DNA from: an uncultured Bacteroidales bacterium
GTDB lineage: Bacteria; Bacteroidota; Bacteroidia; Bacteroidales; Paludibacteraceae
Direction: 5' to 3'
NCBI GenBank assembly: GCA_902784585.1
Contig: CACZVM010000003.1
Coordinates: forward strand, 124,001 to 188,000
Length of the DNA stretch: 64,000 nt
This document shows, one piece after another, positions 1 through 64,000 of the stretch (its first letter is position 1; each line of letters begins with the position of its first letter). The position numbers were made by a program, and so were the translations under genes. Under the pieces are notes generated by a model. That model was given only the letters and a program-made list of their open reading frames with translations, searched no databases and was not told the DNA's origin.

Positions 1-28
1 AGCATTCAGATTTGTTTAATAAACCTGT

Positions 29-934
29 TTAATCCCTATAGCAGCGGCAGGGATAGGTGCGGCGGGCGTACGGATTGTATGGAGAAAGCGTGTAGGACAG
101 TTTGATACCGACGTCAAACAGGTTGTAGCGAGATACCAAGGCTTTTCCTTGTCGCTCTGCACACAAGACGGGACTGAGGATGCGGGATAGCGGAAGCCCG
201 TCACGCGTGTCGGTAAGCATGATAAGAGATGATTGCAGCGCAGCGGGGTTGTTGTTGGTGGGAGTGAAACAATAGTCTGCATATATACCGACAGTTAGGC
301 CATATTTGTTCTTGCCGTAGGTATAGAAAGGAATATCGTAACTGATTTCAGCTGCCAGCCACCATTGGACTGTTGGTGGTGAGGTCTTGCCGCTGTTCTC
401 CACGGCAAACGAACGCGAGGCAGCGAGCGGATAGGATTCGTAAACGCGATTCTCGTAATCCGGGTAATAGACCGAAAGGGCTGCATTCTTCACTTTTTCC
501 TCCCATGAACAGGAAAGCGGGAAAACAATCTTAGGGCCAACGAAAAGGCCGACTTTCTTCCATTTTAACGCCATTTGTACAGGAAAACCGACAGACCAGG
601 TGGTCTGCATTTCGGATAATGAACCGATCGTATAGTCGATCTGCATTTGCTCATTATCGACATCTATTGTGGTATAGGAATCGGTATAGTCAGTTTTGCC
701 CCACCCTGTGCGATGCATGTCAGCGGTTACACCGATTCGGAAACCGATCACATGTTGGGAATAATAGCCGTACGCAGCATGCAGACCTACGGTGGCACCG
801 GGCTTCAAGGATAGATAGGTATGCTGACTATTCAGTCCTGCCAGACCTCCATGAAGTCCAAGTTCAAGTGTATGCTGTGCCTGCAGGCAGAGAGCCGCAC
901 TCAATAATCCTATGAGCAATACACGGTGTTTCAC
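29..934 (-). CDS. Outer-membrane beta-barrel protein coupled to a T9SS cargo
   Basis: A 301-residue protein with a signal peptide (basic start, Leu-rich core, cleavage after LQAQ) followed by alternating hydrophobic and polar strands with aromatic girdles, as expected of a small outer-membrane barrel. It starts with GTG. That GTG overlaps the TGA stop of the upstream cargo gene as GTGA, so the two are very probably translationally coupled. The same arrangement, cargo then barrel with overlapping stop and start, occurs again around 20300, and the two barrels show loosely similar spacing (GLH-Y near the start, an Asp-rich loop, a central xPxxV strand). No named family is recognised. PorP/SprF-like partners of T9SS cargo are the nearest functional analogy, by inference. 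An unrelated porin-like barrel is possible. Confidence 0.75.
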   Translation of the reverse strand: MKHRVLLIGLLSAALCLQAQHTLELGLHGGLAGLNSQHTYLSLKPGATVGLHAAYGYYSQHVIGFRIGVTADMHRTGWGKTDYTDSYTTIDVDNEQMQIDYTIGSLSEMQTTWSVGFPVQMALKWKKVGLFVGPKIVFPLSCSWEEKVKNAALSVYYPDYENRVYESYPLAASRSFAVENSGKTSPPTVQWWLAAEISYDIPFYTYGKNKYGLTVGIYADYCFTPTNNNPAALQSSLIMLTDTRDGLPLSRILSPVLCAERQGKALVSRYNLFDVGIKLSYTLSPYNPYARRTYPCRCYRD

Positions 935-1893
935 GGAATAAGTTTCTTCTCGATGCGTTGTTCTCCGTTTTGTTCTATCTGAATGATATACAATCCTCGC
1001 GGCAAGGATGGAACGGTGTTTTCTCCTTCTGCTTGATAGATGAGGTGCCCGTTATGACGATAGATGCGTATGCGGCTTGGCGCTTGAGTTAGAGCCGGTT
1101 GGATAGTAAGAATCTCAGACCATACATAACTGCCATCATCCATGCGCAAACGCAACTGGAAGTCACCTAGCAGTTCGTTCTGCTCGGAATAATCATCTTC
1201 GGTGGCACCGATAATGGCCGTGCCATCCTTGTACCACTGATAGCCGATCACTGTTCGTTGCGGGAAGAGCGTCCGAACGCGTGTGTTGTTGCATAGCAGC
1301 ACCCAGTTGTACTTGTTAACAATGATGTCATATAGCCGTTCGCAATGCACGGTATCCAGACGCAAAGTATATTCCACAAAGAGACAATTGGGCCATCGCG
1401 GGTGCGGAACAGACTGTTGGTTGGTGCCTATGTCGCTGAACGGCACTTCAAACCCATCCCCAATCCACACAAAAGGCATCAAGGTGTCGCAGACGGTGGT
1501 ATCCAACGTAAACGTCTGTATATCAGGGCAGCAGACTTGTGTTAAGAGAGTCCAAGTGGTTTGCAAGGTATCGCAGCCATGGTTGTCTTTTTCTACCGTT
1601 TTTTGTTCTCCGGGTTCGTTGAATAGAAGTCCATGCCATGTGAAAGGCATGAGGGTGTCGCAGACCGTTGTATCGCGGGTGGCGTAATGTAGGTCAGGGC
1701 AAGGCGGCGGTGCACAAGCCTGTACATTCAAACGGAAGGGTGCGCTCTGAGCACGACAGTTGACACTCTCGATATTACCTGCACCGGAAACGGCCACTTT
1801 GTACCAACCGGAATCGGCCTTATGGACAGCATCGATGGTCGGATTTGGTCCGATGAAACCGGGAAGTTCCGTCCATACAAGACTATCTTCCGA
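931..1893 (-). CDS. C-terminal part of frameshifted T9SS cargo protein
   Basis: This frame continues the protein encoded upstream on the same strand after a frameshift near 1890. It holds the end of an Ig-like domain (SEDSLVW through WYKVAVSG), two copies of a CDTLMPF repeat with GCDT-type motifs, a further Ig-like segment around YQWYKDG, and a C-terminal module with IRIYRHNG, LPRGLYIIQI and RIEKKL. That last pattern is a type A T9SS sorting domain, so the intact product should be secreted and attached to the surface. An ATG at 2016 opens the frame earlier, but residues before SEDS are out-of-frame translation of the upstream coding sequence. Read with the upstream part it makes about 1,350 residues. 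Confidence 0.75.
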   Translation of the reverse strand, partial: SEDSLVWTELPGFIGPNPTIDAVHKADSGWYKVAVSGAGNIESVNCRAQSAPFRLNVQACAPPPCPDLHYATRDTTVCDTLMPFTWHGLLFNEPGEQKTVEKDNHGCDTLQTTWTLLTQVCCPDIQTFTLDTTVCDTLMPFVWIGDGFEVPFSDIGTNQQSVPHPRWPNCLFVEYTLRLDTVHCERLYDIIVNKYNWVLLCNNTRVRTLFPQRTVIGYQWYKDGTAIIGATEDDYSEQNELLGDFQLRLRMDDGSYVWSEILTIQPALTQAPSRIRIYRHNGHLIYQAEGENTVPSLPRGLYIIQIEQNGEQRIEKKLIP

Positions 1894-4800
1894 GCGGTTC
1901 GGCCAGTGTGCCGTCGTTGGTAAAGTCCACCGCGAACTCATATACGGAATCCAGACATGCCGTATTCTCTGAAACAATTGCGGGAGAAGGCATACAAAGC
2001 CTAATCTCAATATCATCTAACGCAAAGTCGTTGCCGACATAGCCTGTCGTATTATTAGAGATAGTCAATGTAATCGCCTCGACCCCTTCCGGTACAGTAA
2101 AGTTCATGCCCGCCAATCGCCATTGGGACGAGAACTGCCAGGCCTGATAATTATTAATATACGCGGAGTCAAAGGGGATTTCGCCTGTGTCGTAGGTGGC
2201 TAATACCTCTGTGGTTGCCGAATTGCGGAGGACGAACTTGAGTCGGGGATAGGTATAATATCCCGGACGGCCGACATATTGTCCCCACGTCATGACATTT
2301 GCCACATAGGCAGAGAACGTCAGTTTAGAACCGGCGCAAAGACCGTCAATCGTTTTGGCATAGAATACCGCGTTGTCTCCTAGTCCGTCTATCTCCAGAA
2401 GGTAGCCGCGTGTAATATCATTTGGAAAGGTATGGTCGTCTTGTAGATGCCATTGAGAGCCACGATTTTGAGGCAAGTTGTTCACAGATGTATCTCCGTT
2501 ACAATAGCCCTGTTTGGTAAGCAAATAACTGCCAGAACGCATAATTCTGAAATAATCATCCAGAAGTTGATTATATGTCATGCCGTTGACAGGATCTTGT
2601 CCTACTCGCGGCTCATTCGGATCATTGCCGCCGAAGTCCTCGCGAAAAAGAAGAACACCGTCCATACATAACTCCGGTTCGGGGCTCGGACAATCCTTCA
2701 CGCTTAGACGGAAGGGCTCACTAAGCGCGCGGCAGTTAACGCTCTCGATGTTTCCTGCACCGGAAACGGCTACTTTGTACCAACCGGAATCGGCCTTATG
2801 GACAGCATCGATGGTCGGATTTGGTCCGATGAAACCGGGAAGTTCCGTCCATACAAGACTATCTTCCGAGGTGAAGTTGGCAGTAAGAGAAGCGGCAGAC
2901 TCAAGACATACTTCCGATTCACCGGAAACAGTCACAGACGGCAGACAGAGGTGTATCTCAATATCATCTAACGCAAAGTCGTTGCCGGTATTGTCTCTTT
3001 CGACATCATTATAAATGAACATCTGAATTGCTTCGATTCCTTCGGGAACAGTAAAGTTCATTCCTATTAATTGCCATTCGGCGGATTCATGAAGGAGGAT
3101 GTTCCAACTCTTGGTGATATCCGGTTGAATGTCACCTGTTGACTGTTCAGCCAGAACGGCACCTGTGACGGGATTCTTGAGCACGAACTTCAGGCGTGGA
3201 TAGATATAACTCCGATTTGTTCGGTACATTTTCTGCACCCATTCAAAGAATGCGACATTGACTACATGTGCGGAGAAGGTTAGTTTGGATCCCGGGCAAA
3301 GGCCACTTATGGTTGTTGAATAGAATGGAGATTGTCCTCCTGCGCCGTCTATCTCTACAAAATAACCTCGGCTGTAATCACCCATGTAGGTATGATCGTC
3401 CTGTAAAATCCATTGGGAGTCCCATGTGCGGATATAACCGTAGTTCCTCATGGCTGCTGCCGTGTCGCCGTTGCAGTAACCAGATTTGGTGACCAAATAA
3501 CATCCGCTCCCCATCCTTCCGAAACTATCATTGTTAAGCTGCCTATAACTCATGCCCTGCACAGGCACTTGCCCCACCCTCGGGTCACTCGGACTATTTC
3601 CCCCGAAATCATCTTTGTAAAGCAGCGTGCCATCCGTACAAAGGTCGGGTTCGCATTTCTTGAATGTAACAAAGAACTCTTCGCTCTCTATGCGTTCATC
3701 CGGATTGTTGATCTTGCCGGCCTCTGCGACATACAACTTATACCAGCCGACATGTTGTGTCTGGAAAGATGCGATCTGCAATTCGCGCACCGTGCCACCG
3801 CTGACATTCCGCCATTCAGTAGGATACTCCAATGACCTATAAAGCCACTGATACACCAAAGGCCCTTGCAAGGTGTTCTCGTTAGTTATCTCTATTTGAA
3901 ATGCGCAAGGATCATTCGGGCACACACTATCCGGAGAGAGTATTCTGACTGACGGCTCACATTCGCTTACCCGCAGTCGGAAGGGTTCACTCATCGCTCG
4001 GCAGTTGACACTCTCGATATTTCCATTGCCGGAGACGGCTACTTTATACCAACCCGAGTCGGATTTTTGAACGGCATCGATGAGCAGATTTTCTCCGATG
4101 GAACCGGAAAGTTCCGTCCATGTGAGGCTATCCGTAGAGAACCACCATTTATAGGCTAATGGTTCAGCAAACGTACCATCGTTGGTAAAGTTGGCGGTGA
4201 GGGTTATTGGTTTGTTTGCGCACACTTCCGTCTCGCCTTCTATCGTCACCGGCGGTGCACAGAGGTGGATCTCGATATCATCCAGCGCAAAGTCATTACC
4301 ACTGCCGTTTCGCTCTACATCATTGTAGATAAACATCTGAATCGACTCGATACCATCCGGCACAATAAAGTTCATACCGATCAACTGCCATTCGGCAGAA
4401 AGGCTGTTATCCCGCGCATATTTCCAAGTCTCCGGCGTACCGTACCGCCAATCGGGCTGGATGTCACCCGTGGATTTCTCGGCTAATACGGCGCCAGTCG
4501 CGGGGTCTTTGAGCACGAATTTCATTCGGGGATAAACGTAACGGGTACCGAAATAATCCAACTGTCCGGCATAATGTACATTCACCACATAGGCGCTGAA
4601 GGTCAGTTTGTTTCCTGCGCACAGTCCGTCTATAGTCGTGCTGTAGAACGGCTCAACGCCGCCTATTCCGTCCACCTCTAAGAGATAGCCTCGGGTCTTA
4701 TCGTCGGGATAAGTATGGTCATCCTGCCGATGCCATTGGATGCCGTTTGCCCAACCTTCCTTACGGACGGTATAATTACCGCTACCCAAGCTGTTGCCAG

Positions 4801-4987
4801 AGTTATGGTACTGTGAACTCATACCCGGCACACTCGCCATGCTTACCGCCGGATCATCTGGGTCATTGCCGCCGAAGTCTTCACGGAAGAGGAGCGTGCC
4901 GTCCATGCAAAGGACAGGAGATTGAGCCTGCACAACGGAGGCAAACAGGCCAAGCAAAAAGAATAATATGATGTTTCTTTTGGGCAT
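1883..4987 (-). CDS. N-terminal part of large T9SS cargo protein with repeated domains
   Basis: The start is placed at MPKRNIILFF (ATG at 4987), which gives a clean signal peptide ending VVQAQ; an upstream ATG at 5056 lies before the promoter. Three copies of a domain of about 220 residues follow. Each begins DG-LLFREDFGGN-like, contains DDHT, RGYLLE and a LC-G-KLTFSAYV strand, and ends GNDFALDDIEI. They alternate with Ig-like domains containing DSGWYKVAVSG and NIESVNCRA. This is the architecture of a secreted adhesin or surface protein. The frame stops at 1883 inside the fourth Ig-like domain, exactly where near-identical repeat sequence ends, and the rest of the protein continues in another frame. 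The function is unknown; assembly collapse of repeats could explain the break. Confidence 0.8.
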   Translation of the reverse strand: MPKRNIILFFLLGLFASVVQAQSPVLCMDGTLLFREDFGGNDPDDPAVSMASVPGMSSQYHNSGNSLGSGNYTVRKEGWANGIQWHRQDDHTYPDDKTRGYLLEVDGIGGVEPFYSTTIDGLCAGNKLTFSAYVVNVHYAGQLDYFGTRYVYPRMKFVLKDPATGAVLAEKSTGDIQPDWRYGTPETWKYARDNSLSAEWQLIGMNFIVPDGIESIQMFIYNDVERNGSGNDFALDDIEIHLCAPPVTIEGETEVCANKPITLTANFTNDGTFAEPLAYKWWFSTDSLTWTELSGSIGENLLIDAVQKSDSGWYKVAVSGNGNIESVNCRAMSEPFRLRVSECEPSVRILSPDSVCPNDPCAFQIEITNENTLQGPLVYQWLYRSLEYPTEWRNVSGGTVRELQIASFQTQHVGWYKLYVAEAGKINNPDERIESEEFFVTFKKCEPDLCTDGTLLYKDDFGGNSPSDPRVGQVPVQGMSYRQLNNDSFGRMGSGCYLVTKSGYCNGDTAAAMRNYGYIRTWDSQWILQDDHTYMGDYSRGYFVEIDGAGGQSPFYSTTISGLCPGSKLTFSAHVVNVAFFEWVQKMYRTNRSYIYPRLKFVLKNPVTGAVLAEQSTGDIQPDITKSWNILLHESAEWQLIGMNFTVPEGIEAIQMFIYNDVERDNTGNDFALDDIEIHLCLPSVTVSGESEVCLESAASLTANFTSEDSLVWTELPGFIGPNPTIDAVHKADSGWYKVAVSGAGNIESVNCRALSEPFRLSVKDCPSPEPELCMDGVLLFREDFGGNDPNEPRVGQDPVNGMTYNQLLDDYFRIMRSGSYLLTKQGYCNGDTSVNNLPQNRGSQWHLQDDHTFPNDITRGYLLEIDGLGDNAVFYAKTIDGLCAGSKLTFSAYVANVMTWGQYVGRPGYYTYPRLKFVLRNSATTEVLATYDTGEIPFDSAYINNYQAWQFSSQWRLAGMNFTVPEGVEAITLTISNNTTGYVGNDFALDDIEIRLCMPSPAIVSENTACLDSVYEFAVDFTNDGTLAEPLGR

Positions 4988-5011
4988 TAAGGTAAGTTTG
5001 TAAAAACGGCT

Positions 5012-5044
5012 GCAAAGATACAACAAAAAAATGACATACGCAAG
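5012..5044 (-). promoter_or_regulatory. Bacteroidota promoter of the T9SS cargo gene
   Basis: TATCTTTGC at 5012-5020 is a perfect -7 box, and CTTG at 5041-5044 stands 20 bp upstream as the -33 box. It is followed by CGTATGTCA, a sequence seen after several other -33 boxes in this window. Transcription would start near 5005, just before the ATG at 4987. Confidence 0.8.
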
Positions 5045-5085
5045 CGTGCATGCCATTTTTATTTAGAATTAGAATTTTTTTAAAT

Positions 5086-5478
5086 TTACGCGAACGCAGC
5101 AGCATCGGAATAAACGGCAGAAAGAGGCGTGATCTCGGACTGCATTTCACGCCGCTTCTTGGGATGAACGGGCGATAGGTAGAGTTGGTACACACGGTGC
5201 TCCGCGTAGAACATGTTATTTTGTTTTGTTTGCGGCCGGCATATAACCCAAAAGCCGCATTTCTCCGCATCTTTTCGCGTATTGAGACGTCCGGTCATCA
5301 CAGGGATATCCGAACAATAAAAGATGAGCTCTATACACATGTTCGAAGCACGTTTGCGGCGATGTACAATCTCGGCGTCCATCGTATCGTGAAGACGAAG
5401 GTAGAAGGCATATAGCACCGGGTGAATCTTACAATTAGGGGCTATAGTACGGAATATTTTGGATATTTTAATAGACAT
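5086..5478 (-). CDS. Hypothetical protein
   Basis: A 130-residue basic protein (MSIKISKIF...), with no signal peptide, no membrane segment and no recognised domain. It contains several Cys and His residues (AEKCGFWVICRP in the middle). It starts directly next to a dispersed repeat element, so its upstream region is the palindromic AT-rich part of that repeat, and I see no good -33/-7 pair for it. It ends about 40 bp before the promoter of the next gene. A competing frame on the same strand (4881-5270) is less convincing. This may be a real small gene or a chance open frame; confidence is limited. Confidence 0.4.
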   Translation of the reverse strand: MSIKISKIFRTIAPNCKIHPVLYAFYLRLHDTMDAEIVHRRKRASNMCIELIFYCSDIPVMTGRLNTRKDAEKCGFWVICRPQTKQNNMFYAEHRVYQLYLSPVHPKKRREMQSEITPLSAVYSDAAAFA

Positions 5479-5481
5479 TTT

Positions 5482-5560
5482 CTAAAATCACGCCATATAT
5501 ACTAATAGTATATATAAGTATGGGTATGATACGTTCCAGTCTCGTTCCGCTCAGGTGACG
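5482..5560 (+). repeat. Dispersed palindromic repeat, copy 1
   Basis: A stretch beginning TTTCTAAAATCACGCC, then a TATATACTA/TAGTATATA inverted repeat, then AGTATGGGTATGATACG and TTCCAGTCTCGTTC. The same order of words occurs at 39583-39650. In copy 1 the inverted-repeat arms are one base pair longer, consistent with selection for a hairpin. Confidence 0.8.
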
Positions 5561-5622
5561 CTCAGGTGTCGATCAGGTGAAGGTATGGGCGGTATGGGCG
5601 GTATGGGCTGTGTGGGCGGAGG
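5561..5622 (+). repeat. Degenerate tandem repeats after dispersed repeat
   Basis: Short direct repeats follow the palindromic element: three CTCAGGTG or ATCAGGTG words, then GGTATGGGC repeated three times and ending GTGTGGGCGG. They fill the gap up to the stop of the TonB receptor. No coding potential is convincing here. Confidence 0.6.
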
Positions 5623-5625
5623 ATA

Positions 5626-7923
5626 TCATATCTTCAGCGAGAGGCCGAGGAAATAGGTGCGGGGCTGAGAGGGACCGTAGATATAGTTGGCATCGCGGTT
5701 GGGACCACGATCCGGATCACGCTGGAAAGAGTCGAGCACGTTCTTCACACCGCCACTGAGCTCCAGCGCATAGTGCTTGTAGAGATGAAACTCATAAGCC
5801 AGACGCAGGCCCAGTTCGCAGAAGACCGGCGTACGGGTCTCCTCGTCCTGCGCCACAAAACCCGCCATATGCGGCGCCAGCATCGATCCGGTGAGCTTGC
5901 TGTTGACCGACAGCGTGAGTCCGTGCACGGGATGGATATCCAGGAGGAAATAGCCGTAGTGGTCCGGCGTACGCAGCATACGCGTCTGCGCCGCCACGTC
6001 CGGACTCCACTGCTGAGCCGTTATGTAACGGCTCTGCTGGTAGGTATAGCCGGCAGAGAGTTGAAAGTTGAAAGTTGAAAGTTGAAAGGATACTTTGCCT
6101 TCGAGGTTCATACCCCCTACCCACGCGCCGGCGCTGTTGGTGCGGGTGAGCAGCAGGTTGCCCTGTGCGTCGTGGCCGTCCTCGCGCAGGAAGAAGACAT
6201 CCTTCAGATAGGTATAGAAGCCCTCGCCGGTGAGGTTGATCTCCCACCGGTCGAAACGGCGATACCAGTCGGCGCTGAGCGTACCGCTATGCGAGTACTC
6301 GGGCCGCAGGTCGGGATCGAGCCGTATGAGCGACACCTGGCCACCCACAGCCGCCACATGCAGGTCTTCGTCGTAGGCCTGCGGTGCACGGTAGCCGCTG
6401 CTATAACCGGCACGGAGCACCAGTCCGTCTATCGGGGTGAAGCGTACCGTAGCACGCGGGGTGCAGACAGGTCGGCGGAGCAGGTTGTGCTTCTCCAGCC
6501 GCGCTCCGACGAGCACGCTCCACTGCTCGTTCTTCCATTCGTTCTGCGCATAGACACCCGCCACATGCACATCCTGACGGAGGTCGCGGTGGTAGCCGGT
6601 CATCTGGTCTCGGAGACCATTGTAGGTGTACTCCGCACCCACGCTGAGGTCGCCGTTCATCCGTCCGCAGGGGTACGAGAAACGATATTGGAGTCCGGTG
6701 GTGGACGTGATGTCACGACTGCGGCCGTAGGCATTGGGGTCCTGTCCGGCACCGAAATAGCTCTCGCGGGCTATATGCTGCACGGCCGAATAGGCCGATA
6801 CGAAATGGCGGTTGTCGGCCGAGAACCAATCGAACGCCAGCGAACCGGCATCGATATTATGCCTGAGCTGCTCGGCTATCATGGCCTCGTGGGGCGGCAG
6901 CTGGAGGCTGTCACCGCCGCGACGGAAATCGGTAGTATGGTGGTATTCGGCCGTGAGCTTGCTATAGTCGCCGGTCTTGAAGAAGACCCGTGCACCGGCC
7001 GTGGTGGTACGCAGCTGTGGCACCTCGGTGAAGCCGTCGCCGTCGCGGTCGTAGGGACTGCGCGAGCGATGGGCGGCAAAGAGATAAGCACCTATCTTGC
7101 GGTTCTCGCTCATGACAGATGCGTTGAGCTGGGTGTTGATATCATACGCGCCGCGTTCGTTCACGCCGCTGGTGTTGGCTATGTTGACGAAGTTGCGCAC
7201 GGGTTCCTTGGTGATGATATTGACCACGCCGCCTATGGCGTTGGCGCCGTACATCGCACTGCCGCCGCCACGCACCACCTCAATACGGTCGATCATCGCC
7301 GCCGGCACTTGTTCGAGTCCGTAGACCGCCGCCAGCGAGGAGAACACGGGCCGCGAGTCCATCAGTATCTGGCTGTACTGGCCCTGCAGACCATTGATGC
7401 GCAGTTCGGTCTTGCCGCAGTTGGAACAGGTGTTCTCCACCCGCAAGCCCGGCTGGAAACTCAGGGCATCGCCCACGCAGCTGACAGCCGTCGTCTCGAA
7501 CAGCTCGGGCGACAGCACATTGACGATAGTAGCCGCCTCCTGGCGCTTGGTGGCATAGCGGTTGGCCGTGACCACCACGCCGTTGAGCTGCTGGGACATC
7601 TCATGGATGACGGCCTTCAGCTCCACCGTGGCATCCTCGCGGATGACCACCGGCAGCTCCACCGTCTCATAGCCCACATAGCTGACGATAACCGTCTGTC
7701 TGCCCACGGGCAGGTTCTTCAGGAAATAGTGACCCGACTCATCGGTGACTGTACCGATGTTCGTGCCCTTGATCTGAATATTGACATAAGGAAGATGCTC
7801 GCCTGTCTTCTCATCGACGACGTGACCGACCAGGTGAGCGTCAAACTGCTCCTGCGCCACCGTCACGCCGCATGAGAGCACAGCAAGAAAGAGACTGAAC
7901 AACAGATGAATCGTATATCGCAT
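5626..7923 (-). CDS. TonB-dependent receptor with carboxypeptidase-regulatory N-terminal domain
   Basis: A 765-residue outer-membrane receptor. After a signal peptide (about 1-23), residues 27-115 form a CarboxypepD_reg-like domain (VVDEKTGEHLPYVNIQI, then GHYFLKNLPVG). A plug domain at about 125-240 includes CSNCGKTELRINGL and ends GANAIGGVVNIIT, and a 22-stranded barrel runs to the terminal aromatic residue region (FLGLSLKI). The CSNCG motif in the plug marks a Bacteroidota subfamily whose substrate I cannot name. It is transcribed away from the TlpA-like gene, and the shared intergenic region suggests a linked role in thiol or metal biology (inference). Residues about 611-622 (FQLSTFNFQLS) are encoded by a tandem DNA repeat inserted in frame in the barrel. 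Confidence 0.9.
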   Translation of the reverse strand: MRYTIHLLFSLFLAVLSCGVTVAQEQFDAHLVGHVVDEKTGEHLPYVNIQIKGTNIGTVTDESGHYFLKNLPVGRQTVIVSYVGYETVELPVVIREDATVELKAVIHEMSQQLNGVVVTANRYATKRQEAATIVNVLSPELFETTAVSCVGDALSFQPGLRVENTCSNCGKTELRINGLQGQYSQILMDSRPVFSSLAAVYGLEQVPAAMIDRIEVVRGGGSAMYGANAIGGVVNIITKEPVRNFVNIANTSGVNERGAYDINTQLNASVMSENRKIGAYLFAAHRSRSPYDRDGDGFTEVPQLRTTTAGARVFFKTGDYSKLTAEYHHTTDFRRGGDSLQLPPHEAMIAEQLRHNIDAGSLAFDWFSADNRHFVSAYSAVQHIARESYFGAGQDPNAYGRSRDITSTTGLQYRFSYPCGRMNGDLSVGAEYTYNGLRDQMTGYHRDLRQDVHVAGVYAQNEWKNEQWSVLVGARLEKHNLLRRPVCTPRATVRFTPIDGLVLRAGYSSGYRAPQAYDEDLHVAAVGGQVSLIRLDPDLRPEYSHSGTLSADWYRRFDRWEINLTGEGFYTYLKDVFFLREDGHDAQGNLLLTRTNSAGAWVGGMNLEGKVSFQLSTFNFQLSAGYTYQQSRYITAQQWSPDVAAQTRMLRTPDHYGYFLLDIHPVHGLTLSVNSKLTGSMLAPHMAGFVAQDEETRTPVFCELGLRLAYEFHLYKHYALELSGGVKNVLDSFQRDPDRGPNRDANYIYGPSQPRTYFLGLSLKI
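6060..6089 (-). repeat. In-frame TTGAAAG tandem repeat inside the TonB receptor
   Basis: Four copies of a 7-bp word (GTTGAAA) lie inside the receptor gene and encode the peptide FQLSTFNFQLS between two barrel strands. The reading frame is kept. The word is of the same style as the intergenic repeats elsewhere in the window. Confidence 0.75.
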
Positions 7924-7950
7924 ACTAATACCTTTTTACAAAAAACGGCG

Positions 7951-7983
7951 GCAAAAGTACAAAAAAAAATCGATATGACCAAA
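7951..7983 (-). promoter_or_regulatory. Promoter of the TonB receptor gene
   Basis: TACTTTTGC at 7951-7959 (-7) and TTTG at 7980-7983 (-33) are separated by 20 bp. The bases after TTTG are GTCATATCGA, very like those after the -33 box of the orphan promoter at 28068. The start codon follows about 30 bp downstream. Confidence 0.8.
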
Positions 7984-7999
7984 TAAAGCCGCCATTTTA

Positions 8000-8031
8000 T
8001 TTGTGTATGTCATAAATTTGTAGTATCTTCG
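8000..8031 (+). promoter_or_regulatory. Orphan promoter in the divergent intergenic region
   Basis: TTTG at 8000-8003, then TGTATGTCA (the same extension as other -33 boxes here), then exactly 20 bp to TATCTTCG at 8024-8031, one base from consensus TAnnTTTG. It points away from the TonB receptor and lies about 150 bp upstream of the TlpA gene's own promoter, so it may drive a separate transcript. Confidence 0.5.
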
Positions 8032-8037
8032 ACCAGT

Positions 8038-8157
8038 ATTGTTCTATGCTTTCGCGTGACTCACTACCGTGGTGCTCAAGCTCGAAGTGCCATCCGAGGC
8101 ACTTCTTCACCCCCACGAGTGGGGCTGCACCCATAATAGTTTTTTTTACCATTTTTT
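8038..8157 (+). ncRNA. Candidate small RNA between divergent genes
   Basis: Downstream of the orphan promoter the transcript would fold a strong hairpin (GAAGTGCC / GGCACTTC, loop ATCCGA), then a second one (CCCCA / TGGGG), and end in a run of eight T at about 8139-8146. There is no open reading frame with a start and ribosome site on this strand. On the opposite strand a 53-codon frame (MVKKTIMGAAPLVG..., 7997-8158) exists but lacks a promoter. The call is inference from structure only; the RNA could instead be a long leader of the TlpA gene. Confidence 0.35.
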
Positions 8158-8189
8158 TTGGTACTTCAATTTTTTTGTAGTACCTTTGC
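8157..8189 (+). promoter_or_regulatory. Promoter of the TlpA-like gene
   Basis: TTTG at 8157-8160 and TACCTTTGC at 8181-8189 with 20 bp between them. The ATG at 8211 follows closely, so the leader is very short. Confidence 0.8.
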
Positions 8190-8210
8190 AGCCGAAAAAC
8201 GAATGAAGCT

Positions 8211-8681
8211 ATGAAACGAGTGGTATTAAGTCTATGTATGCTCCTCAGTGCATGGAGCTGTTTTGCTGTACTGCCGGAGGTGGTGCTGCGTGATATGAAC
8301 GGCAACGAGGTGAACGTGGCGACGCTGGCGCAGAGCGGCAAGCCGCTGGTGCTGTCGTTCTTCGCCACCTGGTGCCAGCCGTGTATGCGCGAACTGAAAG
8401 CCATCAACGAGGAATATGCCGACTGGCAGGACGAGACCGGCGTGGAGGTGGTGCTCGTCTCGATAGACCAGGGACAGGACACAGAGAAAGTGAAGCCGCT
8501 GGTGAACGGTCAGGGCTGGCACTTCCGCGTACTACTCGACCCTAACGGCACACTCAAGCGTGCGCTGAACGTACAGAACGTACCGCATACCATCGTCGTG
8601 GACAGCAAGGGCAAGACCGTCTATACCCACACCGGATATACACAGGGAGACGAGGAGGAGATAGTTCGGTACTTAAAATAA
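8211..8681 (+). CDS. TlpA/ResA-like thiol-disulfide oxidoreductase
   Basis: A 156-residue secreted thioredoxin-fold protein. A signal peptide (about 1-19) is followed by a redoxin domain with LSFFATWCQPCMRELKAI, where WCQPC is the CXXC active site, and the cis-Pro segment NVPHTIVVDSKG. Proteins of this family act in the periplasm or at the outer face as disulfide reductases or in redox maintenance of exported proteins. It is the first gene of a plus-strand cluster with DUF6029 and two Omp28-type proteins, which also carry CXXC motifs, so a common role in thiol chemistry of the envelope is likely. Family confidence is high; the specific substrate is unknown. Confidence 0.9.
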   Translation: MKRVVLSLCMLLSAWSCFAVLPEVVLRDMNGNEVNVATLAQSGKPLVLSFFATWCQPCMRELKAINEEYADWQDETGVEVVLVSIDQGQDTEKVKPLVNGQGWHFRVLLDPNGTLKRALNVQNVPHTIVVDSKGKTVYTHTGYTQGDEEEIVRYLK

Positions 8682-8683
8682 TT

Positions 8684-8845
8684 CAGAATTCAGAATTATA
8701 TTGGTAATTGGTAATTGGTAATTGGTGCCCCTTCCGTCTAGGGTTTCCCCGTTTAACGGGGAAACCGTCAGGTGATTGGTAATTGGTAATTGGTGATTGG
8801 TGCCCCTTCCGTAATTAATTCTTAATTTTTAATTCTTAATTTCAC
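8684..8845 (+). repeat. Modular intergenic repeat block
   Basis: The gap contains, in order: AATTCAGAATTC words, several ATTGGTAATTGGT words, TGCCCCTTCCGT, a perfect hairpin GTTTCCCCGT/ACGGGGAAAC at about 8745-8767, more ATTGGTAATTGGTG words, a second TGCCCCTTCCGT, and AATTCTTAATT words leading into the next start codon. Each word class recurs elsewhere in the window. Confidence 0.8.
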
Positions 8846-8846
8846 C

Positions 8847-10496
8847 TTGAGAGGTAAGAGGCTATATATTATCTTGGCATTGGCATTGGCGTTGGGGGCG
8901 TCGGCTAATGACACCGTCTATGTGAGCGGGGCACTGGAGCATGAGGGACTGCTGGACTGGACACCGGTTCGGTACCATAGCAACACCTATCTGGACCTGA
9001 GCCTCAACTACCAATGCGACTCCAACCGACACCACTACCACGGCCTGCGTGCCACCACGCGGCTGGAAATGACCCAATGGCCGATGCTCGGCTACGAACC
9101 CGACTTCCCCGGTCACGGCATGAGCCATCTGAGCCTGACCAATATCTTCGACTGGGGCGAGATAAGCGTGGGCGACGTGTATGGACAGTTCGGTTCGGGA
9201 CTGATACTCAACCTCTACGAAGACCGTTCGCTCGGCATCGACGGTGCCCTGCGCGGAGCCAAGATAGAAGCTATACCTACCGACGGACTCCACCTGACGG
9301 CACTGGGCGGCAAGCAACGACGCTACTGGAGTTGCTATGACGACGGCGCCTGGGGATGGAACTACCGCCGCGACGCACTCGTGGGCGGCGACGTAGAACT
9401 GCATATAGAACGATGGTCGAAGCGGATGAGAGAACAGGACATCCACCTGATGATAGGCGCCAGCTACGTGAGCAAATACGAGGCGGAGGACAGCCTCTAT
9501 ACCTATCAGGACGGGATGATGTACCGCTACCGGCTGCCGCACTGGGTAGGCGCAGGTGACGTACGCGTGAAATGGCAGATGCGAGGCGTGGATGTCCTTA
9601 TAGAATACGCGCGCAAGGCCAACGACCCGAATGCGGACAACGACATGACGTACCGCGACGGCGAGGCCCTGATGGCCAGCCTGAGTTACTCGCGTCAGGG
9701 AATGGCGGTGCTGGCGCAGGTGAAGCGGTCGGATAACATGTCGTTCCGTTCGGAGCGGCTGCGTATGGGCATAGCCGGACGACTGAACAACCTGCCGGCC
9801 TTTGCCCAGCACCATACCTATGCGCTGGCGGCGGAACATCCCTACGCCACCTCCTACACCACCGGCGAATGGGCCTTCCAGGCATCGATCCTCTACACCT
9901 GGAACCGCAAGACCAAGATGGGCGGACGCTACGGCACCACACTCAAGCTGAACGCCTCGCACATACGCGGACTAGCCGCACCCGGCAGTTGGGACATCGA
10001 CACCAGTGAGGACGGCGAATACTATACCGACGTGAACATCGAACTGAACAAACGGCTCAGCAAGCGCTGGTGGCTCAATGCGATGCTGATGTACCAGGCC
10101 CAGAACCAGCGAGTGATAGAGGGCGAGGGCGACCTGATACGCTCGGGCATCGCCGTGGTGGACACCCGTGTGCAGGTGAGCAAGAACGTAGGTATGCGCG
10201 GCGAGGCCCAGTACCTCTACACCCCCCACGCAGACGGCCAATGGCTGTTCCTGCTCTACGAGTTGAGCCTCTTCAAGCAACTCACGCTCAGCGCCGAATG
10301 GATGTATAACATAGGGTACGCGCCCGAGGCTACGAATGAGCATTTCTATACCTTCTCCGCTACCTATTCGCACAAGGCGCACCGCCTCGCTATCGGCTAT
10401 ACCAAAACGCAGGAAGGCTACCATTGTGCAGGCGGCGTTTGCCGCTATGTGCCGGAGCAGCAAGGCGTGAGCGTGAACTACAGTTTTAATTGGTAA
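8847..10496 (+). CDS. DUF6029 family outer-membrane protein
   Basis: A 549-residue protein read from a TTG start (MRGKRLYIILALALALGASA signal peptide). The body is rich in amphipathic strands and aromatic residues (for example GEISVGDVYGQFGSGLILNLYEDRSLGIDGALRG) and ends in YSFNW, as expected of an outer-membrane barrel. It matches my recollection of the DUF6029 family, which in Bacteroidota sits between TlpA-like and Omp28-like genes, exactly as here. Its role is not established. The 43 bp that encode its signal peptide recur almost exactly in the next gene, although the mature proteins are unrelated. The start codon depends on that signal peptide; no better ATG is nearby. Confidence 0.8.
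   Translation: MRGKRLYIILALALALGASANDTVYVSGALEHEGLLDWTPVRYHSNTYLDLSLNYQCDSNRHHYHGLRATTRLEMTQWPMLGYEPDFPGHGMSHLSLTNIFDWGEISVGDVYGQFGSGLILNLYEDRSLGIDGALRGAKIEAIPTDGLHLTALGGKQRRYWSCYDDGAWGWNYRRDALVGGDVELHIERWSKRMREQDIHLMIGASYVSKYEAEDSLYTYQDGMMYRYRLPHWVGAGDVRVKWQMRGVDVLIEYARKANDPNADNDMTYRDGEALMASLSYSRQGMAVLAQVKRSDNMSFRSERLRMGIAGRLNNLPAFAQHHTYALAAEHPYATSYTTGEWAFQASILYTWNRKTKMGGRYGTTLKLNASHIRGLAAPGSWDIDTSEDGEYYTDVNIELNKRLSKRWWLNAMLMYQAQNQRVIEGEGDLIRSGIAVVDTRVQVSKNVGMRGEAQYLYTPHADGQWLFLLYELSLFKQLTLSAEWMYNIGYAPEATNEHFYTFSATYSHKAHRLAIGYTKTQEGYHCAGGVCRYVPEQQGVSVNYSFNW
8853..8895 (+). repeat. Signal-peptide-coding duplication, copy 1
   Basis: GGTAAGAGGCTATATATTAT and the following TTGG(C)ATTGG words, 43 bp in all, match 10534-10576 with one mismatch. 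Both copies encode KRLYIILALALALG at the N-terminus of different proteins. Confidence 0.9.
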
Positions 10497-10533
10497 TTGG
10501 TGATTGGTAATTGGTGATTGGTAATTGGTGATT
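10493..10533 (+). repeat. ATTGGTAATTGGTG tandem repeat
   Basis: Alternating ATTGGTAATT and GGTGATTGGT words fill the space between the DUF6029 stop and the next gene. The proposed TTG start of the next gene lies inside this repeat. Confidence 0.8.
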
Positions 10534-11364
10534 GGTAAGAGGCTATATATTATCTTGGCGTTGGCATTGGCGTTGGGCGGATGTGAGGTCATACCCGAGG
10601 CGGAGCGCTTGGTGCCGGTGGACACACCTGCGGGCGGCGGCCGTCGGCATATGCTGGTGGAGTACACGGGTTTCCGGTGCGTTAACTGCCCCTCTGCCGC
10701 CGAGACAGCCGAACAGCTGCAGTCGCTCTACGGCGACGAGTTGATCGTGGTGAGCATGCACCCCGCCAGCAACCCCTTCACCCAAGGACTGTACGACTAC
10801 ACCTGTCCCATGGCCGACAGCCTCTATCTATGGATGGGCGGCACGGCGTCCACACCCTTCCCCACCGGCAACATCGACCTGCAGGCCGCAGACGACGGTT
10901 ACCTGATCGACCCACTGGAATGGCCGGGACAACTACTGCAGGCTATGCAGGACACCGCAGCCCCATACCTGGAGGTGAGTGCCTATGGCGACTCGCTGAC
11001 AGGCGAACTGAAGATAGAAGTGGCTATGGGTGCCACAGCAGCGATGGACTGCCGCCTGGCCGTATGGCTGACCGAAGACAGCGTACACGGCGTACAGGCG
11101 ATGCCTGACGGCAGCGTGAACAGCGATTATATCCACCGCCATATGCTGCGCGCGGCGATCACCCCGGAGCGCTTCGGCATACCCTGCTCGCTCAGCACGT
11201 CGGTGAGCATGCAGATACTGGATGGCCGATGCCCCGACGAGTGCGTGGCCGACCAATGCCACATAGTGGCACTGCTGCTGGACAAAGACGATTATCACAT
11301 CTTACAAGCATATGAAACAACTATTACTTACATCTCTGATCCTCTTGCTATGCCTCAACGCTAA
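10525..11364 (+). CDS. Omp28-like lipoprotein with thioredoxin-type CXXC
   Basis: A 279-residue protein starting from TTG inside a repeat. The signal sequence ends LALGGCEV, a good lipobox, so the mature protein should be lipid-anchored. The N-terminal half has the Omp28 pattern: LVEYTGFRCVNCPSAAE with the CVNC pair, then VVSMHPASNPF and a cis-Pro-like TPFPTGNID segment. The C-terminal half is a beta-sandwich region typical of Omp28 relatives (LEVSAYGDSLTGELKIEV). The last 53 bp overlap the following gene, which has a strong signal peptide of its own, so the natural end may be as annotated or slightly disturbed. Envelope redox or assembly function is inferred from the fold and neighbours. Confidence 0.75.
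   Translation: MVIGKRLYIILALALALGGCEVIPEAERLVPVDTPAGGGRRHMLVEYTGFRCVNCPSAAETAEQLQSLYGDELIVVSMHPASNPFTQGLYDYTCPMADSLYLWMGGTASTPFPTGNIDLQAADDGYLIDPLEWPGQLLQAMQDTAAPYLEVSAYGDSLTGELKIEVAMGATAAMDCRLAVWLTEDSVHGVQAMPDGSVNSDYIHRHMLRAAITPERFGIPCSLSTSVSMQILDGRCPDECVADQCHIVALLLDKDDYHILQAYETTITYISDPLAMPQR
10534..10576 (+). repeat. Signal-peptide-coding duplication, copy 2
   Basis: The second copy of the 43-bp block seen at 8853-8895. In this copy the codons after it create a lipobox Cys, so the same hydrophobic core serves a lipoprotein signal here and a normal signal peptide in copy 1. Confidence 0.9.
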
Positions 11365-11836
11365 CGCCCTGATAGTGAGCGTGGACGGCTACGGCGACAT
11401 AGAGGAGACACCCATGCAGATCACCATCACCGAAGCACATCAGGACCCGCTGTCGGGCAAGACGGTGGTGGAAATGAAAGGCCAGTTGCTATGTCAGGGA
11501 GCACTGGAAGTGACTATCCAACGCTCCGCAGCCGGCATGACGGACGAGTTCTGCTGCGGACAATGCCTGACAGGCAACGGACAGATGACGGAGGTGCTGA
11601 ACTTCACACCCGGCGGAATGAGCAGCTGGTATAGCCACTACTATCCCGCCGCCAACGACAACCAACAGGTGGTCTATACCTTCCGGGAAGGCGAGGAGGT
11701 GCGTCAGCTGATCGTCCGCTACCAGTTGAGCACCGAGGACATCGATGCCGTAGAGGGCAGACAAGTGAAAGCACGCAAAGGCATGAAAGACGGACTTATC
11801 TATATCATCAAAGATGATAAGATTTATCATTTATGA
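11312..11836 (+). CDS. Small secreted protein, possible T9SS cargo
   Basis: A 174-residue protein with a clear signal peptide (MKQLLLTSLILLLCLNANA). The middle has a Cys-rich segment (DEFCCGQCLTGNG), followed by beta strands. The end, AVEGRQVKARKGMKDGLIYI then IKDDKIYHL, resembles a short T9SS sorting domain. I do not recognise a named family. It overlaps the end of the preceding Omp28-like gene by 53 bp and is followed by a repeat-filled gap before a second Omp28-type gene. The extra CCxxC motif fits the thiol theme of the cluster. Confidence 0.7.
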   Translation: MKQLLLTSLILLLCLNANALIVSVDGYGDIEETPMQITITEAHQDPLSGKTVVEMKGQLLCQGALEVTIQRSAAGMTDEFCCGQCLTGNGQMTEVLNFTPGGMSSWYSHYYPAANDNQQVVYTFREGEEVRQLIVRYQLSTEDIDAVEGRQVKARKGMKDGLIYIIKDDKIYHL

Positions 11837-11917
11837 TTTAAGATTTAAGATTTAAGATTTAAGATTTAAGATTTCAAATTTAAGATTTCAAATTTAAGAT
11901 TTAAGATTTAAGATTTA
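11835..11917 (+). repeat. ATTTAAG tandem repeat
   Basis: About nine copies of AAGATTT-type words with a few ATTTCAA variants fill the gap between two genes and run up to the ATG at 11919. Confidence 0.85.
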
Positions 11918-11918
11918 T

Positions 11919-13358
11919 ATGAAACGTATTTTCTCTTATGTGGCTATGATCGGCCTGATGGCATGGACGATGACGGCCTGCAACAACGACAGCGACCCCG
12001 ACGGGCCTATCCCTGAGTCGTTCCCCAAGAAAAACCTGATCGAGGAGTTCACCGGCCAGGACTGTGGTTACTGTCCCGATGGCATGGATGCCATCCATAC
12101 ATTCATAGCCAACGACACTAACTGGGTGTTGCTGCTCCATCACTACGGCTACAAGGCCGATCATTTCTCCGTAAGCGGCAGCAAGACTATCACCTCCGCC
12201 CTAGGCGTGAGTGGTGCGCCGAGCATGGCTATCAACCGCGCCAAGACCAAGTATTACGGCTCGCAGAGTGCCATTGTGTTCTCTCCCGGTTATCTGGAGT
12301 ACACCAAGAAGACGCAGTTTGAGACCACGACATATGCCTCGATAGTCCTTGACAACACCTATGATGCCGCGACGCGTGAGTTGCGTGTCCGTGTGTCGGG
12401 TGCGATCAGCAAGGCGGACTATCCGCAGCTGTACCTGACCGTGGTGGTAAAAGAGTCCGGCATGGTGGATTATCAGCAGGACAACTACAAGACCTATGCC
12501 GGCTGGCAGGAGTTCCGTCACGTCAATGCCGTGCGTGCCTTCCTCACGCCCGCCAAAGGCGAGGAGGTGAACGTCAACGGTAACCGCCGCTACAGCGCCG
12601 TCTATTCGATTACGCTGAACGAGAAATGGGTGGCAGAGAACTGCATGGTGGTGGCCTTCCTGAGCGAGGACTTCCAGCCCGTGGTACAAGCCGAGCAACA
12701 ACCCGTGGTAGCGGGTACGACAGGCGGTGCAGATATCCTGCACGGCGGCATTACGCCTGTGCCGGTGAGCGACTTCTTCCCCGAACCGGACGACCACAGC
12801 GGACCAGCCGACCTGAGCGGTCATGAGACAGATACGCTGACCTACGCCTCATCGGTCTATCAGCCCTATACCTCCTACGGCTTCAATTTCTGGAATATCA
12901 CGGCTTACAACCGGAATGTCAGCTATAGGATAGGAAACACGGCTTGCGTGCCCTACCTGGACCTGTATCTCTTCACCGAGACCAGCCAGACGACTATTCC
13001 CGCAGGCACCTACCCGCTCGAAACCAGTATGAACCCCGGTACAGCCTATGCCGGATTCCGCGACGACAGCAACATACAGATATCGGGTAGCGAGTTCTAC
13101 TATATCAACAAGTCGTATTTCAACCAGGGCTATCTCGTGCCGGTAGCGGAGTGGCTCATCGCCGACGGCGAACTGACGATCACCGAGGAGGGATGGGAAC
13201 TCGCGGGACACGCCCGCAACGGCGCCGACATCCACCTGGTGGGCACGACAGCCATCGTCAACAAGGGCAAAGCCTCTGCACCTGCCCACCGCACTTCCGC
13301 CGAACCGTCCGGCCAACCGATAGAAAACCACATCGGCATGCCGGCCTTCAGCAGATAG
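11919..13358 (+). CDS. Omp28-related outer-membrane lipoprotein
   Basis: A 479-residue protein. The signal sequence ends MTACNND, a lipobox-like site. Residues about 38-60 read NLIEEFTGQDCGYCPDGMDA, the thioredoxin-like start of the Omp28 family with a CGYC active-site pair, followed by HHYGYKADHF and a cis-Pro-like GAPSMAIN. The rest is beta-rich: an Omp28 second domain to about residue 290 and then a further domain (residues about 300-455) containing NVSYRIGNTACVPYLDLYLF. Omp28 proteins are surface or outer-membrane antigens in Bacteroidales; their reaction is not known. It closes the thiol cluster, about 100 bp before the promoter of the giant gene. Confidence 0.8.
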   Translation: MKRIFSYVAMIGLMAWTMTACNNDSDPDGPIPESFPKKNLIEEFTGQDCGYCPDGMDAIHTFIANDTNWVLLLHHYGYKADHFSVSGSKTITSALGVSGAPSMAINRAKTKYYGSQSAIVFSPGYLEYTKKTQFETTTYASIVLDNTYDAATRELRVRVSGAISKADYPQLYLTVVVKESGMVDYQQDNYKTYAGWQEFRHVNAVRAFLTPAKGEEVNVNGNRRYSAVYSITLNEKWVAENCMVVAFLSEDFQPVVQAEQQPVVAGTTGGADILHGGITPVPVSDFFPEPDDHSGPADLSGHETDTLTYASSVYQPYTSYGFNFWNITAYNRNVSYRIGNTACVPYLDLYLFTETSQTTIPAGTYPLETSMNPGTAYAGFRDDSNIQISGSEFYYINKSYFNQGYLVPVAEWLIADGELTITEEGWELAGHARNGADIHLVGTTAIVNKGKASAPAHRTSAEPSGQPIENHIGMPAFSR

Positions 13359-13395
13359 AAAAAAATGTGTTTTTTTAGAAAAAGTGGCATACGCT

Positions 13396-13428
13396 CTTGT
13401 GTATGTCATTTTTTTTGTGTAATTTTGC
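13396..13428 (+). promoter_or_regulatory. Promoter of the giant repeat-protein gene
   Basis: CTTG at 13396-13399 followed by TGTATGTCA, then 20 bp to TAATTTTGC at 13420-13428. The position means the ATG at 13365 cannot be the start; the first good start downstream is GTG at 13464. Confidence 0.8.
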
Positions 13429-13463
13429 AGCCGATTTTGTGCGCGAGTGCGCATAGTAGTCCC

Positions 13464-16400
13464 GTGCGAGTACGTAAAATATACATATTAAGTCTGCTGC
13501 TCCTGCTGCTGTCGATGCCGATGACAGCCGCCACCTCGATCATCAACAATGGTCAGGACAAGGACTGGATAGGTGGTCTGGACAAATTCAACACCACCGA
13601 GGGTAATGACTTCTGGCTGACCTACATGAGCAACGACATGTTCGACCCGAGCCTGCCGGAGAACGCCAATGTGAAATTTGAGATGAAGGTGATGGTGTCT
13701 GCCCGCGAGGCCATGCAGGTGGTGGTGGAAGCCGGCGGTACGCTGATCACGGCAGACATAGGTGCGGGTCAGACTCGTATCATCGAAATCCCGCGTCGTG
13801 CAGCCAACGACATCTACCTGCTCCATAGCGAGGAGGCCGGCAAACGAGGCGTACACGTCTATGCGGCGCAGAAAGATGCCAAGAAGGCGTTCTCCTGCTT
13901 CCTCTACAGCCGTGTGCAAGAGTCGCCCGTCACATCGCGTGACGCATCGCTCGTCATCCCGACCAGCCATCTGGGCAAGGAATATATCATCCAGACTTAT
14001 CCGGAGGATGTCTATTCGTCGCAGTTCGCCATCGTGGCTACCGAAGACAACACGACGGTATATATCACCCCGACGATGGATAGCGACGGCAGCCTGACAG
14101 GTGGCGTTACCTCGCCTGCTATCACGCTGAGCAAAGGTCAGGCCTATCTGGTGGCCAGCAAGCGTCGCGACGAGGGCACCACGGGCTTTGCCGCCGACCT
14201 GAGCGGTTCGAAGATTTGTGCGGACAAGCCCATCGCCGTCTTCAACGGTAACCAGCAGACAGGTATTCCCAACAAAGAGGGTTACTCGCAGGACTTCATG
14301 GTGGAGCAGACCATCCCCGTGGACCAATGGGGCACGGAGTACTACCTGAGTACGCTCGCCAACACCAAGCGCAACTATATCTATGTGACGGCAGCAGAGA
14401 ACGGTACGCTGGTGGAAGTGACGATGAGAGACACCCTGGGTGCGACCACGGTGAGCACACCTATGCCGCTGAACCAAGGCCAGACACTCATCCCCATCCA
14501 GATGGACGACGAGACGACGCAGATACGTATCCGTAGTGTCAATAGCGACCTCTCGACGAGCGACAAGAAGATAGCCTGCTTCGTCTATACCTCTACGGCT
14601 GCCGTGAACGAGATATGCACCCGCGTGGGCTTTACCAAAGAGTGCTATATCTACGGCGATCCGGCCAACGCAATGATGCCATCGTGGAACCGTCATCGCA
14701 CCACGGCCATGAACTTCTATACAGATCGTCTTGATCCGCAAGGTGGCGATGCCATCCCACAGCATTTCTACGTCTATCTGGTGGCCCGTTCCGCCGATGT
14801 ACGCAAGATATTCCTCAAGGGCCTGAACGGTACGAACACGGCGCTGGATTCGTATTTCCGGCCCTTCGGCATGAATAGCGCCATGGCATATGCACATGTC
14901 GAGTTGCCCGGCAACCAGACGTATCACGAGCTGTTCTCGACAGGTGACTGCGAGGGATTTGTGGGAATGGTGTACGGACTGACGGAGGCGCAGAGCTACT
15001 TCTACACGCTCGGCTTCACGCCGCCCCACCCTGCGGACTCGATGTATGTGACCAACACCCAGGAGGTGGTGATGTCCAACGCATCGTACCACGTGGATAG
15101 TCTGGATTATCACGGCTGGTACCAGCGTCAGGAGAAGGAGTGGACCCAGCTGCGACTCGACACCGCCGTCGTCTGCGACAGCTCGTGGGTGAATTGGGCC
15201 GTGGAGACACCTACGGAACGTCCTATCACCCAGATACAATGGCTGCTCTATGACGTGACCGACGTGCATGGTGCCCGTCATGGTACCATGGTGGACGGCT
15301 TCCCCGTCAGCGGCACGGCTGCAGGCGACGTGCACACCCTTCGTCATCAGTTCATCCTGCCTGAAGAAGACGCCGAAGACCGTCATCAGTTCTTCGAATA
15401 CGAACTGCAGGCCATTCTCTATCGCGACCGCATCTTCTGTACCGATGACGACATCGATACCCTAAAGACTACGGTGCGCGTCACCCGCGTATATAACGAC
15501 ACCCTCTTCCGTGTGCTCTGCGTAGGCGACACGCTGCGTTTCTTCTACGACAGCCTGTACAACCAATCGGACCTGACCAAATACCGTCACGACTCTGCCT
15601 CGACGAAGTTCGTAGGCGTGAAGCAAGGCGAGGGCGACCGCTACCTGAAGGAATGGCATTATCAGCTGGAAGTAGGCAAATACGACACGCTGAGCCGTCA
15701 CTACCTCACCCAGGCCGGCTGCGACTCGACGATGACGCTGGTGGTGTATGTATGCGACACGTTCCAGTTCTTCGATACGATCCACCTCTGCCACAACAAG
15801 CAGATCGAATACCACGGACAGACCATCCGCGGCAGCCAGTACAGAGACCACGACACGATAGACATCAAGCGACGCTTCTATCGCGATGACTGTGCGTGCC
15901 AGCATGACCCCGACTTCGGTAAGTTCCGCGACAAAAACGGCAAGACCTTCCGTGGCTGCGACTCGACCTATTATCTGCATCTATACATCCACCCCGATTA
16001 TCTGATCCCGTTGCGCGACACCTTGTGTCTCGACCGCAACGGCAAGGGAGCGTACTCGTGGACGGTGGGCAACCATACCCGCGTCATCCATGAGAACGAA
16101 CTGCAGTGGTCGGCAGCCGACCAGGCTCTGAAGGGCGTGTTCCGCGATACGCTGCAGACCACCGACTGTCCGGACTGCACGGGTGGCGGATGCGACTCTA
16201 TCATCGAGTTGACACTCATAATGCCACAGTCGTACTACTTCCCCGTACAGGAGGAGGAATGGTGTATGCTCCATTACGACTGGAACCGGCACGACACCGT
16301 TCATAGCTATTTCCGCTGGACCGGTCACCGCGATGGTGATCCCTACGTCGAGTTGCGCGAGAGCGGTACCTACTACGACAGCTGTCAGACCACACGCTAC

Positions 16401-19400
16401 GGCTGCGACTCGATCTATACACTCCAACTGACCTACAAATCGGCAGGCAAGGAACTGTATGTGCTGCAGACAGACACCGTCTGCTTCGATAGCACCGCCC
16501 TCTACAACTGGACCAACGAGAAGGGTCAGATCATCGAACAAGTGCCGCTGAACGTACAGATACCCGAGAATGCACGCTGCGCCACCCTCTACCGCTCGCT
16601 GGAAGCAGGTTGCGACACCATCTATGCACTACACCTGACTATTCTACCCAAATACTATATAGTAGACCCCGTCCTGATCACGCAGGAGGAAGTTTACACC
16701 TGGCCTGTCAATGGCGTCACCTACGGCGGATCGAAGGCAACGGAGCCGCATAACGTGACCATTACGGAAGACACCACCTATGTAGTGGTACGCCATACCA
16801 CCGAGCCTGTCGGCACCCATTTCTGCGACTCGATCCGTGTGCTCTTCCTGCGCGTCGGTTCGGTCTATCGCGTGGACACCTCGAGCTACGCCTGCGGAAA
16901 CGACACGCGATTTGAATGGATAGAGGACCGTCCCGAATATTTCGGTACGCACAGCGGACCGTTCTCGCGTCTGGTAATCCCTGCTTCCCAGCTGCCCGCA
17001 CCGGGCCAGACAAAGACGTATGAAGACCCCTACCAGACCATATTGGGCTTCGACTCGATCTTCTATCTCCACCTCTACCGTGCCCCGAGTTACCGCGACA
17101 CGACGCACGTGGAAGACTGCCAGCAACGCTTGGCAGGTGCACAGCACAAATGGGCAGGTCATGAGAGCCGACAGATATACAACCAGTGGGGTGACCCTAT
17201 GCCTTATATCCCGCTCAACTACGACGGTGACTTCTATTATCTGGACACGATGCATACCGAGGGTTACGATTGTGACAGTCTCTGTGTGCTCCACCTGCAC
17301 GTCCATCCCTACTTCGACAAATACAAAGATTGGCATGTATGCCAGTTCGAACCGTTCGCTTGGGAAGACCTGCCGGGCAACACCCGTCCTGACTCGATCA
17401 TGGACCAAGACGGACGCAAACTGACCGGTCCGATCCCTACCAACCACACCGGCACCTACACCTATACGCTGCGTTTCCATACGATACACGACTGCGATTC
17501 ATCATGGCATCTGACCTTGCACGTGGACACTGTCTATCTGACGCCGGTGGAGACCACTCCGCGTACGATGTGCGACGATGAGGCTATCCCCTTCCTGGAC
17601 GGCATGATCTACGGTGTGAACTGCCCCTACAAGCCGGAAGGCGAACCGGGAGTGAGCGTACCGGAGGGTGCGCATTGGTACACCTTCAACCGTCAAGGCA
17701 CCATGGCCGGCTCGAACGGATGCGACAGCGCTGTACTCCATCAGATCACACTCTACCGCACCTATTACTTCCCCGAGAGCGATCAGATATGCCAGGGTAC
17801 TACCTACACCTGGCACGGACTGGAGATACCAACCGACGTGGAGGCCGGCACCTATACCTACCGCGACCCGAAAGACAAGTCGCAGTTCGGTTGCGACTCA
17901 ATCCACGAACTGACGCTGCGCATCGACTCGGTTTATCGGTTCGACCAGCCGCGTTTGCTTTGCGACTACGACACCGTAAGTTGGCAAGGCCATCATTATC
18001 GCGGTGAGCGCTTCGTAGGCGATGCACCGGGTTATCGTCTGGTGAAAGCCGACACGACATACCTGGATACGGCGGCCTACACCTCCAAGCACGGTTGCGA
18101 CTCGATCTATTACCTCGCGCTGCGCGTGGCTCCAAGCTACAATCATACCATCGAATACAACGTCTGCGACAACGACTCGAGCATCGAGGCACATGTCTAT
18201 GAGTTCAGAGACACCTACGGCGTAGTGGTCTATAGCGACACACTGGAGTTCAGTGCTACGCCAAAAGATATACCCGGCGTACGCAAAGACACGATGCTGC
18301 GCATACTGAGTCACACCCTACAGACCTATGAGGGGTGCGACTCCGTAGTAACCTATCAAGTGGTGATCCACCCCACCTATCGCTTCGTCGATTCCGACAA
18401 GGGCTGCGCCGGCTTTGCGATCGACTGGCGCGGCGAGACCATCAGCGGAACGGGCACCTACTACGACCGACTGCTGACCGACCAGTGGGAGTGCGACTCG
18501 GTATATGAACTGGATTTCTACGTCAAGCCCTTCAAGAGTATATCTATCTACGACCAAGTATGCGAGAATCATACTTACTGGCATCGCGACACCGTAGGCG
18601 AGACCGTCTTCTCGGAGGATGTATGGCACCCCGGTGCATACCGTCCGGACCCTGAGAAAGGCGAGCATATCAACGTGCACTTCAAGGGTGCTGACGGTTG
18701 CGACAGTATAGTTTATCAATACTATCTTGACATCTGTCGGGTATATATCCACGACGCCGAGACTGACGGCATATGCTCGGGCGACACCTTCTATTCGGCC
18801 GAACTCGACCACGCATGGGGTAAGTTCGCCTATGAGTTTGACACCGACACGTTTGTCCTACCCTACGACACCGTCTTCCGCGACACGCTGAGTACCGTAC
18901 GCGGTTGCGACTCGATCTACAACCTCTACGCACATGTCTTCCCGGCATACCGTCATATAGACCACGACACGATATGCTCCAACGGCACCTATGTATGGGC
19001 TGCACGCGATGCACGTCCGGACAGCCTGCTCACTGAGCTGGAGCCGGGATTACATTACCTGCGCGACAGCTTCCTTACCCTGGACGGCTGCGACTCGATC
19101 TACGAGATACAACTGATCGTCAACACGGCTTATCTGGAGGTGGACAGCATCAAGCTCTGCGCCGACGAGACACTATTCTGGCACGGCTTCTACTACGAGC
19201 ACATGACGCCGGGTGAGTACTTCGAGCAGATCAGTCAACTGAGTATACACGGATGCGACTCGATCCATCAACTCTACCTGTTCGTCAAGGACACGACCAA
19301 CCAGTTTGACACTGCCACGATTTGTATCGGCGACTCGCTGTATGTGCTGGAGCACCTCTATATGGAGGCCGGCGACTACAAAGACACGACCCTCAATGAG

Positions 19401-20300
19401 GACGGTTGCCACCACTTCATATACACGCACATCAACGTCATTCCGCCTACCGTTCCTACTGTATGGGCAGAAGACCCGATGTGTCCGAGCGAGACAGCCT
19501 TCGACCTCTACTATACCTACACCAGTGCGGATCCGATCAGCTATTCGCTCTATTTCGACAGCGTAGGTCAGTCGATGGGCTTCGAAGACATGATAGACGT
19601 ACCGATCACCGAATATAGCAACCCGATGGTGATCAGCGTACCTATCCCCTACCGCGACGGCAACCGTACACAATATCCGCGTCCGAACGACTATAACGTA
19701 CATCTGGTGCTGGACAACGGTATATGTCAGCACCCCGAGGCCGACTGCTTTGTGGACTCGACCTTTACGATGAACTACCCAAAATGGCTGACCGAGCAAC
19801 GCTTCGGCGATGTGATTGCCCTGCTGAACGAGCACTACAACGGCGGTTATGTATGGACGAGCTATCAATGGTACTTGGGCGACTCGATGCTGGTAGGTCA
19901 GACGCTTCCTTATCTATACGAACCGATGGGCCTGCACGTTGGTGAACAATATCACGTAGTACTGACCCGTGAGGGCGAAGAGGTAGCCTTCCCCACCTGT
20001 CCGATAACGATCAAAACTAATCCGGTGCCGGACGACAAAGCACCCACAATGGGTTATCTGTCCGTCACTCCCACGTATATCGTCAGCGGTAATCCGCGCG
20101 TACATATCCTCTCACGCAAGGACGGCACCTATCGTGTCACAAGCGGAGGAAGCGGTCAGCTCGTGACCCAAGGTGTGTTCCGCGCAGATGTGACCGAAGT
20201 GGTCCTGCCGGCAGTGCCGGGTGTATATATCTTCCAGCTCTGGTCGAGCGACACGCCGGAAGAACCGTACAGAAGAATAAAAGTAATCATGGGTAACTGA
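13464..20300 (+). CDS. Giant secreted repeat protein with IgGFc-binding-type N-terminus (T9SS cargo)
   Basis: About 2,278 residues from a GTG start chosen because it lies after the promoter and opens a signal peptide (RKIYILSLLLLLLSMPMTAA). Residues about 30-430 resemble the IgGFc-binding N-terminal domain (FWLTYMSND, then VIPTSHLGKEYIIQTYPEDV and FMVEQTIPVDQWGTEYYL). From about 670 to 1990 there are some 18 repeats of 60-90 residues, each with a Cys near its start and a closing GCDSIYxLxLxV strand. The pattern is well known in Bacteroidota surface proteins and suggests disulfide-paired beta modules. The end (GTYRVTSGG, VYIFQLW, YRRIKVIM) resembles a T9SS sorting domain. One repeat has GFDS in place of GCDS. 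The following barrel gene overlaps the stop as TGATG. The likely role is a long surface adhesin or matrix fibre (inference). Confidence 0.85.
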   Translation: MRVRKIYILSLLLLLLSMPMTAATSIINNGQDKDWIGGLDKFNTTEGNDFWLTYMSNDMFDPSLPENANVKFEMKVMVSAREAMQVVVEAGGTLITADIGAGQTRIIEIPRRAANDIYLLHSEEAGKRGVHVYAAQKDAKKAFSCFLYSRVQESPVTSRDASLVIPTSHLGKEYIIQTYPEDVYSSQFAIVATEDNTTVYITPTMDSDGSLTGGVTSPAITLSKGQAYLVASKRRDEGTTGFAADLSGSKICADKPIAVFNGNQQTGIPNKEGYSQDFMVEQTIPVDQWGTEYYLSTLANTKRNYIYVTAAENGTLVEVTMRDTLGATTVSTPMPLNQGQTLIPIQMDDETTQIRIRSVNSDLSTSDKKIACFVYTSTAAVNEICTRVGFTKECYIYGDPANAMMPSWNRHRTTAMNFYTDRLDPQGGDAIPQHFYVYLVARSADVRKIFLKGLNGTNTALDSYFRPFGMNSAMAYAHVELPGNQTYHELFSTGDCEGFVGMVYGLTEAQSYFYTLGFTPPHPADSMYVTNTQEVVMSNASYHVDSLDYHGWYQRQEKEWTQLRLDTAVVCDSSWVNWAVETPTERPITQIQWLLYDVTDVHGARHGTMVDGFPVSGTAAGDVHTLRHQFILPEEDAEDRHQFFEYELQAILYRDRIFCTDDDIDTLKTTVRVTRVYNDTLFRVLCVGDTLRFFYDSLYNQSDLTKYRHDSASTKFVGVKQGEGDRYLKEWHYQLEVGKYDTLSRHYLTQAGCDSTMTLVVYVCDTFQFFDTIHLCHNKQIEYHGQTIRGSQYRDHDTIDIKRRFYRDDCACQHDPDFGKFRDKNGKTFRGCDSTYYLHLYIHPDYLIPLRDTLCLDRNGKGAYSWTVGNHTRVIHENELQWSAADQALKGVFRDTLQTTDCPDCTGGGCDSIIELTLIMPQSYYFPVQEEEWCMLHYDWNRHDTVHSYFRWTGHRDGDPYVELRESGTYYDSCQTTRYGCDSIYTLQLTYKSAGKELYVLQTDTVCFDSTALYNWTNEKGQIIEQVPLNVQIPENARCATLYRSLEAGCDTIYALHLTILPKYYIVDPVLITQEEVYTWPVNGVTYGGSKATEPHNVTITEDTTYVVVRHTTEPVGTHFCDSIRVLFLRVGSVYRVDTSSYACGNDTRFEWIEDRPEYFGTHSGPFSRLVIPASQLPAPGQTKTYEDPYQTILGFDSIFYLHLYRAPSYRDTTHVEDCQQRLAGAQHKWAGHESRQIYNQWGDPMPYIPLNYDGDFYYLDTMHTEGYDCDSLCVLHLHVHPYFDKYKDWHVCQFEPFAWEDLPGNTRPDSIMDQDGRKLTGPIPTNHTGTYTYTLRFHTIHDCDSSWHLTLHVDTVYLTPVETTPRTMCDDEAIPFLDGMIYGVNCPYKPEGEPGVSVPEGAHWYTFNRQGTMAGSNGCDSAVLHQITLYRTYYFPESDQICQGTTYTWHGLEIPTDVEAGTYTYRDPKDKSQFGCDSIHELTLRIDSVYRFDQPRLLCDYDTVSWQGHHYRGERFVGDAPGYRLVKADTTYLDTAAYTSKHGCDSIYYLALRVAPSYNHTIEYNVCDNDSSIEAHVYEFRDTYGVVVYSDTLEFSATPKDIPGVRKDTMLRILSHTLQTYEGCDSVVTYQVVIHPTYRFVDSDKGCAGFAIDWRGETISGTGTYYDRLLTDQWECDSVYELDFYVKPFKSISIYDQVCENHTYWHRDTVGETVFSEDVWHPGAYRPDPEKGEHINVHFKGADGCDSIVYQYYLDICRVYIHDAETDGICSGDTFYSAELDHAWGKFAYEFDTDTFVLPYDTVFRDTLSTVRGCDSIYNLYAHVFPAYRHIDHDTICSNGTYVWAARDARPDSLLTELEPGLHYLRDSFLTLDGCDSIYEIQLIVNTAYLEVDSIKLCADETLFWHGFYYEHMTPGEYFEQISQLSIHGCDSIHQLYLFVKDTTNQFDTATICIGDSLYVLEHLYMEAGDYKDTTLNEDGCHHFIYTHINVIPPTVPTVWAEDPMCPSETAFDLYYTYTSADPISYSLYFDSVGQSMGFEDMIDVPITEYSNPMVISVPIPYRDGNRTQYPRPNDYNVHLVLDNGICQHPEADCFVDSTFTMNYPKWLTEQRFGDVIALLNEHYNGGYVWTSYQWYLGDSMLVGQTLPYLYEPMGLHVGEQYHVVLTREGEEVAFPTCPITIKTNPVPDDKAPTMGYLSVTPTYIVSGNPRVHILSRKDGTYRVTSGGSGQLVTQGVFRADVTEVVLPAVPGVYIFQLWSSDTPEEPYRRIKVIMGN

Positions 20301-21373
20301 TGAACAAGACACGCATCTACATAGCATGTCTGCTCTGCTGGCTGAGTATTCCGCTGGCGGCCCAGCTGCGCTTCCAAATGGCGGAGCGCTGGGAATATCG
20401 TCTGCAGGAGCTCAACGACCGCTTCACCACGCGCGACGTGGACGGTTCGACCGACCATTTCCAGGGCCTGCATACGGGTCAATACAGCGGAACACATCAC
20501 CTGTTCGGTCTATCGGCAGAAGGCGGCTGGTCGAGTCATCTGACCACCATGCCCAACGTACGCAACACACCGGGCGGAGGAAGCATCGGCCTGCACTTGC
20601 TCTACGAATACCAATACTCGGGACTGCTCGTGCAGACAGGTCTGGGCGTAGTATATCAACAATGTGCCAACGCTATAGGCGACACATCTATCTACCACGA
20701 ACATATGCACGACGCATGGCAGGGCATCAACGACGTTGAGTTCACCCTGCGCCATGACTTCTACGACCGCGTTGACCGATCGCAGAACCTGTACGGACAG
20801 GTGCCTATCTACGTAGGCGGATATATCATCGGCGGTTGGGGCGTGGGCTACTACCTAGCCGGACTGAAGTTCAACTATGCCTTCTGGGGCACCAGCAGCG
20901 TCAACCTGACCGGTTCTACCTCCGGACGCTACCAGCACTACGTGGGTGAATGGGTGGAGATGGACAACCACGGCTTCCGCAAAGATGTACCTATCGAGCG
21001 TAGCGGCAACCGACTGAACATGAAGTTCGACGTGCTGCTGCATGCCGAGATGGGATATGAGTGGTCCAGCTATCGCGGCAACAACTACTATCGCAACAGT
21101 TCGCTTGGCCAACTCGATGCACGCTACCGAATAGGCGGGTTTATCGATTTCGGTGTGCTCAACGTATGCCCCAATGGAGACAAACCCTTCTACGAAACTC
21201 CGATGGCGACCATCTATGACTTCCCTACCTATCAGATGAACCATGCATTCTCCACCAAGGACGCACAGAAAGGATGGATGCGTAATATCTTCGTAGGAGT
21301 CCGCCTGACGGTGCTCTTCGGACTGCCGGCGCAACAGAAATGTATCCTCTGCGACACCAAACATAAGTATTAA
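20300..21373 (+). CDS. Outer-membrane beta-barrel partner of the giant protein
   Basis: A 357-residue protein with a signal peptide (cleavage near LAAQL) and a barrel-like strand pattern with Tyr and Trp girdles. Its ATG overlaps the TGA of the giant gene (TGATG), implying coupled translation. It resembles the barrel encoded at 29-934 in position and in loose sequence pattern (IGLHLLYEYQYSG, an Asp-rich loop, GQVPIYVGGY, GLKFNYAFWG). It may anchor or export the cargo, as PorP/SprF-type proteins do for other T9SS clients; that is inference and no family match is claimed. The next gene, pheT, begins 26 bp later and may be cotranscribed. Confidence 0.8.
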   Translation: MNKTRIYIACLLCWLSIPLAAQLRFQMAERWEYRLQELNDRFTTRDVDGSTDHFQGLHTGQYSGTHHLFGLSAEGGWSSHLTTMPNVRNTPGGGSIGLHLLYEYQYSGLLVQTGLGVVYQQCANAIGDTSIYHEHMHDAWQGINDVEFTLRHDFYDRVDRSQNLYGQVPIYVGGYIIGGWGVGYYLAGLKFNYAFWGTSSVNLTGSTSGRYQHYVGEWVEMDNHGFRKDVPIERSGNRLNMKFDVLLHAEMGYEWSSYRGNNYYRNSSLGQLDARYRIGGFIDFGVLNVCPNGDKPFYETPMATIYDFPTYQMNHAFSTKDAQKGWMRNIFVGVRLTVLFGLPAQQKCILCDTKHKY

Positions 21374-21399
21374 AAAATCGAAGCAATCAAACAACAGAT

Positions 21400-23886
21400 A
21401 TGAATATTTCGTATAATTGGCTCAAACGCTACATTACGCTGCCTGATGATGCGCAGACAGTAGCAAAGATCCTTACATCTATTGGTCTGGAAGTAGGAAC
21501 GGTAGAAGAAGTAGAAACTATCCGAGGCGGCTTGCGCGGCCTGGTGGTGGGTGAAGTGCTGACCTGTGAACCCCACCCCAACAGTGACCATCTTCACATC
21601 ACTACAGTGAATATTGGCACCGAGGTGCTGCCTATCGTATGCGGTGCGCCCAACGTGGCTGCCGGACAGAAAGTGATAGTAGCCACGATCGGAACGGTGC
21701 TCTACGACGGCGACCAGAGTTTCACGATAAAGAAAGGCAAGCTGCGCGGCGAGGACTCGTTCGGTATGATCTGTGCTGAGGATGAGATAGGTGTTGGTAC
21801 CGACCATGCCGGTATTATCGTGCTGCCGGCTGACACGCCGGTAGGCATGAAAGCGGCTGATTACTACCATGTAGAGAACGACACGCTTATCGAGGTGGAT
21901 ATCACACCTAACCGCTCTGACGCAGCCAGCCATTATGGTGTAGCGCGCGACCTGTATGCGTATTACAAGAGCCATCAGCATTCAGACATCCGTATTCAGA
22001 AGCCTTCAGTAGAGGCATTTGATGAATTAAAAATTAAAAATGAAGAATTAAAAATTAACGTCTTCGTCGATGCCCCGGAGGCTTGTCCGCGTTATTCGGG
22101 CGTGAGCATTAAGGGTGTGGAGGTGAAAGAGAGCCCCGAATGGCTGAAGAAAGCACTGACGACTATCGGACTGCGTCCGATCAATAATATCGTGGATGTA
22201 ACCAACTTCGTGCTGCATGAGTGCGGTCAGGCTTTGCACGCCTTCGATGCCGATAAGATAAAGGGCAACGAGATTCATGTGCGTTTTGCCAAGGCCGGTG
22301 AGAAATTCGTGACCTTGGACGGCGTGGAGCGCGAGATGGATGAGCGCGACCTGATGATTGCCAATGCCGAAGAAGCCATGTGTATCGCCGGTGTGTTCGG
22401 TGGACTGGAGAGCGGCGTGACCGAACAGACGAAGAACGTATTCCTGGAGAGTGCGTATTTCGAGCCTGTCTCGATCCGCAAGACCAGCCGTCGTCATCAG
22501 CTGCAGACTGACGCCTCGTTCCGCTACGAGCGCGGTTGCGATCCCAACAACACTATCTATGTGCTTAAACGCGCTGCCCTGCTGATCCAGGAAGTGGCGG
22601 GTGGAAGCATCGCTATGGATATCACCGATAACAGCTCTGCTGACTTCGCTCCTTGGCCAGTGACCATCGAGATCAGTCGCGTCAATAGCCTGATCGGTAA
22701 AGCGATTGGTGAAGATAAGATTGAGACTATCCTCAAAGCGTTGGAGATCGATATTGTCGCCAAGAACGGCGATGCATGGCATCTGGCTGTGCCGCGTTAC
22801 CGAGTAGATGTACAGCGTGAGTGCGATGTAGTGGAAGATATCTTGCGCATCTACGGCTACGATAATATTGAGTTTCCTGAGAAACTGAACACCAGCCTCT
22901 CCTACGGCATCAAGCCTAATCCGGAGTTCCTACGCCGACGCATCGCCGAACAACTGACCGCACAGGGCTTCAATGAGATACTAAACAACTCGCTAACCAA
23001 AGTAGCCTACTACGAGCCGCTGCAGTCGCTCACCTTGGATTCGTGCGTCAAAATCATGAATCCGCTGAGCCAGGACCTAGGTGTAATGCGTCAGACCCTA
23101 CTCTTCGGCGGACTGGAGTCGATCGCCCGCAACACGAACCGCAAGCAGAGCGACCTGAAGTTCTATGAGTTCGGTAACTGCTACCATTATAATGGGGAAT
23201 TAAAAACTAAAAATGAAGAATTAATTCAAAACGACCCATTAAAAGCCTATTCCGAGGAACCGCATCTGGGAATGTGGCTGACGGGTAATAAAGCCGCACT
23301 GAGTTGGGTGCGTCGCGAGGAGAAGACCAGTTTCTATCAGCTGCGCGCGTACGTGAACAATATACTCGCGCGTTTGGGTGTCGACCTGAGCAAAGTGACG
23401 GTAGAGCGTTTGGAGGATGAACTGTTCTCGGACGGTCTGGTAATGAAAGCCGCTAACGGTAAAGTATTAGGCTTTATGGGTATCGTGGCTCGCCAGCAGT
23501 TGAAAATATTTGACATCGACCAGGAGGTGTTCTACGCAGATCTAGACTGGAACGCATTACTCAAACAGAACAAGCAATATAAAGCCGTCATCACCGACCT
23601 ACCCAAATATCCGGAGGTGAAACGCGACTTCGCGTTGCTGGTGGACAAGTCCATCGAGTTCGCCGAACTGGCGCGCGCTGCTTTTGCTACCGAGAAAAAA
23701 CTGCTGAAGAACGTCTATCTGTTTGATGTCTATGAGGGCAAGAACCTCGAAGCCGGCAAGAAATCATATGCACTTTCGTTCATTCTGCAAGACACAGAGA
23801 ACACCCTAAAAGATACGCAGATAGAGAACATAATGAACCGCCTGAAGGCGACATTCGAAGAGAAATTCCATGCTACCCTGCGGTAG
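21400..23886 (+). CDS. pheT: Phenylalanyl-tRNA synthetase beta subunit
   Basis: An 828-residue subunit that together with PheS charges tRNA-Phe. The N-terminal core (MNISYNWLKRYI) is followed by an EMAP-type tRNA-binding OB fold (residues about 40-155, ending SFGMICAEDEIG), the B3/B4 editing region (EACPRYSGVSI, then ASFRYERGCDPN), B5, the catalytic-like core (RRRIAEQLTAQGFNEILNNS) and the C-terminal anticodon-binding FDX-ACB domain (YPEVKRDFALLVDKS to the end). Length and domain order are normal. Two linkers, residues about 209-219 and 600-611, are encoded by the same AATTAAAAATTAAGAA-type words that fill intergenic gaps, giving ELKIKNEELKI and ELKTKNEELIQ. The gene follows the giant/barrel cassette and precedes prfC. 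Confidence 0.97.
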   Translation: MNISYNWLKRYITLPDDAQTVAKILTSIGLEVGTVEEVETIRGGLRGLVVGEVLTCEPHPNSDHLHITTVNIGTEVLPIVCGAPNVAAGQKVIVATIGTVLYDGDQSFTIKKGKLRGEDSFGMICAEDEIGVGTDHAGIIVLPADTPVGMKAADYYHVENDTLIEVDITPNRSDAASHYGVARDLYAYYKSHQHSDIRIQKPSVEAFDELKIKNEELKINVFVDAPEACPRYSGVSIKGVEVKESPEWLKKALTTIGLRPINNIVDVTNFVLHECGQALHAFDADKIKGNEIHVRFAKAGEKFVTLDGVEREMDERDLMIANAEEAMCIAGVFGGLESGVTEQTKNVFLESAYFEPVSIRKTSRRHQLQTDASFRYERGCDPNNTIYVLKRAALLIQEVAGGSIAMDITDNSSADFAPWPVTIEISRVNSLIGKAIGEDKIETILKALEIDIVAKNGDAWHLAVPRYRVDVQRECDVVEDILRIYGYDNIEFPEKLNTSLSYGIKPNPEFLRRRIAEQLTAQGFNEILNNSLTKVAYYEPLQSLTLDSCVKIMNPLSQDLGVMRQTLLFGGLESIARNTNRKQSDLKFYEFGNCYHYNGELKTKNEELIQNDPLKAYSEEPHLGMWLTGNKAALSWVRREEKTSFYQLRAYVNNILARLGVDLSKVTVERLEDELFSDGLVMKAANGKVLGFMGIVARQQLKIFDIDQEVFYADLDWNALLKQNKQYKAVITDLPKYPEVKRDFALLVDKSIEFAELARAAFATEKKLLKNVYLFDVYEGKNLEAGKKSYALSFILQDTENTLKDTQIENIMNRLKATFEEKFHATLR
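22021..22059 (+). repeat. In-frame AATTAAAAATTA repeat in pheT, site 1
   Basis: GAATTAAAAATTAAAAATG then AAGAATTAAAAATTAA encodes ELKIKNEELKI in the linker between the tRNA-binding domain and the B3/B4 region. The same words form the pheT-prfC spacer. Confidence 0.8.
23191..23234 (+). repeat. In-frame AATTAAAAACTA repeat in pheT, site 2
   Basis: GGGGAATTAAAAACTAAAAA then TGAAGAATTAATTCAA encodes NGELKTKNEELIQN, again in a linker, just before LKAYSEEPHLGMW. Confidence 0.8.
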
Positions 23887-23912
23887 AATTAAGAATTAAA
23901 AATTAAGAATTT
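23885..23912 (+). repeat. AATTAAGAATTAAAA spacer repeat
   Basis: The short gap between pheT and prfC consists of AATTAAGAATTAAAAATTAA-type words, the same vocabulary as the two in-frame sites in pheT. Confidence 0.75.
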
Positions 23913-23919
23913 ATTTTTC

Positions 23920-25455
23920 GTGTTAGCTAATACAGATCAACAGGAAATATTACGTAGAAGGACGTTTGCCATTATCTCCCACCCTGACGCCGGTAAGACG
24001 ACGCTGACGGAGAAACTTCTGCTCTACGGAGGTGCTATCCACGTGGCCGGTGCCGTGAAGAGCAATAAGATCCGCAAGACGGCGACGAGCGACTGGATGG
24101 AGATAGAGAAACAGCGTGGTATATCGGTGGCAACGTCCGTGATGGGCTTCGATTACCGGAGAAGCTCGGTACCCGGACATACGCAGCCGGATGACACCGT
24201 TTTTCATATCAACATTCTCGACACCCCCGGACACCAGGACTTTGCGGAAGACACTTTCCGTACTCTAACTGCCGTTGACTCAGCCATCGTAGTGATCGAC
24301 TCAGCCAAAGGTGTCGAGACGCAAACGCGCCGACTGATGGAGGTATGCCGGATGCGCAAGACACCCGTCATGGTCTTCATGAACAAGATGGACCGTGAGG
24401 GTAAAGATCCGTTCGATCTGATGGATGAAGTGGAGCGCGAACTGCAGATACACGTAATGCCCGTAACATGGGCGAACGGACAGGGACTGAAGTTCGAATC
24501 TGTCTTCGCACTCGACAACCGCCCGAAAGATATCGGCGGTAAACTGGCAGAAGACCTAGAGATGATAGACGGCGTTTATCCGGAATTTGACAAAGAAGCC
24601 TACCTGCGCGGTGAACTGGCACCGGTGTTCTTCGGCTCTGCCTATAAGACGATAGGTGTGCAGGAGTTGCTGGATTTTCTGGTAGCCAATGCACCTTCTC
24701 CGCTTCCTGTCACTGCCGAAGAAAGGACTGTGGAACCAATGGAGGACAAGTTCACCGCTTTCTGCTTCAAGATACACGCTAACATGGACCCGAACCACCG
24801 CAGTTGCATCGCGTTCTTCAAAATATGCAGCGGTAAGTTCCTGCGCAACACCTATTATTATCATGTGCGTAAAGACCAGCAGATGCGTTTTGCCGCACCT
24901 ACCTGCTTTATGGCGCAGAAGAAAGAGACTGTGGATGAGGCGTTTGCAGGCGACGTAGTAGGTCTGCCGGACACCGGCAACTTCAAGTTAGGCGACACAC
25001 TGACAGCAGGAGAGCATTTGCATTTCAAAGGTCTACCCTCCTTCTCGCCGGAGATGTTCAAATATATCGATAATGCGGATCCGATGAAGCAGAAGCAGCT
25101 GGAGAAAGGTGTGAACCAACTGATGGACGAAGGTGTAGCGCAGCTGTTTGTAAGCCAGCTCAACGGACGCAAGATCATCGGTACCGTAGGACAACTCCAG
25201 TTTGAGGTAATCCAGTACCGTCTGGAGCATGAATATCAGGCGAAATGCAAATGGCAACCGCTGCAGATGTACAAAGCCTGCTGGATAGAGAGCGATGACG
25301 ATGCGGAACTGGACATGTTCAAGAAACGTAAGGCACAGTACATGGCGTACGATAAAGAAGGTCGCGACGTATTCATGGCCGACAGCGCGTACGTGCTGAA
25401 CATGGCGCAACAGGACTACAAACATATAACATTCCACTTTACCTCGGAATTCTAA
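23920..25455 (+). CDS. prfC: Peptide chain release factor 3
   Basis: A 511-residue translational GTPase that recycles RF1/RF2 from the ribosome after termination. It is read from a GTG start. G1 is [15 protein letters not shown], the switch I region [11 protein letters not shown]3 DTPGHQDF, and G4 NKMDRE. The RF3-specific domains II and III follow ([19 protein letters not shown], then [14 protein letters not shown] and [16 protein letters not shown]). The length is typical. It lies just downstream of pheT behind a repeat-filled spacer, in a translation-related block. Confidence 0.97.
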
Positions 25456-25516
25456 AAACCGAAACACCGGAAATACAGAATGCCAGACAATTATTTAATC
25501 AAAAAATTATACTAGT

Positions 25517-26818
25517 ATGAAAAACAGATCATTACAGATTCGCCTCATTGTGTTCAACTTTCTGGAGTTTGCTGTATGGGGCGCGTACCTCATCTCGATG
25601 GGCACCTACCTTTTCAAACACGGAATGGCTCACCAAATCGGCTGGTTCTACTCGATTCAAGGTGTAGTCAGCCTCTTCATGCCGGCGTTGATGGGAATCG
25701 TGGCAGACCGTTGGGTAGAAGCACAGAAGTTACAAAGTATCTGTCATTTCCTGGCCGGTGCCTTCATGATTGCAGCCGGTTGGTATGGTTTGCAGAGCGG
25801 CCAAGACGTACAATTCACTACGCTGTTTACCCTTTACACGCTGTCGGTAGCATTCTACATGCCGACGATTGCGCTGACCAACTCCGTGGCATTTAACGCC
25901 TTGGTTAAAGAAGGAATGGACACGGTGAAGGATTTCCCTCCGATTCGTGTGTTCGGTACCGTCGGTTTCATCGCTGCCGAGTGGAGTGTGGATTTATTAG
26001 GTATTCAAGCTTCGCCGCTGCAGTTCATCCTCAGCGGTGGTCTGAGCCTTTTGATGGCCGGTTATTCGTTGAGTCTGCCGGCTTGCCCTGTCAAGAAAGT
26101 GGAAGGCAAAGTGGACCTGGTAGAAGCATTAGGACTGAAAGCGTTTGCATTGTTCAAGCAGAAAAAGATGGCGCTGTTCTTCATTTTCTCGATGCTACTG
26201 GGCATGTGTCTACAAGTGACCAACTCATACGCCAACCCGTATATCACTTCGTTTGAGAACATTCCCGAGTTCGCCAATACGTTCGGCGTACAGCACGCAA
26301 ATATTCTGATTTCGATTTCACAGATTTGCGAAGCACTGTGTATTCTGGCTATTCCGTTCTTCCTGAAACGCTTCGGAATCAAGAACGTAATGCTCATGGC
26401 CATGTTCGCCTGGGTGTTCCGTTTCGGCTTCTTCGGTGCCGGCGACCCCGGTTTCCCGGGCGTGCTGCTGTTCGTGCTGAGTTGCGTTGTTTACGGCTTT
26501 GCATTTGATTTCTTCAACATATCCGGTGCGCTGTACGTGGATCAAGAGACCGAACCGGCTCAGCGTTCATCTGCACAGGGTCTGTTCATGATGATGACAA
26601 ACGGTTTAGGCGCTACAATCGGTACGCTGTCCGCTCAAGTGATTGTCAACAAACTCGTCAATGCGCACGAGGTAGTGGCCGAAGGTCCAATGGCTGTCTG
26701 GAACGGTTGGATGCACGCTTGGTATCTGTTCGCAGGCTTTGCGCTCGTGGTTGCTATTTGCTTCTGGATCTTCTTCCCCAAAACTCCGGTGAACAAGGAC
26801 ATTGAGGTGAAGCATTGA
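25517..26818 (+). CDS. Nucleoside permease, MFS family (NupG-like)
   Basis: A 433-residue inner-membrane protein with 12 predicted hydrophobic segments. It begins with the family pattern LIVFNFLEFAVWGAYLISMG and includes YSIQGVVSLFMPALMGIVADRW and PIRVFGTVGFIAAEW, typical of the NupG/XapB nucleoside:H+ symporters. It probably imports nucleosides by proton symport. The stop overlaps the start of the next gene (TGATG), so the two are coupled. A 60-bp gap from prfC shows no clear promoter. Confidence 0.9.
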   Translation: MKNRSLQIRLIVFNFLEFAVWGAYLISMGTYLFKHGMAHQIGWFYSIQGVVSLFMPALMGIVADRWVEAQKLQSICHFLAGAFMIAAGWYGLQSGQDVQFTTLFTLYTLSVAFYMPTIALTNSVAFNALVKEGMDTVKDFPPIRVFGTVGFIAAEWSVDLLGIQASPLQFILSGGLSLLMAGYSLSLPACPVKKVEGKVDLVEALGLKAFALFKQKKMALFFIFSMLLGMCLQVTNSYANPYITSFENIPEFANTFGVQHANILISISQICEALCILAIPFFLKRFGIKNVMLMAMFAWVFRFGFFGAGDPGFPGVLLFVLSCVVYGFAFDFFNISGALYVDQETEPAQRSSAQGLFMMMTNGLGATIGTLSAQVIVNKLVNAHEVVAEGPMAVWNGWMHAWYLFAGFALVVAICFWIFFPKTPVNKDIEVKH

Positions 26819-27483
26819 TGTACCGCAAGGAACTTGCATATTATTTCTCCACGCCGATTGCGTATATCGTCATCGGACTGTACCAATTGGCGATCAGTCT
26901 CTTCCTATGGGTGATCCCCGGTCAATGGAATATCATTGACTCGGGGTACGCCCAAGTGGACGGACTCTTTCAGTTGAGTCCCTGGCTCTTTATGTTGCTC
27001 TGCCCTGCCCTGACGATGCGTCTGCTGGCGGAAGAGCGTCAGTCGGGGATCTGGGATCTGCTGCGCACCAAGCCAGTCAGCCTCACACGTATCATGCTCG
27101 GCAAGTATTTCGCAGCGTGGACATTGGTGCTGATCGGACTGCTGCCGTGCTTCGTTCATTATTTCGTAGTAGCCTTTATGGCAGAGCCGATGGGAAATCT
27201 TGACAGCGGTGCGTTCTTAGGGTCGTTTGTCGGACTAATCCTACTAAGCGGTGTATTCATGGCCATCGGCCTGCTCTGCGCCACTTTCAGCAAGAGTCAG
27301 ATCGTCTGCTTTATAGCCGGAGCACTGAGCTGTTTCGTGCTCTATTGGGCATTATTGCAAGACCACTACTCCAGCCTCGCACGTGGCGTGATCGACCTAC
27401 GTGACCTGCTCTTCTTTATTACGATAACTATCGTAGCCATCTTTGCCTCTATTCTCACCCTCCGCCGTCTTACAAGCAAATGA
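26818..27483 (+). CDS. ABC transporter permease, GldF-like
   Basis: About 221 residues with six membrane segments. The start is taken at the ATG that overlaps the upstream TGA. MYRKELAYYFSTPIAYIVIG and LLAEERQSGIWDLLRTKPVS are characteristic of the GldF-type ABC-2 permeases that work with GldA (ATPase) and GldG in Bacteroidota. No gldG or gldA lies beside it; its neighbours are a nucleoside permease and a phosphodiesterase. It may pair with subunits encoded elsewhere. The family is clear, the role in gliding or other export is not. Confidence 0.85.
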   Translation: MYRKELAYYFSTPIAYIVIGLYQLAISLFLWVIPGQWNIIDSGYAQVDGLFQLSPWLFMLLCPALTMRLLAEERQSGIWDLLRTKPVSLTRIMLGKYFAAWTLVLIGLLPCFVHYFVVAFMAEPMGNLDSGAFLGSFVGLILLSGVFMAIGLLCATFSKSQIVCFIAGALSCFVLYWALLQDHYSSLARGVIDLRDLLFFITITIVAIFASILTLRRLTSK

Positions 27484-28016
27484 CGCGTATAGGATTATTA
27501 AGCGACACACATGGTCTGCTGGACCCGCGCGTACTAGAGCACTTCCGGGACGTAGATGAAATATGGCACGCAGGCGACATCGGCAGCGATGACGTGCTGC
27601 GTCGGCTACGTGAATACAAACCCACTCGGGCAGTCTATGGAAACATGGATAGCGGAGATGTGCGCTACTCGCTGAGTGAGTTCTATCGGTTTAAGGTAGA
27701 AGAGGTGAATGTACTGATGACGCACATAGGCGGCTACCCCGGGCGATATAACCCATGGCTGATTCCATGGTTTAGAAAAAGTCTGGAAGCCAGAATATCC
27801 AATGACAAATCTCAAATGTCCAATGTGATTGACCTCTTTGTCTGCGGGCACAGTCATATACTAAAAGTACAATACGACAACCAGTTTAAATTCCTGACGA
27901 TGAACCCCGGTGCGGCCGGAAAACAAGGTTGGCAACCATGCCAGACTCTACTGCGTTTCTGCATTGACGGAAGTGAGATCAGGGATCTGGAAGTGATAGA
28001 ATTGGACCGAAAATAG
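27480..28016 (+). CDS. Metallophosphoesterase, YfcE/MJ0936 type
   Basis: A 178-residue cytoplasmic phosphodiesterase. The metal-binding motifs are all present: LSDTHG, HAGDIGSDD, YGNMDSGD, THIGG, and CGHSH. The start overlaps the preceding stop (ATGA). Residues about 104-116 (ARISNDKSQMSNVID) contain an insert encoded by CAATGACAAATCTCAAATGT-type repeat words, placed just before the strand leading to CGHSH. Relatives hydrolyse phosphodiesters in vitro; the natural substrate is unknown. A palindrome pair and an orphan promoter follow directly after the stop. Confidence 0.9.
   Translation: MTRIGLLSDTHGLLDPRVLEHFRDVDEIWHAGDIGSDDVLRRLREYKPTRAVYGNMDSGDVRYSLSEFYRFKVEEVNVLMTHIGGYPGRYNPWLIPWFRKSLEARISNDKSQMSNVIDLFVCGHSHILKVQYDNQFKFLTMNPGAAGKQGWQPCQTLLRFCIDGSEIRDLEVIELDRK
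27790..27826 (+). repeat. In-frame repeat in the phosphodiesterase gene
   Basis: ATATCCAATGACAAATCTCA then AATGTCCAATGTG encodes ISNDKSQMSNV. It is built of CCAATG and CAAATG words, is AT-rich against its surroundings and keeps frame. Confidence 0.65.
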
Positions 28017-28017
28017 C

Positions 28018-28061
28018 CATTTTGCAAAGTCGACTTTGCAAAATATGTTATATAACATATA
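28018..28061 (+). repeat. Two adjacent perfect palindromes
   Basis: A 26-bp palindrome with arms ATTTTGCAAAGTC/GACTTTGCAAAAT at 28019-28044 is followed by ATATGTTATATAACATAT (18 bp). They directly precede the orphan promoter at 28068, so they could be operators, a terminator of the upstream operon, or members of the hairpin repeat family. Confidence 0.75.
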
Positions 28062-28067
28062 AAAAAA

Positions 28068-28100
28068 TTTGGTCAGTTCGAAAAAAAGCAGTACCTTTGC
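28068..28100 (+). promoter_or_regulatory. Orphan promoter for a candidate small RNA
   Basis: TTTG at 28068-28071, 20 bp, then TACCTTTGC at 28092-28100: a consensus promoter. It points into a 100-bp space with no reading frame before a convergent gene. Confidence 0.75.
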
Positions 28101-28104
28101 AGCG

Positions 28105-28197
28105 AATTAAGAACAACCAATCTTTTTTGTACCTTAAAGTAAACAGACTAATACCTTAGAAACACAGTCGTCGTGATGACGGCTGTTTCGCTTTTTA
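28105..28197 (+). ncRNA. Candidate small RNA with its own promoter and terminator
   Basis: The space between a consensus promoter and an intrinsic terminator is about 90 nt and has no start codon with a downstream frame. Nothing on the plus strand follows it, as the next gene is convergent. The two repeats of TAATACCTT/TGTACCTTAAAG words are the only sequence feature noticed. It may be a functional sRNA or the remnant leader of a lost gene. Confidence 0.5.
28164..28197 (+). terminator. Intrinsic terminator of the candidate small RNA
   Basis: Stem ACAGTCGTC / GACGGCTGT (one G-U pair), loop GTGAT, followed by TTTCGCTTTTT. The T-run is on the plus strand only, so it belongs to the plus-strand transcript rather than to the convergent gene. 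Confidence 0.7.
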
Positions 28198-28219
28198 TAG
28201 GGGTCTCTTCTTCTGAAAA

Positions 28220-29536
28220 TCAACGGATTACCAATCGTAACGGACGTGAGTCGTCATCTTCGGTCTTGTAGCGCAACAGGACCGGATCATCGGGCTTGGG
28301 CAGTCGCACGCCAAACAGTTCGGTAAATGTAGACAGTCCTTTGTTGTTACGACGTTTGCGTTGCGTGTCACGCACAGCCTGTGCATCCATCGTTTTACCG
28401 CTTTGGAAAGCCGGTATGACGCCCTGCTTGATAGCAAGCACCATTTGTTCGGCCGATGCCACGCGCATCACCTGATCCGCCTCGCGGCTGCATTGGTCGG
28501 CGAACCGCAAGCGGGCACCTTTGCTCATACCAACAGCCAGTCCTTTCCAGGTTGAAGGCGGAGCCTGACGAGTGATCTTGCGCCACAAGGCAGCAGGAAT
28601 TTCTTCGGAGATATAATACGGCTGCTCAGCCGGAACCAATTGAAACTTGAGTTTACGTCCTTTCAGTCGCACACTTTTGGCCAGCGGCAACTGTTCGGGT
28701 TCGTCAGACTGCCGGCTCTGTTGCATCATTGGATCGTTGGGCAGCGTCATAGCCACGCGCATACCTATATAACCGCGACTGGTCTCCGGCGTGTACCAAC
28801 GGCGCACGGATATATGACTATTGGCCACGCAATCGTCGTAACTACCCCCGCGGACAATCTTATAACTGCCAGTGTCGCACACACAGGGATCGGATATCGC
28901 TCCCGACTGGTAGGCACTATACGAGTCCTCACACCATTCAGACACATTACCCGTCATATCGTACAAACCGAGTTCATTCGGCTGACGGCGTGCTACTGGG
29001 TGCGTCCAGTTGCCCGAATTGCTGTTGGTCCAGCCAATGCTGTCGGCCACGTGGCTTCCGGCGAACCGGAAATATTCACTCTTCTCACCGCCACGCGCAG
29101 CATACTCCCACTCTGCCTCTGTGGGCAGGCGGAAGGGCAAGCCGGTAATGCTATCCAGCCGGCGCAAAAACTCATGGCAGTCGTACCAAGTGATGTAACT
29201 GATAGGATTGGTAGGATAGCCGCGCGGCGTGAGTGTCTCACGCTCAGGCATCACACTCCGCCACAACTGGCTGGTCACTTCGGTCTCGGCTATATAGTAC
29301 GGCGAGAGGAACACCAGGTGGACGGGTTTGTCGGTGTAAATATCTTTGTCAGTCTGATCGATCGTACCTCCCATCATAAACGAACCGCCCTCCACGCGAC
29401 GCAAGGTCAGCGGAATTCCGTTGACGTTCAGTACGATGCGTTGCAGTGAATCGGGCACCACAGGCTTGTGACGCTTGGCCATCACAGGCATCGCTGCTAT
29501 AAGAAGCAAAAGGATATATCCGTATTTTCGTAGCAC
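28220..29536 (-). CDS. Secreted SUMF1/formylglycine-generating-enzyme-like protein
   Basis: A 438-residue protein from a GTG start, with a signal peptide (YILLLLIAAMPVMA). Residues about 45-250 form the SUMF1 fold: VEGGSFMMGG, EVTSQLWRSVM, NPISYITWYDCHEFLRRL, FRLPTEAEWEYAARGG, GLYDMTGNVSEWCEDSY, and VRGGSYDDC. It is related to GldJ/GldK-type proteins of the T9SS/gliding machinery by fold, but it has no lipobox and has a C-terminal extension (about 290-438, with KLKFQLVPAEQPYYISEEIP) that looks like a degenerate second copy of the fold. The catalytic Cys pair of true formylglycine generators is not evident, so a structural or binding role is more likely. Confidence 0.8.
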   Translation of the reverse strand: MLRKYGYILLLLIAAMPVMAKRHKPVVPDSLQRIVLNVNGIPLTLRRVEGGSFMMGGTIDQTDKDIYTDKPVHLVFLSPYYIAETEVTSQLWRSVMPERETLTPRGYPTNPISYITWYDCHEFLRRLDSITGLPFRLPTEAEWEYAARGGEKSEYFRFAGSHVADSIGWTNSNSGNWTHPVARRQPNELGLYDMTGNVSEWCEDSYSAYQSGAISDPCVCDTGSYKIVRGGSYDDCVANSHISVRRWYTPETSRGYIGMRVAMTLPNDPMMQQSRQSDEPEQLPLAKSVRLKGRKLKFQLVPAEQPYYISEEIPAALWRKITRQAPPSTWKGLAVGMSKGARLRFADQCSREADQVMRVASAEQMVLAIKQGVIPAFQSGKTMDAQAVRDTQRKRRNNKGLSTFTELFGVRLPKPDDPVLLRYKTEDDDSRPLRLVIR

Positions 29537-29566
29537 GACTCTTTTACAACAATTATCATGCCAAAA

Positions 29567-29599
29567 TTTGCGTATGTCAAAAAAAAGCAGTACTTTTGT
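29567..29599 (+). promoter_or_regulatory. Promoter of the BtuB-like receptor gene
   Basis: TTTG at 29567-29570 followed by CGTATGTCA, 20 bp, then TACTTTTGT at 29591-29599. The ATG follows at 29624. Confidence 0.8.
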
Positions 29600-29623
29600 A
29601 CTTGATTTAAATATTTACGCATT

Positions 29624-31549
29624 ATGACTCATTCGAAGTGGATCCAACAAGGCAAGTGCATCGCCGTCAGTGCGGTGTTTCTGCTATTAGGAACAGGGCG
29701 ATTAGAGGCGGAAGAAAATGAACTAAGTCTGCAGGAGGTGCTGGTAGTGTCGCAGAAGGCGGAAGTATATTCGGAAGCCTACCGGCAAATCAGACAACTC
29801 ACGCATGAAGAAATCAGCAGTTTGCCTATCCGCACCATAGCCGACATCCTGCAATATATACCCGGGGTAGATGTGCGCAGCAGAGGGACAAGCGGAGCAC
29901 AAGCCGACCTGAGCATGCGTGGCGGTACGTTCGACCAGGTACTGGTGTTGCTGAACGGTGTGCCACTCAACGATGCGCAGACAGGTCACTACAGTTTGCA
30001 CATACCTGTCTCCGCTGAACTGATTGAGCGAGTGGAGGTGCTGCAAGGCACATCAGCCAGTCTGATCGGTGCTTTCTCCGGTGCGATTAATATCATTACG
30101 AGGCATGCCGACTTATTCGCAGAGCAAGACAAACACAAAAAGCCGATTGCAAAGGATGTGGCATTGAAGATGACGGCAGGTATGAACGGCTTGGTAACAC
30201 CGGAAGTGGCGGCAACTATCCGATCCGGAGAAACGCAGATCAACCTGAGCGGCGAGTATAGTCGTGCAGAAGGATATTACGCCCCCACTCCTTCGGAGAA
30301 AGAGGCGATCGCTTGCCGCAATAGTGACATGCAGTCGGTCAATCTATATACGCAGGTGCGTTGGCGCGGACTGGATGTACAGGCAGGAGCACAATGGAAA
30401 GATGCGGGTCTGGGTATGGGTTACGGTTTCGGTTCACAAGATCAGTGGGATGCCACTCGCACCGCTTTCGGTGCGGTACGTTACGTCCACCACTGGGGTG
30501 CATGGCGACTGGATGCACAAGCGGCTTATCGCGTTAATCACGATCGCTATGAATGGCATCGAGGGCAAGGACAATACAGCAATCGTCATCTCTTACAAAC
30601 GGCCACTACCGCCCTCTCGGCGCATTATGCTTCGCGCATAGGCACCACCTCATTCGGCATTGGTATCAGGAACGATAACATCCGCTCTACCAACCTCAGA
30701 GACACCAACCGATTGCAGCTCCATTATTTTGCCGAGCAGACCTTCCATTATGCAGGCTTGTCTGCTTCGCTGGGCGTGAACGGGACCTACAACACACAGT
30801 TCGGCTATCACATGGGAGGCGGAGCCACCATCGGGTATGCATTTGCACACAGCCATCATGTGTATGCTAATGCCCACCGTTCGCTGCGCATGCCCACTTT
30901 CACAGACCTCTATTATGATGCGGGCAACCAATTAGGCAACCCGCATCTGAGGCCCGAAGAAGCCTGGCTGTTGGACGTAGGCTGCAAAGGCGAATGGCGG
31001 ATAAGGAACGGCGAAAGAGGCCGGTTGACCTACAGCGCAGATGCTTTCTACCGCTGGGGACGAAACATCATCGACTGGATGTATGTGGAGGAAGATACCA
31101 GACGTCCGTACCATGCGGAGAACCAGCAGCGTGTGAACGCTACAGGCGTGGAGGTGTCGGTGGCGTACCGGCTGAACGAATGGTTGCGGTGCGTGTCGGT
31201 GGATTATGGCTATACGTATCTTGATTTGAACCTAAAGGAGAGCGGTTCACGCTATTTGGACTACCTGAGTCATAAATTGACGATACACCTGGAGCACGGG
31301 ATATACAAAGGGTTCGGTGCCGCATGGACGGTACGTTTTCAGAAACGCGAGGGACAGTATAATAATGCGGATGGCAAGGTACAGGATTACGCCCCCATAT
31401 GGCTGCTTGACGGATCGATCTTCTGGCAGAACAGCCACCTGCGTGTGAGTGCCGATTGTACGAATATGACCAACCGTCATTACTATGATTACGGTGGCAT
31501 CTTACAGCCCGGAGCCTGGGCGAAGATGACTATAACGGCACATATATAG
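29624..31549 (+). CDS. TonB-dependent receptor, BtuB-like
   Basis: A 641-residue outer-membrane receptor with a signal peptide (AVSAVFLLLGTG) and a TonB-box-like segment (LQEVLVVSQ). The plug domain (residues about 55-165: ADILQYIPGVDVRSRGTSGA, SMRGGTFDQVLVLLNGVPLN, GAFSGAINIIT) is followed by a 22-strand barrel. It is shorter than SusC-type receptors and lacks the carboxypeptidase-regulatory domain, resembling vitamin B12 or siderophore receptors. The substrate cannot be fixed from sequence, and no cobalamin riboswitch is evident in its very short leader. It has its own consensus promoter and converges on the FemAB-like gene with a 12-bp gap. Confidence 0.88.
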   Translation: MTHSKWIQQGKCIAVSAVFLLLGTGRLEAEENELSLQEVLVVSQKAEVYSEAYRQIRQLTHEEISSLPIRTIADILQYIPGVDVRSRGTSGAQADLSMRGGTFDQVLVLLNGVPLNDAQTGHYSLHIPVSAELIERVEVLQGTSASLIGAFSGAINIITRHADLFAEQDKHKKPIAKDVALKMTAGMNGLVTPEVAATIRSGETQINLSGEYSRAEGYYAPTPSEKEAIACRNSDMQSVNLYTQVRWRGLDVQAGAQWKDAGLGMGYGFGSQDQWDATRTAFGAVRYVHHWGAWRLDAQAAYRVNHDRYEWHRGQGQYSNRHLLQTATTALSAHYASRIGTTSFGIGIRNDNIRSTNLRDTNRLQLHYFAEQTFHYAGLSASLGVNGTYNTQFGYHMGGGATIGYAFAHSHHVYANAHRSLRMPTFTDLYYDAGNQLGNPHLRPEEAWLLDVGCKGEWRIRNGERGRLTYSADAFYRWGRNIIDWMYVEEDTRRPYHAENQQRVNATGVEVSVAYRLNEWLRCVSVDYGYTYLDLNLKESGSRYLDYLSHKLTIHLEHGIYKGFGAAWTVRFQKREGQYNNADGKVQDYAPIWLLDGSIFWQNSHLRVSADCTNMTNRHYYDYGGILQPGAWAKMTITAHI

Positions 31550-31561
31550 CCCAAGAAGAAG

Positions 31562-32572
31562 TTATCTTTTCAGCAGTCGTACCGCGCATGTGCCTAAATG
31601 GTACAGGCATGGCTGACAGACATGCAGGAAACGTCCGTGCTGCACCATTGTTCCTCCAAACTCACTCTTGAAGTCGCGTACGCCGTACGGTTTATCCGGT
31701 TGGCCTGCTCCCATCATATCGTAGCGCAGGTAGCAGTGCTCGTGCGCATAGATGATTCCAGCCCAAGTAGCCATCACCGAAGGGTACTGGTCTCTGTACG
31801 TCGCATTCATGCCACATTCAAACCACTCGTACACACATCGTTCGCTCATCACCATCATCGTTCCACCGATCACCCGGTGATCATGCTTGACCAGCATAAA
31901 CGTGGCCACTCCCTGGCGATAAGCGTCGAGGAAGAACTCCACGGGCCATAGAGGCGTCTTCACCTTAGTTCGATACAAATGGTCCAGCACCGCGTACCAC
32001 TCGCGTATCTCCTGCTCGGACTGCGCCGGTGCAGTAGTAGCATCTGAGCGGCGCAACTGTCGGCGACGGTTATCGCTCAACCGCCCCTGCATTACCTCGC
32101 GATCGGTACAATCAACGTGGAAGTTGAGGTGTTTCATATAACTGAATCCAGCCTCGATGAAGGCGGACTGCCATTGGCTGTAATCCTCGAAATTGCGGGT
32201 CTCGATGTAGATAGGCTGCCGGTTGAAGGGTTCAGCGTATATGGTGCTTATGACGGCGCGCATCAATGCACTTACCTCTGCGGAAGTGACATCATCGGCC
32301 AATGCGGGGCCGCCTGGGATGATAGCGCGTCGCGTGAAAAACTGTCGTAACCTACTCTTCTCTTTCGTCACATACCCCACGCACACGCCGCGGAGCGTCG
32401 GTAGTCCGTTGACTGCAGACTGTACGCCGACTACAAAAGGAGTCATTCGTTCTTGTTGCGTAGCAAAGAACGTATATGCCTCCGGGGTCTGGAACCACGA
32501 ACCGGTTCGACTGGTTCGGACCAGCCGGCTCCATTCGTCTCGCTCTATGTCGTTGTAGGTTAGTATTTTCAC
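31562..32572 (-). CDS. FemAB/GNAT-type acyltransferase
   Basis: A 336-residue cytoplasmic protein. The FemAB-like pattern is seen in SWFQTPEAYTFF near the N-terminus, a first GNAT-like half, and a second half with WYAVLDHLYRTKVKTPLWP, FMLVKHDHRVIGGTMM and WAGIIYAHEHCYLRYDMMG, ending GVRDFKSEFGGTMVQHGRFL. Such proteins in Bacteroidota transfer aminoacyl or acyl groups, with lipid II cross-bridge or exopolysaccharide modification suggested for relatives. The substrate here is unknown. It has its own promoter, and its gene converges on the BtuB-like receptor. Confidence 0.85.
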   Translation of the reverse strand: MKILTYNDIERDEWSRLVRTSRTGSWFQTPEAYTFFATQQERMTPFVVGVQSAVNGLPTLRGVCVGYVTKEKSRLRQFFTRRAIIPGGPALADDVTSAEVSALMRAVISTIYAEPFNRQPIYIETRNFEDYSQWQSAFIEAGFSYMKHLNFHVDCTDREVMQGRLSDNRRRQLRRSDATTAPAQSEQEIREWYAVLDHLYRTKVKTPLWPVEFFLDAYRQGVATFMLVKHDHRVIGGTMMVMSERCVYEWFECGMNATYRDQYPSVMATWAGIIYAHEHCYLRYDMMGAGQPDKPYGVRDFKSEFGGTMVQHGRFLHVCQPCLYHLGTCAVRLLKR

Positions 32573-32592
32573 TTACTGCGCGAATTAATCGC

Positions 32593-32625
32593 GCAAAGGT
32601 ACTACTTTTTTCTGATATACGCAAG
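32593..32625 (-). promoter_or_regulatory. Promoter of the FemAB-like gene
   Basis: TACCTTTGC at 32593-32601 (-7) and CTTG at 32622-32625 (-33) with 20 bp between. CTTG is followed by CGTATATCA. Confidence 0.8.
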
Positions 32626-32634
32626 TAAATATAC

Positions 32635-32659
32635 AAAAAAAGAGCCCATTAGGACTCTT
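32635..32659 (-). terminator. Terminator after tRNA-His
   Basis: Stem AGAGTCC / GGGCTCT with loop TAAT followed by six or more T on the minus strand, starting a few bases after the tRNA 3' end. Confidence 0.8.
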
Positions 32660-32662
32660 TCG

Positions 32663-32736
32663 GGTGGAATGTGGGGCTCGAACCCACGACACTCGGAACC
32701 ACAATCCGATGCTCTGCCAACTGAGCTAAGACCACC
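32663..32736 (-). tRNA. tRNA-His (GTG anticodon)
   Basis: The cloverleaf can be folded: D-arm GCTC/GAGC, anticodon arm TCGGA-TTGTGGT-TCCGA with GTG at the anticodon, and T-arm GTGGG-TTCGAGC-CCCAC. A G at position -1 opposite C73 is encoded, a histidine identity feature. CCA is not encoded. The acceptor stem GTGGTCT/ATTCCAC has two adjacent pyrimidine mismatches (5-68 and 6-67). It has its own promoter about 100 bp upstream and a terminator directly after it. Confidence 0.93.
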
Positions 32737-32741
32737 ATGCG

Positions 32742-32790
32742 CGAACTACGTTCGCATTTTTTTGATTTGTGATTGGTGATTGGTGATTTA
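32742..32790 (-). repeat. Hairpin plus ATTGGTGATTGGTG words in the tRNA leader
   Basis: A perfect hairpin GCGAAC/GTTCGC with a three-base loop stands next to GATTTGTGATTGGTGATTGG-type words, just upstream of tRNA-His. It has the same composition, AT-rich word plus short hairpin, as other repeat blocks here. Confidence 0.65.
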
Positions 32791-32838
32791 AACCACCCTA
32801 AAACCGACACACAAAAGCCATTCTTTCGAAAAGCGGGT

Positions 32839-32871
32839 GCAAAGGTACTGCTTTTTTTTGAATTGTGCAAA
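32839..32871 (-). promoter_or_regulatory. Promoter upstream of tRNA-His
   Basis: TACCTTTGC at 32839-32847 and TTTG at 32868-32871 with 20 bp between. The -33 box is followed by CACAATTCA, similar to the nrdD promoter. The leader before the tRNA is about 100 nt. Confidence 0.75.
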
Positions 32872-32912
32872 TATTTTTGTAAAAAAATAAAAAAAAACAA
32901 CAAACAGCACCT

Positions 32913-33458
32913 TTACTCGAAATTAGAGCGCCAAAAAGAGGACGTTATATCTTCCCAAGAGTCCCCTACCCGCTTGTAAAGGCGCTGGTTGGTTGTCGGC
33001 GATTTGAGTCCGCCAAGCGACTCAATGTACGGGCCGAGTTTGATATAATCCAATGGAAAAGCCTCTCCCCTGCAATATTCTACGAAAGGCCGCTGAACGT
33101 TCGATTGAGCAGAGCTATTCACCTCTAAAGGGAAGGGAGCCTGCGGGCGGCCGGAGTACCAGGCTGTTTTGATTGGTGATTGGTGATTGGTGATTGGTAA
33201 TTGCTTTATGTATGCGGCGAGGCGGAGGACTTCTTCGGGATCGGCATCGCCGCCCATGAAGCAGACGCAAGTGACCTGAGTGCCATAGCGTGCCAGGAGT
33301 CCGTCAAGCAGGTCGGTGGTAAGCGGTTCGCCAATATCTTCCCAGAGATGCTTGGAGTGGCATCCCGGGCAATGACAAGGACACCCGGAGAGGTTGAGCG
33401 CAAGCGTCACCTCTCCGGGGATCTCTTGGAAAACGATATCGTAGGATGCGACCTTCAA
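32913..33458 (-). CDS. nrdG: Anaerobic ribonucleoside-triphosphate reductase activating protein
   Basis: A 181-residue radical-SAM activase that installs the glycyl radical on NrdD. The iron-sulfur motif CPCHCPGC (CxxxCxxC) lies at residues about 26-33, in GCPCHCPGCHSKHLW. FMGGDADPEEV and the end GPYIESLGGLKSPTTNQRLY match the family. Between VLRLAAYIK and TAWYSGR there is an insert, QLPITNHQSPIK, encoded by ATTGGTGATTGGT repeats. A further segment (FPLEVNSSAQSNVQRPFVEY) before LDYIKLGPYI is longer than in typical NrdG and may be another insert. It follows nrdD with a repeat-filled gap of about 70 bp, so an nrdDG operon is likely. Confidence 0.93.
   Translation of the reverse strand: MKVASYDIVFQEIPGEVTLALNLSGCPCHCPGCHSKHLWEDIGEPLTTDLLDGLLARYGTQVTCVCFMGGDADPEEVLRLAAYIKQLPITNHQSPIKTAWYSGRPQAPFPLEVNSSAQSNVQRPFVEYCRGEAFPLDYIKLGPYIESLGGLKSPTTNQRLYKRVGDSWEDITSSFWRSNFE
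33167..33202 (-). repeat. In-frame ATTGGTGATTGGT repeat in nrdG
   Basis: Four to five copies of GATTGGT/AATTGGT words encode LPITNHQSPI inside NrdG. The same word appears in intergenic gaps at 8700-8800, 10493-10533, 32767-32787 and 45704-45737. Confidence 0.85.
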
Positions 33459-33460
33459 TT

Positions 33461-33528
33461 CACAATTCAGAATTCTTAGCCCCGAAGGGCACGATTATTT
33501 GACAAGGTCAAATTTTCACAATTCACAA
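33461..33528 (-). repeat. Double-hairpin repeat element, copy A
   Basis: A unit of about 55 bp, flanked by CACAATTC and CAGAATTC words, contains GCCCCGAAGGGC (a UUCG-type hairpin on the minus strand) and TTTGAC-AAG-GTCAAA. It fills the nrdD-nrdG gap. Two more copies lie in the nrdD leader. Confidence 0.9.
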
Positions 33529-35628
33529 TTAGCATTTCGGGGCTTTGGTCTTCTCGGCGTAGTAGCGCTGAGCGGCCTCTTTCTGGCGAGCCTCGGAGAA
33601 GTTCGAAACGCGCTTCATATATCCGATGACGCGAGTGAGGTAGTCCACGTTCTTGCTATGGCAGTGAGGACACTCCTTGAGGTAGCGCTTGTCGATGTGA
33701 CCGCAGTCGTTGCAAATCGTGTTGGGGATATTGAAGGTGAAGTAGTTGCATCCTTCGATAGCCGCAACGCGCAGCAGCTGACGGTACTGCTCCTTGGAGA
33801 GGTGTTCCTCGAGGTTGCAGTGCAGCGCCGAACCACCGGTGAGGTGCTCGATGTACTGCTTGCCGTGGAGACGGAACTTATCCAGCACGTTGAGCGACGT
33901 GTCTTCTACTACGTAGAAATAGCTGTTGTAGCAGTCACGCGGTACGACATAGCCGTCCTCGCGGTCCCACTTAGCATGCTTCACGCCCACGTTCTCGGCA
34001 GGGATCATCTCGCAGTTGAACATGACGTCCTTGGTGCGGTACTCCTTGTTCTTCTTCTCGATGATACCAAGTACCTCCTGTACGAAATGTGCGTACTCGG
34101 GGCTGTCCTTGATCTCGAGTCCGAGGAACTCAGCCGCCTCAACGAGACCGTTGACACCGATAGTGAGGTACTGACGGCCGATGTTGATATATCCGGCATC
34201 GAACAGCGGCAGCATGCCCTTCTCCTGGAGATTCTTAAGGTTCTCGTTGTAAGCCATCTGCACTTTGTGCATGAGGTCGACGATGTCCTCGACGTAAGCC
34301 TGATAAGGGATGTTGTTGCGTACGGCGTACTGGATAGCGCGGTTGAGGTTGATAGTGAGCACGGACTTGGAACCCGTGGACACACCACCAGCACCGAGAG
34401 TGTAGCTGAAGCCGTTGTCGGTGATCTCGTTGCGCAGACGACAGCAGCTGGATAGCGAGTCGGCATTGTCGCTGACATAGGTGAAGAACGAGTGGCCGGC
34501 GGCATACATCTCTGCCGTGAAGTCGGCGTACTCCTTATCCTTGATGTCACCGTTCTCGGCCAGCAGAGCCATGGTCTCTACCGGGAAAGTGAGGACGGAA
34601 CGGGTGCGCTCTTCGTTGAACCAGCGCATGAAGCGGCGCTGCAGCCAGTTGAGGCTGTCCCAGTGGGGTTGCTCTCCATTGGGGAAGTAGAAATTGCCGA
34701 AGAGGGACTCGAAATAGTAGCGATCGTAGTAACTGATGTTCCAGAACACCGACTGATAGTTACGTGCGCCGGAAGGCTGGTTGAGGCTGTAAACAACCTG
34801 CTGGAAGAAGTCGCAGATGATGTTGTCGATGGTGCGACGCTTGAGGCCAAGGTCCACCACTTCATCCGCACGCTTGAAATAGTCGTTGCCGTACTCCTGC
34901 TCGATGAAGTAGTTCATATACATAAGGAACTCGGGCGTAGCGCATGCGCCTGAGAGCATGGAGCTGACCATGAAGACCATGTTGATAAATCCGCCGCAGA
35001 AAGACTTGAGATTACGCGGAGGCGTAGCGTTGCCACCGATGGACTTGGTGCCACCGATGAGCCAAGGATACATAGTGATGGAAGCACAGTAGTTGGCGAG
35101 GTTGGTCTCGTCGTTCTTGTAGATGAAGTGCTGGTTGAGCAGGCTCATGTAACGGTCGCTCAACTCCTTGCCGTACATCTGCTTGATACGCTCTGTGAGC
35201 AGACGGCGGTTGAGACGGATGAAGCCCTGCTTAGGCAACTCTCCGATGAGGGTGGCGATGTTCTTGTGCTCCACGTTGGCGTTGGCATCGAATTTCGAAC
35301 CCTCGGCAGCGTTGCTGGCCTGAACATAGTTCATCATGAAGTCCAGACGACGCTGCGTGTCACGATCCTCGCTATGTCCCTGGCGATAGAGAATAAAAGC
35401 TTTGGCCACCTGATAGTAGCCCTCGGCCATCAAAGCTACCTCCACCTGATTTTGAATCTCCTCCACAGTAGCTTCGTTACGTACTCTGAGGTGCGAAAGG
35501 ATAGCACCGAGAGTCTCCTCGGTGGCAAAAGCACCTACTGCTAAGAATGCCTTAGAAATGGCATTTTTGATTTTGTCGATGGTAAAAAGTTCCTTCTTAC
35601 CGTCACGTTTTATGATATAAGTTTCCAT
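33529..35628 (-). CDS. nrdD: Anaerobic ribonucleoside-triphosphate reductase
   Basis: About 699 residues from METYIIKRDGKK; an ATG seven codons earlier is possible but gives a non-family extension. The N-terminal ATP-cone (residues about 1-90) controls activity allosterically. The core includes GGNATPPRNLKSFCGGFINM and RLRNEITDNGFSYTLGAGGV. Near the C-terminus, CNDCGHIDKRYLKECPHC is the zinc site and RVIGYMKRVSNF the glycyl-radical loop. It reduces ribonucleotides without oxygen and needs NrdG. It has a leader of about 270 nt with a structured segment and two copies of a hairpin repeat, and a promoter whose upstream region is duplicated before the gene at 36147-38207. Confidence 0.96.
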   Translation of the reverse strand: METYIIKRDGKKELFTIDKIKNAISKAFLAVGAFATEETLGAILSHLRVRNEATVEEIQNQVEVALMAEGYYQVAKAFILYRQGHSEDRDTQRRLDFMMNYVQASNAAEGSKFDANANVEHKNIATLIGELPKQGFIRLNRRLLTERIKQMYGKELSDRYMSLLNQHFIYKNDETNLANYCASITMYPWLIGGTKSIGGNATPPRNLKSFCGGFINMVFMVSSMLSGACATPEFLMYMNYFIEQEYGNDYFKRADEVVDLGLKRRTIDNIICDFFQQVVYSLNQPSGARNYQSVFWNISYYDRYYFESLFGNFYFPNGEQPHWDSLNWLQRRFMRWFNEERTRSVLTFPVETMALLAENGDIKDKEYADFTAEMYAAGHSFFTYVSDNADSLSSCCRLRNEITDNGFSYTLGAGGVSTGSKSVLTINLNRAIQYAVRNNIPYQAYVEDIVDLMHKVQMAYNENLKNLQEKGMLPLFDAGYINIGRQYLTIGVNGLVEAAEFLGLEIKDSPEYAHFVQEVLGIIEKKNKEYRTKDVMFNCEMIPAENVGVKHAKWDREDGYVVPRDCYNSYFYVVEDTSLNVLDKFRLHGKQYIEHLTGGSALHCNLEEHLSKEQYRQLLRVAAIEGCNYFTFNIPNTICNDCGHIDKRYLKECPHCHSKNVDYLTRVIGYMKRVSNFSEARQKEAAQRYYAEKTKAPKC

Positions 35629-35640
35629 AATATAGGTATT

Positions 35641-35770
35641 ATAATTCACAATTCACAATTCAAAATTCTTAGCCCCGAAGGGCACGATTATTTGACAAGG
35701 TCAAATTTTCACAATTCAGAATTCTTAGCCCCGAAGGGCACGATTATTTGACAAGGTCAAATTTTCATAA
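35641..35770 (-). repeat. Double-hairpin repeat element, copies B and C in tandem
   Basis: Two tandem copies of the unit seen at 33472-33526, with period about 56 bp, separated by CACAATTCAGAATTC. On the minus strand each has an ATTTGACC/GGTCAAAT-like hairpin followed by GCCCTTCGGGGC. They lie in the nrdD leader just upstream of the ribosome-binding region. Confidence 0.9.
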
Positions 35771-35771
35771 T

Positions 35772-35832
35772 GCACAAAGCGTCCTAAAAAACTCCGTACT
35801 ACAAAAAATGTACGGATTCTAATAGTTTGTGC
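35772..35832 (-). promoter_or_regulatory. nrdD: Structured leader segment of nrdD, possible attenuator
   Basis: On the minus strand an outer pair (GCACAAA / TTTGTGC) encloses a hairpin TCCGTAC / GTACGGA with the loop ATTTTTTGTA, and GTTTTTT follows that inner hairpin at once. Hairpin plus T-run is terminator-like. The sequence between promoter and start codon is about 270 nt, unusually long for this genome. Whether it senses a ligand, redox state or translation is unknown. Confidence 0.45.
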
Positions 35833-35907
35833 TTTCCGTGGACTAAAAAAATATTAAACAAAAATTGTTTGTTATCTATTATTTTCTATAGTTCATTGAA
35901 ATCGGGT

Positions 35908-35940
35908 GCAAAAGTACTACAAATATTTTGATTGTGCAAA
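35908..35940 (-). promoter_or_regulatory. nrdD: Promoter of nrdD
   Basis: TACTTTTGC at 35908-35916 (-7), 20 bp, TTTG at 35937-35940 (-33), followed by CACAATCA. Immediately upstream lies an inverted repeat shared with another promoter. Confidence 0.8.
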
Positions 35941-36070
35941 TTTTTTGACAACTTTTTTCAAAAAAAATTTTACAAAGTTGTCCAAAACTTTTTGTTACTT
36001 TGTTCATTTTCTGCATTTTACATTTTTTATTAACACAAAAAGTTGTCCAAAATAAAAAATTGTTAACAAA
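35941..36070 (-). promoter_or_regulatory. Operator-like inverted repeat upstream of nrdD
   Basis: GACAACTTT at 35947-35955 and AAAGTTGTC at 35974-35982 are perfect inverted arms with an 18-bp AT-rich spacer, touching the -33 box. A further AAAGTTGTCC-like word lies at about 36039-36048. The same arrangement occurs at 38322-38475 upstream of the gene at 38207. Confidence 0.6.
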
Positions 36071-36094
36071 CCTTGGTTCTCCGTTAGGGAAAAC

Positions 36095-36125
36095 AAAAAG
36101 CAGCCACCGAAGTGACTGCTTTTTT
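36095..36125 (-). terminator. Intrinsic terminator of the T9SS cargo gene
   Basis: Stem AGCAGTCAC / GTGGCTGCT with a TTCG tetraloop, then TTTTTG on the minus strand. It ends transcription about 25 bp after the stop at 36147. A T-run on the other side makes it potentially bidirectional. Confidence 0.88.
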
Positions 36126-36146
36126 GCCTGAAATAGAGCAATTTGC

Positions 36147-38207
36147 TTATTTCACGATGGTACCTTGAGCGTTGTACTCTACACCATTCTTGATGATAAT
36201 GAGTTGACCGTTACGAACCGTCTTAACAGTGTTCACACCAGCCTCGGTATTCTCAATGCCTTCCGGATACTCACCCAGACGGCTGTAGATACCTTGTCCC
36301 CAAGTGTTGGTAGCAGCTACCTCAATAACGCCATTCTCCAGAACAGTTACCGTACCGTTAACGATAAGCCACAGCGGAATATTGATATAACCCTCGTTAT
36401 CCAGCGAACCAGCGTACGAACCGTAGATGTATTGGTTAATAGATCCTGCGGTTACCGTACCTGCATCGTAGCTCTCGTTGATAGGATAAACGCCTGCAGG
36501 CAGCTCGGTCGTACCGGCAGCTACGTTGAACTCGATGGAGATTGTATTGTTCTGAGCGTCCTGAGCATCAACGACGAATACGTTGTACTGTGCCAGATAT
36601 TGATCGTCAATATTGTATGTCGGGAACTTGTAGTAGAAGCCCTCATCCTGGCTGTCGTACTGATTGCCCTGCGGCTGCGGCTCGTAGTCCTCAACCGTAG
36701 CCGTGAGGTTGAGCGTGAACTCAATTACATCTGCGCTATTCACGTAGTTCTGTCCCTTGAGCGTACCGGTGATGGTAGCGTTGGTGCCGCTAACAGCCAC
36801 AACGACATTCGCATCTACCATATCATAGTACAGCGTGTCCGAACCAACCACTTTCACTACATAGGTGTAGTCAGCCATCAGGTCAGAACGTCCGTACGTA
36901 CCCGGGATAGAAGTAGCATAAGCAGCGATGGTTACCATCTGGCTAGCCGTAGAACCGATGAACTGCCAAGCTTGACCCTCATAGTTGGTGAGCTTACCGC
37001 TCATGGTGATGGTCTCTTGGCTGGTAGCGTCCGGAATAACATATTGCAGGTTGAGCGTATATTGTACGCCGTCCATGCTCAGTATAGTACCGGTGATAGC
37101 TACGCCGGTAGCGGTGTTAGCTACGGTGATCGTACCCTCGTAGATATCGATCTCGTCTTCTTCACCCTCGATGCTCAGGCTAACTTCATCTGCGCTGAAC
37201 GTACCGAAATAGTTTTCTGCCGGCAGGTACATGCTTACGGTGTAGTCCTCGTTGCTTGCCTCTGCGATGATAATGCTGAACACACTTGCATAGCTATCAT
37301 CCAACACGAGGTTGGTAGCGGTGATGGTCTCGAAAGTCTCTGCGGTCGGAGCCGTGAAGGAGAACGTTACATGATATACGTTACCGTCACCGGCCAGGAT
37401 CCAACCCTCCAGTGCAATAACACCGTTGTTCTCAGCTACTACGCAGTGAGCGCTAACAGCCTCGAAATCATTCACGTAGGTATATTCCAGTTCCACGTCC
37501 TCTTCGCCGTACGTACCTGCGGGAGCACCCTCAGCACACGGGAAAGTAAAGGCGATCTCATAGTCCTCGTTCTCTGCACCCAATTGGCACAGACCATCGT
37601 CGTAGATAGGCTTGTTTGCATTACCCGTGAAGACAACGTCAATGGTGTCACCGGTGATGATGAACGGAGCCTGATCATAGGTCAGGGTGTAGTTGTTACC
37701 CAGCGTGTCGGTGAAAGCAGCAGCAAAATGAACCAACTCCTGCTCCTCGTACATCGAGACCGTCTTGGTCAGCGAAGCCGAAGCATACGCCATCTTGCCG
37801 TTAGCACCACGCATGTACGAATAGTTCGGGATCATGTCAGCCAGCGTGTAAATCTGGTTGAGAGCCAACTCTTGCGTTCCCTCTGCAACGACGATGTCGA
37901 AGTAGTAAACGTTCTCGTCAGCGTCGTACAGCTTTACCCATACGTCGTTGTCAGTCGTGTAGAAGTTCTCAGCATAGTCCGTGATCGTCACGTTGTAGTT
38001 GTCGAGCTTAGCCTGCGGAGCCTTGAAAGCGACAGCAGCACGCTCTGCTTTCTGCAGACTCGTTGCCGGAAGGGTCTGATGAGCCTTTACAGTCTTCACA
38101 GCCTCCATAGCCTCTGCCTGTTTGCTCTTACCCAGCACCTTTGCAGGAGCTGCACTTGCGCTAAAAGCGATTGCGATAGCGCATACGAAAGAGAAAAATT
38201 TCTTCAT
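36147..38207 (-). CDS. Secreted T9SS cargo protein with repeated beta domains
   Basis: A 686-residue acidic protein with a signal peptide (MKKFFSFVCAIAIAFSASA). The body repeats a module of about 110-130 residues with strands such as YNVTITDYAENFY, GTYGEEDVELEYTYV and GVAITGTILSMDGVQYTLNL. The end, NTVKTVRNGQLIIIKNGVEY then NAQGTIVK, is a clear T9SS type A sorting module. The same kind of module appears in the lipoprotein at 38542-39405. The function is not recognised. Its leader is nearly identical to that of the 39405 gene, while the sequence upstream of its promoter matches that of nrdD. It ends in a strong terminator. Confidence 0.85.
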   Translation of the reverse strand: MKKFFSFVCAIAIAFSASAAPAKVLGKSKQAEAMEAVKTVKAHQTLPATSLQKAERAAVAFKAPQAKLDNYNVTITDYAENFYTTDNDVWVKLYDADENVYYFDIVVAEGTQELALNQIYTLADMIPNYSYMRGANGKMAYASASLTKTVSMYEEQELVHFAAAFTDTLGNNYTLTYDQAPFIITGDTIDVVFTGNANKPIYDDGLCQLGAENEDYEIAFTFPCAEGAPAGTYGEEDVELEYTYVNDFEAVSAHCVVAENNGVIALEGWILAGDGNVYHVTFSFTAPTAETFETITATNLVLDDSYASVFSIIIAEASNEDYTVSMYLPAENYFGTFSADEVSLSIEGEEDEIDIYEGTITVANTATGVAITGTILSMDGVQYTLNLQYVIPDATSQETITMSGKLTNYEGQAWQFIGSTASQMVTIAAYATSIPGTYGRSDLMADYTYVVKVVGSDTLYYDMVDANVVVAVSGTNATITGTLKGQNYVNSADVIEFTLNLTATVEDYEPQPQGNQYDSQDEGFYYKFPTYNIDDQYLAQYNVFVVDAQDAQNNTISIEFNVAAGTTELPAGVYPINESYDAGTVTAGSINQYIYGSYAGSLDNEGYINIPLWLIVNGTVTVLENGVIEVAATNTWGQGIYSRLGEYPEGIENTEAGVNTVKTVRNGQLIIIKNGVEYNAQGTIVK

Positions 38208-38309
38208 AATAGATAATTTTTTAGTTAATGAATTGGGTTAATACAATATAAATATTTGCATTTTTCGTACAAATAAATCATTCACGCCGCAAAATTACAA
38301 TAAATATTC
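38193..38309 (-). repeat. Duplicated leader, copy 1
   Basis: About 110 bp covering the first codons (MKKFF), the leader and the -7 box match 39394-39505 with about four differences. The leader is AT-rich (for example ACCCAATTCATTAAC) and carries no obvious open frame. Confidence 0.9.
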
Positions 38310-38321
38310 TGATTGTGCAAA
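38290..38321 (-). promoter_or_regulatory. Promoter of the T9SS cargo gene at 38207
   Basis: TAATTTTGC at 38290-38298 and TTTG at 38318-38321, 19 bp apart. TTTG is followed by CACAATCAG, as at nrdD. The leader is about 75 nt. Confidence 0.8.
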
Positions 38322-38475
38322 TTTTTTGACAACTTTTTTCAAAAAAAATAATTCACAAAGTTGTCCAAAACTTTTAGTTATATAATTGCAAATCAATAGT
38401 TTACAAAATTTATCAACAGGAAAAGTTGTCCAAAACGTAGAATTGTTGATAACTACAGGTTGTCAAAAACGTAAA
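38322..38475 (-). promoter_or_regulatory. Operator-like region shared with nrdD
   Basis: Inverted arms GACAACTTT (38328-38336) and AAAGTTGTC (38357-38365) touch the -33 box; further AAAGTTGTCC and GGTTGTC words lie at about 38423 and 38458, and TTATCAACA-like words at about 38411 and 38446. The first 80 bp match the nrdD upstream region closely. Confidence 0.6.
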
Positions 38476-38485
38476 ATAAGAGGCA

Positions 38486-38516
38486 CAAAAAAAGCTGCCC
38501 CGAAAGGCAGCTTTTA
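38486..38516 (-). terminator. Intrinsic terminator of the lipoprotein gene
   Basis: Stem AGCTGCC / GGCAGCT with loop TTTCGG, then a run of seven T on the minus strand, about 30 bp after the stop at 38542. Confidence 0.88.
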
Positions 38517-38541
38517 TGGATAAAAGATTTTCTTCTACCGA

Positions 38542-39405
38542 TTAGAAAGCCAATTTCTTTGCGCCTTTTTTCGCAATAACTTTCTTAGCAGCAAGTTTCT
38601 TCGGAGCTGTAGCAGATCCGCCTTCTTCTGCTGCTGCCGGAGCAGGAGTAATCATCGTTACCTTGTACAGCGTGTTGTTGTAGCAAAGCAGGTCTGCGCT
38701 GATGGAGATGTTGTCATCATTGCTCGGGGTAATCGTAATATCAGCTGTAAAAATATCATTCATCGATTCATCTGCCATATCAGCAACGAACGATCCGATA
38801 TACTGAGGATCCAGGTCATCCTCGGTGAACGTACCAGCCAACTCGTCAGCCCAGATACCCAACTGTACATACTCCGTACTGTCTTCGTTGTAACCATAAA
38901 CGCCCCAAAGACCATAAGCGCTGTAGCCATCATACAACATGCCCTCAGGGATGTTTACATTAACCGTCTTTTTAGCCTCCGGTTCTATATAAACGAGATT
39001 CAGCTCGTAAACATTGCCATCGTCACCGGTCAACTTACCAATAACAATAACTTTCTTACCGTTGTTCTCAACCGTTACAGTAATAGAACCTTCAGTAAAT
39101 GCAACTTCTGTTTCCGTAGCAATAATTTCAATGAACGAATAATCCGGATCAAGATCCTCTACAGTGTACATACCATCAGGTTTGGTGATCACTTTGTCTT
39201 CAGAATTCGACAAGGTAATGTAATACAAGTCGTTCTGAGCCTGTATTTGCCAAAAACCATAGTCATCAATCACGTCGGTAAACTTAACACCCTCGCTGAT
39301 GTTAACCTTAATAGTAGCATCACCTTCACCTTCACCGCCTTTGTTGCAGGATGCAAAGCTGAACGCTACCAGCGCTACAGCTGCAAAAGCAAAAAATTTC
39401 TTCAT
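38542..39405 (-). CDS. Secreted lipoprotein related to the neighbouring T9SS cargo
   Basis: A 287-residue protein. The signal sequence MKKFFAFAAVALVAFSFASC ends in a lipobox, and a Gly/Glu-rich linker follows (NKGGEGEGD). Two modules of about 110 residues (ITLSNSEDKVITKPDGMYTV and VQLGIWADELAGTFTEDD) resemble those of the protein at 36147-38207. The C-terminus is very basic (APKKLAAKKVIAKKGAKKLA), odd for an acidic surface protein, and may bind an anionic polymer. No named family. The near-identical leader suggests shared post-transcriptional control or recent duplication, but its -33 box is of a different class. Confidence 0.8.
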   Translation of the reverse strand: MKKFFAFAAVALVAFSFASCNKGGEGEGDATIKVNISEGVKFTDVIDDYGFWQIQAQNDLYYITLSNSEDKVITKPDGMYTVEDLDPDYSFIEIIATETEVAFTEGSITVTVENNGKKVIVIGKLTGDDGNVYELNLVYIEPEAKKTVNVNIPEGMLYDGYSAYGLWGVYGYNEDSTEYVQLGIWADELAGTFTEDDLDPQYIGSFVADMADESMNDIFTADITITPSNDDNISISADLLCYNNTLYKVTMITPAPAAAEEGGSATAPKKLAAKKVIAKKGAKKLAF

Positions 39406-39505
39406 AATAGATAATTTTTAGTTAATAAATTGGGTTAATACAATATAAATATTTGCATTTTTCGTACAAATAAATCTTTCACGCTGCAAAATTACAATAA
39501 ATATT
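39394..39505 (-). repeat. Duplicated leader, copy 2
   Basis: The second copy of the leader at 38193-38309. The match stops just upstream of the -7 box, and the -33 regions differ. Confidence 0.9.
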
Positions 39506-39518
39506 TGATATACGCAAG
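39486..39518 (-). promoter_or_regulatory. Promoter of the lipoprotein gene
   Basis: TAATTTTGC at 39486-39494, 20 bp, CTTG at 39515-39518, followed by CGTATATCA. Confidence 0.8.
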
Positions 39519-39582
39519 AGCGCGCGCATTTTTTATTCTTTTGTGCATCACATCCGCTATTAAACACAAAATCAGCAATTTT

Positions 39583-39650
39583 CTAAAATCACGCCATATA
39601 TACTATAAGTATATATAAGTATGGGTATGATACGTTCCGGTCTCGTTCTG
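39583..39650 (+). repeat. Dispersed palindromic repeat, copy 2
   Basis: Repeats the element at 5482-5560: TTTCTAAAATCACGCC, a TATATACT/AGTATATA inverted repeat, AGTATGGGTATGATACG, TTCCGGTCTCGTTC. It lies between the lipoprotein promoter and the end of umuC. Confidence 0.85.
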
Positions 39651-39728
39651 ATCTCGTTCTGATCTCGTTCTGATCTCGATCCAGTCTCGATCCAGTCTCG
39701 ATTCAGTCTCGATCCGGTCTCGATCACT
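39641..39728 (+). repeat. 11-bp tandem repeat array
   Basis: Eight units of 11 bp: TCTCGTTCTGA three times, then TCTCGATCCAG twice, and TCTCGATTCAG, TCTCGATCCGG, TCTCGATCACT. The period equals about one helical turn. The rest of the gap up to umuC (39729-39817) shows nothing clear. Confidence 0.85.
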
Positions 39729-39817
39729 CTTGCTCGACTTAGGCTCCAGCCTGTCCCCCCTTTTCGAAGTCAAAAATCAATTGGCTTCTCCATGATAAAG
39801 TCTCGTTAGTAAATCTT

Positions 39818-41080
39818 CTAACATTTGAGTGTGATGATGTCGGAGAGTCGTGTGGTATAGGCAGGACTCTTGGCACCGACTTCGTAGAGCGAGGCAGCCT
39901 GTTCGGTAGGTATATTCGGAGTGAAACCGATGGCTGTTTGACCATGTCGGGTGTTGATACGATCGATTGCCTGCTGCAGTCGTTCGTCGCGTTGTCGATC
40001 TCGAACATCGAAGAGTGACTGCTGTACGCCGTTGTCGGGCGAGACATTGCACACAATGACTCCGGCGCGTTTATAAGGTGTGTCAGGTCGCCACTGGGTG
40101 CGTACCACCCGCAGCAGGGCTTCCGTCATCTCATGCGTGTTAGCCGTCGGCGTAGAGAAAGTGACGGTGGCCTGGATGACAAACTGCTGCTCCTGGAAGC
40201 GCGAGGTATGGGCAAAGACGATCATCTGGCGGCAGACGGAATGCTGGCGGCGCAGTTTTTCTGCCACGCGGGCACAGAACCGCCCCATGGCCTGTTCGAG
40301 CAGGCTGCGATCGGTGACACCATGGGCGAAGGTGCGTGAGCAAGTGATGGACTGCTTCTCCGGCAAATCACGCACAGAGATACAATCTTCGCCATTAAGT
40401 TCGCGCCATGTGTTAAGGCCCGGCTGATGAAGGATGTTCTTGGCAAAAGCGGGTGTACGATTCACAAAATCCAAGGCTGTCTTAATGCCATTCAGTTGGA
40501 GTTTGGCTACCGACCGGCGACCGATGCCCCATACCTCGTCGATAGGATACGCGGCAAGTGCCTTGGTGCGTTGGTCCATCGTATCGATCACGCATACACC
40601 GGCATAGCCGGCATAGCGTTTGGCGTAGTGGGAGGCCACCTTACAGAGCGTCTTGGTAGATGCTATGCCGATGGAGACTGGGATGCCAATGCCGTGCATT
40701 ATCTCTGATCGGATACGCAGACAAAGCGTGCGTGCTTCGGCCGCGTTGCTGAGATAAGAGAGGTCCAGAAAAGCCTCGTCGATGGAATACTGCTGCAAGT
40801 CGTCGGTGTAGCGACTAAGGATACGCATGATACGCGAGGAGAGGTCGCCGTAGAGCGGGAAATTGGAGGAGAAATGGACGATGCCATGTTTCTCCGCGAG
40901 AGGCCTGATCTGATAGAAAGGCACACCCATCTTCACACCGAGTTGCTTCACCTCGTTGCTGCGCGCGACGACACAGCCGTCGTTGCCGGACAGCACCACT
41001 ACGGGCTTGTCGTGCAGGTCGGGACGGAAGACCCGTTCACAACTGACGAAGAAATTGTTGCAGTCGACGAGGGCGTACAT
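39818..41080 (-). CDS. umuC: Y-family DNA polymerase V catalytic subunit
   Basis: A 420-residue translesion polymerase. MYALVDCNNFFVSCERVF opens the palm domain with the first catalytic Asp. YSIDEAFLDLSY holds the second catalytic acidic pair. A helix-hairpin-helix (PIDEVWGIGRRSVAKLQLNG) and the little-finger domain follow (CSRTFAHGVTDRSLLEQAMG). The length fits UmuC rather than DinB. It follows umuD by 2 bp, forming the usual SOS mutagenesis operon. The C-terminal end is normal. Confidence 0.95.
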   Translation of the reverse strand: MYALVDCNNFFVSCERVFRPDLHDKPVVVLSGNDGCVVARSNEVKQLGVKMGVPFYQIRPLAEKHGIVHFSSNFPLYGDLSSRIMRILSRYTDDLQQYSIDEAFLDLSYLSNAAEARTLCLRIRSEIMHGIGIPVSIGIASTKTLCKVASHYAKRYAGYAGVCVIDTMDQRTKALAAYPIDEVWGIGRRSVAKLQLNGIKTALDFVNRTPAFAKNILHQPGLNTWRELNGEDCISVRDLPEKQSITCSRTFAHGVTDRSLLEQAMGRFCARVAEKLRRQHSVCRQMIVFAHTSRFQEQQFVIQATVTFSTPTANTHEMTEALLRVVRTQWRPDTPYKRAGVIVCNVSPDNGVQQSLFDVRDRQRDERLQQAIDRINTRHGQTAIGFTPNIPTEQAASLYEVGAKSPAYTTRLSDIITLKC

Positions 41081-41082
41081 GA

Positions 41083-41517
41083 TTAACGGCGGACGGAATG
41101 GATGGTATGAGTGATGACGCCCCAGACACCAAAGGCATTGTCCTCATCCACGCGGATGGGACTATAAGCATCGTTGTGCGGAATAAGCCAAGCGCACCGG
41201 CCGGATGGGTCGGAACGAAACTCCTTGACCGTAAACTCGCCGTCGATATACGCCGCCACATAGTCGCCATCAGCGGCCTGAAGCGAGCGATCGATGACCA
41301 CCAAATCGCCACTGAAGATACCAGCGTCCTGCATGCTATCCCCCTCGATGCGAGCATAAAACGTCGTCTCGGGATGACGAACAAGTTCGCGTGTAATGTC
41401 AATACGCTCTGTGCAGTCGGCTGCAGGCGAAGGAAAACCGGCGTGCAGATGTTCCGCCAAGGCCATTTGCGGCGACTCCTGCTCAGCAGAAGTGATATGA
41501 AGAATTTGTTCAGACAT
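41083..41517 (-). CDS. umuD: UmuD-like S24 peptidase, polymerase V subunit
   Basis: About 144 residues from MSEQILHITSAEQ, chosen because the promoter lies just upstream. The LexA/UmuD fold has the catalytic Ser in RIEGDSMQDAGI and Lys in FTVKEFRSD, with a Cleavage-site-like region near the N-terminus (HAGFPSPAAD, so Ala-Gly replaced by similar small residues). RecA-stimulated self-cleavage gives active UmuD'. It forms an operon with umuC. No recognisable LexA box was found around the promoter. Confidence 0.92.
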   Translation of the reverse strand: MSEQILHITSAEQESPQMALAEHLHAGFPSPAADCTERIDITRELVRHPETTFYARIEGDSMQDAGIFSGDLVVIDRSLQAADGDYVAAYIDGEFTVKEFRSDPSGRCAWLIPHNDAYSPIRVDEDNAFGVWGVITHTIHSVRR

Positions 41518-41536
41518 AATCGTATCGTTTTCGACT

Positions 41537-41569
41537 GCAAAAGTACAACAAAAAATTGACATATGCAAA
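41537..41569 (-). promoter_or_regulatory. Promoter of umuDC
   Basis: TACTTTTGC at 41537-41545, 20 bp, TTTG at 41566-41569, followed by CATATGTCA. The leader is about 15-20 nt. Confidence 0.8.
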
Positions 41570-41608
41570 CGCAAAGAAATAAAAAATCAACAAAAAAATT
41601 CATGCGCG

Positions 41609-41641
41609 CTTGCGTATATGAAATATTTTTTGTAATTTTGC
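41609..41641 (+). promoter_or_regulatory. Promoter of the bactofilin gene
   Basis: CTTG at 41609-41612 followed by CGTATATGA, 20 bp, TAATTTTGC at 41633-41641. Confidence 0.8.
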
Positions 41642-41703
41642 GCCCGATTTCCATAACTGATAATGAAATCATTCCCCTGAACATATAAAAAATAAGAATA
41701 ATT

Positions 41704-42069
41704 ATGGCAAATGAGAAACAAAGCGGACTGATGTTTAATGCACTGACCGCAGGAAGTAAGATCGTAGGTAACATCGCTGCCGACAGCGATTTCCGCATTG
41801 ACGGACTGATTGAAGGTGAACTGAAATGTACCGGTAAGGTAGTGATAGGCGAGAGCGGTAAGGTGAAAGGTACCATCATCTGCCAACAGGCAGAGATCAT
41901 GGGTATGCTGGAAGGCAAGGTGACCTGCCATCAGCAGTTGTCGCTCCGCAGCAGCGGACATATAGAGGGTGAGGTAGTGACCAAGACCCTGATCGTAGAG
42001 CCGGGTGCAGTGTTCAACGGTAGTTGCTCGATGGGCTCGAACGCTTCTTCTGAACCGAAGAAAGCGTAA
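41704..42069 (+). CDS. Bactofilin (polymer-forming cytoskeletal protein)
   Basis: A 121-residue protein made of a right-handed beta-helix core. The bactofilin signature is visible as SKIVGNIAADSDFRIDGLIE then GELKCTGKVVIGESGKVKG and LSLRSSGHIEGEVVTKTLIV. Short disordered ends flank the core, as usual. Bactofilins self-assemble into filaments or patches at the membrane and organise cell-wall or surface functions. It has its own promoter, divergent from umuDC. The next gene begins 200 bp later behind a second promoter-like site. Confidence 0.93.
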   Translation: MANEKQSGLMFNALTAGSKIVGNIAADSDFRIDGLIEGELKCTGKVVIGESGKVKGTIICQQAEIMGMLEGKVTCHQQLSLRSSGHIEGEVVTKTLIVEPGAVFNGSCSMGSNASSEPKKA

Positions 42070-42117
42070 TGGTACATAAAACTAAATGAAAGTTTTTTAG
42101 AAAAAAACCGATAAAAC

Positions 42118-42240
42118 CCCTTTGAATAATTAACCACTGGCGTGTTATGAGTATTTGCTTCAACGCGTCTGCTTACAAATAAATTTGCAGCAGCCTGTTC
42201 AACCAAATCCTCATCTCTGCGAGATTCAATTATTCAAAGG
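42118..42240 (+). repeat. Long-range inverted repeat in the DUF1015 leader
   Basis: CCTTTGAATAATT at 42119-42131 and AATTATTCAAAGG at 42228-42240 are perfect 13-bp complements enclosing about 95 bp, ending just before the ribosome-binding region (AAAGGAGAT). They could form a stem hiding that site if transcription starts upstream. Confidence 0.65.
42154..42188 (+). promoter_or_regulatory. Possible promoter of the DUF1015 gene
   Basis: TTTG at 42154-42157 and TAAATTTGC at 42180-42188, 22 bp apart. The spacing is 2 bp longer than at other promoters here. A start here would leave the upstream arm of the inverted repeat out of the transcript. Confidence 0.5.
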
Positions 42241-42267
42241 AGATAAACATAAAAAACATTTTCGTTC

Positions 42268-43599
42268 ATGAAAATCAAACCGTTTCGTGGTATACGACCG
42301 CCAAAGGAGTTGGTGGAAAAGGTAAGCAGTCGTCCGTACGACGTGCTCAACTCGGAAGAGGCACGCGCAGAAGCTGCGGGCAATGAGATGAGTCTGTATC
42401 ATATCATCAAACCCGAGATCAATTTTGAGCCGGGTACGGATGAGCATGACCCGCGTGTATATCTGGAAGCCAAACAACAATTCCAGCGTTTTAAGCTGAA
42501 AGGCTGGTTGGTGCAAGACCAAGAGGAGAAATACTATGTATACGCGCAGACCATTCTGGGCGGTCAGCCATCAGCCATCAGCCGTCAGCAAGATAAGACA
42601 CAGTACGGACTGGTGGTAGGAGCATGGGTGGATGACTATCTGGAGGGACGCATCAAGAAACATGAGTTGACGCGTCGCGACAAAGAGGAAGACCGTATGA
42701 AACATGTGCGTACGCTGAATGCGAACATGGAACCGGTGTTCTTTGCCTACCCTCACCGCGATGACCTCGATGCCATCGTAGCAGAAGTGACCAAAGGTGA
42801 GCCGGAATATGATTTCGTAGCAGCACCTGAGGGCTTCCGTCACACGTTCTGGGTGATTGACGACAAGGCGACAATAGAAAAGATCACAAAGATCTTTGCT
42901 GAGATTCCAGCAATGTATATCGCAGACGGACACCATAGAAGCGCTGCTGCCGCCAGAGTCGGCAGCGAGCTAAAAATGAGCACAGCAAAGCTGCTCAATG
43001 ATGAAATGAGCGCGACAAAGTCGCTCAATGATGTTCCCGAATACGAGTTCTTTATGGCGGTGTGCTTCCCAGACAACCAACTCAACATCATCGACTACAA
43101 CCGCGTGGTGAAGGACCTGAACGGGCTGACGGAAGAGGAATTCATCAAGGCACTCGAGGAGGACTTTATTGTTAAATGTTATAATGGTGACGCTTCGCTT
43201 AATGGTGAAAATGGTGTAAAGCCTAAAGGCTTGCATAATTTCTCGCTCTATCTGGGCGGAAAATGGTACTCGCTGACGGCAAAGGAAGGTCGTTACAATG
43301 ACGCAGATCCGATAGGTGTGCTGGACGTGACTATCTCAAGCAACCTGATTCTAGACAAGATACTCGGCATCAAAGACCTAAGAAGCGACAAACGCATCGA
43401 CTTTGTGGGCGGTATACGCGGCCTGGGAGAACTGGAACGGAGAGTGGACAGCGGCGAGATGAAGATGGCACTCGCCCTCTACCCCGTGACCATGCAGCAG
43501 ATCATCGACATCGCCGACTCAGGAAATATCATGCCACCGAAGACAACGTGGTTTGAGCCGAAGCTGCGGAGCGGACTGGTGGTGCATGAGTTGGACTGA
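42268..43599 (+). CDS. DUF1015 family protein
   Basis: A 443-residue cytoplasmic protein. It starts MKIKPFRGIRPPKELVEKVS then SRPYDVLNSEEARAEAAGN, the DUF1015 hallmark, and contains MYIADGHHRSAAAARVG and the end SGNIMPPKTTWFEPKLRSGL. In other Bacteroidota the family neighbours serine biosynthesis genes; here it lies between bactofilin and porE. The biochemical role is uncertain. Three stretches look like repeat inserts: residues about 100-109 (GQPSAISRQQDK), 236-257 (two tandem 10-residue units MSTAKLLNDE and MSATKSLNDV) and 303-318 (NGDASLNGENGVKPKG). Confidence 0.9.
   Translation: MKIKPFRGIRPPKELVEKVSSRPYDVLNSEEARAEAAGNEMSLYHIIKPEINFEPGTDEHDPRVYLEAKQQFQRFKLKGWLVQDQEEKYYVYAQTILGGQPSAISRQQDKTQYGLVVGAWVDDYLEGRIKKHELTRRDKEEDRMKHVRTLNANMEPVFFAYPHRDDLDAIVAEVTKGEPEYDFVAAPEGFRHTFWVIDDKATIEKITKIFAEIPAMYIADGHHRSAAAARVGSELKMSTAKLLNDEMSATKSLNDVPEYEFFMAVCFPDNQLNIIDYNRVVKDLNGLTEEEFIKALEEDFIVKCYNGDASLNGENGVKPKGLHNFSLYLGGKWYSLTAKEGRYNDADPIGVLDVTISSNLILDKILGIKDLRSDKRIDFVGGIRGLGELERRVDSGEMKMALALYPVTMQQIIDIADSGNIMPPKTTWFEPKLRSGLVVHELD
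42565..42594 (+). repeat. In-frame CAGCCATCAGCC repeat in DUF1015
   Basis: GTCAGCCATCAGCCATCAGC then CGTCAGCA encodes QPSAISRQQ. Tandem CAGCCAT words keep the frame. Confidence 0.75.
42973..43035 (+). repeat. Tandem palindromic 30-bp element in DUF1015
   Basis: Two adjacent 30-bp units, each AATGAGC-hairpin-GCTCAATGATG. The hairpins are GAGCACAGC-AAA-GCTGCTC and GAGCGCGAC-AAA-GTCGCTC, with changes on one arm matched on the other. They encode MSTAKLLNDE and MSATKSLNDV. Confidence 0.85.
43177..43226 (+). repeat. In-frame AATGGTGA/hairpin repeat in DUF1015
   Basis: TATAATGGTGACGCTTCGC then TTAATGGTGAAAATGGTGT and a hairpin AAGCC-TAAA-GGCTT encode YNGDASLNGENGVKPKGLH. TATAATGGTG-type words also occur in the intergenic block at 61950-61985 in reverse. 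Confidence 0.7.
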
Positions 43600-43632
43600 A
43601 ATTAAGAACTGAAAATTAAGAATTAAGAATTG
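43598..43632 (+). repeat. AATTAAGAATT spacer repeat before porE
   Basis: AATTAAGAACTGAAAATTAA then GAATTAAGAATTGAG. The TTG start of porE lies at its end. Confidence 0.75.
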
Positions 43633-45705
43633 AGAAATTCTCAACACATATTAGTCTTTTGTCTATTGTCCATTGTGCTGTGTCTGAGCGGGTGCTCTAT
43701 TCAGCAGCGTATCAAACGGGCTGACAAGAAGTTCGCCATCGGCGAGTATTACATTGCCGGGGACATCTACAAGCAATGTTACGGCCGGTTGTCGATGAAG
43801 AAAGAGCGACAACTAAAAGGCTACGTGGCATACCGTCAGGGCGAGTGTTACCGCCTGATCAATAACCCGCGTGCGGCTAACTGCTATCAGAGTGCACTAC
43901 GCTGCAAATACCATCTGCAGGACTCGACTATCTTTCTGCACGCCGGACAGGTGCTGCAATACCAAGGCAAATACAAAGATGCCGCCAAGAGTTACGAACT
44001 CTACCTGCAGTCACACCCTGACAACTACGTAGCGCAGGCCGGTAAGTACGCCTGCCAGAAGATGGACGAATGGCGGAAGCAAACAAGCAGATATAAAGTA
44101 GCCGAGGCGAAGGAGTTTAACCAAAAGCGTACAAGTAACTTCGCACCGATGTTTATAGGTAATCAAAGTGATGCGCTGATGTTCACCACGAACCGTCAGG
44201 AGAAGCAGAAAGGCGGCAAGAAGAGCCTGAAGCGACCGAGCAACGTGACCGGACAACCGATCTTCCAACTCTACCAGACGCGCCAGAACGCCGCCGGCAA
44301 ATGGGAGGACATCGAGATGGTAGAAGGACTGACGGGTGAAGGCAGCGATAGCGGAGAGCAGAAGAACGACTCGACCGACAGCAAACAAGGCGGTTCAGCC
44401 GAGATGGGTGTATGTAACTTCTCGAGTGACGGCCGTACGATGTACTTCACCTATTCGAAACCCATCAACGGTAAAGACCTCGGGGCAAAGATATGCAAGA
44501 GTGAGCGTGCCAGCGGTGAGTGGGGCGAGGCGCAAGAGGTAATCCTCTTCCGCGACAGTTCGATCACCGTAGGTCACCCTGCACTGAGCAACACCGGTGA
44601 CACGCTGTATTTCGTGAGTGACGCTGCCGGCGGGCAAGGCGGAAAAGATATCTGGATGGCAGAACTGGAAAGTGACCAGTGGGTGAACGTACAGCCCCTA
44701 CCCGCCTCTATCAACACTTCGGCGGACGAGATGTATCCGTACGTGCATGCCGACGGCACGCTGTATTTTGCGAGCAACGGTCACCCGGGCTACGGAGGAC
44801 TGGACCTGTATAAAGCCACAATAGACAGCACCGTGACCGATTCGACCGTTTGGGTGGTTTACAACCTGGGCGCACCGTTCAACACCAACGGCGATGACTT
44901 CGGCATCACCTTTGACGGCATGACGCAGAACGGTTTCTTCTCGTCGAACAGAAACGACAAGAAGGGATATGACAAGATATACCGTTTCTGGCTGCCGGAG
45001 ATGGAGTTTATTGCCGAAGGACTGATCACGGACGAGCAGGGCGAACCGGTGGCGGATGCCAAGCTGCGTCTGGTGGGCAGCGACGGTACAAACAGCAAAC
45101 TGAGCGCAAGGCGTGACGGAACATACAAGATCAAACTGAAACGCGACGTCAAATATATCATGCTGGTTACAGCCCGCGGTTATCTGAACAGCAAAGAGCA
45201 ATGGAACACGCTGGGCATGAAAGACAGCAAGGCCTATGAGATGAACTTCGTGCTCAACCCCATCAGCAGGCCTGTGACGATGAACAACATCTTCTACGAG
45301 TTCGGTCGTTGGGAGTTGACAAAAGCCTCAGAGGAAGAACTGCTGAGCCTCGTAAAACTGCTGCAAGACAACCCCAATATCACCATCGAACTATCGGCAC
45401 ACACCGACATGAAGGGTAACGAACAGTTCAACCAGGAGTTGTCACAGAAACGTGCACAGAGCTGTTGTGACTTCCTGATCAAGCACGGCATAGAGCGAGA
45501 GCGGTTGACGCCAGTAGGTTACGGCAAGCAACGTCCTGTGGTGGCCGACAAGGCGCTGCACACGCGTTATCCGTTTATCCCGCAAGAACAGGCACTGGAC
45601 GAGTCCTTCATCCTCTCGCTGCCGGCAGACAAGCAGGAGATATGCAACCAGATCAACCGTAGAACGGAATTTAAGGTAGTGAAAACAACGTATAAGTTGT
45701 ATTGA
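43630..45705 (+). CDS. porE: T9SS outer-membrane-associated lipoprotein PorE
   Basis: A 691-residue lipoprotein (TTG start; lipobox LSGC with Cys at 22). Domains in order: TPR-like repeats at about 25-150 (FAIGEYYIAGDIYKQCYG, YKDAAKSYELYLQSHPDNY), a WD40/PD40-type beta-propeller at about 165-455 (FSSDGRTMYFTYSKP, ALSNTGDTLYFVSDAAGGQG, YVHADGTLYFASNGHPGYGG), a carboxypeptidase-regulatory-like domain at about 458-545, and a C-terminal OmpA domain (ELSAHTDMKGNEQFNQELSQ, then GYGKQRPV). This order is that of PorE, which in Porphyromonas gingivalis binds peptidoglycan and is needed for type IX secretion. It precedes thyA behind a repeat spacer. Confidence 0.9.
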   Translation: MRNSQHILVFCLLSIVLCLSGCSIQQRIKRADKKFAIGEYYIAGDIYKQCYGRLSMKKERQLKGYVAYRQGECYRLINNPRAANCYQSALRCKYHLQDSTIFLHAGQVLQYQGKYKDAAKSYELYLQSHPDNYVAQAGKYACQKMDEWRKQTSRYKVAEAKEFNQKRTSNFAPMFIGNQSDALMFTTNRQEKQKGGKKSLKRPSNVTGQPIFQLYQTRQNAAGKWEDIEMVEGLTGEGSDSGEQKNDSTDSKQGGSAEMGVCNFSSDGRTMYFTYSKPINGKDLGAKICKSERASGEWGEAQEVILFRDSSITVGHPALSNTGDTLYFVSDAAGGQGGKDIWMAELESDQWVNVQPLPASINTSADEMYPYVHADGTLYFASNGHPGYGGLDLYKATIDSTVTDSTVWVVYNLGAPFNTNGDDFGITFDGMTQNGFFSSNRNDKKGYDKIYRFWLPEMEFIAEGLITDEQGEPVADAKLRLVGSDGTNSKLSARRDGTYKIKLKRDVKYIMLVTARGYLNSKEQWNTLGMKDSKAYEMNFVLNPISRPVTMNNIFYEFGRWELTKASEEELLSLVKLLQDNPNITIELSAHTDMKGNEQFNQELSQKRAQSCCDFLIKHGIERERLTPVGYGKQRPVVADKALHTRYPFIPQEQALDESFILSLPADKQEICNQINRRTEFKVVKTTYKLY

Positions 45706-45737
45706 TTGGTAATTGGTAATTGGTAATTGGTAATTTT
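45704..45737 (+). repeat. ATTGGTAATTGGT spacer repeat before thyA
   Basis: Four copies of ATTGGTA in tandem between porE and the thyA ATG. Confidence 0.85.
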
Positions 45738-46532
45738 ATGCAACAATACCTTGATTTATGTAAAAGAGTGCTGGAAGAAGGCGTGGAGAAGCATGACCGT
45801 ACCGGAACAGGTACGTTGTCGGTGTTCGGCCATCAGATGCGGTTCCACATGGAAGACGGTTTTCCGCTGCTGACAACGAAGAAGCTGCACCTGAAATCCA
45901 TCATCTATGAGTTGTTGTGGTTCCTACAGGGCGACACCAACGTGAAATATCTGCAAGAACACGGCGTGCGTATCTGGAATGAGTGGGCCGACGAGAATGG
46001 TGAACTGGGCCCCGTCTATGGTCATCAGTGGCGTGCATGGCCGGACTATAACGGTGGTACGATAGACCAGATCAGCAAGGTGGTGGAACAGATCAAGACT
46101 AATCCCGACAGTCGCCGACTGATTGTCAGTGCATGGAACGTAGCGGAGGTAGACCGTATGGCCCTGCCACCGTGCCACACGCTGTTTCAGTTCTACGTAG
46201 CAGACGGACGTCTGTCGCTGCAATTGTATCAGCGCAGTGCCGATATCTTCCTTGGAGTACCCTTTAACATCGCCAGTTACGCCCTGCTGCTACAGATGAT
46301 GGCACAAGTGACCGGACTGAAGGTGGGTGACTATATTCACACGCTGGGCGATGCACATATCTATCTGAACCACCTGGAGCAGGTACGTCTGCAATTGACG
46401 CGTGAACCGCGCAAACTGCCGCAGATGATGATCAACCCCGATGTGAAGGATCTGTTTGGCTTCCAATACGAAGACTTCAAGCTGGAAGGTTATGACCCTC
46501 ACCCACATATAGCCGGCGTGGTGGCGGTTTAA
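45738..46532 (+). CDS. thyA: Thymidylate synthase
   Basis: 264 residues from [15 protein letters not shown]; a GTG six codons upstream would translate repeat sequence and is rejected. The motifs are complete: [16 protein letters not shown], the Arg region [13 protein letters not shown], the catalytic Cys in [13 protein letters not shown], and [20 protein letters not shown]. It makes dTMP from dUMP with methylene-tetrahydrofolate. The next gene, folA, recycles the dihydrofolate it produces. The length is typical of the short ThyA form. Confidence 0.98.
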
Positions 46533-46578
46533 ATAAATTAAGAATTAAAAATTCAAAATTAAGAATTAAAAATTAAGA
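46533..46578 (+). repeat. AATTAAGAATTAAAA spacer repeat before folA
   Basis: AATTAAGAATTAAAAATTCA then AAATTAAGAATTAAAAATTA, ending at the folA ATG. Confidence 0.8.
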
Positions 46579-47067
46579 ATGGTTTCTCTTATTGTAGCTA
46601 TAGCAGAGAATTACGCGATCGGGAAGAAAGGCAACTTGCTATGCCATCTGCCTAACGACCTGAAGCACTTCAAGCAAGTGACCAGCGGAAAGACGGTGCT
46701 GATGGGTGAGCGTACGTTCTTCTCGCTGCCCCGCCATCCGCTGCCTAACCGCCGTAATATCGTCATCACCGACCAAGCGGGCAAGACCTTTGAAGGCGCA
46801 GAAGCCGCCTACTCCATCCCTGAGGCACTGGCACTGGTGTGCCCAGACGAGGAGGCTTTCGTCATCGGTGGCGGTATGATCTACCGGCAGATGATGCCTC
46901 TGTGCGACAAACTGTATATCACTCATATTCACCACAGTTGGGAAGATGCCGACACGTTCTTCCCAGTGATAGACCCGCAAGTATGGCAACAGACGGCCGC
47001 CGAACGACACGAAGCTGATGAGGCGAATCCATATGCATACACGTTTGCAGAATATAAGAAACGGTAA
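46579..47067 (+). CDS. folA: Dihydrofolate reductase
   Basis: 162 residues. SLIVAIAENYAIGKKGNLLC then HLPNDLKHFKQVTSGKTVLM shows the substrate and NADPH-binding loop, the catalytic acid (D in PNDLKHF) and the GKTVLMGERT motif. FVIGGGMIYRQMMPLCDKLY completes the family pattern. It reduces dihydrofolate formed by ThyA. Its stop is 5 bp before the next gene's ATG. Confidence 0.97.
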   Translation: MVSLIVAIAENYAIGKKGNLLCHLPNDLKHFKQVTSGKTVLMGERTFFSLPRHPLPNRRNIVITDQAGKTFEGAEAAYSIPEALALVCPDEEAFVIGGGMIYRQMMPLCDKLYITHIHHSWEDADTFFPVIDPQVWQQTAAERHEADEANPYAYTFAEYKKR

Positions 47068-47071
47068 TACC

Positions 47072-48322
47072 ATGCGTCTCGGTTCACTCATAGTATTTCT
47101 CTGTTGCGCCCTCAGCCTGAGCGGCACGGTGTATCGTGGTCAGGTAGTAGACGAGAAAGGGCTCGGCATCGGTTATGCCACCGTGTATCCGGAGCAATAC
47201 CCTGAATTGGGCACAGCTACCAATGATGCCGGTTTCTTTGTGTTCGAAGCCGAGCTGGACGAGAGCAGTCCTGTCATCATCAGTTTTATCGGCTATGAGA
47301 AAGCAAAGGTGGCTGCCAGCGAACTAGACGTCATCACTCTGCGTGAGCAGCCTATTGCACTAGAAGAGACCGTGGTGGCAGCAAAGGCCAGCAAGCAGCG
47401 CAACAAACGCAAACAGATGGCGGCATTGCTGCACGCCGTGTACGTCAAGCTCTGCGAGGAGTTTGACACGCCCAATGCTCGATATCGGGTGGTGAGCGAC
47501 GTAGCGATGCAGAGCGATGGCAGTACGTGGGGCATGGAGCAGATGATTGCCAATGTGGTGGTGCTGCCGGAGCAATGTAAAGACGGCAACGACTCGGTGC
47601 AGTGGCAAGGACAATACTGCAAGCGCTTCTTCCCTGCCGAGAAACGTGCACAAGCCGACACAATACTGGCTGGGCAGAGCCTGGAGCGACTGGAGAAGAA
47701 GCAGAAAGAGAAATACATGCGCAAAGCCGTCAATGCCATCGATTCGGGCGTGGTGGTGCATCGTACCCTGTTTAAGATGGGTAACATGCGGCATAACTTT
47801 GAGGAAGCGATGAACGACTTGCGACACTGGCGGGTGAGCAACGAGTCGGAAGGCGAGACGGTGCTGACGCATACCGAGACCATCAGCAAATATCTGGGAT
47901 GTCTGAAGATCACCTTCAAGCGCCATTACATCGTCGATTCACGGACCTATGCCGTACGCCGCTTCTCGGAGCACGCGGATGTAGTGATCACTATACCGTT
48001 TGGTGTAAAGCTGAATGCCGACCAACTGCAACTGCTCAACCTCATTAACATGGGTGAAACGCAGATAGAGAAATTCAGGCTGAAGAAGATGCGTGCCTCT
48101 GTGGACTACAACACGATCTATCAGCGTCGCGACGGACGGCTGTATATCAAAGAGAAAAACCTGATTGCCGATGCACATATCATAGGCACCAAAAAACGCG
48201 AGATACCAGTATTGGTGCGCGCTACACAACACGTGACCGACCTGCAGACAAGTGGAGTGAAACCGCTGAGCAAGAAACAGATCACACATCGCCTGGAGAG
48301 ACAGATAGTAGAAATATACTAA
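47072..48322 (+). CDS. Carboxypeptidase-regulatory-domain protein, secreted
   Basis: About 416 residues from the ATG at 47072, which opens a signal peptide (MRLGSLIVFLCCALSLSGTV); an upstream in-frame ATG lies inside folA. Residues about 22-95 form a CarboxypepD_reg-like beta-sandwich (GQVVDEKGLGIGYATVYPEQ, ATNDAGFFVFEAEL, ISFIGYEK, and ALEETVVAAK). The rest, Lys-rich and alpha/beta, resembles the DUF5686-like portion of such proteins without barrel segments. The function is unknown; location in the periplasm or outer membrane is inferred. Confidence 0.8.
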   Translation: MRLGSLIVFLCCALSLSGTVYRGQVVDEKGLGIGYATVYPEQYPELGTATNDAGFFVFEAELDESSPVIISFIGYEKAKVAASELDVITLREQPIALEETVVAAKASKQRNKRKQMAALLHAVYVKLCEEFDTPNARYRVVSDVAMQSDGSTWGMEQMIANVVVLPEQCKDGNDSVQWQGQYCKRFFPAEKRAQADTILAGQSLERLEKKQKEKYMRKAVNAIDSGVVVHRTLFKMGNMRHNFEEAMNDLRHWRVSNESEGETVLTHTETISKYLGCLKITFKRHYIVDSRTYAVRRFSEHADVVITIPFGVKLNADQLQLLNLINMGETQIEKFRLKKMRASVDYNTIYQRRDGRLYIKEKNLIADAHIIGTKKREIPVLVRATQHVTDLQTSGVKPLSKKQITHRLERQIVEIY

Positions 48323-48329
48323 ACAACAT

Positions 48330-48540
48330 ACCTTATGGCAACCAAGAAACCGTTTACTTCGTGCTTCCCGCCTACAATAAAGAGGCGAACATCAACAAGC
48401 AGAAAGCCGTGGTCTTGGCTGCAACTGAAAGGACGTGAACCGTAGAATCCGGAAGATCATTGGTGGTCTACCGGCCGAGTATAGATACTACGACATGAGT
48501 CCGATCATCGAGAAAGTACTAAATATGATGAATAAATAAT
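48330..48540 (+). pseudogene. Decayed gene remnants, one resembling a glycosyltransferase start
   Basis: No intact frame covers this gap. One frame at about 48344-48436 reads GNQETVYFVLPAYNKEANIN then KQKAVVLAATERT and stop; the VYFVLPAYNKEANI part is the typical start of a family 2 glycosyltransferase. After a shift, another frame at about 48439-48538 reads RRIRKIIGGLPAEYRYYDMS then PIIEKVLNMMNK and stop, which looks like a true protein C-terminus of unknown family. They may be the two ends of one deleted gene or parts of two. It lies just upstream of rho. Confidence 0.6.
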
Positions 48541-48548
48541 CAAAATAT

Positions 48549-50342
48549 ATGGGATACGAATTACAAAAACTAGAGCGCATGTCGCTCGAACAAGTGAGAG
48601 AAATTGCTGAACAGATGGGACTTCATCCACGTCGCAGCCAATCGATCCGTGAGATCAGTTATGCCATCCTCGATGCGCAGGCTGACAACCGTGCGGCTGT
48701 GGTACAAGCCAAAGAGGAAGCCCGTGAGGCGGCAGGCAAACCGTCGAAGCGGGAACGCGTACGCGGAGTGAACCGCAGCAGTACCAAGGTCAACACAACG
48801 AACATGAAGAGTGAACACGTGTTGGCCACTGTGGGTACGGAGCGTGAACAGATGGATGAGATGCAAGAACAACTGAAAGCCAATAACCATAAACCTAACC
48901 GCACGGTACAGGCCGTAGAGTCGCGTCTGCCATTAGCGCCTATCAACGAGGCGGAAGCAGTCAAAGAGAGTGCACCTGCAGCTGCACCTGTACAAGCGGA
49001 AGCGCCCAAGAAACGCGGACGCAAGAAAAAGGCAGCAGAGCCCGTAGCAGAAGAGCCGGCACAGCAACCCCAGCCTGCCGAGCCTGCACAAGCGGAAGCA
49101 CCCAAGAAACGCGGACGCAAGAAGAAGACAGCAGAGCCCGTGGCAGAAGAACCGGCACAGCAGTCTGCAGAGACCGTGACGGTAAACAAAGCAGATGCTG
49201 CTTTTGAGGTACCCAGTCTGGGAGAGAACGTGATTGCTATGGGTACACTGGAATGTGCCCCTGACGGCTACGGTTTTCTGCGTTCGGCCGACTACAACTA
49301 CCTGAGCAGTCCGGACGATGTGTATGTAAGCAAAGAGCAAGTGCGTCAATACGGCCTCAAGCCAGGTGACACCATTGAATGTTCCATCCGCGTGAACCCG
49401 CAGCCGGACAAGTACTTCCCCATGGACAAGGTAATCCGCATAAATGGTTTGGCACCAGAGAAAGCCAAGCAACGGGTGGCCTTTGAGAACCTGATTCCAC
49501 TCTTCCCTGATCAGAAATTCAAACTCTGTACAGGTCACAACGATCCGCTCAGCGTACGTATCATTGACCTGTTCGCCCCCATCGGTAAGGGTCAGCGCGG
49601 CCTGATCGTGGCTCAACCGAAGACCGGTAAGACGGTACTGCTCAAAGAACTGGCCAATGCCATTCTGAAGAACAACCCCGAGGTATATATGATCATTCTG
49701 CTCATCGACGAGCGCCCGGAGGAAGTGACTGACATGCAGCGCAGCGTCAATGCAGAGGTGATTGCTTCGACATTCGACGAACCGGCAGAAAACCATGTGA
49801 AGGTAGCAAATATTGTACATGAGAAAGCCAAACGACTGGTTGAGAGTGGTCATGACGTAGTGATCCTACTCGACTCCATCACTCGTCTGGCACGTGCGTA
49901 TAACACCGTTGCACCTTCCAGCGGTAAGGTATTGAGTGGTGGTGTAGAGGCACAAGCACTGCATAAACCCAAACGGTTCTTCGGTGCAGCCCGTAATATC
50001 GAGAACGGCGGTAGTCTGACCATTATTGCCACTGCGCTGACCGAGACCGGCAGTAAGATGGACGACCTGATCTTTGAAGAATTCAAGGGAACAGGTAATA
50101 TGGAGTTGCAGCTGGACCGTAAGTTGTCGAACCGTCGTATCTTCCCTGCCGTAGACATCCCTGCCTCAAGTACGCGTCGCGACGACTTGCTGCTGCCAGC
50201 GGATGTGCTAAGTAGGATGTGGCAGATACGCAAGCAACTAAGCGACATGAGCGGCCAGGAGGCAATGGAAAAACTGAAGAGCTACATGGAGCGCACCGAG
50301 GATAATGATGAGTTCCTGCTGGCTGTGAATGGCGCACGATGA
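48549..50342 (+). CDS. rho: Transcription termination factor Rho with disordered insert
   Basis: 597 residues, longer than the usual 420. The Rho_N helix bundle (residues about 1-50) is followed by a long low-complexity basic and Ala/Pro/Glu-rich region (about 60-215) containing two copies of [20 protein letters not shown]. Then come the CSD RNA-binding domain ([20 protein letters not shown]) and the RecA-type motor with the Walker [19 protein letters not shown], the Walker [17 protein letters not shown] and the R loop near [16 protein letters not shown]. It ends transcription at rut sites. An intrinsically disordered Rho insert is known in Bacteroides and has been linked to condensate formation. 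Its stop overlaps the aroQ start. Confidence 0.96.
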
Positions 50343-50761
50343 AGATCTTAATACTCAACGGTCCTAATCTAAACCGCCTCGGACAACGTAAGCCCGAGTT
50401 GTACGGTACGAAGTCGATGGCACAGATTTTGCTGGATATTCAGCAAAACTGGCCGGACTTGCATCTGGTGTACTATCAGTCAAACCACGAGGGGGACCTG
50501 ATTGACCGGATACAAGACTTCGATGGCGATGGCATCGTTCTGAATGCCGGAGGCTACAGTCATACGAGTGTTGCACTGCGTGACGCGGTGGAAGAGTGTG
50601 ATGTACCAGTAGTTGAAGTGCACATCAGTGATATTACCAAGCGTGAGCCATTCCGGCAGACCAGTCTGCTCACGGGCGTATGCGCGCAGAGCATAATAGG
50701 TAAAGGAACAGCAGGCTACGGGCTGGCTGTCCATTGGATAATCTATGAAAAAAATAGTTAG
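50339..50761 (+). CDS. aroQ: 3-dehydroquinate dehydratase, type II
   Basis: 140 residues. [20 protein letters not shown] then YG holds the catalytic Tyr loop; [31 protein letters not shown] and [16 protein letters not shown] are the other active-site segments, with the catalytic His in VEVHISD. The third step of the shikimate pathway. It overlaps rho by 4 bp, and its last 17 bp overlap the following receptor gene. Confidence 0.97.
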
Positions 50762-53312
50762 CATCATAGTGCTATCAGCACTGGTAATGAGCACCTACGC
50801 GGCTCAAGTGACAGGTAAGGTGATTGACTACGGCACCAAGCAGCCGATTGATTTCGCCAATGTGAGTGTGCTCAAGTCCAATGAGCAGGCTCCTATAGGC
50901 GGTACGATCACCGATGCGGCAGGTGGTTTCAGTCTTGAACTGAAAGACGGACAATATACGGTGGTGGTATCGTTCATTGGTTACAGCGAGCAGAAACGAG
51001 AGATCATAGTAGCCGGGAAAGACGTGAACATGGGGCGTATCCAACTCAAGGAAGATGCCCATCAACTGCAGGACGTAGAAGTAGTGGGACAAGGATCGTC
51101 AATGCGCTTCGAATTGGACAAGAAGGTGTTCACAGTTGATCAGAACATAGCATCGGCAGGTGCCAGCGTGACGGATGTGCTGGAGAATATACCGTCGGTG
51201 GATGTGGATCAGGAAGGCAATATATCGCTGCGTAACTCGGAGGATGTAGAGATCTGGATCAACGGCAAGCCGGCGGGACTTAATAGTGAAAACCGCGGAC
51301 AAGTGCTGCAACAAATGCCGGCAGGAACGATTGAGAAAATAGAGTTGATCACCAATCCGAGTGCAAAGTTCTCACCGGAAGGCACATCAGGTATCATCAA
51401 CCTGGTGATGAAAAAAGACCGCAAAGCAGGCTTCTACGGATCGGTGCAGGCCGGCCTGGACTATTCGCTGGCAGCACCGTGGAACGTTCCCCCAGGAGCG
51501 AACCTCGGCTTTAACATCAACTTCAATGCCGGTCCGGTGGACGGTTACTTCAACGTGGGTTATCGCTATCATATCAGCAACGGAGGCAGCAAGACCGATC
51601 GTTACAACCTGGGCAATAACCCGGGTTCGAAAGAACTGGACTCAACGCTGATTGAGAGTCACCTAACGCAAGAAGGACAGCAGACGCATCGAGGTGGAGG
51701 TATGTTTGCCCGTGCCGGCCTCAATTTCCGCCTGGCGGAACACTCCACCCTGGGAGTATCAGGTTTTGGGATGGTGAGTGAGCCAAATGTGTTTAAGATG
51801 AGCAACTCCAACCATCGCACCTATCTAATGACGCTGCCTGACGGTACAGTGGTGCGCGACTATACGCGCGATCAAAGCAGCATTGGTTCGCACCCCGGAG
51901 GAAATGTCACCTTGGACTACACCTTTAAGTTGGACAACCACCAGTTGATGCTTAGCGGGACATACAACAACTTCGGTTTTAACATGCAGACCGATTACGC
52001 TCAGGCGGAGAACGGGGACACCACCTATCAGGATCAGAGTAGTAACAGCAAGGATCAAGGCATTGAAATCAAAGCAGACTACGAATGGAAGCCGACACCG
52101 CAAAGTCGTCTGGAAGCCGGTTACGACTATACACGCAACTGGAGTAAGAGCAATGCGGATGCGCACAACAACTATGCAGATGGTTCGCATATCGGTGAGT
52201 TGTACCCATACTTTGCTGACTTCCACGGCCTGACACAAAACCATGCGCTTTATATCACGTACGGCAATCGGTTCTGGGATAGATTGTCTATACAAGTTGG
52301 TCTGCGTGGCGAATACTACATGCGTCATCTGGAGTCCTATTACAAGGATAATAACGGCAATATACAAGACTCGTATGCTGGCATGGAGGGAAAGAAAGAT
52401 ACCGCTTATTTCCAGGTTTTTCCTAGTGCATACATCAGTTATGATTTCGGAAACGGCCATGAGTTACAACTCAACTATACCCGCCGTGTGAACCGTCCGT
52501 GGGGACACCAGATCAATCCGCGCATGGACTTCAGCGACTCCACCAACATCAGTTACGGTAACGTTGACTTGCTACCTGCCTACTCCAACAACCTGGAACT
52601 GAATTACCTCAAGACCTGGGAACGACATACGCTCTCCGCAGGTGTTTTCTGGAAATATCGTGAAGGTGCGGTGCAAAATGTGAAGTACATGGACACAACC
52701 GATCTGACCAACCCAGTGATGAAGAATACATATTTCAATGTATCCACTCGTCAGGAATTGGGTGTAGAAGTTGTGGCAAAGAACCGTCTGTTCGGTGAAC
52801 TGTTGCAACTGACCACCAGTGCCAACTTCTACTGGAACAATATTGCGGCCGTCGATCAGACGCTGAACCACCAAGGTCAGTCCATCCACATCGATCTTCC
52901 CCAGCAGAACATCTTCGCAGCTTCGGTTCGCCTGAACGCACAATTTATGTTCACCAAAAATTTCAGCGGTCAGATCAGTGCCCGCTACCGCTCTCCGCGC
53001 GTGGTGGCTCAGGGTACAACCAGTCACAGTTACTCAATCGACTTGGGTTTGCGCCATACGTTCCTCAACAAGCAGTTGGCATTGGCACTCAACGTGCGTG
53101 ACCTGCTGGACAGTCGTGCACGACGCAATACTACGTGGGGAGACGGTTTCTGGCAATTCAGTGAGAACCGCTGGCATAGCCGTTCCATCAGTCTGACACT
53201 GACTTATAACTTCGGTAACCAGCAAGGCCGTAAACGCGGCCGTCCGGATAATGACATGAGCGGAGGCGGTGATGACTTTGACGATAGCGGAAACAGTAAT
53301 ACAGATTATTAA
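50745..53312 (+). CDS. Outer-membrane receptor with carboxypeptidase-regulatory domain
   Basis: 855 residues. The signal peptide ([16 protein letters not shown]) precedes a CarboxypepD_reg domain (residues about 22-105: GKVIDYGTKQPIDFANVSVL, VVSFIGYSEQKREI), a plug (about 120-220: ENIPSVDVDQEGNISLRNS, EDVEIWINGKPAGL, PSAKFSPEGTSGIINLVMKK) and an OMP_b-brl_3-type barrel to about 830. The end is a Gly/Asp-rich tail (GGDDFDDSGNSNTDY) beyond the barrel, which is unusual as barrels normally end in an aromatic residue. No TonB box is evident. The substrate is unknown. porT follows 5 bp after the stop. Confidence 0.9.
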   Translation: MKKIVSIIVLSALVMSTYAAQVTGKVIDYGTKQPIDFANVSVLKSNEQAPIGGTITDAAGGFSLELKDGQYTVVVSFIGYSEQKREIIVAGKDVNMGRIQLKEDAHQLQDVEVVGQGSSMRFELDKKVFTVDQNIASAGASVTDVLENIPSVDVDQEGNISLRNSEDVEIWINGKPAGLNSENRGQVLQQMPAGTIEKIELITNPSAKFSPEGTSGIINLVMKKDRKAGFYGSVQAGLDYSLAAPWNVPPGANLGFNINFNAGPVDGYFNVGYRYHISNGGSKTDRYNLGNNPGSKELDSTLIESHLTQEGQQTHRGGGMFARAGLNFRLAEHSTLGVSGFGMVSEPNVFKMSNSNHRTYLMTLPDGTVVRDYTRDQSSIGSHPGGNVTLDYTFKLDNHQLMLSGTYNNFGFNMQTDYAQAENGDTTYQDQSSNSKDQGIEIKADYEWKPTPQSRLEAGYDYTRNWSKSNADAHNNYADGSHIGELYPYFADFHGLTQNHALYITYGNRFWDRLSIQVGLRGEYYMRHLESYYKDNNGNIQDSYAGMEGKKDTAYFQVFPSAYISYDFGNGHELQLNYTRRVNRPWGHQINPRMDFSDSTNISYGNVDLLPAYSNNLELNYLKTWERHTLSAGVFWKYREGAVQNVKYMDTTDLTNPVMKNTYFNVSTRQELGVEVVAKNRLFGELLQLTTSANFYWNNIAAVDQTLNHQGQSIHIDLPQQNIFAASVRLNAQFMFTKNFSGQISARYRSPRVVAQGTTSHSYSIDLGLRHTFLNKQLALALNVRDLLDSRARRNTTWGDGFWQFSENRWHSRSISLTLTYNFGNQQGRKRGRPDNDMSGGGDDFDDSGNSNTDY

Positions 53313-53317
53313 CAGCC

Positions 53318-54061
53318 TTGAAAAGAAAGAGTATATATAGCCTATTGGCGGTTCTGTTGTTTACGCCCAGTCTGCTGCATGCACAACGGGCAATGAACCG
53401 TCCGTATGTGGACGATAAGATCATCCATTTCGGTTTTCAGTTGGGGGTGAACTTCTCCACTTTCAGTGTGACCGATTCTGAACTGCCTATTCTGAACGAA
53501 CTGACTGGCAAGACAGAAATCTATCACGCCAGTGTGAGTACACTGATGCCAGGTTTCCACGTGGGTTTTATCAGTGATCTGCGTTTGTGCAAATATCTAA
53601 ACCTTCGTTTTTGTCCGGGTATGCAATTTAGCAGTCGTACTCTCAGTTACAAGACTGAGTCGGGCGCAAAGGTAGAAGGTACACCGGGCAACGGATCGAA
53701 GGTGGATGTGCTGGCTATACCCATTTATCTGCCGCTGTACCTGAAGTGGTCGGCTGCGCGTGAGGGGAACTACCGTCCTTATGTGATTGCTGGTGGTGGC
53801 GTGAGTTTCAATGTGAGCCGCGACCACGAGAAGCCAATACTATTGAACCTGACAGACTATTTCTGTGAAATAGGATTCGGTGTGGATCTGTATTTTCAGT
53901 GGTTTAAGTTCTGTCCGGAGATTACCTATCGCATCGGCTTTGCCAATCAACTATGTCCCGTGGAAGGTCGTATGGAACTGGCACCACAAGACGCTTTTTA
54001 CACCAACGCCATCAGTCGGTTGAGTAACCACTGTATATGTCTGACTTTTAACTTCGAATAA
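53318..54061 (+). CDS. porT: T9SS outer-membrane protein PorT
   Basis: A 247-residue barrel protein read from TTG. It has a signal peptide (YSLLAVLLFTPSLLHA), then RPYVDDKIIHFGFQLGVNFS, LMPGFHVGFISDLRLCKYLN and LRFCPGMQFSSRT, which is the PorT/SprT signature, and ends in a strand with terminal aromatic residue (CLTFNFE). PorT (SprT) is an eight-stranded outer-membrane barrel needed for type IX secretion. The stop and the next ATG overlap (TAATG), placing it in an operon with a lipoprotein and ribF. Confidence 0.92.
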   Translation: MKRKSIYSLLAVLLFTPSLLHAQRAMNRPYVDDKIIHFGFQLGVNFSTFSVTDSELPILNELTGKTEIYHASVSTLMPGFHVGFISDLRLCKYLNLRFCPGMQFSSRTLSYKTESGAKVEGTPGNGSKVDVLAIPIYLPLYLKWSAAREGNYRPYVIAGGGVSFNVSRDHEKPILLNLTDYFCEIGFGVDLYFQWFKFCPEITYRIGFANQLCPVEGRMELAPQDAFYTNAISRLSNHCICLTFNFE

Positions 54062-55497
54062 TGCGCAAATTCCTCCTTTTTATAGTATTAGCATGCTTAT
54101 TCGTCGGTTGTAGTCAATATAGAGTGACTGACGATCCCACTTGCATACTGCAGTTCTCACACGACACCCTGCGATTTGATACAGTATTTACCGAGCAAGG
54201 CAGTGCCACCTTGCAGTTGATGGTCTACAACCGCAATGCGCAAGCGCTCCTGATTGATCGTGTGACGCTTGCGGAAGGCACGGCTTTTCGCGTAAATGTG
54301 GATGGCGAGCAACAACTGGAGCACCTGACTCATCTGCAGTTGGATGGAGGTGACAGTCTGTTTGTGTTCGTGCGTGTCGACATTGATCCTACCCATCAGA
54401 ACACTCCCGTATTGGTGAGTGATAAACTCTCATTCCATATGACGACTGGCCGCACGCAAGAGGTGACCCTTGAGGCTTGGGGGCAAGACGTGACGCGCTT
54501 GGGAAAGCAAGGCGAAAAGCAATATTTAGCAAATGCCCACTTTACCGCAGACAAGCCCTATTTGATTACCGATACGCTGATCATACAAGGCGATCTGACG
54601 ATAGATGCCGGCGCTACGCTATATATGCACAACGGTGCTTGTCTGTACGCATTGGGGAATGTGACGGCCGAAGGTACGCAGGTTGCCCCCGTAGTGATAT
54701 GTGGTGATCGGCTTGATCGCCTGTTTGACAGTGTACCCTATCGATATGCTTCGGGCAGCTGGAACGGTATCTACCTGATAACAGAGCAAGCCAATGTGCA
54801 ATATCAGCTGTCATATGTAGATATATTGTCCGGCAATATTGGTTTATATTGCTACAGTGAACGCAACGAGGATCTACCGCAACTGCGTATGGACGGCTGT
54901 CGCATTCATAACCATGCCCTCTACGGACTCGTGCTGATACACACAGACGCATTGATTACCAATTCGGAGATTAGCAACTGTGCGTCTTACTGCGTGTATT
55001 GTTCGGGAGGAATGCATGAGTTTGTGCATTCTACCGTGGCCTCCTACTACGGCTACACCAACATTCGCATTCAGGCAACACCAAAAGAGGACGCAGCGGC
55101 AGTGTTTATTGATAATCTAAGCAAGACCAAACCCGCAACCAACACTTCATTCTACAATAGTATCATCACGGGTTGGTTGCCTAATCAACTGGTTGTGGCC
55201 ACGCCTTTCGATCAGTATTATCCAGGCACCTTCCTTGGCAACTATCTCAAAACGGACACGCTGGCTTTGCCACACGCTGCGGAAAACACCTATTGGCAAG
55301 CAACCGATACCGCTGAGGTATTTCGCAACACGTTCTATCGTTACAAGGAATACGTCTATTATAATTTTCAACTCGATTCGATGAGTCCGGCCATCGGTAT
55401 TGCGGATAGTCTGACAGCCCAACTTTATCCTACAGACCGTCTGGGCGTATCCAGGCAGAACGTCCGCCCTGATGCAGGCTGCTACCAGCATGAGTAA
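54061..55497 (+). CDS. Lipoprotein with right-handed beta-helix-type repeats
   Basis: A 478-residue protein. The lipobox is LFVGC at residue 17. An N-terminal Ig-like domain (about 20-150: ILQFSHDTLRFDTVFTEQGS) is followed by parallel beta-helix-like repeats (about 165-400: LIIQGDLTIDAGATLYMHNG, LRMDGCRIHNHALYGLVLIH, ALITNSEISNCASYCVYCSG). The family commonly sits near porT and ribF in Bacteroidales as I recall it. It may bind or process surface polysaccharide, but no catalytic residues can be named. Its last codons overlap ribF. Confidence 0.83.
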   Translation: MRKFLLFIVLACLFVGCSQYRVTDDPTCILQFSHDTLRFDTVFTEQGSATLQLMVYNRNAQALLIDRVTLAEGTAFRVNVDGEQQLEHLTHLQLDGGDSLFVFVRVDIDPTHQNTPVLVSDKLSFHMTTGRTQEVTLEAWGQDVTRLGKQGEKQYLANAHFTADKPYLITDTLIIQGDLTIDAGATLYMHNGACLYALGNVTAEGTQVAPVVICGDRLDRLFDSVPYRYASGSWNGIYLITEQANVQYQLSYVDILSGNIGLYCYSERNEDLPQLRMDGCRIHNHALYGLVLIHTDALITNSEISNCASYCVYCSGGMHEFVHSTVASYYGYTNIRIQATPKEDAAAVFIDNLSKTKPATNTSFYNSIITGWLPNQLVVATPFDQYYPGTFLGNYLKTDTLALPHAAENTYWQATDTAEVFRNTFYRYKEYVYYNFQLDSMSPAIGIADSLTAQLYPTDRLGVSRQNVRPDAGCYQHE

Positions 55498-56365
55498 GAT
55501 TGCCACTATAGGATTCTTCGATGGTGTCCACCTTGGCCATCGTTATTTGTTTGATCAATTACGAAAACTCGCTCAGATGCGCGGATTAGCACCGATGATC
55601 ATTACCTTCCGTCAGCACCCGAGAGCGGTTTTGTACCCTTCTTTTCAACCTGAGTTGATTACTCCCACCGACGAACGCATCGCTCTGATAGAAGCATCCA
55701 GCGGCATAACGCCTGAGGTAATCGATTTTGCCTCTATACACACCCTTACTGCAGCGGCTTTTATGCACAAGCTGCATCAAGATGAACAGGTGACTGCTCT
55801 GTTGATGGGTTATGACCATCGATTCGGCAGTGACCGACTGCGTACGCAGGAGCAGTACCGGCGTGTTGGCATAAAGGAAGGCATCGACGTGCTGACACTG
55901 AACGAGTATACTGACGCATCGCAACATATCTCTTCTACTGAGATCCGCCACGCCTTGACACAAGGCGACATCCATCAAGCCAATGCCCTGCTGGGCCGCC
56001 CCTACTCGCTATCCGGCTATATTGAACACGGAAATGCCATCGGGAGAACAATCGGTTTTCCAACGGCAAACATCCACCCGGATGAGCACCTACAACTCAT
56101 CCCGCTGTCCGGAGTTTACCAAGTGCAGGTACTATTGCCATGCTATGAGCAACCATTGAAAGGCATACTCAATATTGGCACGAATCCCACAGTAGGTAAT
56201 ACCCGTGAGACTATAGAACTGCATATCCCAGACTGGACAGGTGATTTATACGGTCAACATCTCACTGTATTATTTGAGCGGCGCATTCGCGAAGAGCGTA
56301 GTTTTGGTTCTTTGGATGATCTTCGGAGGCAAATCAGTGAAGATATAAAGATCTTCCATACCTAA
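55490..56365 (+). CDS. ribF: Bifunctional riboflavin kinase/FMN adenylyltransferase
   Basis: About 291 residues from MSKIATIGFFDGVHLGHRYL, chosen because this ATG opens the family N-terminus; one six codons earlier is less likely. The adenylyltransferase half has GFFDGVHLGH (HxGH) and the closing SSTEIRHAL. The kinase half has IGRTIGFPTANIHPD, GILNIGTNPTVG and ETIELHIPDWTGDLYG with the catalytic Glu. It makes FMN and FAD from riboflavin and ATP. Confidence 0.96.
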   Translation: MSKIATIGFFDGVHLGHRYLFDQLRKLAQMRGLAPMIITFRQHPRAVLYPSFQPELITPTDERIALIEASSGITPEVIDFASIHTLTAAAFMHKLHQDEQVTALLMGYDHRFGSDRLRTQEQYRRVGIKEGIDVLTLNEYTDASQHISSTEIRHALTQGDIHQANALLGRPYSLSGYIEHGNAIGRTIGFPTANIHPDEHLQLIPLSGVYQVQVLLPCYEQPLKGILNIGTNPTVGNTRETIELHIPDWTGDLYGQHLTVLFERRIREERSFGSLDDLRRQISEDIKIFHT

Positions 56366-56379
56366 CCCACAGATTCTGT

Positions 56380-57669
56380 ATGTATAATCCATATATCCTC
56401 CCTCCACACCCCATTGCACAGAAAGCGGCAGAAGAGGTGATGGTGCGCGTACGTGAGTACATGCGCATGCATCCGGAGAGTGAACTGCATCGACAAGGAA
56501 AGATGTTTGGTGTGCTGGTATATACGGATGGTACTTCAGATGAGACGCATACCATTGCTGCTTTCTCTGCCATGCTGGATGGTAGTTATTTTCTTGAGGG
56601 GTATGTGCCGCCCGTCTATGCTCCATCCGCCATGCCAATCGGGAAGGACAAATTGGAATCGCAGCGACTGCAACGCCTGTTGTTTGCAGAGTACAACCTG
56701 CTAAACAAAGAGGGAGAGAAGAAAAACCTATTGGATATCTTCGCTGCAGAGAAACATATCATACCTGCCGAAGATTGGTTTGCCTCCCGACGGAAAACCA
56801 GTGAGAGCCTGCCGCCGTCCGGTGCAGGTGAGTGCTGCGCCCCAAAACTACTGCAGTACGCTTTTTCCCATCACTGGCAACCGATGGCCTTGGCTGAATT
56901 CTGGATGGGAGCTCCACCTAAAAATGAATTGCGCCGTGAGGGCTGTTTCTATCAGCCATGTTCGGGTAAATGCCGTCCCATTCTACGCTGGATGTTAGGA
57001 GACGCCTTCCTCCCCACTCTGTCGTCATACCCTCTAGATCCGATAGAAACAATTTTTGAAGACGAATGGTTGATGGTCATCAACAAGCCAGCCGGTATTC
57101 TTTCTGTGCCGGGCAAGACAGGAGTGGTATGCGTGGCAGATATATTGTCGGAGCGGGGAACAAAAGATATACTGCTAGCAGCCCATCGCTTAGATCAAGA
57201 CACAAGTGGTCTGCTGGTGCTGGCCAAGACGCCGGAGGTGTATCGCACCCTACAGGCATATTTTCAACGGCGCGATATCCTCAAACGTTACGAGGCCGTT
57301 GTGAAAGGAGCAGACATGGCAGGAATGAAGGATGAAGGGATGATTGACCTTCCCTTGCTGCCAGATCCACTCGATAGACCCCGGCAAATGGTCCATCGCG
57401 AGCACGGAAAGCCCGCAGAGACCGACTATCATGTACGTGAACGCCGTGCAGACGGTTCCGCACTCGTGGATTTCTTTCCCCGCACCGGGCGTACCCATCA
57501 GTTGCGCATCCATGCTGCTCATCCGGAAGGACTGAATGCACCTATCGTTGGCGACCGGTTGTATGGCGGTGCGCCGCACCTGCGCTTGTTGCTACACGCG
57601 GCTGAGATTCGTTTTATGCATCCGGTAACCAAAGAGGAGATGCATTTCTGCATCCCCTCCGGTTTCTAA
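56380..57669 (+). CDS. RluA-family pseudouridine synthase with N-terminal extension
   Basis: 429 residues. The C-terminal half (about 215-429) is an RluA-type catalytic domain: DEWLMVINKPAGILSVPGKT, the active-site AHRLDQDTSGLLVLAKTPEV with its Asp, and FPRTGRTHQLRIHAAHPEGL. The N-terminal half (1-205) is not the usual S4 domain. It holds GVLVYTDGTSDETHTIAAFS, and a Cys-bearing GECCAPKLLQYAFSHHWQPM and CFYQPCSGKCRPIL, which resembles a deaminase-like or zinc-ribbon fold seen in some Bacteroidota relatives. The RNA target is unknown. It converges on the Wzc-like gene with overlapping stops. Confidence 0.9.
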   Translation: MYNPYILPPHPIAQKAAEEVMVRVREYMRMHPESELHRQGKMFGVLVYTDGTSDETHTIAAFSAMLDGSYFLEGYVPPVYAPSAMPIGKDKLESQRLQRLLFAEYNLLNKEGEKKNLLDIFAAEKHIIPAEDWFASRRKTSESLPPSGAGECCAPKLLQYAFSHHWQPMALAEFWMGAPPKNELRREGCFYQPCSGKCRPILRWMLGDAFLPTLSSYPLDPIETIFEDEWLMVINKPAGILSVPGKTGVVCVADILSERGTKDILLAAHRLDQDTSGLLVLAKTPEVYRTLQAYFQRRDILKRYEAVVKGADMAGMKDEGMIDLPLLPDPLDRPRQMVHREHGKPAETDYHVRERRADGSALVDFFPRTGRTHQLRIHAAHPEGLNAPIVGDRLYGGAPHLRLLLHAAEIRFMHPVTKEEMHFCIPSGF

Positions 57670-60338
57670 GCATTCGTGGTTGACTTTGGTGTCTTTGTTT
57701 GCTCTGTCGACTCTTCATCATCCTCTTCGTGATGATAATAGTAGTAGGAGCGGTAGGCATTGTCGTCCTTGACCAGTTTGCCGTACAGTTTACCATACAG
57801 TTTGCCGTAACGACTGCTACCTTTGCGTCCACCGTAACCGTAGCCATAGCCGCCGTAGCCGCCATAACCAAGGTGACCGTAACCGTAACCGCCATAACCA
57901 CCGTAACCGTAACCGTAACCCGAGCCATACGAGTGACGGCCTTCGGTCGGAATATCCGATAGAATCAACTGCACCTTCTCTGAGTTCTCTACCACTTCGG
58001 TCATCTGATCCAAGGTCTGCTTGCAGAACGATTTATTGGTCAGCATACAACGGATGACGTATAGACATATATCACTCTGCTCAATCAAGGCATAAGCATC
58101 CGGTACCAATCCAATAGGCGAAGTATCCATGACGATGAAGTCATATTGCTCGCGCATCTGCTGTACGAACAGCGCCAACTTATCCACATGCACCAACTCA
58201 CCCGGGTTAGGCGGAATCGTACCGGCACGCACAAAGTCGAAGCCAAACGGCGTATCTTTCACCAGAATATCTTCCAATTCGCAATCGCCGATGAGGTAGT
58301 TGGACATACCATTACCGTTCTCCAGGCCCAACTTCGTGTGAATATTCGGTTTACGGAGGTCGAAGTCTATCAGTAGCGTCTTCTTTCCGGTCATGGCATA
58401 CAAGGCAGCCAAGTTGGTAGAAAGGAATGTTTTACCATCACCGGACTCCGTGGAAGTGATACAAACAACCATTTTGTCCTTGCGACGCAAGATAAACTCA
58501 AGTCGCGTACGAATAGCACGTAGCATCTCTGCATAACTGCATCGAGGCGAAGCACGCACCAGCGTCGGGTTCTGACTTCTTGCATGACGCAAAGTACCGA
58601 TCAGACGGAAGCGACGTAATTTGGTCACATCCTTAGGCGAACGCATCTTATTGTTAAGCAACTCGCTTAATATGATCAATATCGCCGGAATCAGGAATCC
58701 GACAAACAGATATGTGGTTGTCGTCTTCTGCTTGGCTTTCGAATTCATGATCGCCGTCGTACGAGCCTTGTCCATAATGGAGTTGTCCGGCGTATTAGAC
58801 GCTTTCTGGATCTCGGCCTCTGCACGTTTCTGCAGGAAGAAGGTGTAATAGTTGTCGTCAATGCGATAGTTACGCTCGATAGCCACCATCTGCAACTCTT
58901 TCTCCGGCAACTGCTTGATGGCGCGTTCTACCTCACTGTAGCGCTCCTTCAGGTCTTGTTTCTCTATCTCAAGCGATGCACGCATGGAGCTCACTACCTC
59001 TTCGATAGCCGTCTTGACGTTCTCTATATCCTTTGTGAACTTGGCATAATAAACGTTCTTGTCAGTCAACTCTCCGCGTTGGAGACGCAAGTCATTGAGT
59101 TGCTGCACGAGCCCCATCAGCATCGGTTCGTTCAATCCTAATGAGGTAGGAGCAATCACCGCTCCGGTCTCAATATTCTGGTGGATATAATTGATCAGGT
59201 AGTCAAAATAGGTCTCACGCAGACGCAGTTCCATGTTCTTCTGGTCATACTCAGCCACGCGGCTCATCAACTGGCCGGCATAAGAGTTGACATCCACGAA
59301 CTTGTTCTCCTGACGGAAATCCGTCATGGCGCCTTCACTCACCTGCAACGAAGCCTGTAAGGCTTCCAACTGCTCGTTGATGAACTTGATAGAGTTCTCT
59401 GCCACCTCATTCTTTTGCTCCAGGTTCTGCAGAAGATAGATAGCCGCCAACTTGTCGATAAACTCACAATCACGTTGCGGGGTCTCGCTGACCAACGAGA
59501 GGGCCAGTACTGTTGATCCCTCGGTGACAAACGAGAGTTGCAGACGACTCATGAACTCATCCACCAGCGATTCGTGCGTGCGGAAACGGAAGTATATCTT
59601 GCCGCTGTTGACCATCAGTTCGGTTGGCCAGATGACGATGTCGAATAGGTCACAATGCACGGGTTCGCCATAATGGGCATTTACCTCAAGCGGCAGTCCC
59701 TCATCATCAGTGGACGTGATCTGCAAAGAGCCGTCACGACGAAAAGAGACTTGGAACAACGATCCAAAGGCTTTCGGATCAATCCGATGGTGCTCCACCA
59801 GAATAGGTGTCTGACGGTACAATTGACGCGTCTTGAAACGCCCCTGTGTGATATACTCCGTTTCCATAAATGGCAACGAATCCACCACACGACTGATCAA
59901 GTCGTACGAACCCAACATGATCATCTGGTTGTTCACATTCTTCAGGCCGGGGTCTGCCACAAAGCCCTGCATCAACATAGTAGCCGAGCCGCCATAGGTG
60001 CTGCTCTCCTTGATGATGATCGTGCCTTGCGAATAATAGGAAGGAATCCAACGACGATTCTTCAGCATTGCCAGACCTAAGGCAATCGCCAGACCAATCA
60101 CAAACAAGTACCAATAGTGCAAGAAGGTAAACAACCACTCCACCGGATTGAAATTGACTGCGCCTTCCTCCTCCTGATTCTCTTGCTGGGGGTCCTGCTG
60201 ATAATACTGCTGATTGCCCTGGTAATATGCATTATTACCTCCATAATAGGCATTGTTGCCGCCGTAGTAAGCGTTGTTGCCGCCGGGTTGATAATACTGA
60301 TTATTGCCCGAGGCGTAATATTGATTGTTGTTATTCAT
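57666..60338 (-). CDS. Wzc-like polysaccharide co-polymerase and tyrosine autokinase
   Basis: 890 residues. Residues 1-60 are Asn/Gln/Tyr-rich (repeats of NNAYYGG and NQQYY). The first membrane segment is at about 68-90, followed by a Wzz domain, a long periplasmic coiled coil and GNVR region (about 270-525), and the second membrane segment at about 530-552. The cytoplasmic BY-kinase has Walker A SGDGKTFLSTNLA near 630, Walker A' LLIDFDLRKP and VMDTSPIGL. Residues about 800-850 are a Gly/Tyr run (GYGYGGYGGYGYGH), and the tail has the Tyr cluster SYYYYHH, the usual autophosphorylation site. It controls chain length and export of capsule or exopolysaccharide with the two Wza-like proteins next to it. 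Confidence 0.93.
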   Translation of the reverse strand: MNNNNQYYASGNNQYYQPGGNNAYYGGNNAYYGGNNAYYQGNQQYYQQDPQQENQEEEGAVNFNPVEWLFTFLHYWYLFVIGLAIALGLAMLKNRRWIPSYYSQGTIIIKESSTYGGSATMLMQGFVADPGLKNVNNQMIMLGSYDLISRVVDSLPFMETEYITQGRFKTRQLYRQTPILVEHHRIDPKAFGSLFQVSFRRDGSLQITSTDDEGLPLEVNAHYGEPVHCDLFDIVIWPTELMVNSGKIYFRFRTHESLVDEFMSRLQLSFVTEGSTVLALSLVSETPQRDCEFIDKLAAIYLLQNLEQKNEVAENSIKFINEQLEALQASLQVSEGAMTDFRQENKFVDVNSYAGQLMSRVAEYDQKNMELRLRETYFDYLINYIHQNIETGAVIAPTSLGLNEPMLMGLVQQLNDLRLQRGELTDKNVYYAKFTKDIENVKTAIEEVVSSMRASLEIEKQDLKERYSEVERAIKQLPEKELQMVAIERNYRIDDNYYTFFLQKRAEAEIQKASNTPDNSIMDKARTTAIMNSKAKQKTTTTYLFVGFLIPAILIILSELLNNKMRSPKDVTKLRRFRLIGTLRHARSQNPTLVRASPRCSYAEMLRAIRTRLEFILRRKDKMVVCITSTESGDGKTFLSTNLAALYAMTGKKTLLIDFDLRKPNIHTKLGLENGNGMSNYLIGDCELEDILVKDTPFGFDFVRAGTIPPNPGELVHVDKLALFVQQMREQYDFIVMDTSPIGLVPDAYALIEQSDICLYVIRCMLTNKSFCKQTLDQMTEVVENSEKVQLILSDIPTEGRHSYGSGYGYGYGGYGGYGYGHLGYGGYGGYGYGYGGRKGSSRYGKLYGKLYGKLVKDDNAYRSYYYYHHEEDDEESTEQTKTPKSTTNA

Positions 60339-60341
60339 AGT

Positions 60342-61106
60342 CTATTGATATATGATTGCCACATAGTTCAGAACCGAAGTGAGCAGAGCCACACTGCTGG
60401 TAATCAGTCCGATAAAGGCCGAGTAGTTCTGTACCTTGTAGAAACTACCCTTCGTACGAGCCACATAGATCACATCATTCGGATAGATATAATAGTATTT
60501 CGAATCGATGATCGTATTGGTACGTATATCAAATTCCAGCACCTCCGGTTCCTGTCCGCCGTCACGAGGACGAACAATACGTATATGCCTACGGTCACCA
60601 CTGTTCATCACGTCGCCGGTCATGGCCAAAGCCTGGAAGATGTTCATCTTCTCCCGATACACATAATATTGTCCCGCGCGAGCATCACCAACCACCGAAA
60701 AATACTTATTATACAATGCCAACTTCACATCCGCATCGGGGATAATCTCGCGGAATGCAGCACGCAGCGTATCCTGAGCCTCTTGCTCGGTCAGGCCTTG
60801 CACCTTCACCGGTTTCAGGAAAGGCAGATCTATCGTACCGTCTGAATAGACACGATAGGAATTGGCATACTGACCAGCAGCATATGAATTGTTGCTTCCA
60901 AGCGCCTTACTGATGGTCTCGTCAAGAGTGATCAGACGATAGATGATCTCATCGTTCACGCGTATACGATACGGCTCATAGTGTACCGAGTCGTACACCG
61001 GCAGATGATTGCTCTTGGTAGGTTCCTGCAGGTAACCGATCACTTTATGACTGTAGCAGCTCGATAGGATGAGGGCTACGATTCCAAGTAAAAACATCTT
61101 TCTCAT
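60342..61106 (-). CDS. Wza-like polysaccharide export lipoprotein 2
   Basis: 254 residues; the start may be the ATG at codon 1 or 4. The lipobox is LSSC. The Poly_export domain (YRIRVNDEIIYRLITLDETI, RVYSDGTIDLPFLKPVKVQG) is followed by an SLBB-like domain (FSVVGDARAGQYYVYREKMN, IFQALAMTGDVMN, YIYPNDVIYV) and a C-terminal hydrophobic segment that could cross the outer membrane. It precedes the Wzc-like gene by 3 bp in one operon. Confidence 0.92.
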   Translation of the reverse strand: MRKMFLLGIVALILSSCYSHKVIGYLQEPTKSNHLPVYDSVHYEPYRIRVNDEIIYRLITLDETISKALGSNNSYAAGQYANSYRVYSDGTIDLPFLKPVKVQGLTEQEAQDTLRAAFREIIPDADVKLALYNKYFSVVGDARAGQYYVYREKMNIFQALAMTGDVMNSGDRRHIRIVRPRDGGQEPEVLEFDIRTNTIIDSKYYYIYPNDVIYVARTKGSFYKVQNYSAFIGLITSSVALLTSVLNYVAIIYQ

Positions 61107-61117
61107 TGCGTAGCCTC

Positions 61118-61957
61118 CTATTTTTTATGTTTGTTCACGTGATTAATACCCGTCTGCACAATCGCATAGATGAACGCACCAAACGAAATCGTCGCTGCGG
61201 TCACACCAATGACGGTCGAGACATGATTGATACCGAAGCTATAACCCGGAATCTGACGGATATAGATTATATCATTGGGCTCTACATAGTAGAACTCCGA
61301 GTTGATAATATCTTTCGAACGGGCATCAAAGGTCTTGATGGTCGTTTTGCCGTCTATCTCACGTATGATCTTGATCTCTTTGCGGCTGTTGAACTCTTTC
61401 AGATCGCCGGCCATCGCCAGTGCCTCAAAGATAGTCAATTTCTCCTTGTTGATCGTATAACGGCCACTCTGTGCACCAATGACGGAGAACGAGCGGTTGA
61501 CGATATTCACCTCCACCGACACCGTCGTGAATCCCGGAATATCGGCCAGCAACTTACCCAACTCTTCTTCCAGTTTGTGTTTCACCTCACGAGTGGTCAA
61601 CCCGTGTACGGCCACCTTTCCGATCGTAGGGAAGTCAATATTTCCCTCCTCGTCCACCAGATAGGTGTAGAGATCGTAACTGCCGTACATGCCACCGTTG
61701 TTCATCTGCTGGCGCATTTGTGAAGCATTGGTGCCGCCGGCATTGTACATTGCCATTACTTTTTCGTCCAGCGAATAGACATATACATACAATCGGTCGT
61801 CTATTCGCAACTTATAATCCTCAAAACTCAATGTGTCGGCATAGTGAGGGATATACCGGTCAGGCTCCTGCATGTAGTTCACTTTCCGCGCCGTCACACA
61901 CGACACCAGCAGAAAGCCAACCACCGCAAGAAATAGTATGTTCCGTAGTTTAATCAT
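61118..61957 (-). CDS. Wza-like polysaccharide export lipoprotein 1
   Basis: About 279 residues from MIKLRNILFLAVVGFLLVSC, a clear lipobox signal; an earlier ATG would translate repeat sequence. Domains mirror the next gene: YKLRIDDRLYVYVYSLDEKV, LVDEEGNIDFPTIGKVAVHG, FSVIGAQSGRYTINKEKLTI and YVEPNDIIYIRQIPGY. The two exporters are paralogues with about a third identity by eye, so either a hetero-oligomeric channel or a recent duplication is possible. Confidence 0.92.
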   Translation of the reverse strand: MIKLRNILFLAVVGFLLVSCVTARKVNYMQEPDRYIPHYADTLSFEDYKLRIDDRLYVYVYSLDEKVMAMYNAGGTNASQMRQQMNNGGMYGSYDLYTYLVDEEGNIDFPTIGKVAVHGLTTREVKHKLEEELGKLLADIPGFTTVSVEVNIVNRSFSVIGAQSGRYTINKEKLTIFEALAMAGDLKEFNSRKEIKIIREIDGKTTIKTFDARSKDIINSEFYYVEPNDIIYIRQIPGYSFGINHVSTVIGVTAATISFGAFIYAIVQTGINHVNKHKK

Positions 61958-61985
61958 TAAACATTCACCATTATACATTAAACAA
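61950..61985 (-). repeat. CATTAAACATTCACC spacer repeat
   Basis: CATTAAACATTCACCATTAT then ACATTAAACAATTA lies between the dehydrogenase gene and the first exporter. On the minus strand it reads as TATAATGGTGAATG-like words, the same class as the in-frame block in DUF1015. Confidence 0.7.
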
Positions 61986-62972
61986 TTATCGCTTCTCATC
62001 CCATCCGAACGGATGCTTGGCTAAAGGCAATTTAGCCAACGGGTGGTAATCGCCTACCAATCCAATGGGTTCACTATGACGGATCTGTGCCACCGTCTCG
62101 ATGCAAGGACGGGCCTCAGAGATACGGAAACCGTTGCCTGCCAGAATCTGCTTGTAACTCTCGGTGTGCAACTCCGTAAAGCCGGCCGAGAACTCAAATT
62201 CCTCGCCGTCAATGCTTAGCGTGCGGTAAGTGCGTTTCTCACCCTGCACCGCATTCGCAGGCAGACACTCTGCATTGATGCTCAGGAAATAACGTACTCT
62301 TGCTTTCTCAAGTTCCAGGTATCCCGCCACGCGATCAAACGACATCACATGTACGATGTTTTGCTTCACCGGACCGAATATCCATTGGAGCATGTCGTAG
62401 AAATGCACGCCGATATTCGTAGCGATGCCACCACTCTTGTGTACGTCGCCCTTCCAACTGCTGTAGTACCATTTGCCACGACTGGTGATGTAAGTCAAAT
62501 CTACGTCATAAATCTTGTCTTTCGGACCGTTCTCCACTTTCTCTTTCAGCACACGAATCTTGTCGTGAAGACGTAATTGCAAGATCGTGTACGCCTTGTG
62601 TCCTGTCTCCGCTTCGAGTTCCACCAGGTTGTCGATATTATACGGATTGAGCACCAGCGGTTTCTCGCATATCACATCACAACCCAGACGCAGGCCGTAG
62701 CGAATGAATGCATCGTGCGTGTAGTTCGGCGTACAAATCGACAACCAACTCAGCGGATTGTCCGTACGCATCTGCTTCGAACAGAAACGGTCGAACTGCT
62801 CATTCTCCGTATAGAACGAACAATCGGGGAAAGACGAATCCAGTCGGCCCACCGAGTCGAACTTATCGTAGGCCACCAACAGGTTATTGCCCGTGTCTGC
62901 AATCGCCTTAATATGCCGCGGAGCAATGTAGCCCGCCGCACCAATCAATGCAAAATTCAATTTCTTATCCAT
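61986..62972 (-). CDS. WbpB/WlbA-like sugar dehydrogenase (Gfo/Idh/MocA family)
   Basis: 328 residues. The Rossmann fold starts ALIGAAGYIAPRHIKAIADT. The family motif CEKPLVLNPYNIDNLVELEA and the catalytic His region (SGGIATNIGVHFYDMLQWIF) are present. The closest named type is the UDP-N-acetyl-glucosaminuronate 3-dehydrogenase (WbpB/WlbA) that begins synthesis of 2,3-diamino-glucuronic acids. In Porphyromonas such a sugar has been reported in the A-LPS linkage that anchors T9SS cargo, so this gene may connect the glycan locus with the secretion clients in the window. Assignment to WbpB rather than another Gfo/Idh is moderate. Confidence 0.85.
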   Translation of the reverse strand: MDKKLNFALIGAAGYIAPRHIKAIADTGNNLLVAYDKFDSVGRLDSSFPDCSFYTENEQFDRFCSKQMRTDNPLSWLSICTPNYTHDAFIRYGLRLGCDVICEKPLVLNPYNIDNLVELEAETGHKAYTILQLRLHDKIRVLKEKVENGPKDKIYDVDLTYITSRGKWYYSSWKGDVHKSGGIATNIGVHFYDMLQWIFGPVKQNIVHVMSFDRVAGYLELEKARVRYFLSINAECLPANAVQGEKRTYRTLSIDGEEFEFSAGFTELHTESYKQILAGNGFRISEARPCIETVAQIRHSEPIGLVGDYHPLAKLPLAKHPFGWDEKR

Positions 62973-63748
62973 AGTTTCTTAATACAGTTCTTCAAATTCT
63001 GTAGCACAAGTTCCTTGAGCCATTCTCCTTGCTTATTCGTCCATCGCTGTGGATGGGTCGTCATCATCACATGATTGGGCAACCTACCCTCCTCTATGGC
63101 TTGTAGTAGCTCCTCTGTCCCATGCCAGCTTAGCCCTTTCCGGCTCCATTCTTCCTGCCATCCGGGTATCTTGTCCCGCACGCTCAATTTGTATCCGTCC
63201 CAACATCTACCCGTGTCCGTCAGATAAAACACATCCCCGAAATCCGTATCCAAATAGGGCTCACCTATCACCCCCAACTTCTTATAGTCATACTTCTTCC
63301 AAAGATCCCTTCCGTCCCACTTGCTCGTCGGCGCACCATGCATACAGATAGTCTCTACCGCATAATACATCCGAAAATAGTCCAACCAGGTCTGGAAATG
63401 GCCCCATGCCTTATCTACATCGCCATCACAAAGGCTCATATCCTCATAGTGGTAGCCAATCTCATGTCCCAGCTGAGCGATGGCTTTGATTACGGATGGA
63501 TCGTTACTCTCTTTCCCTACTCGGAAATAGTAGGTGGCTCGGGCACCAAGGGCATGCTCTATCTGCGCGGTACGCAGGCTGTTTTCCGGTTTGGCATCTA
63601 CATCATGCCGCAAGATAACGAACTTCTCTGCGCTACGACGTGAGGTCATAATGTCATGACGATAGTCCGCATAAGGGATCAACTCATACCTCTTCTTCTG
63701 CAAGGTCTCGAGCAACTCTCTGTATATGTCCAGGCTAAAATCCCTCAA
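62957..63748 (-). CDS. Polysaccharide deacetylase-like protein
   Basis: 263 residues, no signal peptide. FVILRHDVDAKPENSLRTAQ gives the HDVD motif, GHEIGYHYEDMSLCDGDVDK the HxxE-like metal-binding part, and MMTTHPQRWTNKQGEW the C-terminal His. This is the NodB-like deacetylase pattern of a family common in polysaccharide loci. The enzyme may deacetylate a sugar precursor in the cytoplasm. It overlaps the dehydrogenase gene by 16 bp, so the two are coupled. Confidence 0.82.
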   Translation of the reverse strand: MRDFSLDIYRELLETLQKKRYELIPYADYRHDIMTSRRSAEKFVILRHDVDAKPENSLRTAQIEHALGARATYYFRVGKESNDPSVIKAIAQLGHEIGYHYEDMSLCDGDVDKAWGHFQTWLDYFRMYYAVETICMHGAPTSKWDGRDLWKKYDYKKLGVIGEPYLDTDFGDVFYLTDTGRCWDGYKLSVRDKIPGWQEEWSRKGLSWHGTEELLQAIEEGRLPNHVMMTTHPQRWTNKQGEWLKELVLQNLKNCIKKLWIRN

Positions 63749-63778
63749 TTTATAATTCCTATTTTAAAATTCCGAAAA

Positions 63779-64000
63779 TCATCGTTCAGCACGCATGGGA
63801 TTTTCGAGGAAGTCCTTGTATGCCAAACGAATTCCCTCTTCCAATTCCGTCTTATACGTCCATCCGAGTGCCGTTGCCTTGCTTACATCCAGCAACTTCC
63901 TGGGCGTACCATCAGGACGAGTGGCATCCCAAAGGATTTCGCCTTCATAGCCTACCACTTTCGCCACCAACTCCGTCAATGCCTTGATCGTCAACTCCTT
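63779..64000 (-). CDS. fcl: GDP-L-fucose synthase, C-terminal part (runs off the window)
   Basis: The final 73 or so residues of a short-chain epimerase/reductase. GEILWDATRPDGTPRKLLDV then SKATALGWTYKTELEEGIRL matches the C-terminus of GDP-L-fucose synthase (WcaG/Fcl), which makes GDP-fucose from GDP-4-keto-6-deoxymannose. The start lies beyond position 64000, so an ATG at 63994 is internal. It suggests fucose in the surface glycan. Confidence 0.85.
   Translation of the reverse strand, partial: KELTIKALTELVAKVVGYEGEILWDATRPDGTPRKLLDVSKATALGWTYKTELEEGIRLAYKDFLENPMRAER

Follow-up and report, generated by a model that had tools for sequence, protein, structure and literature searches.

Seven-base tandem repeats at gene junctions and in protein loops of a Bacteroidales genus

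The window, a 64,000-nucleotide stretch of the genome of an uncultured Bacteroidales bacterium (G000, the genome under study), contains tandem repeats of a seven-base unit both between and within its genes. Proteins were named by profile (PheT TIGR00472, NrdG TIGR02826, DUF1015 PF06245, YfcE TIGR00040, TonB barrel PF00593), and the gene at 43630-45705 is OmpA-like by eye only. Genes were called with our own hexamer predictor, which missed nrdG; that gene was added manually. The repeats and related inserts are listed by position.

6059..6088, minus strand: TTCAACT heptad array in the TonB-dependent receptor gene, encoding SFQLSTFNFQL (array scan)
8700..8841, plus strand: composite gap of ATTGGTA array, GCCCCTTCCGT, hairpin, ATTGGTR array, GCCCCTTCCGT and TTAATTC array (array scan)
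8700..8726: first array of the composite gap (array scan)
10487..10536, plus strand: ATTGGTR array holding the upstream gene's stop codon and ending 24 nt before the next start
11822..11917, plus strand: ATTTAAG array, the longest in the window, spanning from a gene end up to 1 nt short of the next start
22025..22058, plus strand: AATTAAR heptad array in pheT (ELKIKNEELKIN, residues 208-219) with stop-removing unit AATGAAG, encoding ELKIKNEELKI (array scan, alignment)
23197..23229, plus strand: second heptad-derived pheT insert, ELKTKNEELIQ, below the period threshold (alignment columns 645-671)
23885..23911, plus strand: array in the pheT-prfC gap (comparison of neighbouring loci)
27795..27827, plus strand: weak heptad-like insert in the YfcE-type phosphodiesterase gene, ISNDKSQMSNV, below threshold
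32759..32788, minus strand: ATTGGTG-type array adjoining tRNA-His, upstream on the tRNA's strand
33170..33203, minus strand: CAATCAC heptad array in nrdG, LPITNHQSPI (array scan, alignment)
35643..35668, minus strand: AATTCAC array where the anaerobic ribonucleotide reductase gene begins, running into a 56-bp repeat
42564..42589, plus strand: TCAGCCA heptad array in the DUF1015 gene (array scan, alignment)
43600..43636, plus strand: AATTAAG array in the gap 3′ of the DUF1015 gene
45705..45735, plus strand: ATTGGTA array running from the stop codon of gene 43630-45705 towards thyA
46536..46580, plus strand: AATTAAR/AATTCAA array filling the gap 3′ of thyA

A first-pass annotation had placed gap arrays at 23885, 43598, 46533, 8700, 10493 and 45704, and all six were recovered within a few bases. 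The peptides it had read in frame in PheT (ELKIKNEELKI, ELKTKNEELIQ) and NrdG (LPITNHQSPI) are present at the sequence level. Among the further in-frame copies that it named, DUF1015 and the TonB receptor hold one each; the YfcE copy is weak and lies below the array threshold, which 2 of 30 loci pass in this loop (L330 of G034 and L332 of G022).

Array counts were taken over 464 kb of G000. A period scan identified 66 arrays of period 7, with 0–3 for other periods except period 11 (12 arrays); period-14 counts are harmonics of 7 and were left unfiltered. Three Markov-2 shuffles of the 464 kb each gave no period-7 array, and the window has 14 against none in each of 10 Markov-1 shuffles, so the words exceed what base composition would predict. 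Among 87 congener loci, at a threshold of 14, period 7 was again the most frequent (57 arrays), followed by periods 11 (13), 8 (11) and 9 (5), with 0–3 for the others between 4 and 20. Array density in G000 was 95.7 per 100 kb outside genes versus 5.5 inside. Of the 66 arrays, 23 are wholly intragenic and in frame; intragenic arrays are 24–47 nt long and are spread all along genes, conserved enzymes included. Word diversity is high, with 46 distinct consensus words among 100 arrays from six species. The preference for period 7 is strong, and the word, its presence and its length at a site vary between species. Small dispersed repeats of Nostoc, described by Elhai and colleagues in 2008, are likewise said to be very small and to differ in presence or absence between relatives.

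The loops of PheT, NrdG and DUF1015 were compared across the genus, with about 30 loci per gene. Among congeners these loops may be free of heptads, carry repeats of another kind, or carry heptads of the same word or a different one, and the predicted loop peptide changes along with the word. In many relatives the peptides are missing or the loop is occupied by a different repeat. By eye, no relative in the three alignments encodes the same peptide with unrelated codons. In-frame copies sit at variable places: gap-bearing columns of the three alignments hold 46 of the 48 in-gene arrays at threshold 11. NrdG loci L254, L255 and L260 were left out of this count (stop inside the match). DUF1015 contributes 17 arrays, of which the one in L211 lies so close to the N-terminus that it may precede the start codon. 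With the threshold unchanged, control periods 5, 6, 10 and 11 yielded no arrays in the three genes, period 8 yielded 6 and period 9 yielded 7. In a structure model, PheT residues 209-219 form coil (pLDDT 88 for block 201-210 and 80 for 211-220); model confidence at the second PheT insert (42-55) is too low for judging structure there.

On a PheT tree, 24 insert carriers in five loops require at least 22 changes, with carriers L011 (one loop) and L001, L002 and L030 (another) set by eye from the alignment. G000 and G006 share a pheT insert yet are not sisters on this tree, which was made by a quick method and has weak branches; the sharing may reflect parallel gain, loss or transfer. At one DUF1015 site, AATTAAA is the word of 5 of 6 arrays, and such recurrence of one word at one site across several species may be plain descent. 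Overall, the alignments suggest that functional protein genes are invaded by small repeats again and again, and the earlier proposal of a mini-repeat family that spreads in this lineage, in coding as well as non-coding sequence, is supported. Repeats of periods 8, 9, 10 and 11 and hairpin elements occupy the same loops and gaps as the heptads, and given these, the loops may tolerate any DNA whatsoever.

The variability of array sites in alignments is compatible with ordinary low-complexity linkers, in which the DNA period would be a by-product of the amino acids. This reading is already refuted by the gaps, where identical DNA words occupy non-coding sequence at the density given above; moreover, 7 is no multiple of 3, and between species a change of word brings a change of peptide. 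We regard it as hardly credible.

Stop codons provided a further means of comparing genes and gaps. Since 7 mod 3 = 1, a unit of seven cycles through all frames, so that a single stop triplet in the word closes all three frames, and a word free of stops can be read through in any of them. Among words with a stop on one strand only, those in genes ran in the stop-free direction in 24 of 29 cases and the stop-bearing direction in 5, versus 8 and 25 of 33, respectively, in codirectional gaps (Fisher's test, P = 4e-6). Plain AATTAAR arrays, which carry stops, were found in genes in 0 of 8 cases. Of 67 copies of AATTAAR arrays with one altered unit, 30 were read (32 occurrences at 30 places, since two loci overlap), and 29 of these fall within long open frames, where they are read as IKNE(E/K)LKI; the sole copy outside such a frame is L286. 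The frames fall into 24 groups of unrelated sequence. In the 32 stop-free cases the altered triplet was GAA (17), TAC (7), TCA (4), TAT (2), TTA (1) or TCT (1). CAA, the sole one-step fix by transition, occurred in 0 of 32, as did AAA. The altered units AATGAAR, AATTACG and AATTCAA also occur as array words in their own right. These patterns suggest that frame and stop codons decide which in-gene arrays survive.

The pattern TNA occurs in 38 of the 46 words, with 28 expected, a count reached in 0 of 2000 shuffles and the strongest of 48 pair patterns. Cyanobacterial loci show a smaller excess (37 of 53 words, 29.3 expected; 11 of 1000 shuffles reach it), and the words from other phyla show none (10 of 17, 8.8 expected; 367 of 1000). 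A universal TNA word grammar was therefore rejected, and we read the excess as a mark that stop selection has left on the words of this genus. Nor do the genus and the cyanobacteria have a word stock in common beyond expectation (5 words versus 3.4). AATTAAR occurrence in genes did not differ significantly between G000 (2 of 13) and four genomes of other families (0 of 24, p = 0.12), which were themselves picked by AATTAAR, a word with stops on both strands.

At gene junctions, codirectional gaps of 10–60 nt hold an array in 13 of 100 cases, and 11 of those 13 are filled to at least 76%. An array is present in 35 of 214 codirectional gaps versus 2 of 43 other gaps (p = 0.055, suggestive only). 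A 17-nt overlap of pheT and prfC, present in 15 of the 18 nearest loci (own locus among the 18), is opened in G000 and G006, which speaks for insertion at this junction. The prfC start could be placed in 25 of 30 loci; the placement looked unreliable in the distant L019-L030, and L001-L018 were used. Such filling, together with the prevalence of the stop-bearing direction in gaps, would fit selected regulatory or phase-variable elements, with gap arrays ending translation in all frames or setting the next gene's leader and coding arrays acting as frameshift switches, as steps of 7 would shift the frame in genes. Against this, the same gap in related species holds heptads, other repeats or nearly nothing, and a frameshift switch in pheT, which is single-copy in G000, would be expected to be lethal. 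Selection for such roles is an improbable source of the arrays.

Length and word usage bear on how arrays arise. In a pair of sister species 96% identical, 4 of 8 shared period-7 sites differ by exactly 7, that is, by one unit. The first-pass annotation had called the repeats mobile or slippage-generated; whole-unit length change at existing arrays bears out one part of this, and copying to new sites is what we infer. Three consecutive ATTGGTR units gave 89 matches in G000 (overlapping matches counted) and 40 and 23 in the next genomes, with none in 58 of 101 genus genomes. Words within G006 were no more alike (0.082) than words between genomes (0.081), and the argument for a word stock therefore rests on G000 and the 101-genome ATTGGTR counts.

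These observations were weighed against pure local slippage, in which each array would have grown up where it stands, out of an accidental near-repeat, and sites would not have exchanged sequence. The one-unit differences, the lack of within-genome word sharing in G006 and the many words used at one site among congeners all agree with it. It does not readily account for the uneven ATTGGTR counts, for the recurrence of the altered-unit array in 24 groups of unrelated frames (although those places are not mutually independent), or for the missing CAA, the change to be expected most readily if a grown array had lost its stop by point mutation. Local slippage as the whole explanation is unlikely, but is a serious contender.

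Candidate writers of the repeats were also sought. A mobile element with its own enzyme, such as a REP/RAYT-like transposase or a telomerase-like reverse transcriptase, has a precedent in DRT10, which is reported to make RNA-templated tandem repeats with a 9-nt period in one system (PMC12632851), and the gaps of G000 also contain hairpin elements (23 places at E < 1e-3, several side by side). RVT_1 was found in 8 of 37 genus genomes, and Y1_Tnp scored above cut-off in 11 of 37. Neither was found in the heptad-bearing G000, G006, G029 and G034, drafts 79–97% complete, so that either may have been missed. Reverse transcriptase and REP-type transposase were both set aside as writers on this basis, and we consider an enzyme-written origin very improbable. 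Phage carriage likewise found no support: few stretches of the viral collection (12) have an ATTGGTR array.

Taken together, we think it probable, though far from certain, that heptanucleotide tandem mini-repeats, of a kind known from cyanobacteria, multiplied in one genus and spread from junctions into variable protein loops. New sites would be seeded when repeat DNA drawn from the genome's stock of words is inserted or replaces what was there, perhaps by templated repair or short ectopic conversion, and slippage would then tune array length. The translation-stopping direction would suit gene junctions, while the opposite direction, or a stop-free unit at the critical place, would suit loops; the arrays would require no dedicated function. 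Counted against this explanation are G028, of the same genus, with 0 arrays in 100 kb, and several points given above: the word likeness in G006, the recurrence of one word at one site, the repeats of other periods and hairpins in these loops and gaps, and the placement of G000 and G006 on the PheT tree. Tentatively, the heptads might also form a self-spreading stock in two forms, one stop-bearing for junctions and one stop-free (e.g. GAATTAAAAATTAAAAATGAARAATTAAAAATT, ELKIKNE(E/K)LKI), the latter serving as a finished peptide cassette that would be copied between genes, such that essential-enzyme loops would turn over by repeat insertion instead of point mutation. Periods 8 and 10 are as frame-neutral as 7, and the spread from junctions to loops does not account for the preference for 7.

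Comparison with known repeats places the arrays more precisely. The claim that no Bacteroidales equivalent had been described was too strong: MacGregor (2015, PMC4679880) reports TAACTGA heptad arrays in Beggiatoaceae, Cyanobacteria and five Bacteroidetes including Paludibacter, where they are few and mostly intergenic. As described there, these arrays lie by start and stop codons, carry stops in three frames on one strand, and differ between two strains mostly by indels in steps of 7; most in-gene copies fall in small hypothetical proteins or close to the ends of proteins. The present arrays resemble them in placement, in all-frame stops on one strand and in 7-step indels. They differ from that single-word system, as reported, in having 46 words, positions all along genes and hosts that include conserved enzymes; TAACTGA itself is not among the 46 consensus words from 100 arrays in six species. 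The parallel with Rickettsia palindromic elements, drawn earlier, holds for behaviour and not for membership. Those elements, according to PMC2229807, lie in frame in conserved genes and are tolerated, and the arrays described here are similarly non-coding repeats found in frame in such genes; the Rickettsia elements, however, are 105–146 bp long with terminal inverted repeats, whereas these arrays are tandem and much shorter (lengths above). Heptad arrays themselves are known elsewhere; for such invasion of conserved genes, no report was found in the open-licence papers searched. The system offers a natural experiment in how non-coding repeats turn into protein sequence, with the frame and stop filter directly readable across related species. 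The recurrence of seven-base arrays in unrelated bacteria, an old puzzle, is now testable by comparing strains within one genus.

A close likeness is to the heptanucleotide tandem repeats of Calothrix and Nostoc, for which PMC4692102 describes several words, enriched in intergenic DNA; the GGGAATC repeats of Xanthomonas are treated alongside them. Both sets share a seven-base tandem unit, several words and many loci per genome (46 words per 100 arrays in this genus). Period 7 dominated in the cyanobacterial loci as well, with 112 arrays (seed word excluded) versus 0–5 for other periods and 13 for the harmonic 14. The two differ in location by the same test: 23 of 66 arrays are in genes in G000, versus 8 of 176 in the cyanobacterial loci, all of which were fetched by one word. 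For ATTGGTR words alone, in-gene copies numbered 9 of 21 in G000 versus 7 of 64 in cyanobacteria, the 7 being counted by hand.

The repeat words reported by the first-pass annotation were found at its coordinates or a few bases off, and its protein names were borne out by checking. A local periodicity scan identified 14 period-7 arrays (tandem repeats of a seven-base word) in the window (G000:C3:124001-188000, from a 1.63 Mb draft genome that is 79% complete), and none in ten shuffles of it. Other periods were rare: 4-6, 8-10, 12, 13 and 15 gave zero or one array each, period 11 gave two, and the harmonic period 14 gave seven. Across 464 kb, or 28% of the genome (the window and 20 further stretches), 66 arrays had period 7, 12 had period 11 and 38 the harmonic period 14, with 0-3 for each remaining period from 4 to 15. 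Densities differed among congeners, from 19 per 100 kb (G006) and 3 per 20 kb (G034 and G029) to 6 per 100 kb (G002), 3 per 60 kb (G014) and none in 100 kb of G028. Stretches totalling about 373 kb, from 20 genomes in the order's other families, yielded a single array. In 87 further congener loci, period 7 again led with 57 arrays, period 11 ranked second with 13, and periods 8 and 9 followed with 11 and 5 (0-3 for the rest of 4-20). Eleven-base tandem repeats, CGTTCTGATCT and TCTCGATCCAG, also occur in the window at 39633-39725.

Individual words were unevenly distributed. The genus sample comprised more than 100 genomes, and word searches covered 101. Three consecutive ATTGGTR units (R = A/G) matched 89 times in the genome under study, counting overlaps, and 40, 23, 14 and 12 times in the next genomes, with no match in 58 of the 101. 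The mirror control of this pattern, TGGTTAR, proved to be another word common in few species, abundant in the congeners G094 (37 matches) and G071 (14). Triple AATTAAR was patchy across the order: of 149 genomes, 19 carried it, among them G207 with 52 matches and G000 with 35. Word likeness was 0.23 within G000 versus 0.08 between G000 and G006 (0/2000 permutations); within G006 it was 0.08, no higher than between genomes. Across bacteria, the ATTGGTR array matches listed included, by record title, cyanobacteria, Chloroflexi, Saprospiraceae, Chitinophagales, Verrucomicrobia and Pyrinomonadaceae, among others.

Array positions were determined against our own gene predictions, with nrdG inserted by hand. 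In G000, 23 of 66 arrays lay wholly within genes, a density of 5.5 per 100 kb in genes versus 95.7 outside. When arrays from six species were pooled (100 arrays, 66 of them from G000), 39 were genic, 57 lay in codirectional gaps, one each in a divergent and a convergent gap, and two were without two flanking genes. The genic arrays were 24-47 nt long and scattered over the full gene length; outside genes, arrays in G000 reached 96 nt. Codirectional gaps of 10-60 nt contained an array in 13 of 100 cases, and 11 of those 13 gaps were at least 76% filled. A 17-nt overlap joins pheT and prfC in 15 of the 18 nearest loci; G000 and G006 have it opened by about 50 nt that include an AATTAAR array, a pheT stop and a new prfC start. 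The content of the gap 3′ of the DUF1015 gene varied with the species: heptads (7 of 30 loci over threshold), repeats of eight to ten bases, different elements, or almost nothing.

Thirty loci each were compared for PheT, DUF1015, NrdG and YfcE. In the PheT alignment, five variable loops contained either heptads or ordinary sequence, depending on the species, and the word at one loop often changed from species to species (AATTAAA, AATTACG, GTCGAAA, GGGTTAC, AGGCGAA, GTACAAA and TTGAAAG, among others). DUF1015 and NrdG showed a similar pattern, and YfcE a weaker one (2 of 30 loci over threshold). At some sites several species shared one word; five DUF1015 loci, for instance, had AATTAAA. Gap-bearing columns contained 46 of the 48 arrays in PheT, DUF1015 and NrdG: 18/20 for PheT and 17/17 for DUF1015, in which these columns account for 12% of residues, and 11/11 for NrdG, in which they account for 56%. 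On a PheT tree built without the loops, at least 22 loop-state changes were required for 24 carriers. Aligned with the solved E. coli chain 3pco_B, both G000 PheT inserts fell opposite gaps or weakly matched residues. In the AlphaFold model, whose overall mean pLDDT is 73, residues 209-219 of the first insert are coil with fair confidence; the second lies in a region with pLDDT near 50, too low to judge.

Other repeats were also observed in DUF1015. The gene in the window carries two in-frame copies of a 30-bp unit (42974-43033, 83% alike), in which an inverted repeat (GAGC...GCTC) is seen by eye, with related units in the congener loci L208, L209, L214 and L216. Eight-base, partly self-complementary repeats (GATATTTC-like and GATCACGA) occupy a DUF1015 loop of other congeners:

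L214, 1898-1931: eight-base repeats in the DUF1015 loop
L215, 2390-2426: eight-base repeats in the DUF1015 loop
L219, 2418-2443: eight-base repeats in the DUF1015 loop
L220, 1896-1931: eight-base repeats in the DUF1015 loop

Read in triplets, a seven-base unit visits all three frames every 21 nt, so a word with a stop triplet blocks every frame and a stop-free word is open in every frame. Orientation was scored for arrays with a stop on just one strand of the consensus word. Genic arrays read in the stop-free direction in 24 of 29 cases, whereas codirectional-gap arrays lay in the stop-bearing direction in 25 of 33 (Fisher 4e-6 for the contrast; p = 0.005 for the gap bias by itself). The remaining genic arrays had stops on both strands (5) or none (5), as did the remaining gap arrays (20 and 4). 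Where the sense word was stop-free, the opposite strand bore a stop in 24 of 29 genic arrays, against 14.8 expected from shuffled words (0/1000). Genic and gap arrays look as if drawn from one word stock.

This stop-codon filter shows most plainly in AATTAAR, a word with stops on both strands: none of the eight plain AATTAAR arrays of G000 lay in a gene. An altered 25-mer, AATTAAAAATGAARAATTAAAAATT, has GAA in place of TAA in a single unit and occurred 67 times in 13 of the 101 genomes; its mirror control was never matched. At 29 of 30 places read it lay within a long open reading frame, each time in the only frame that is open, and encoded IKNE(E/K)LKI. These 30 frames fell into 25 groups once the repeat-coded part was removed, or 24 without the one not in a long frame. 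A search with the critical triplet left free returned 45 places, not mutually independent, with TAA at 12, TAG at 1 and a sense codon at 32 (GAA 17, TAC 7, TCA 4, TAT 2, TTA 1, TCT 1). Point repair of the stop has CAA as its sole one-step transition, and neither CAA nor AAA was found among the 32. AATGAAR, AATTACG and AATTCAA also occur as array words themselves, so point repair is a poorer fit than arrays mixed from existing words.

Length change was examined between the congeners G088 and G083, which have 24.8 kb in common at 96% identity, with eight period-7 sites. The length difference was exactly 7 nt at four sites (one in a gap, the other three at gene edges), always with the longer array in G083. 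One site was identical, one was of equal length with substitutions, and at two the array was present in one species alone (one at a gene edge, with a difference of 19 nt, and one within a gene, with a difference of 54 nt). Because a 7-nt step would shift a gene's frame, genic arrays are probably under a constraint that gap arrays escape.

To compare heptad bearers uniformly, arrays inside ORFs of at least 200 codons were counted as genic. By this test, with each comparison set picked by one word, the genic fraction was 23/66 in G000, 17/34 in congeners, 0/33 in four heptad-bearing genomes from other families of the order, 8/176 in cyanobacterial loci and 10/43 in loci of other phyla. For ATTGGTR words alone, the genic counts were 9/21 in G000 versus 7/64 in the cyanobacterial loci (p = 0.003); for AATTAAR words alone, they were 2/13 in G000 versus 0/24 in the four genomes of other families (p = 0.12, not significant). 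The arrays are ordinary in kind, heptad arrays being already known, and unusual in place: conserved genes of one genus have been entered repeatedly.

Several longer repeats were also noted. A unit of about 39 bp, in which two hairpins (GCCCCGAAGGGC and TTTGACAAGGTCAAA) can be seen by eye, lies at 35652-35771 and 33476-33514, flanked by AATTCAR heptads and in tandem with period 56; it matches the genome at 23 places with E < 1e-3, several of them adjacent, and also between the anaerobic reductase gene and nrdG. The stretch 8700-8841 looks like a composite element, with a hairpin (by eye, ggtttcccc gtttaac ggggaaacc) between two ATTGGTR arrays and GCCCCTTCCGT after each; its junction ATTGGTGCCCCTTCCGT was seen again at L031:11712-11728. 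Finally, a 96-bp repeat of 1.8 copies (48987-49162) lies inside a long ORF and, when the unit is read in its printed frame, codes for a charged stretch, PKKRGRKKK ... EEPAQ.
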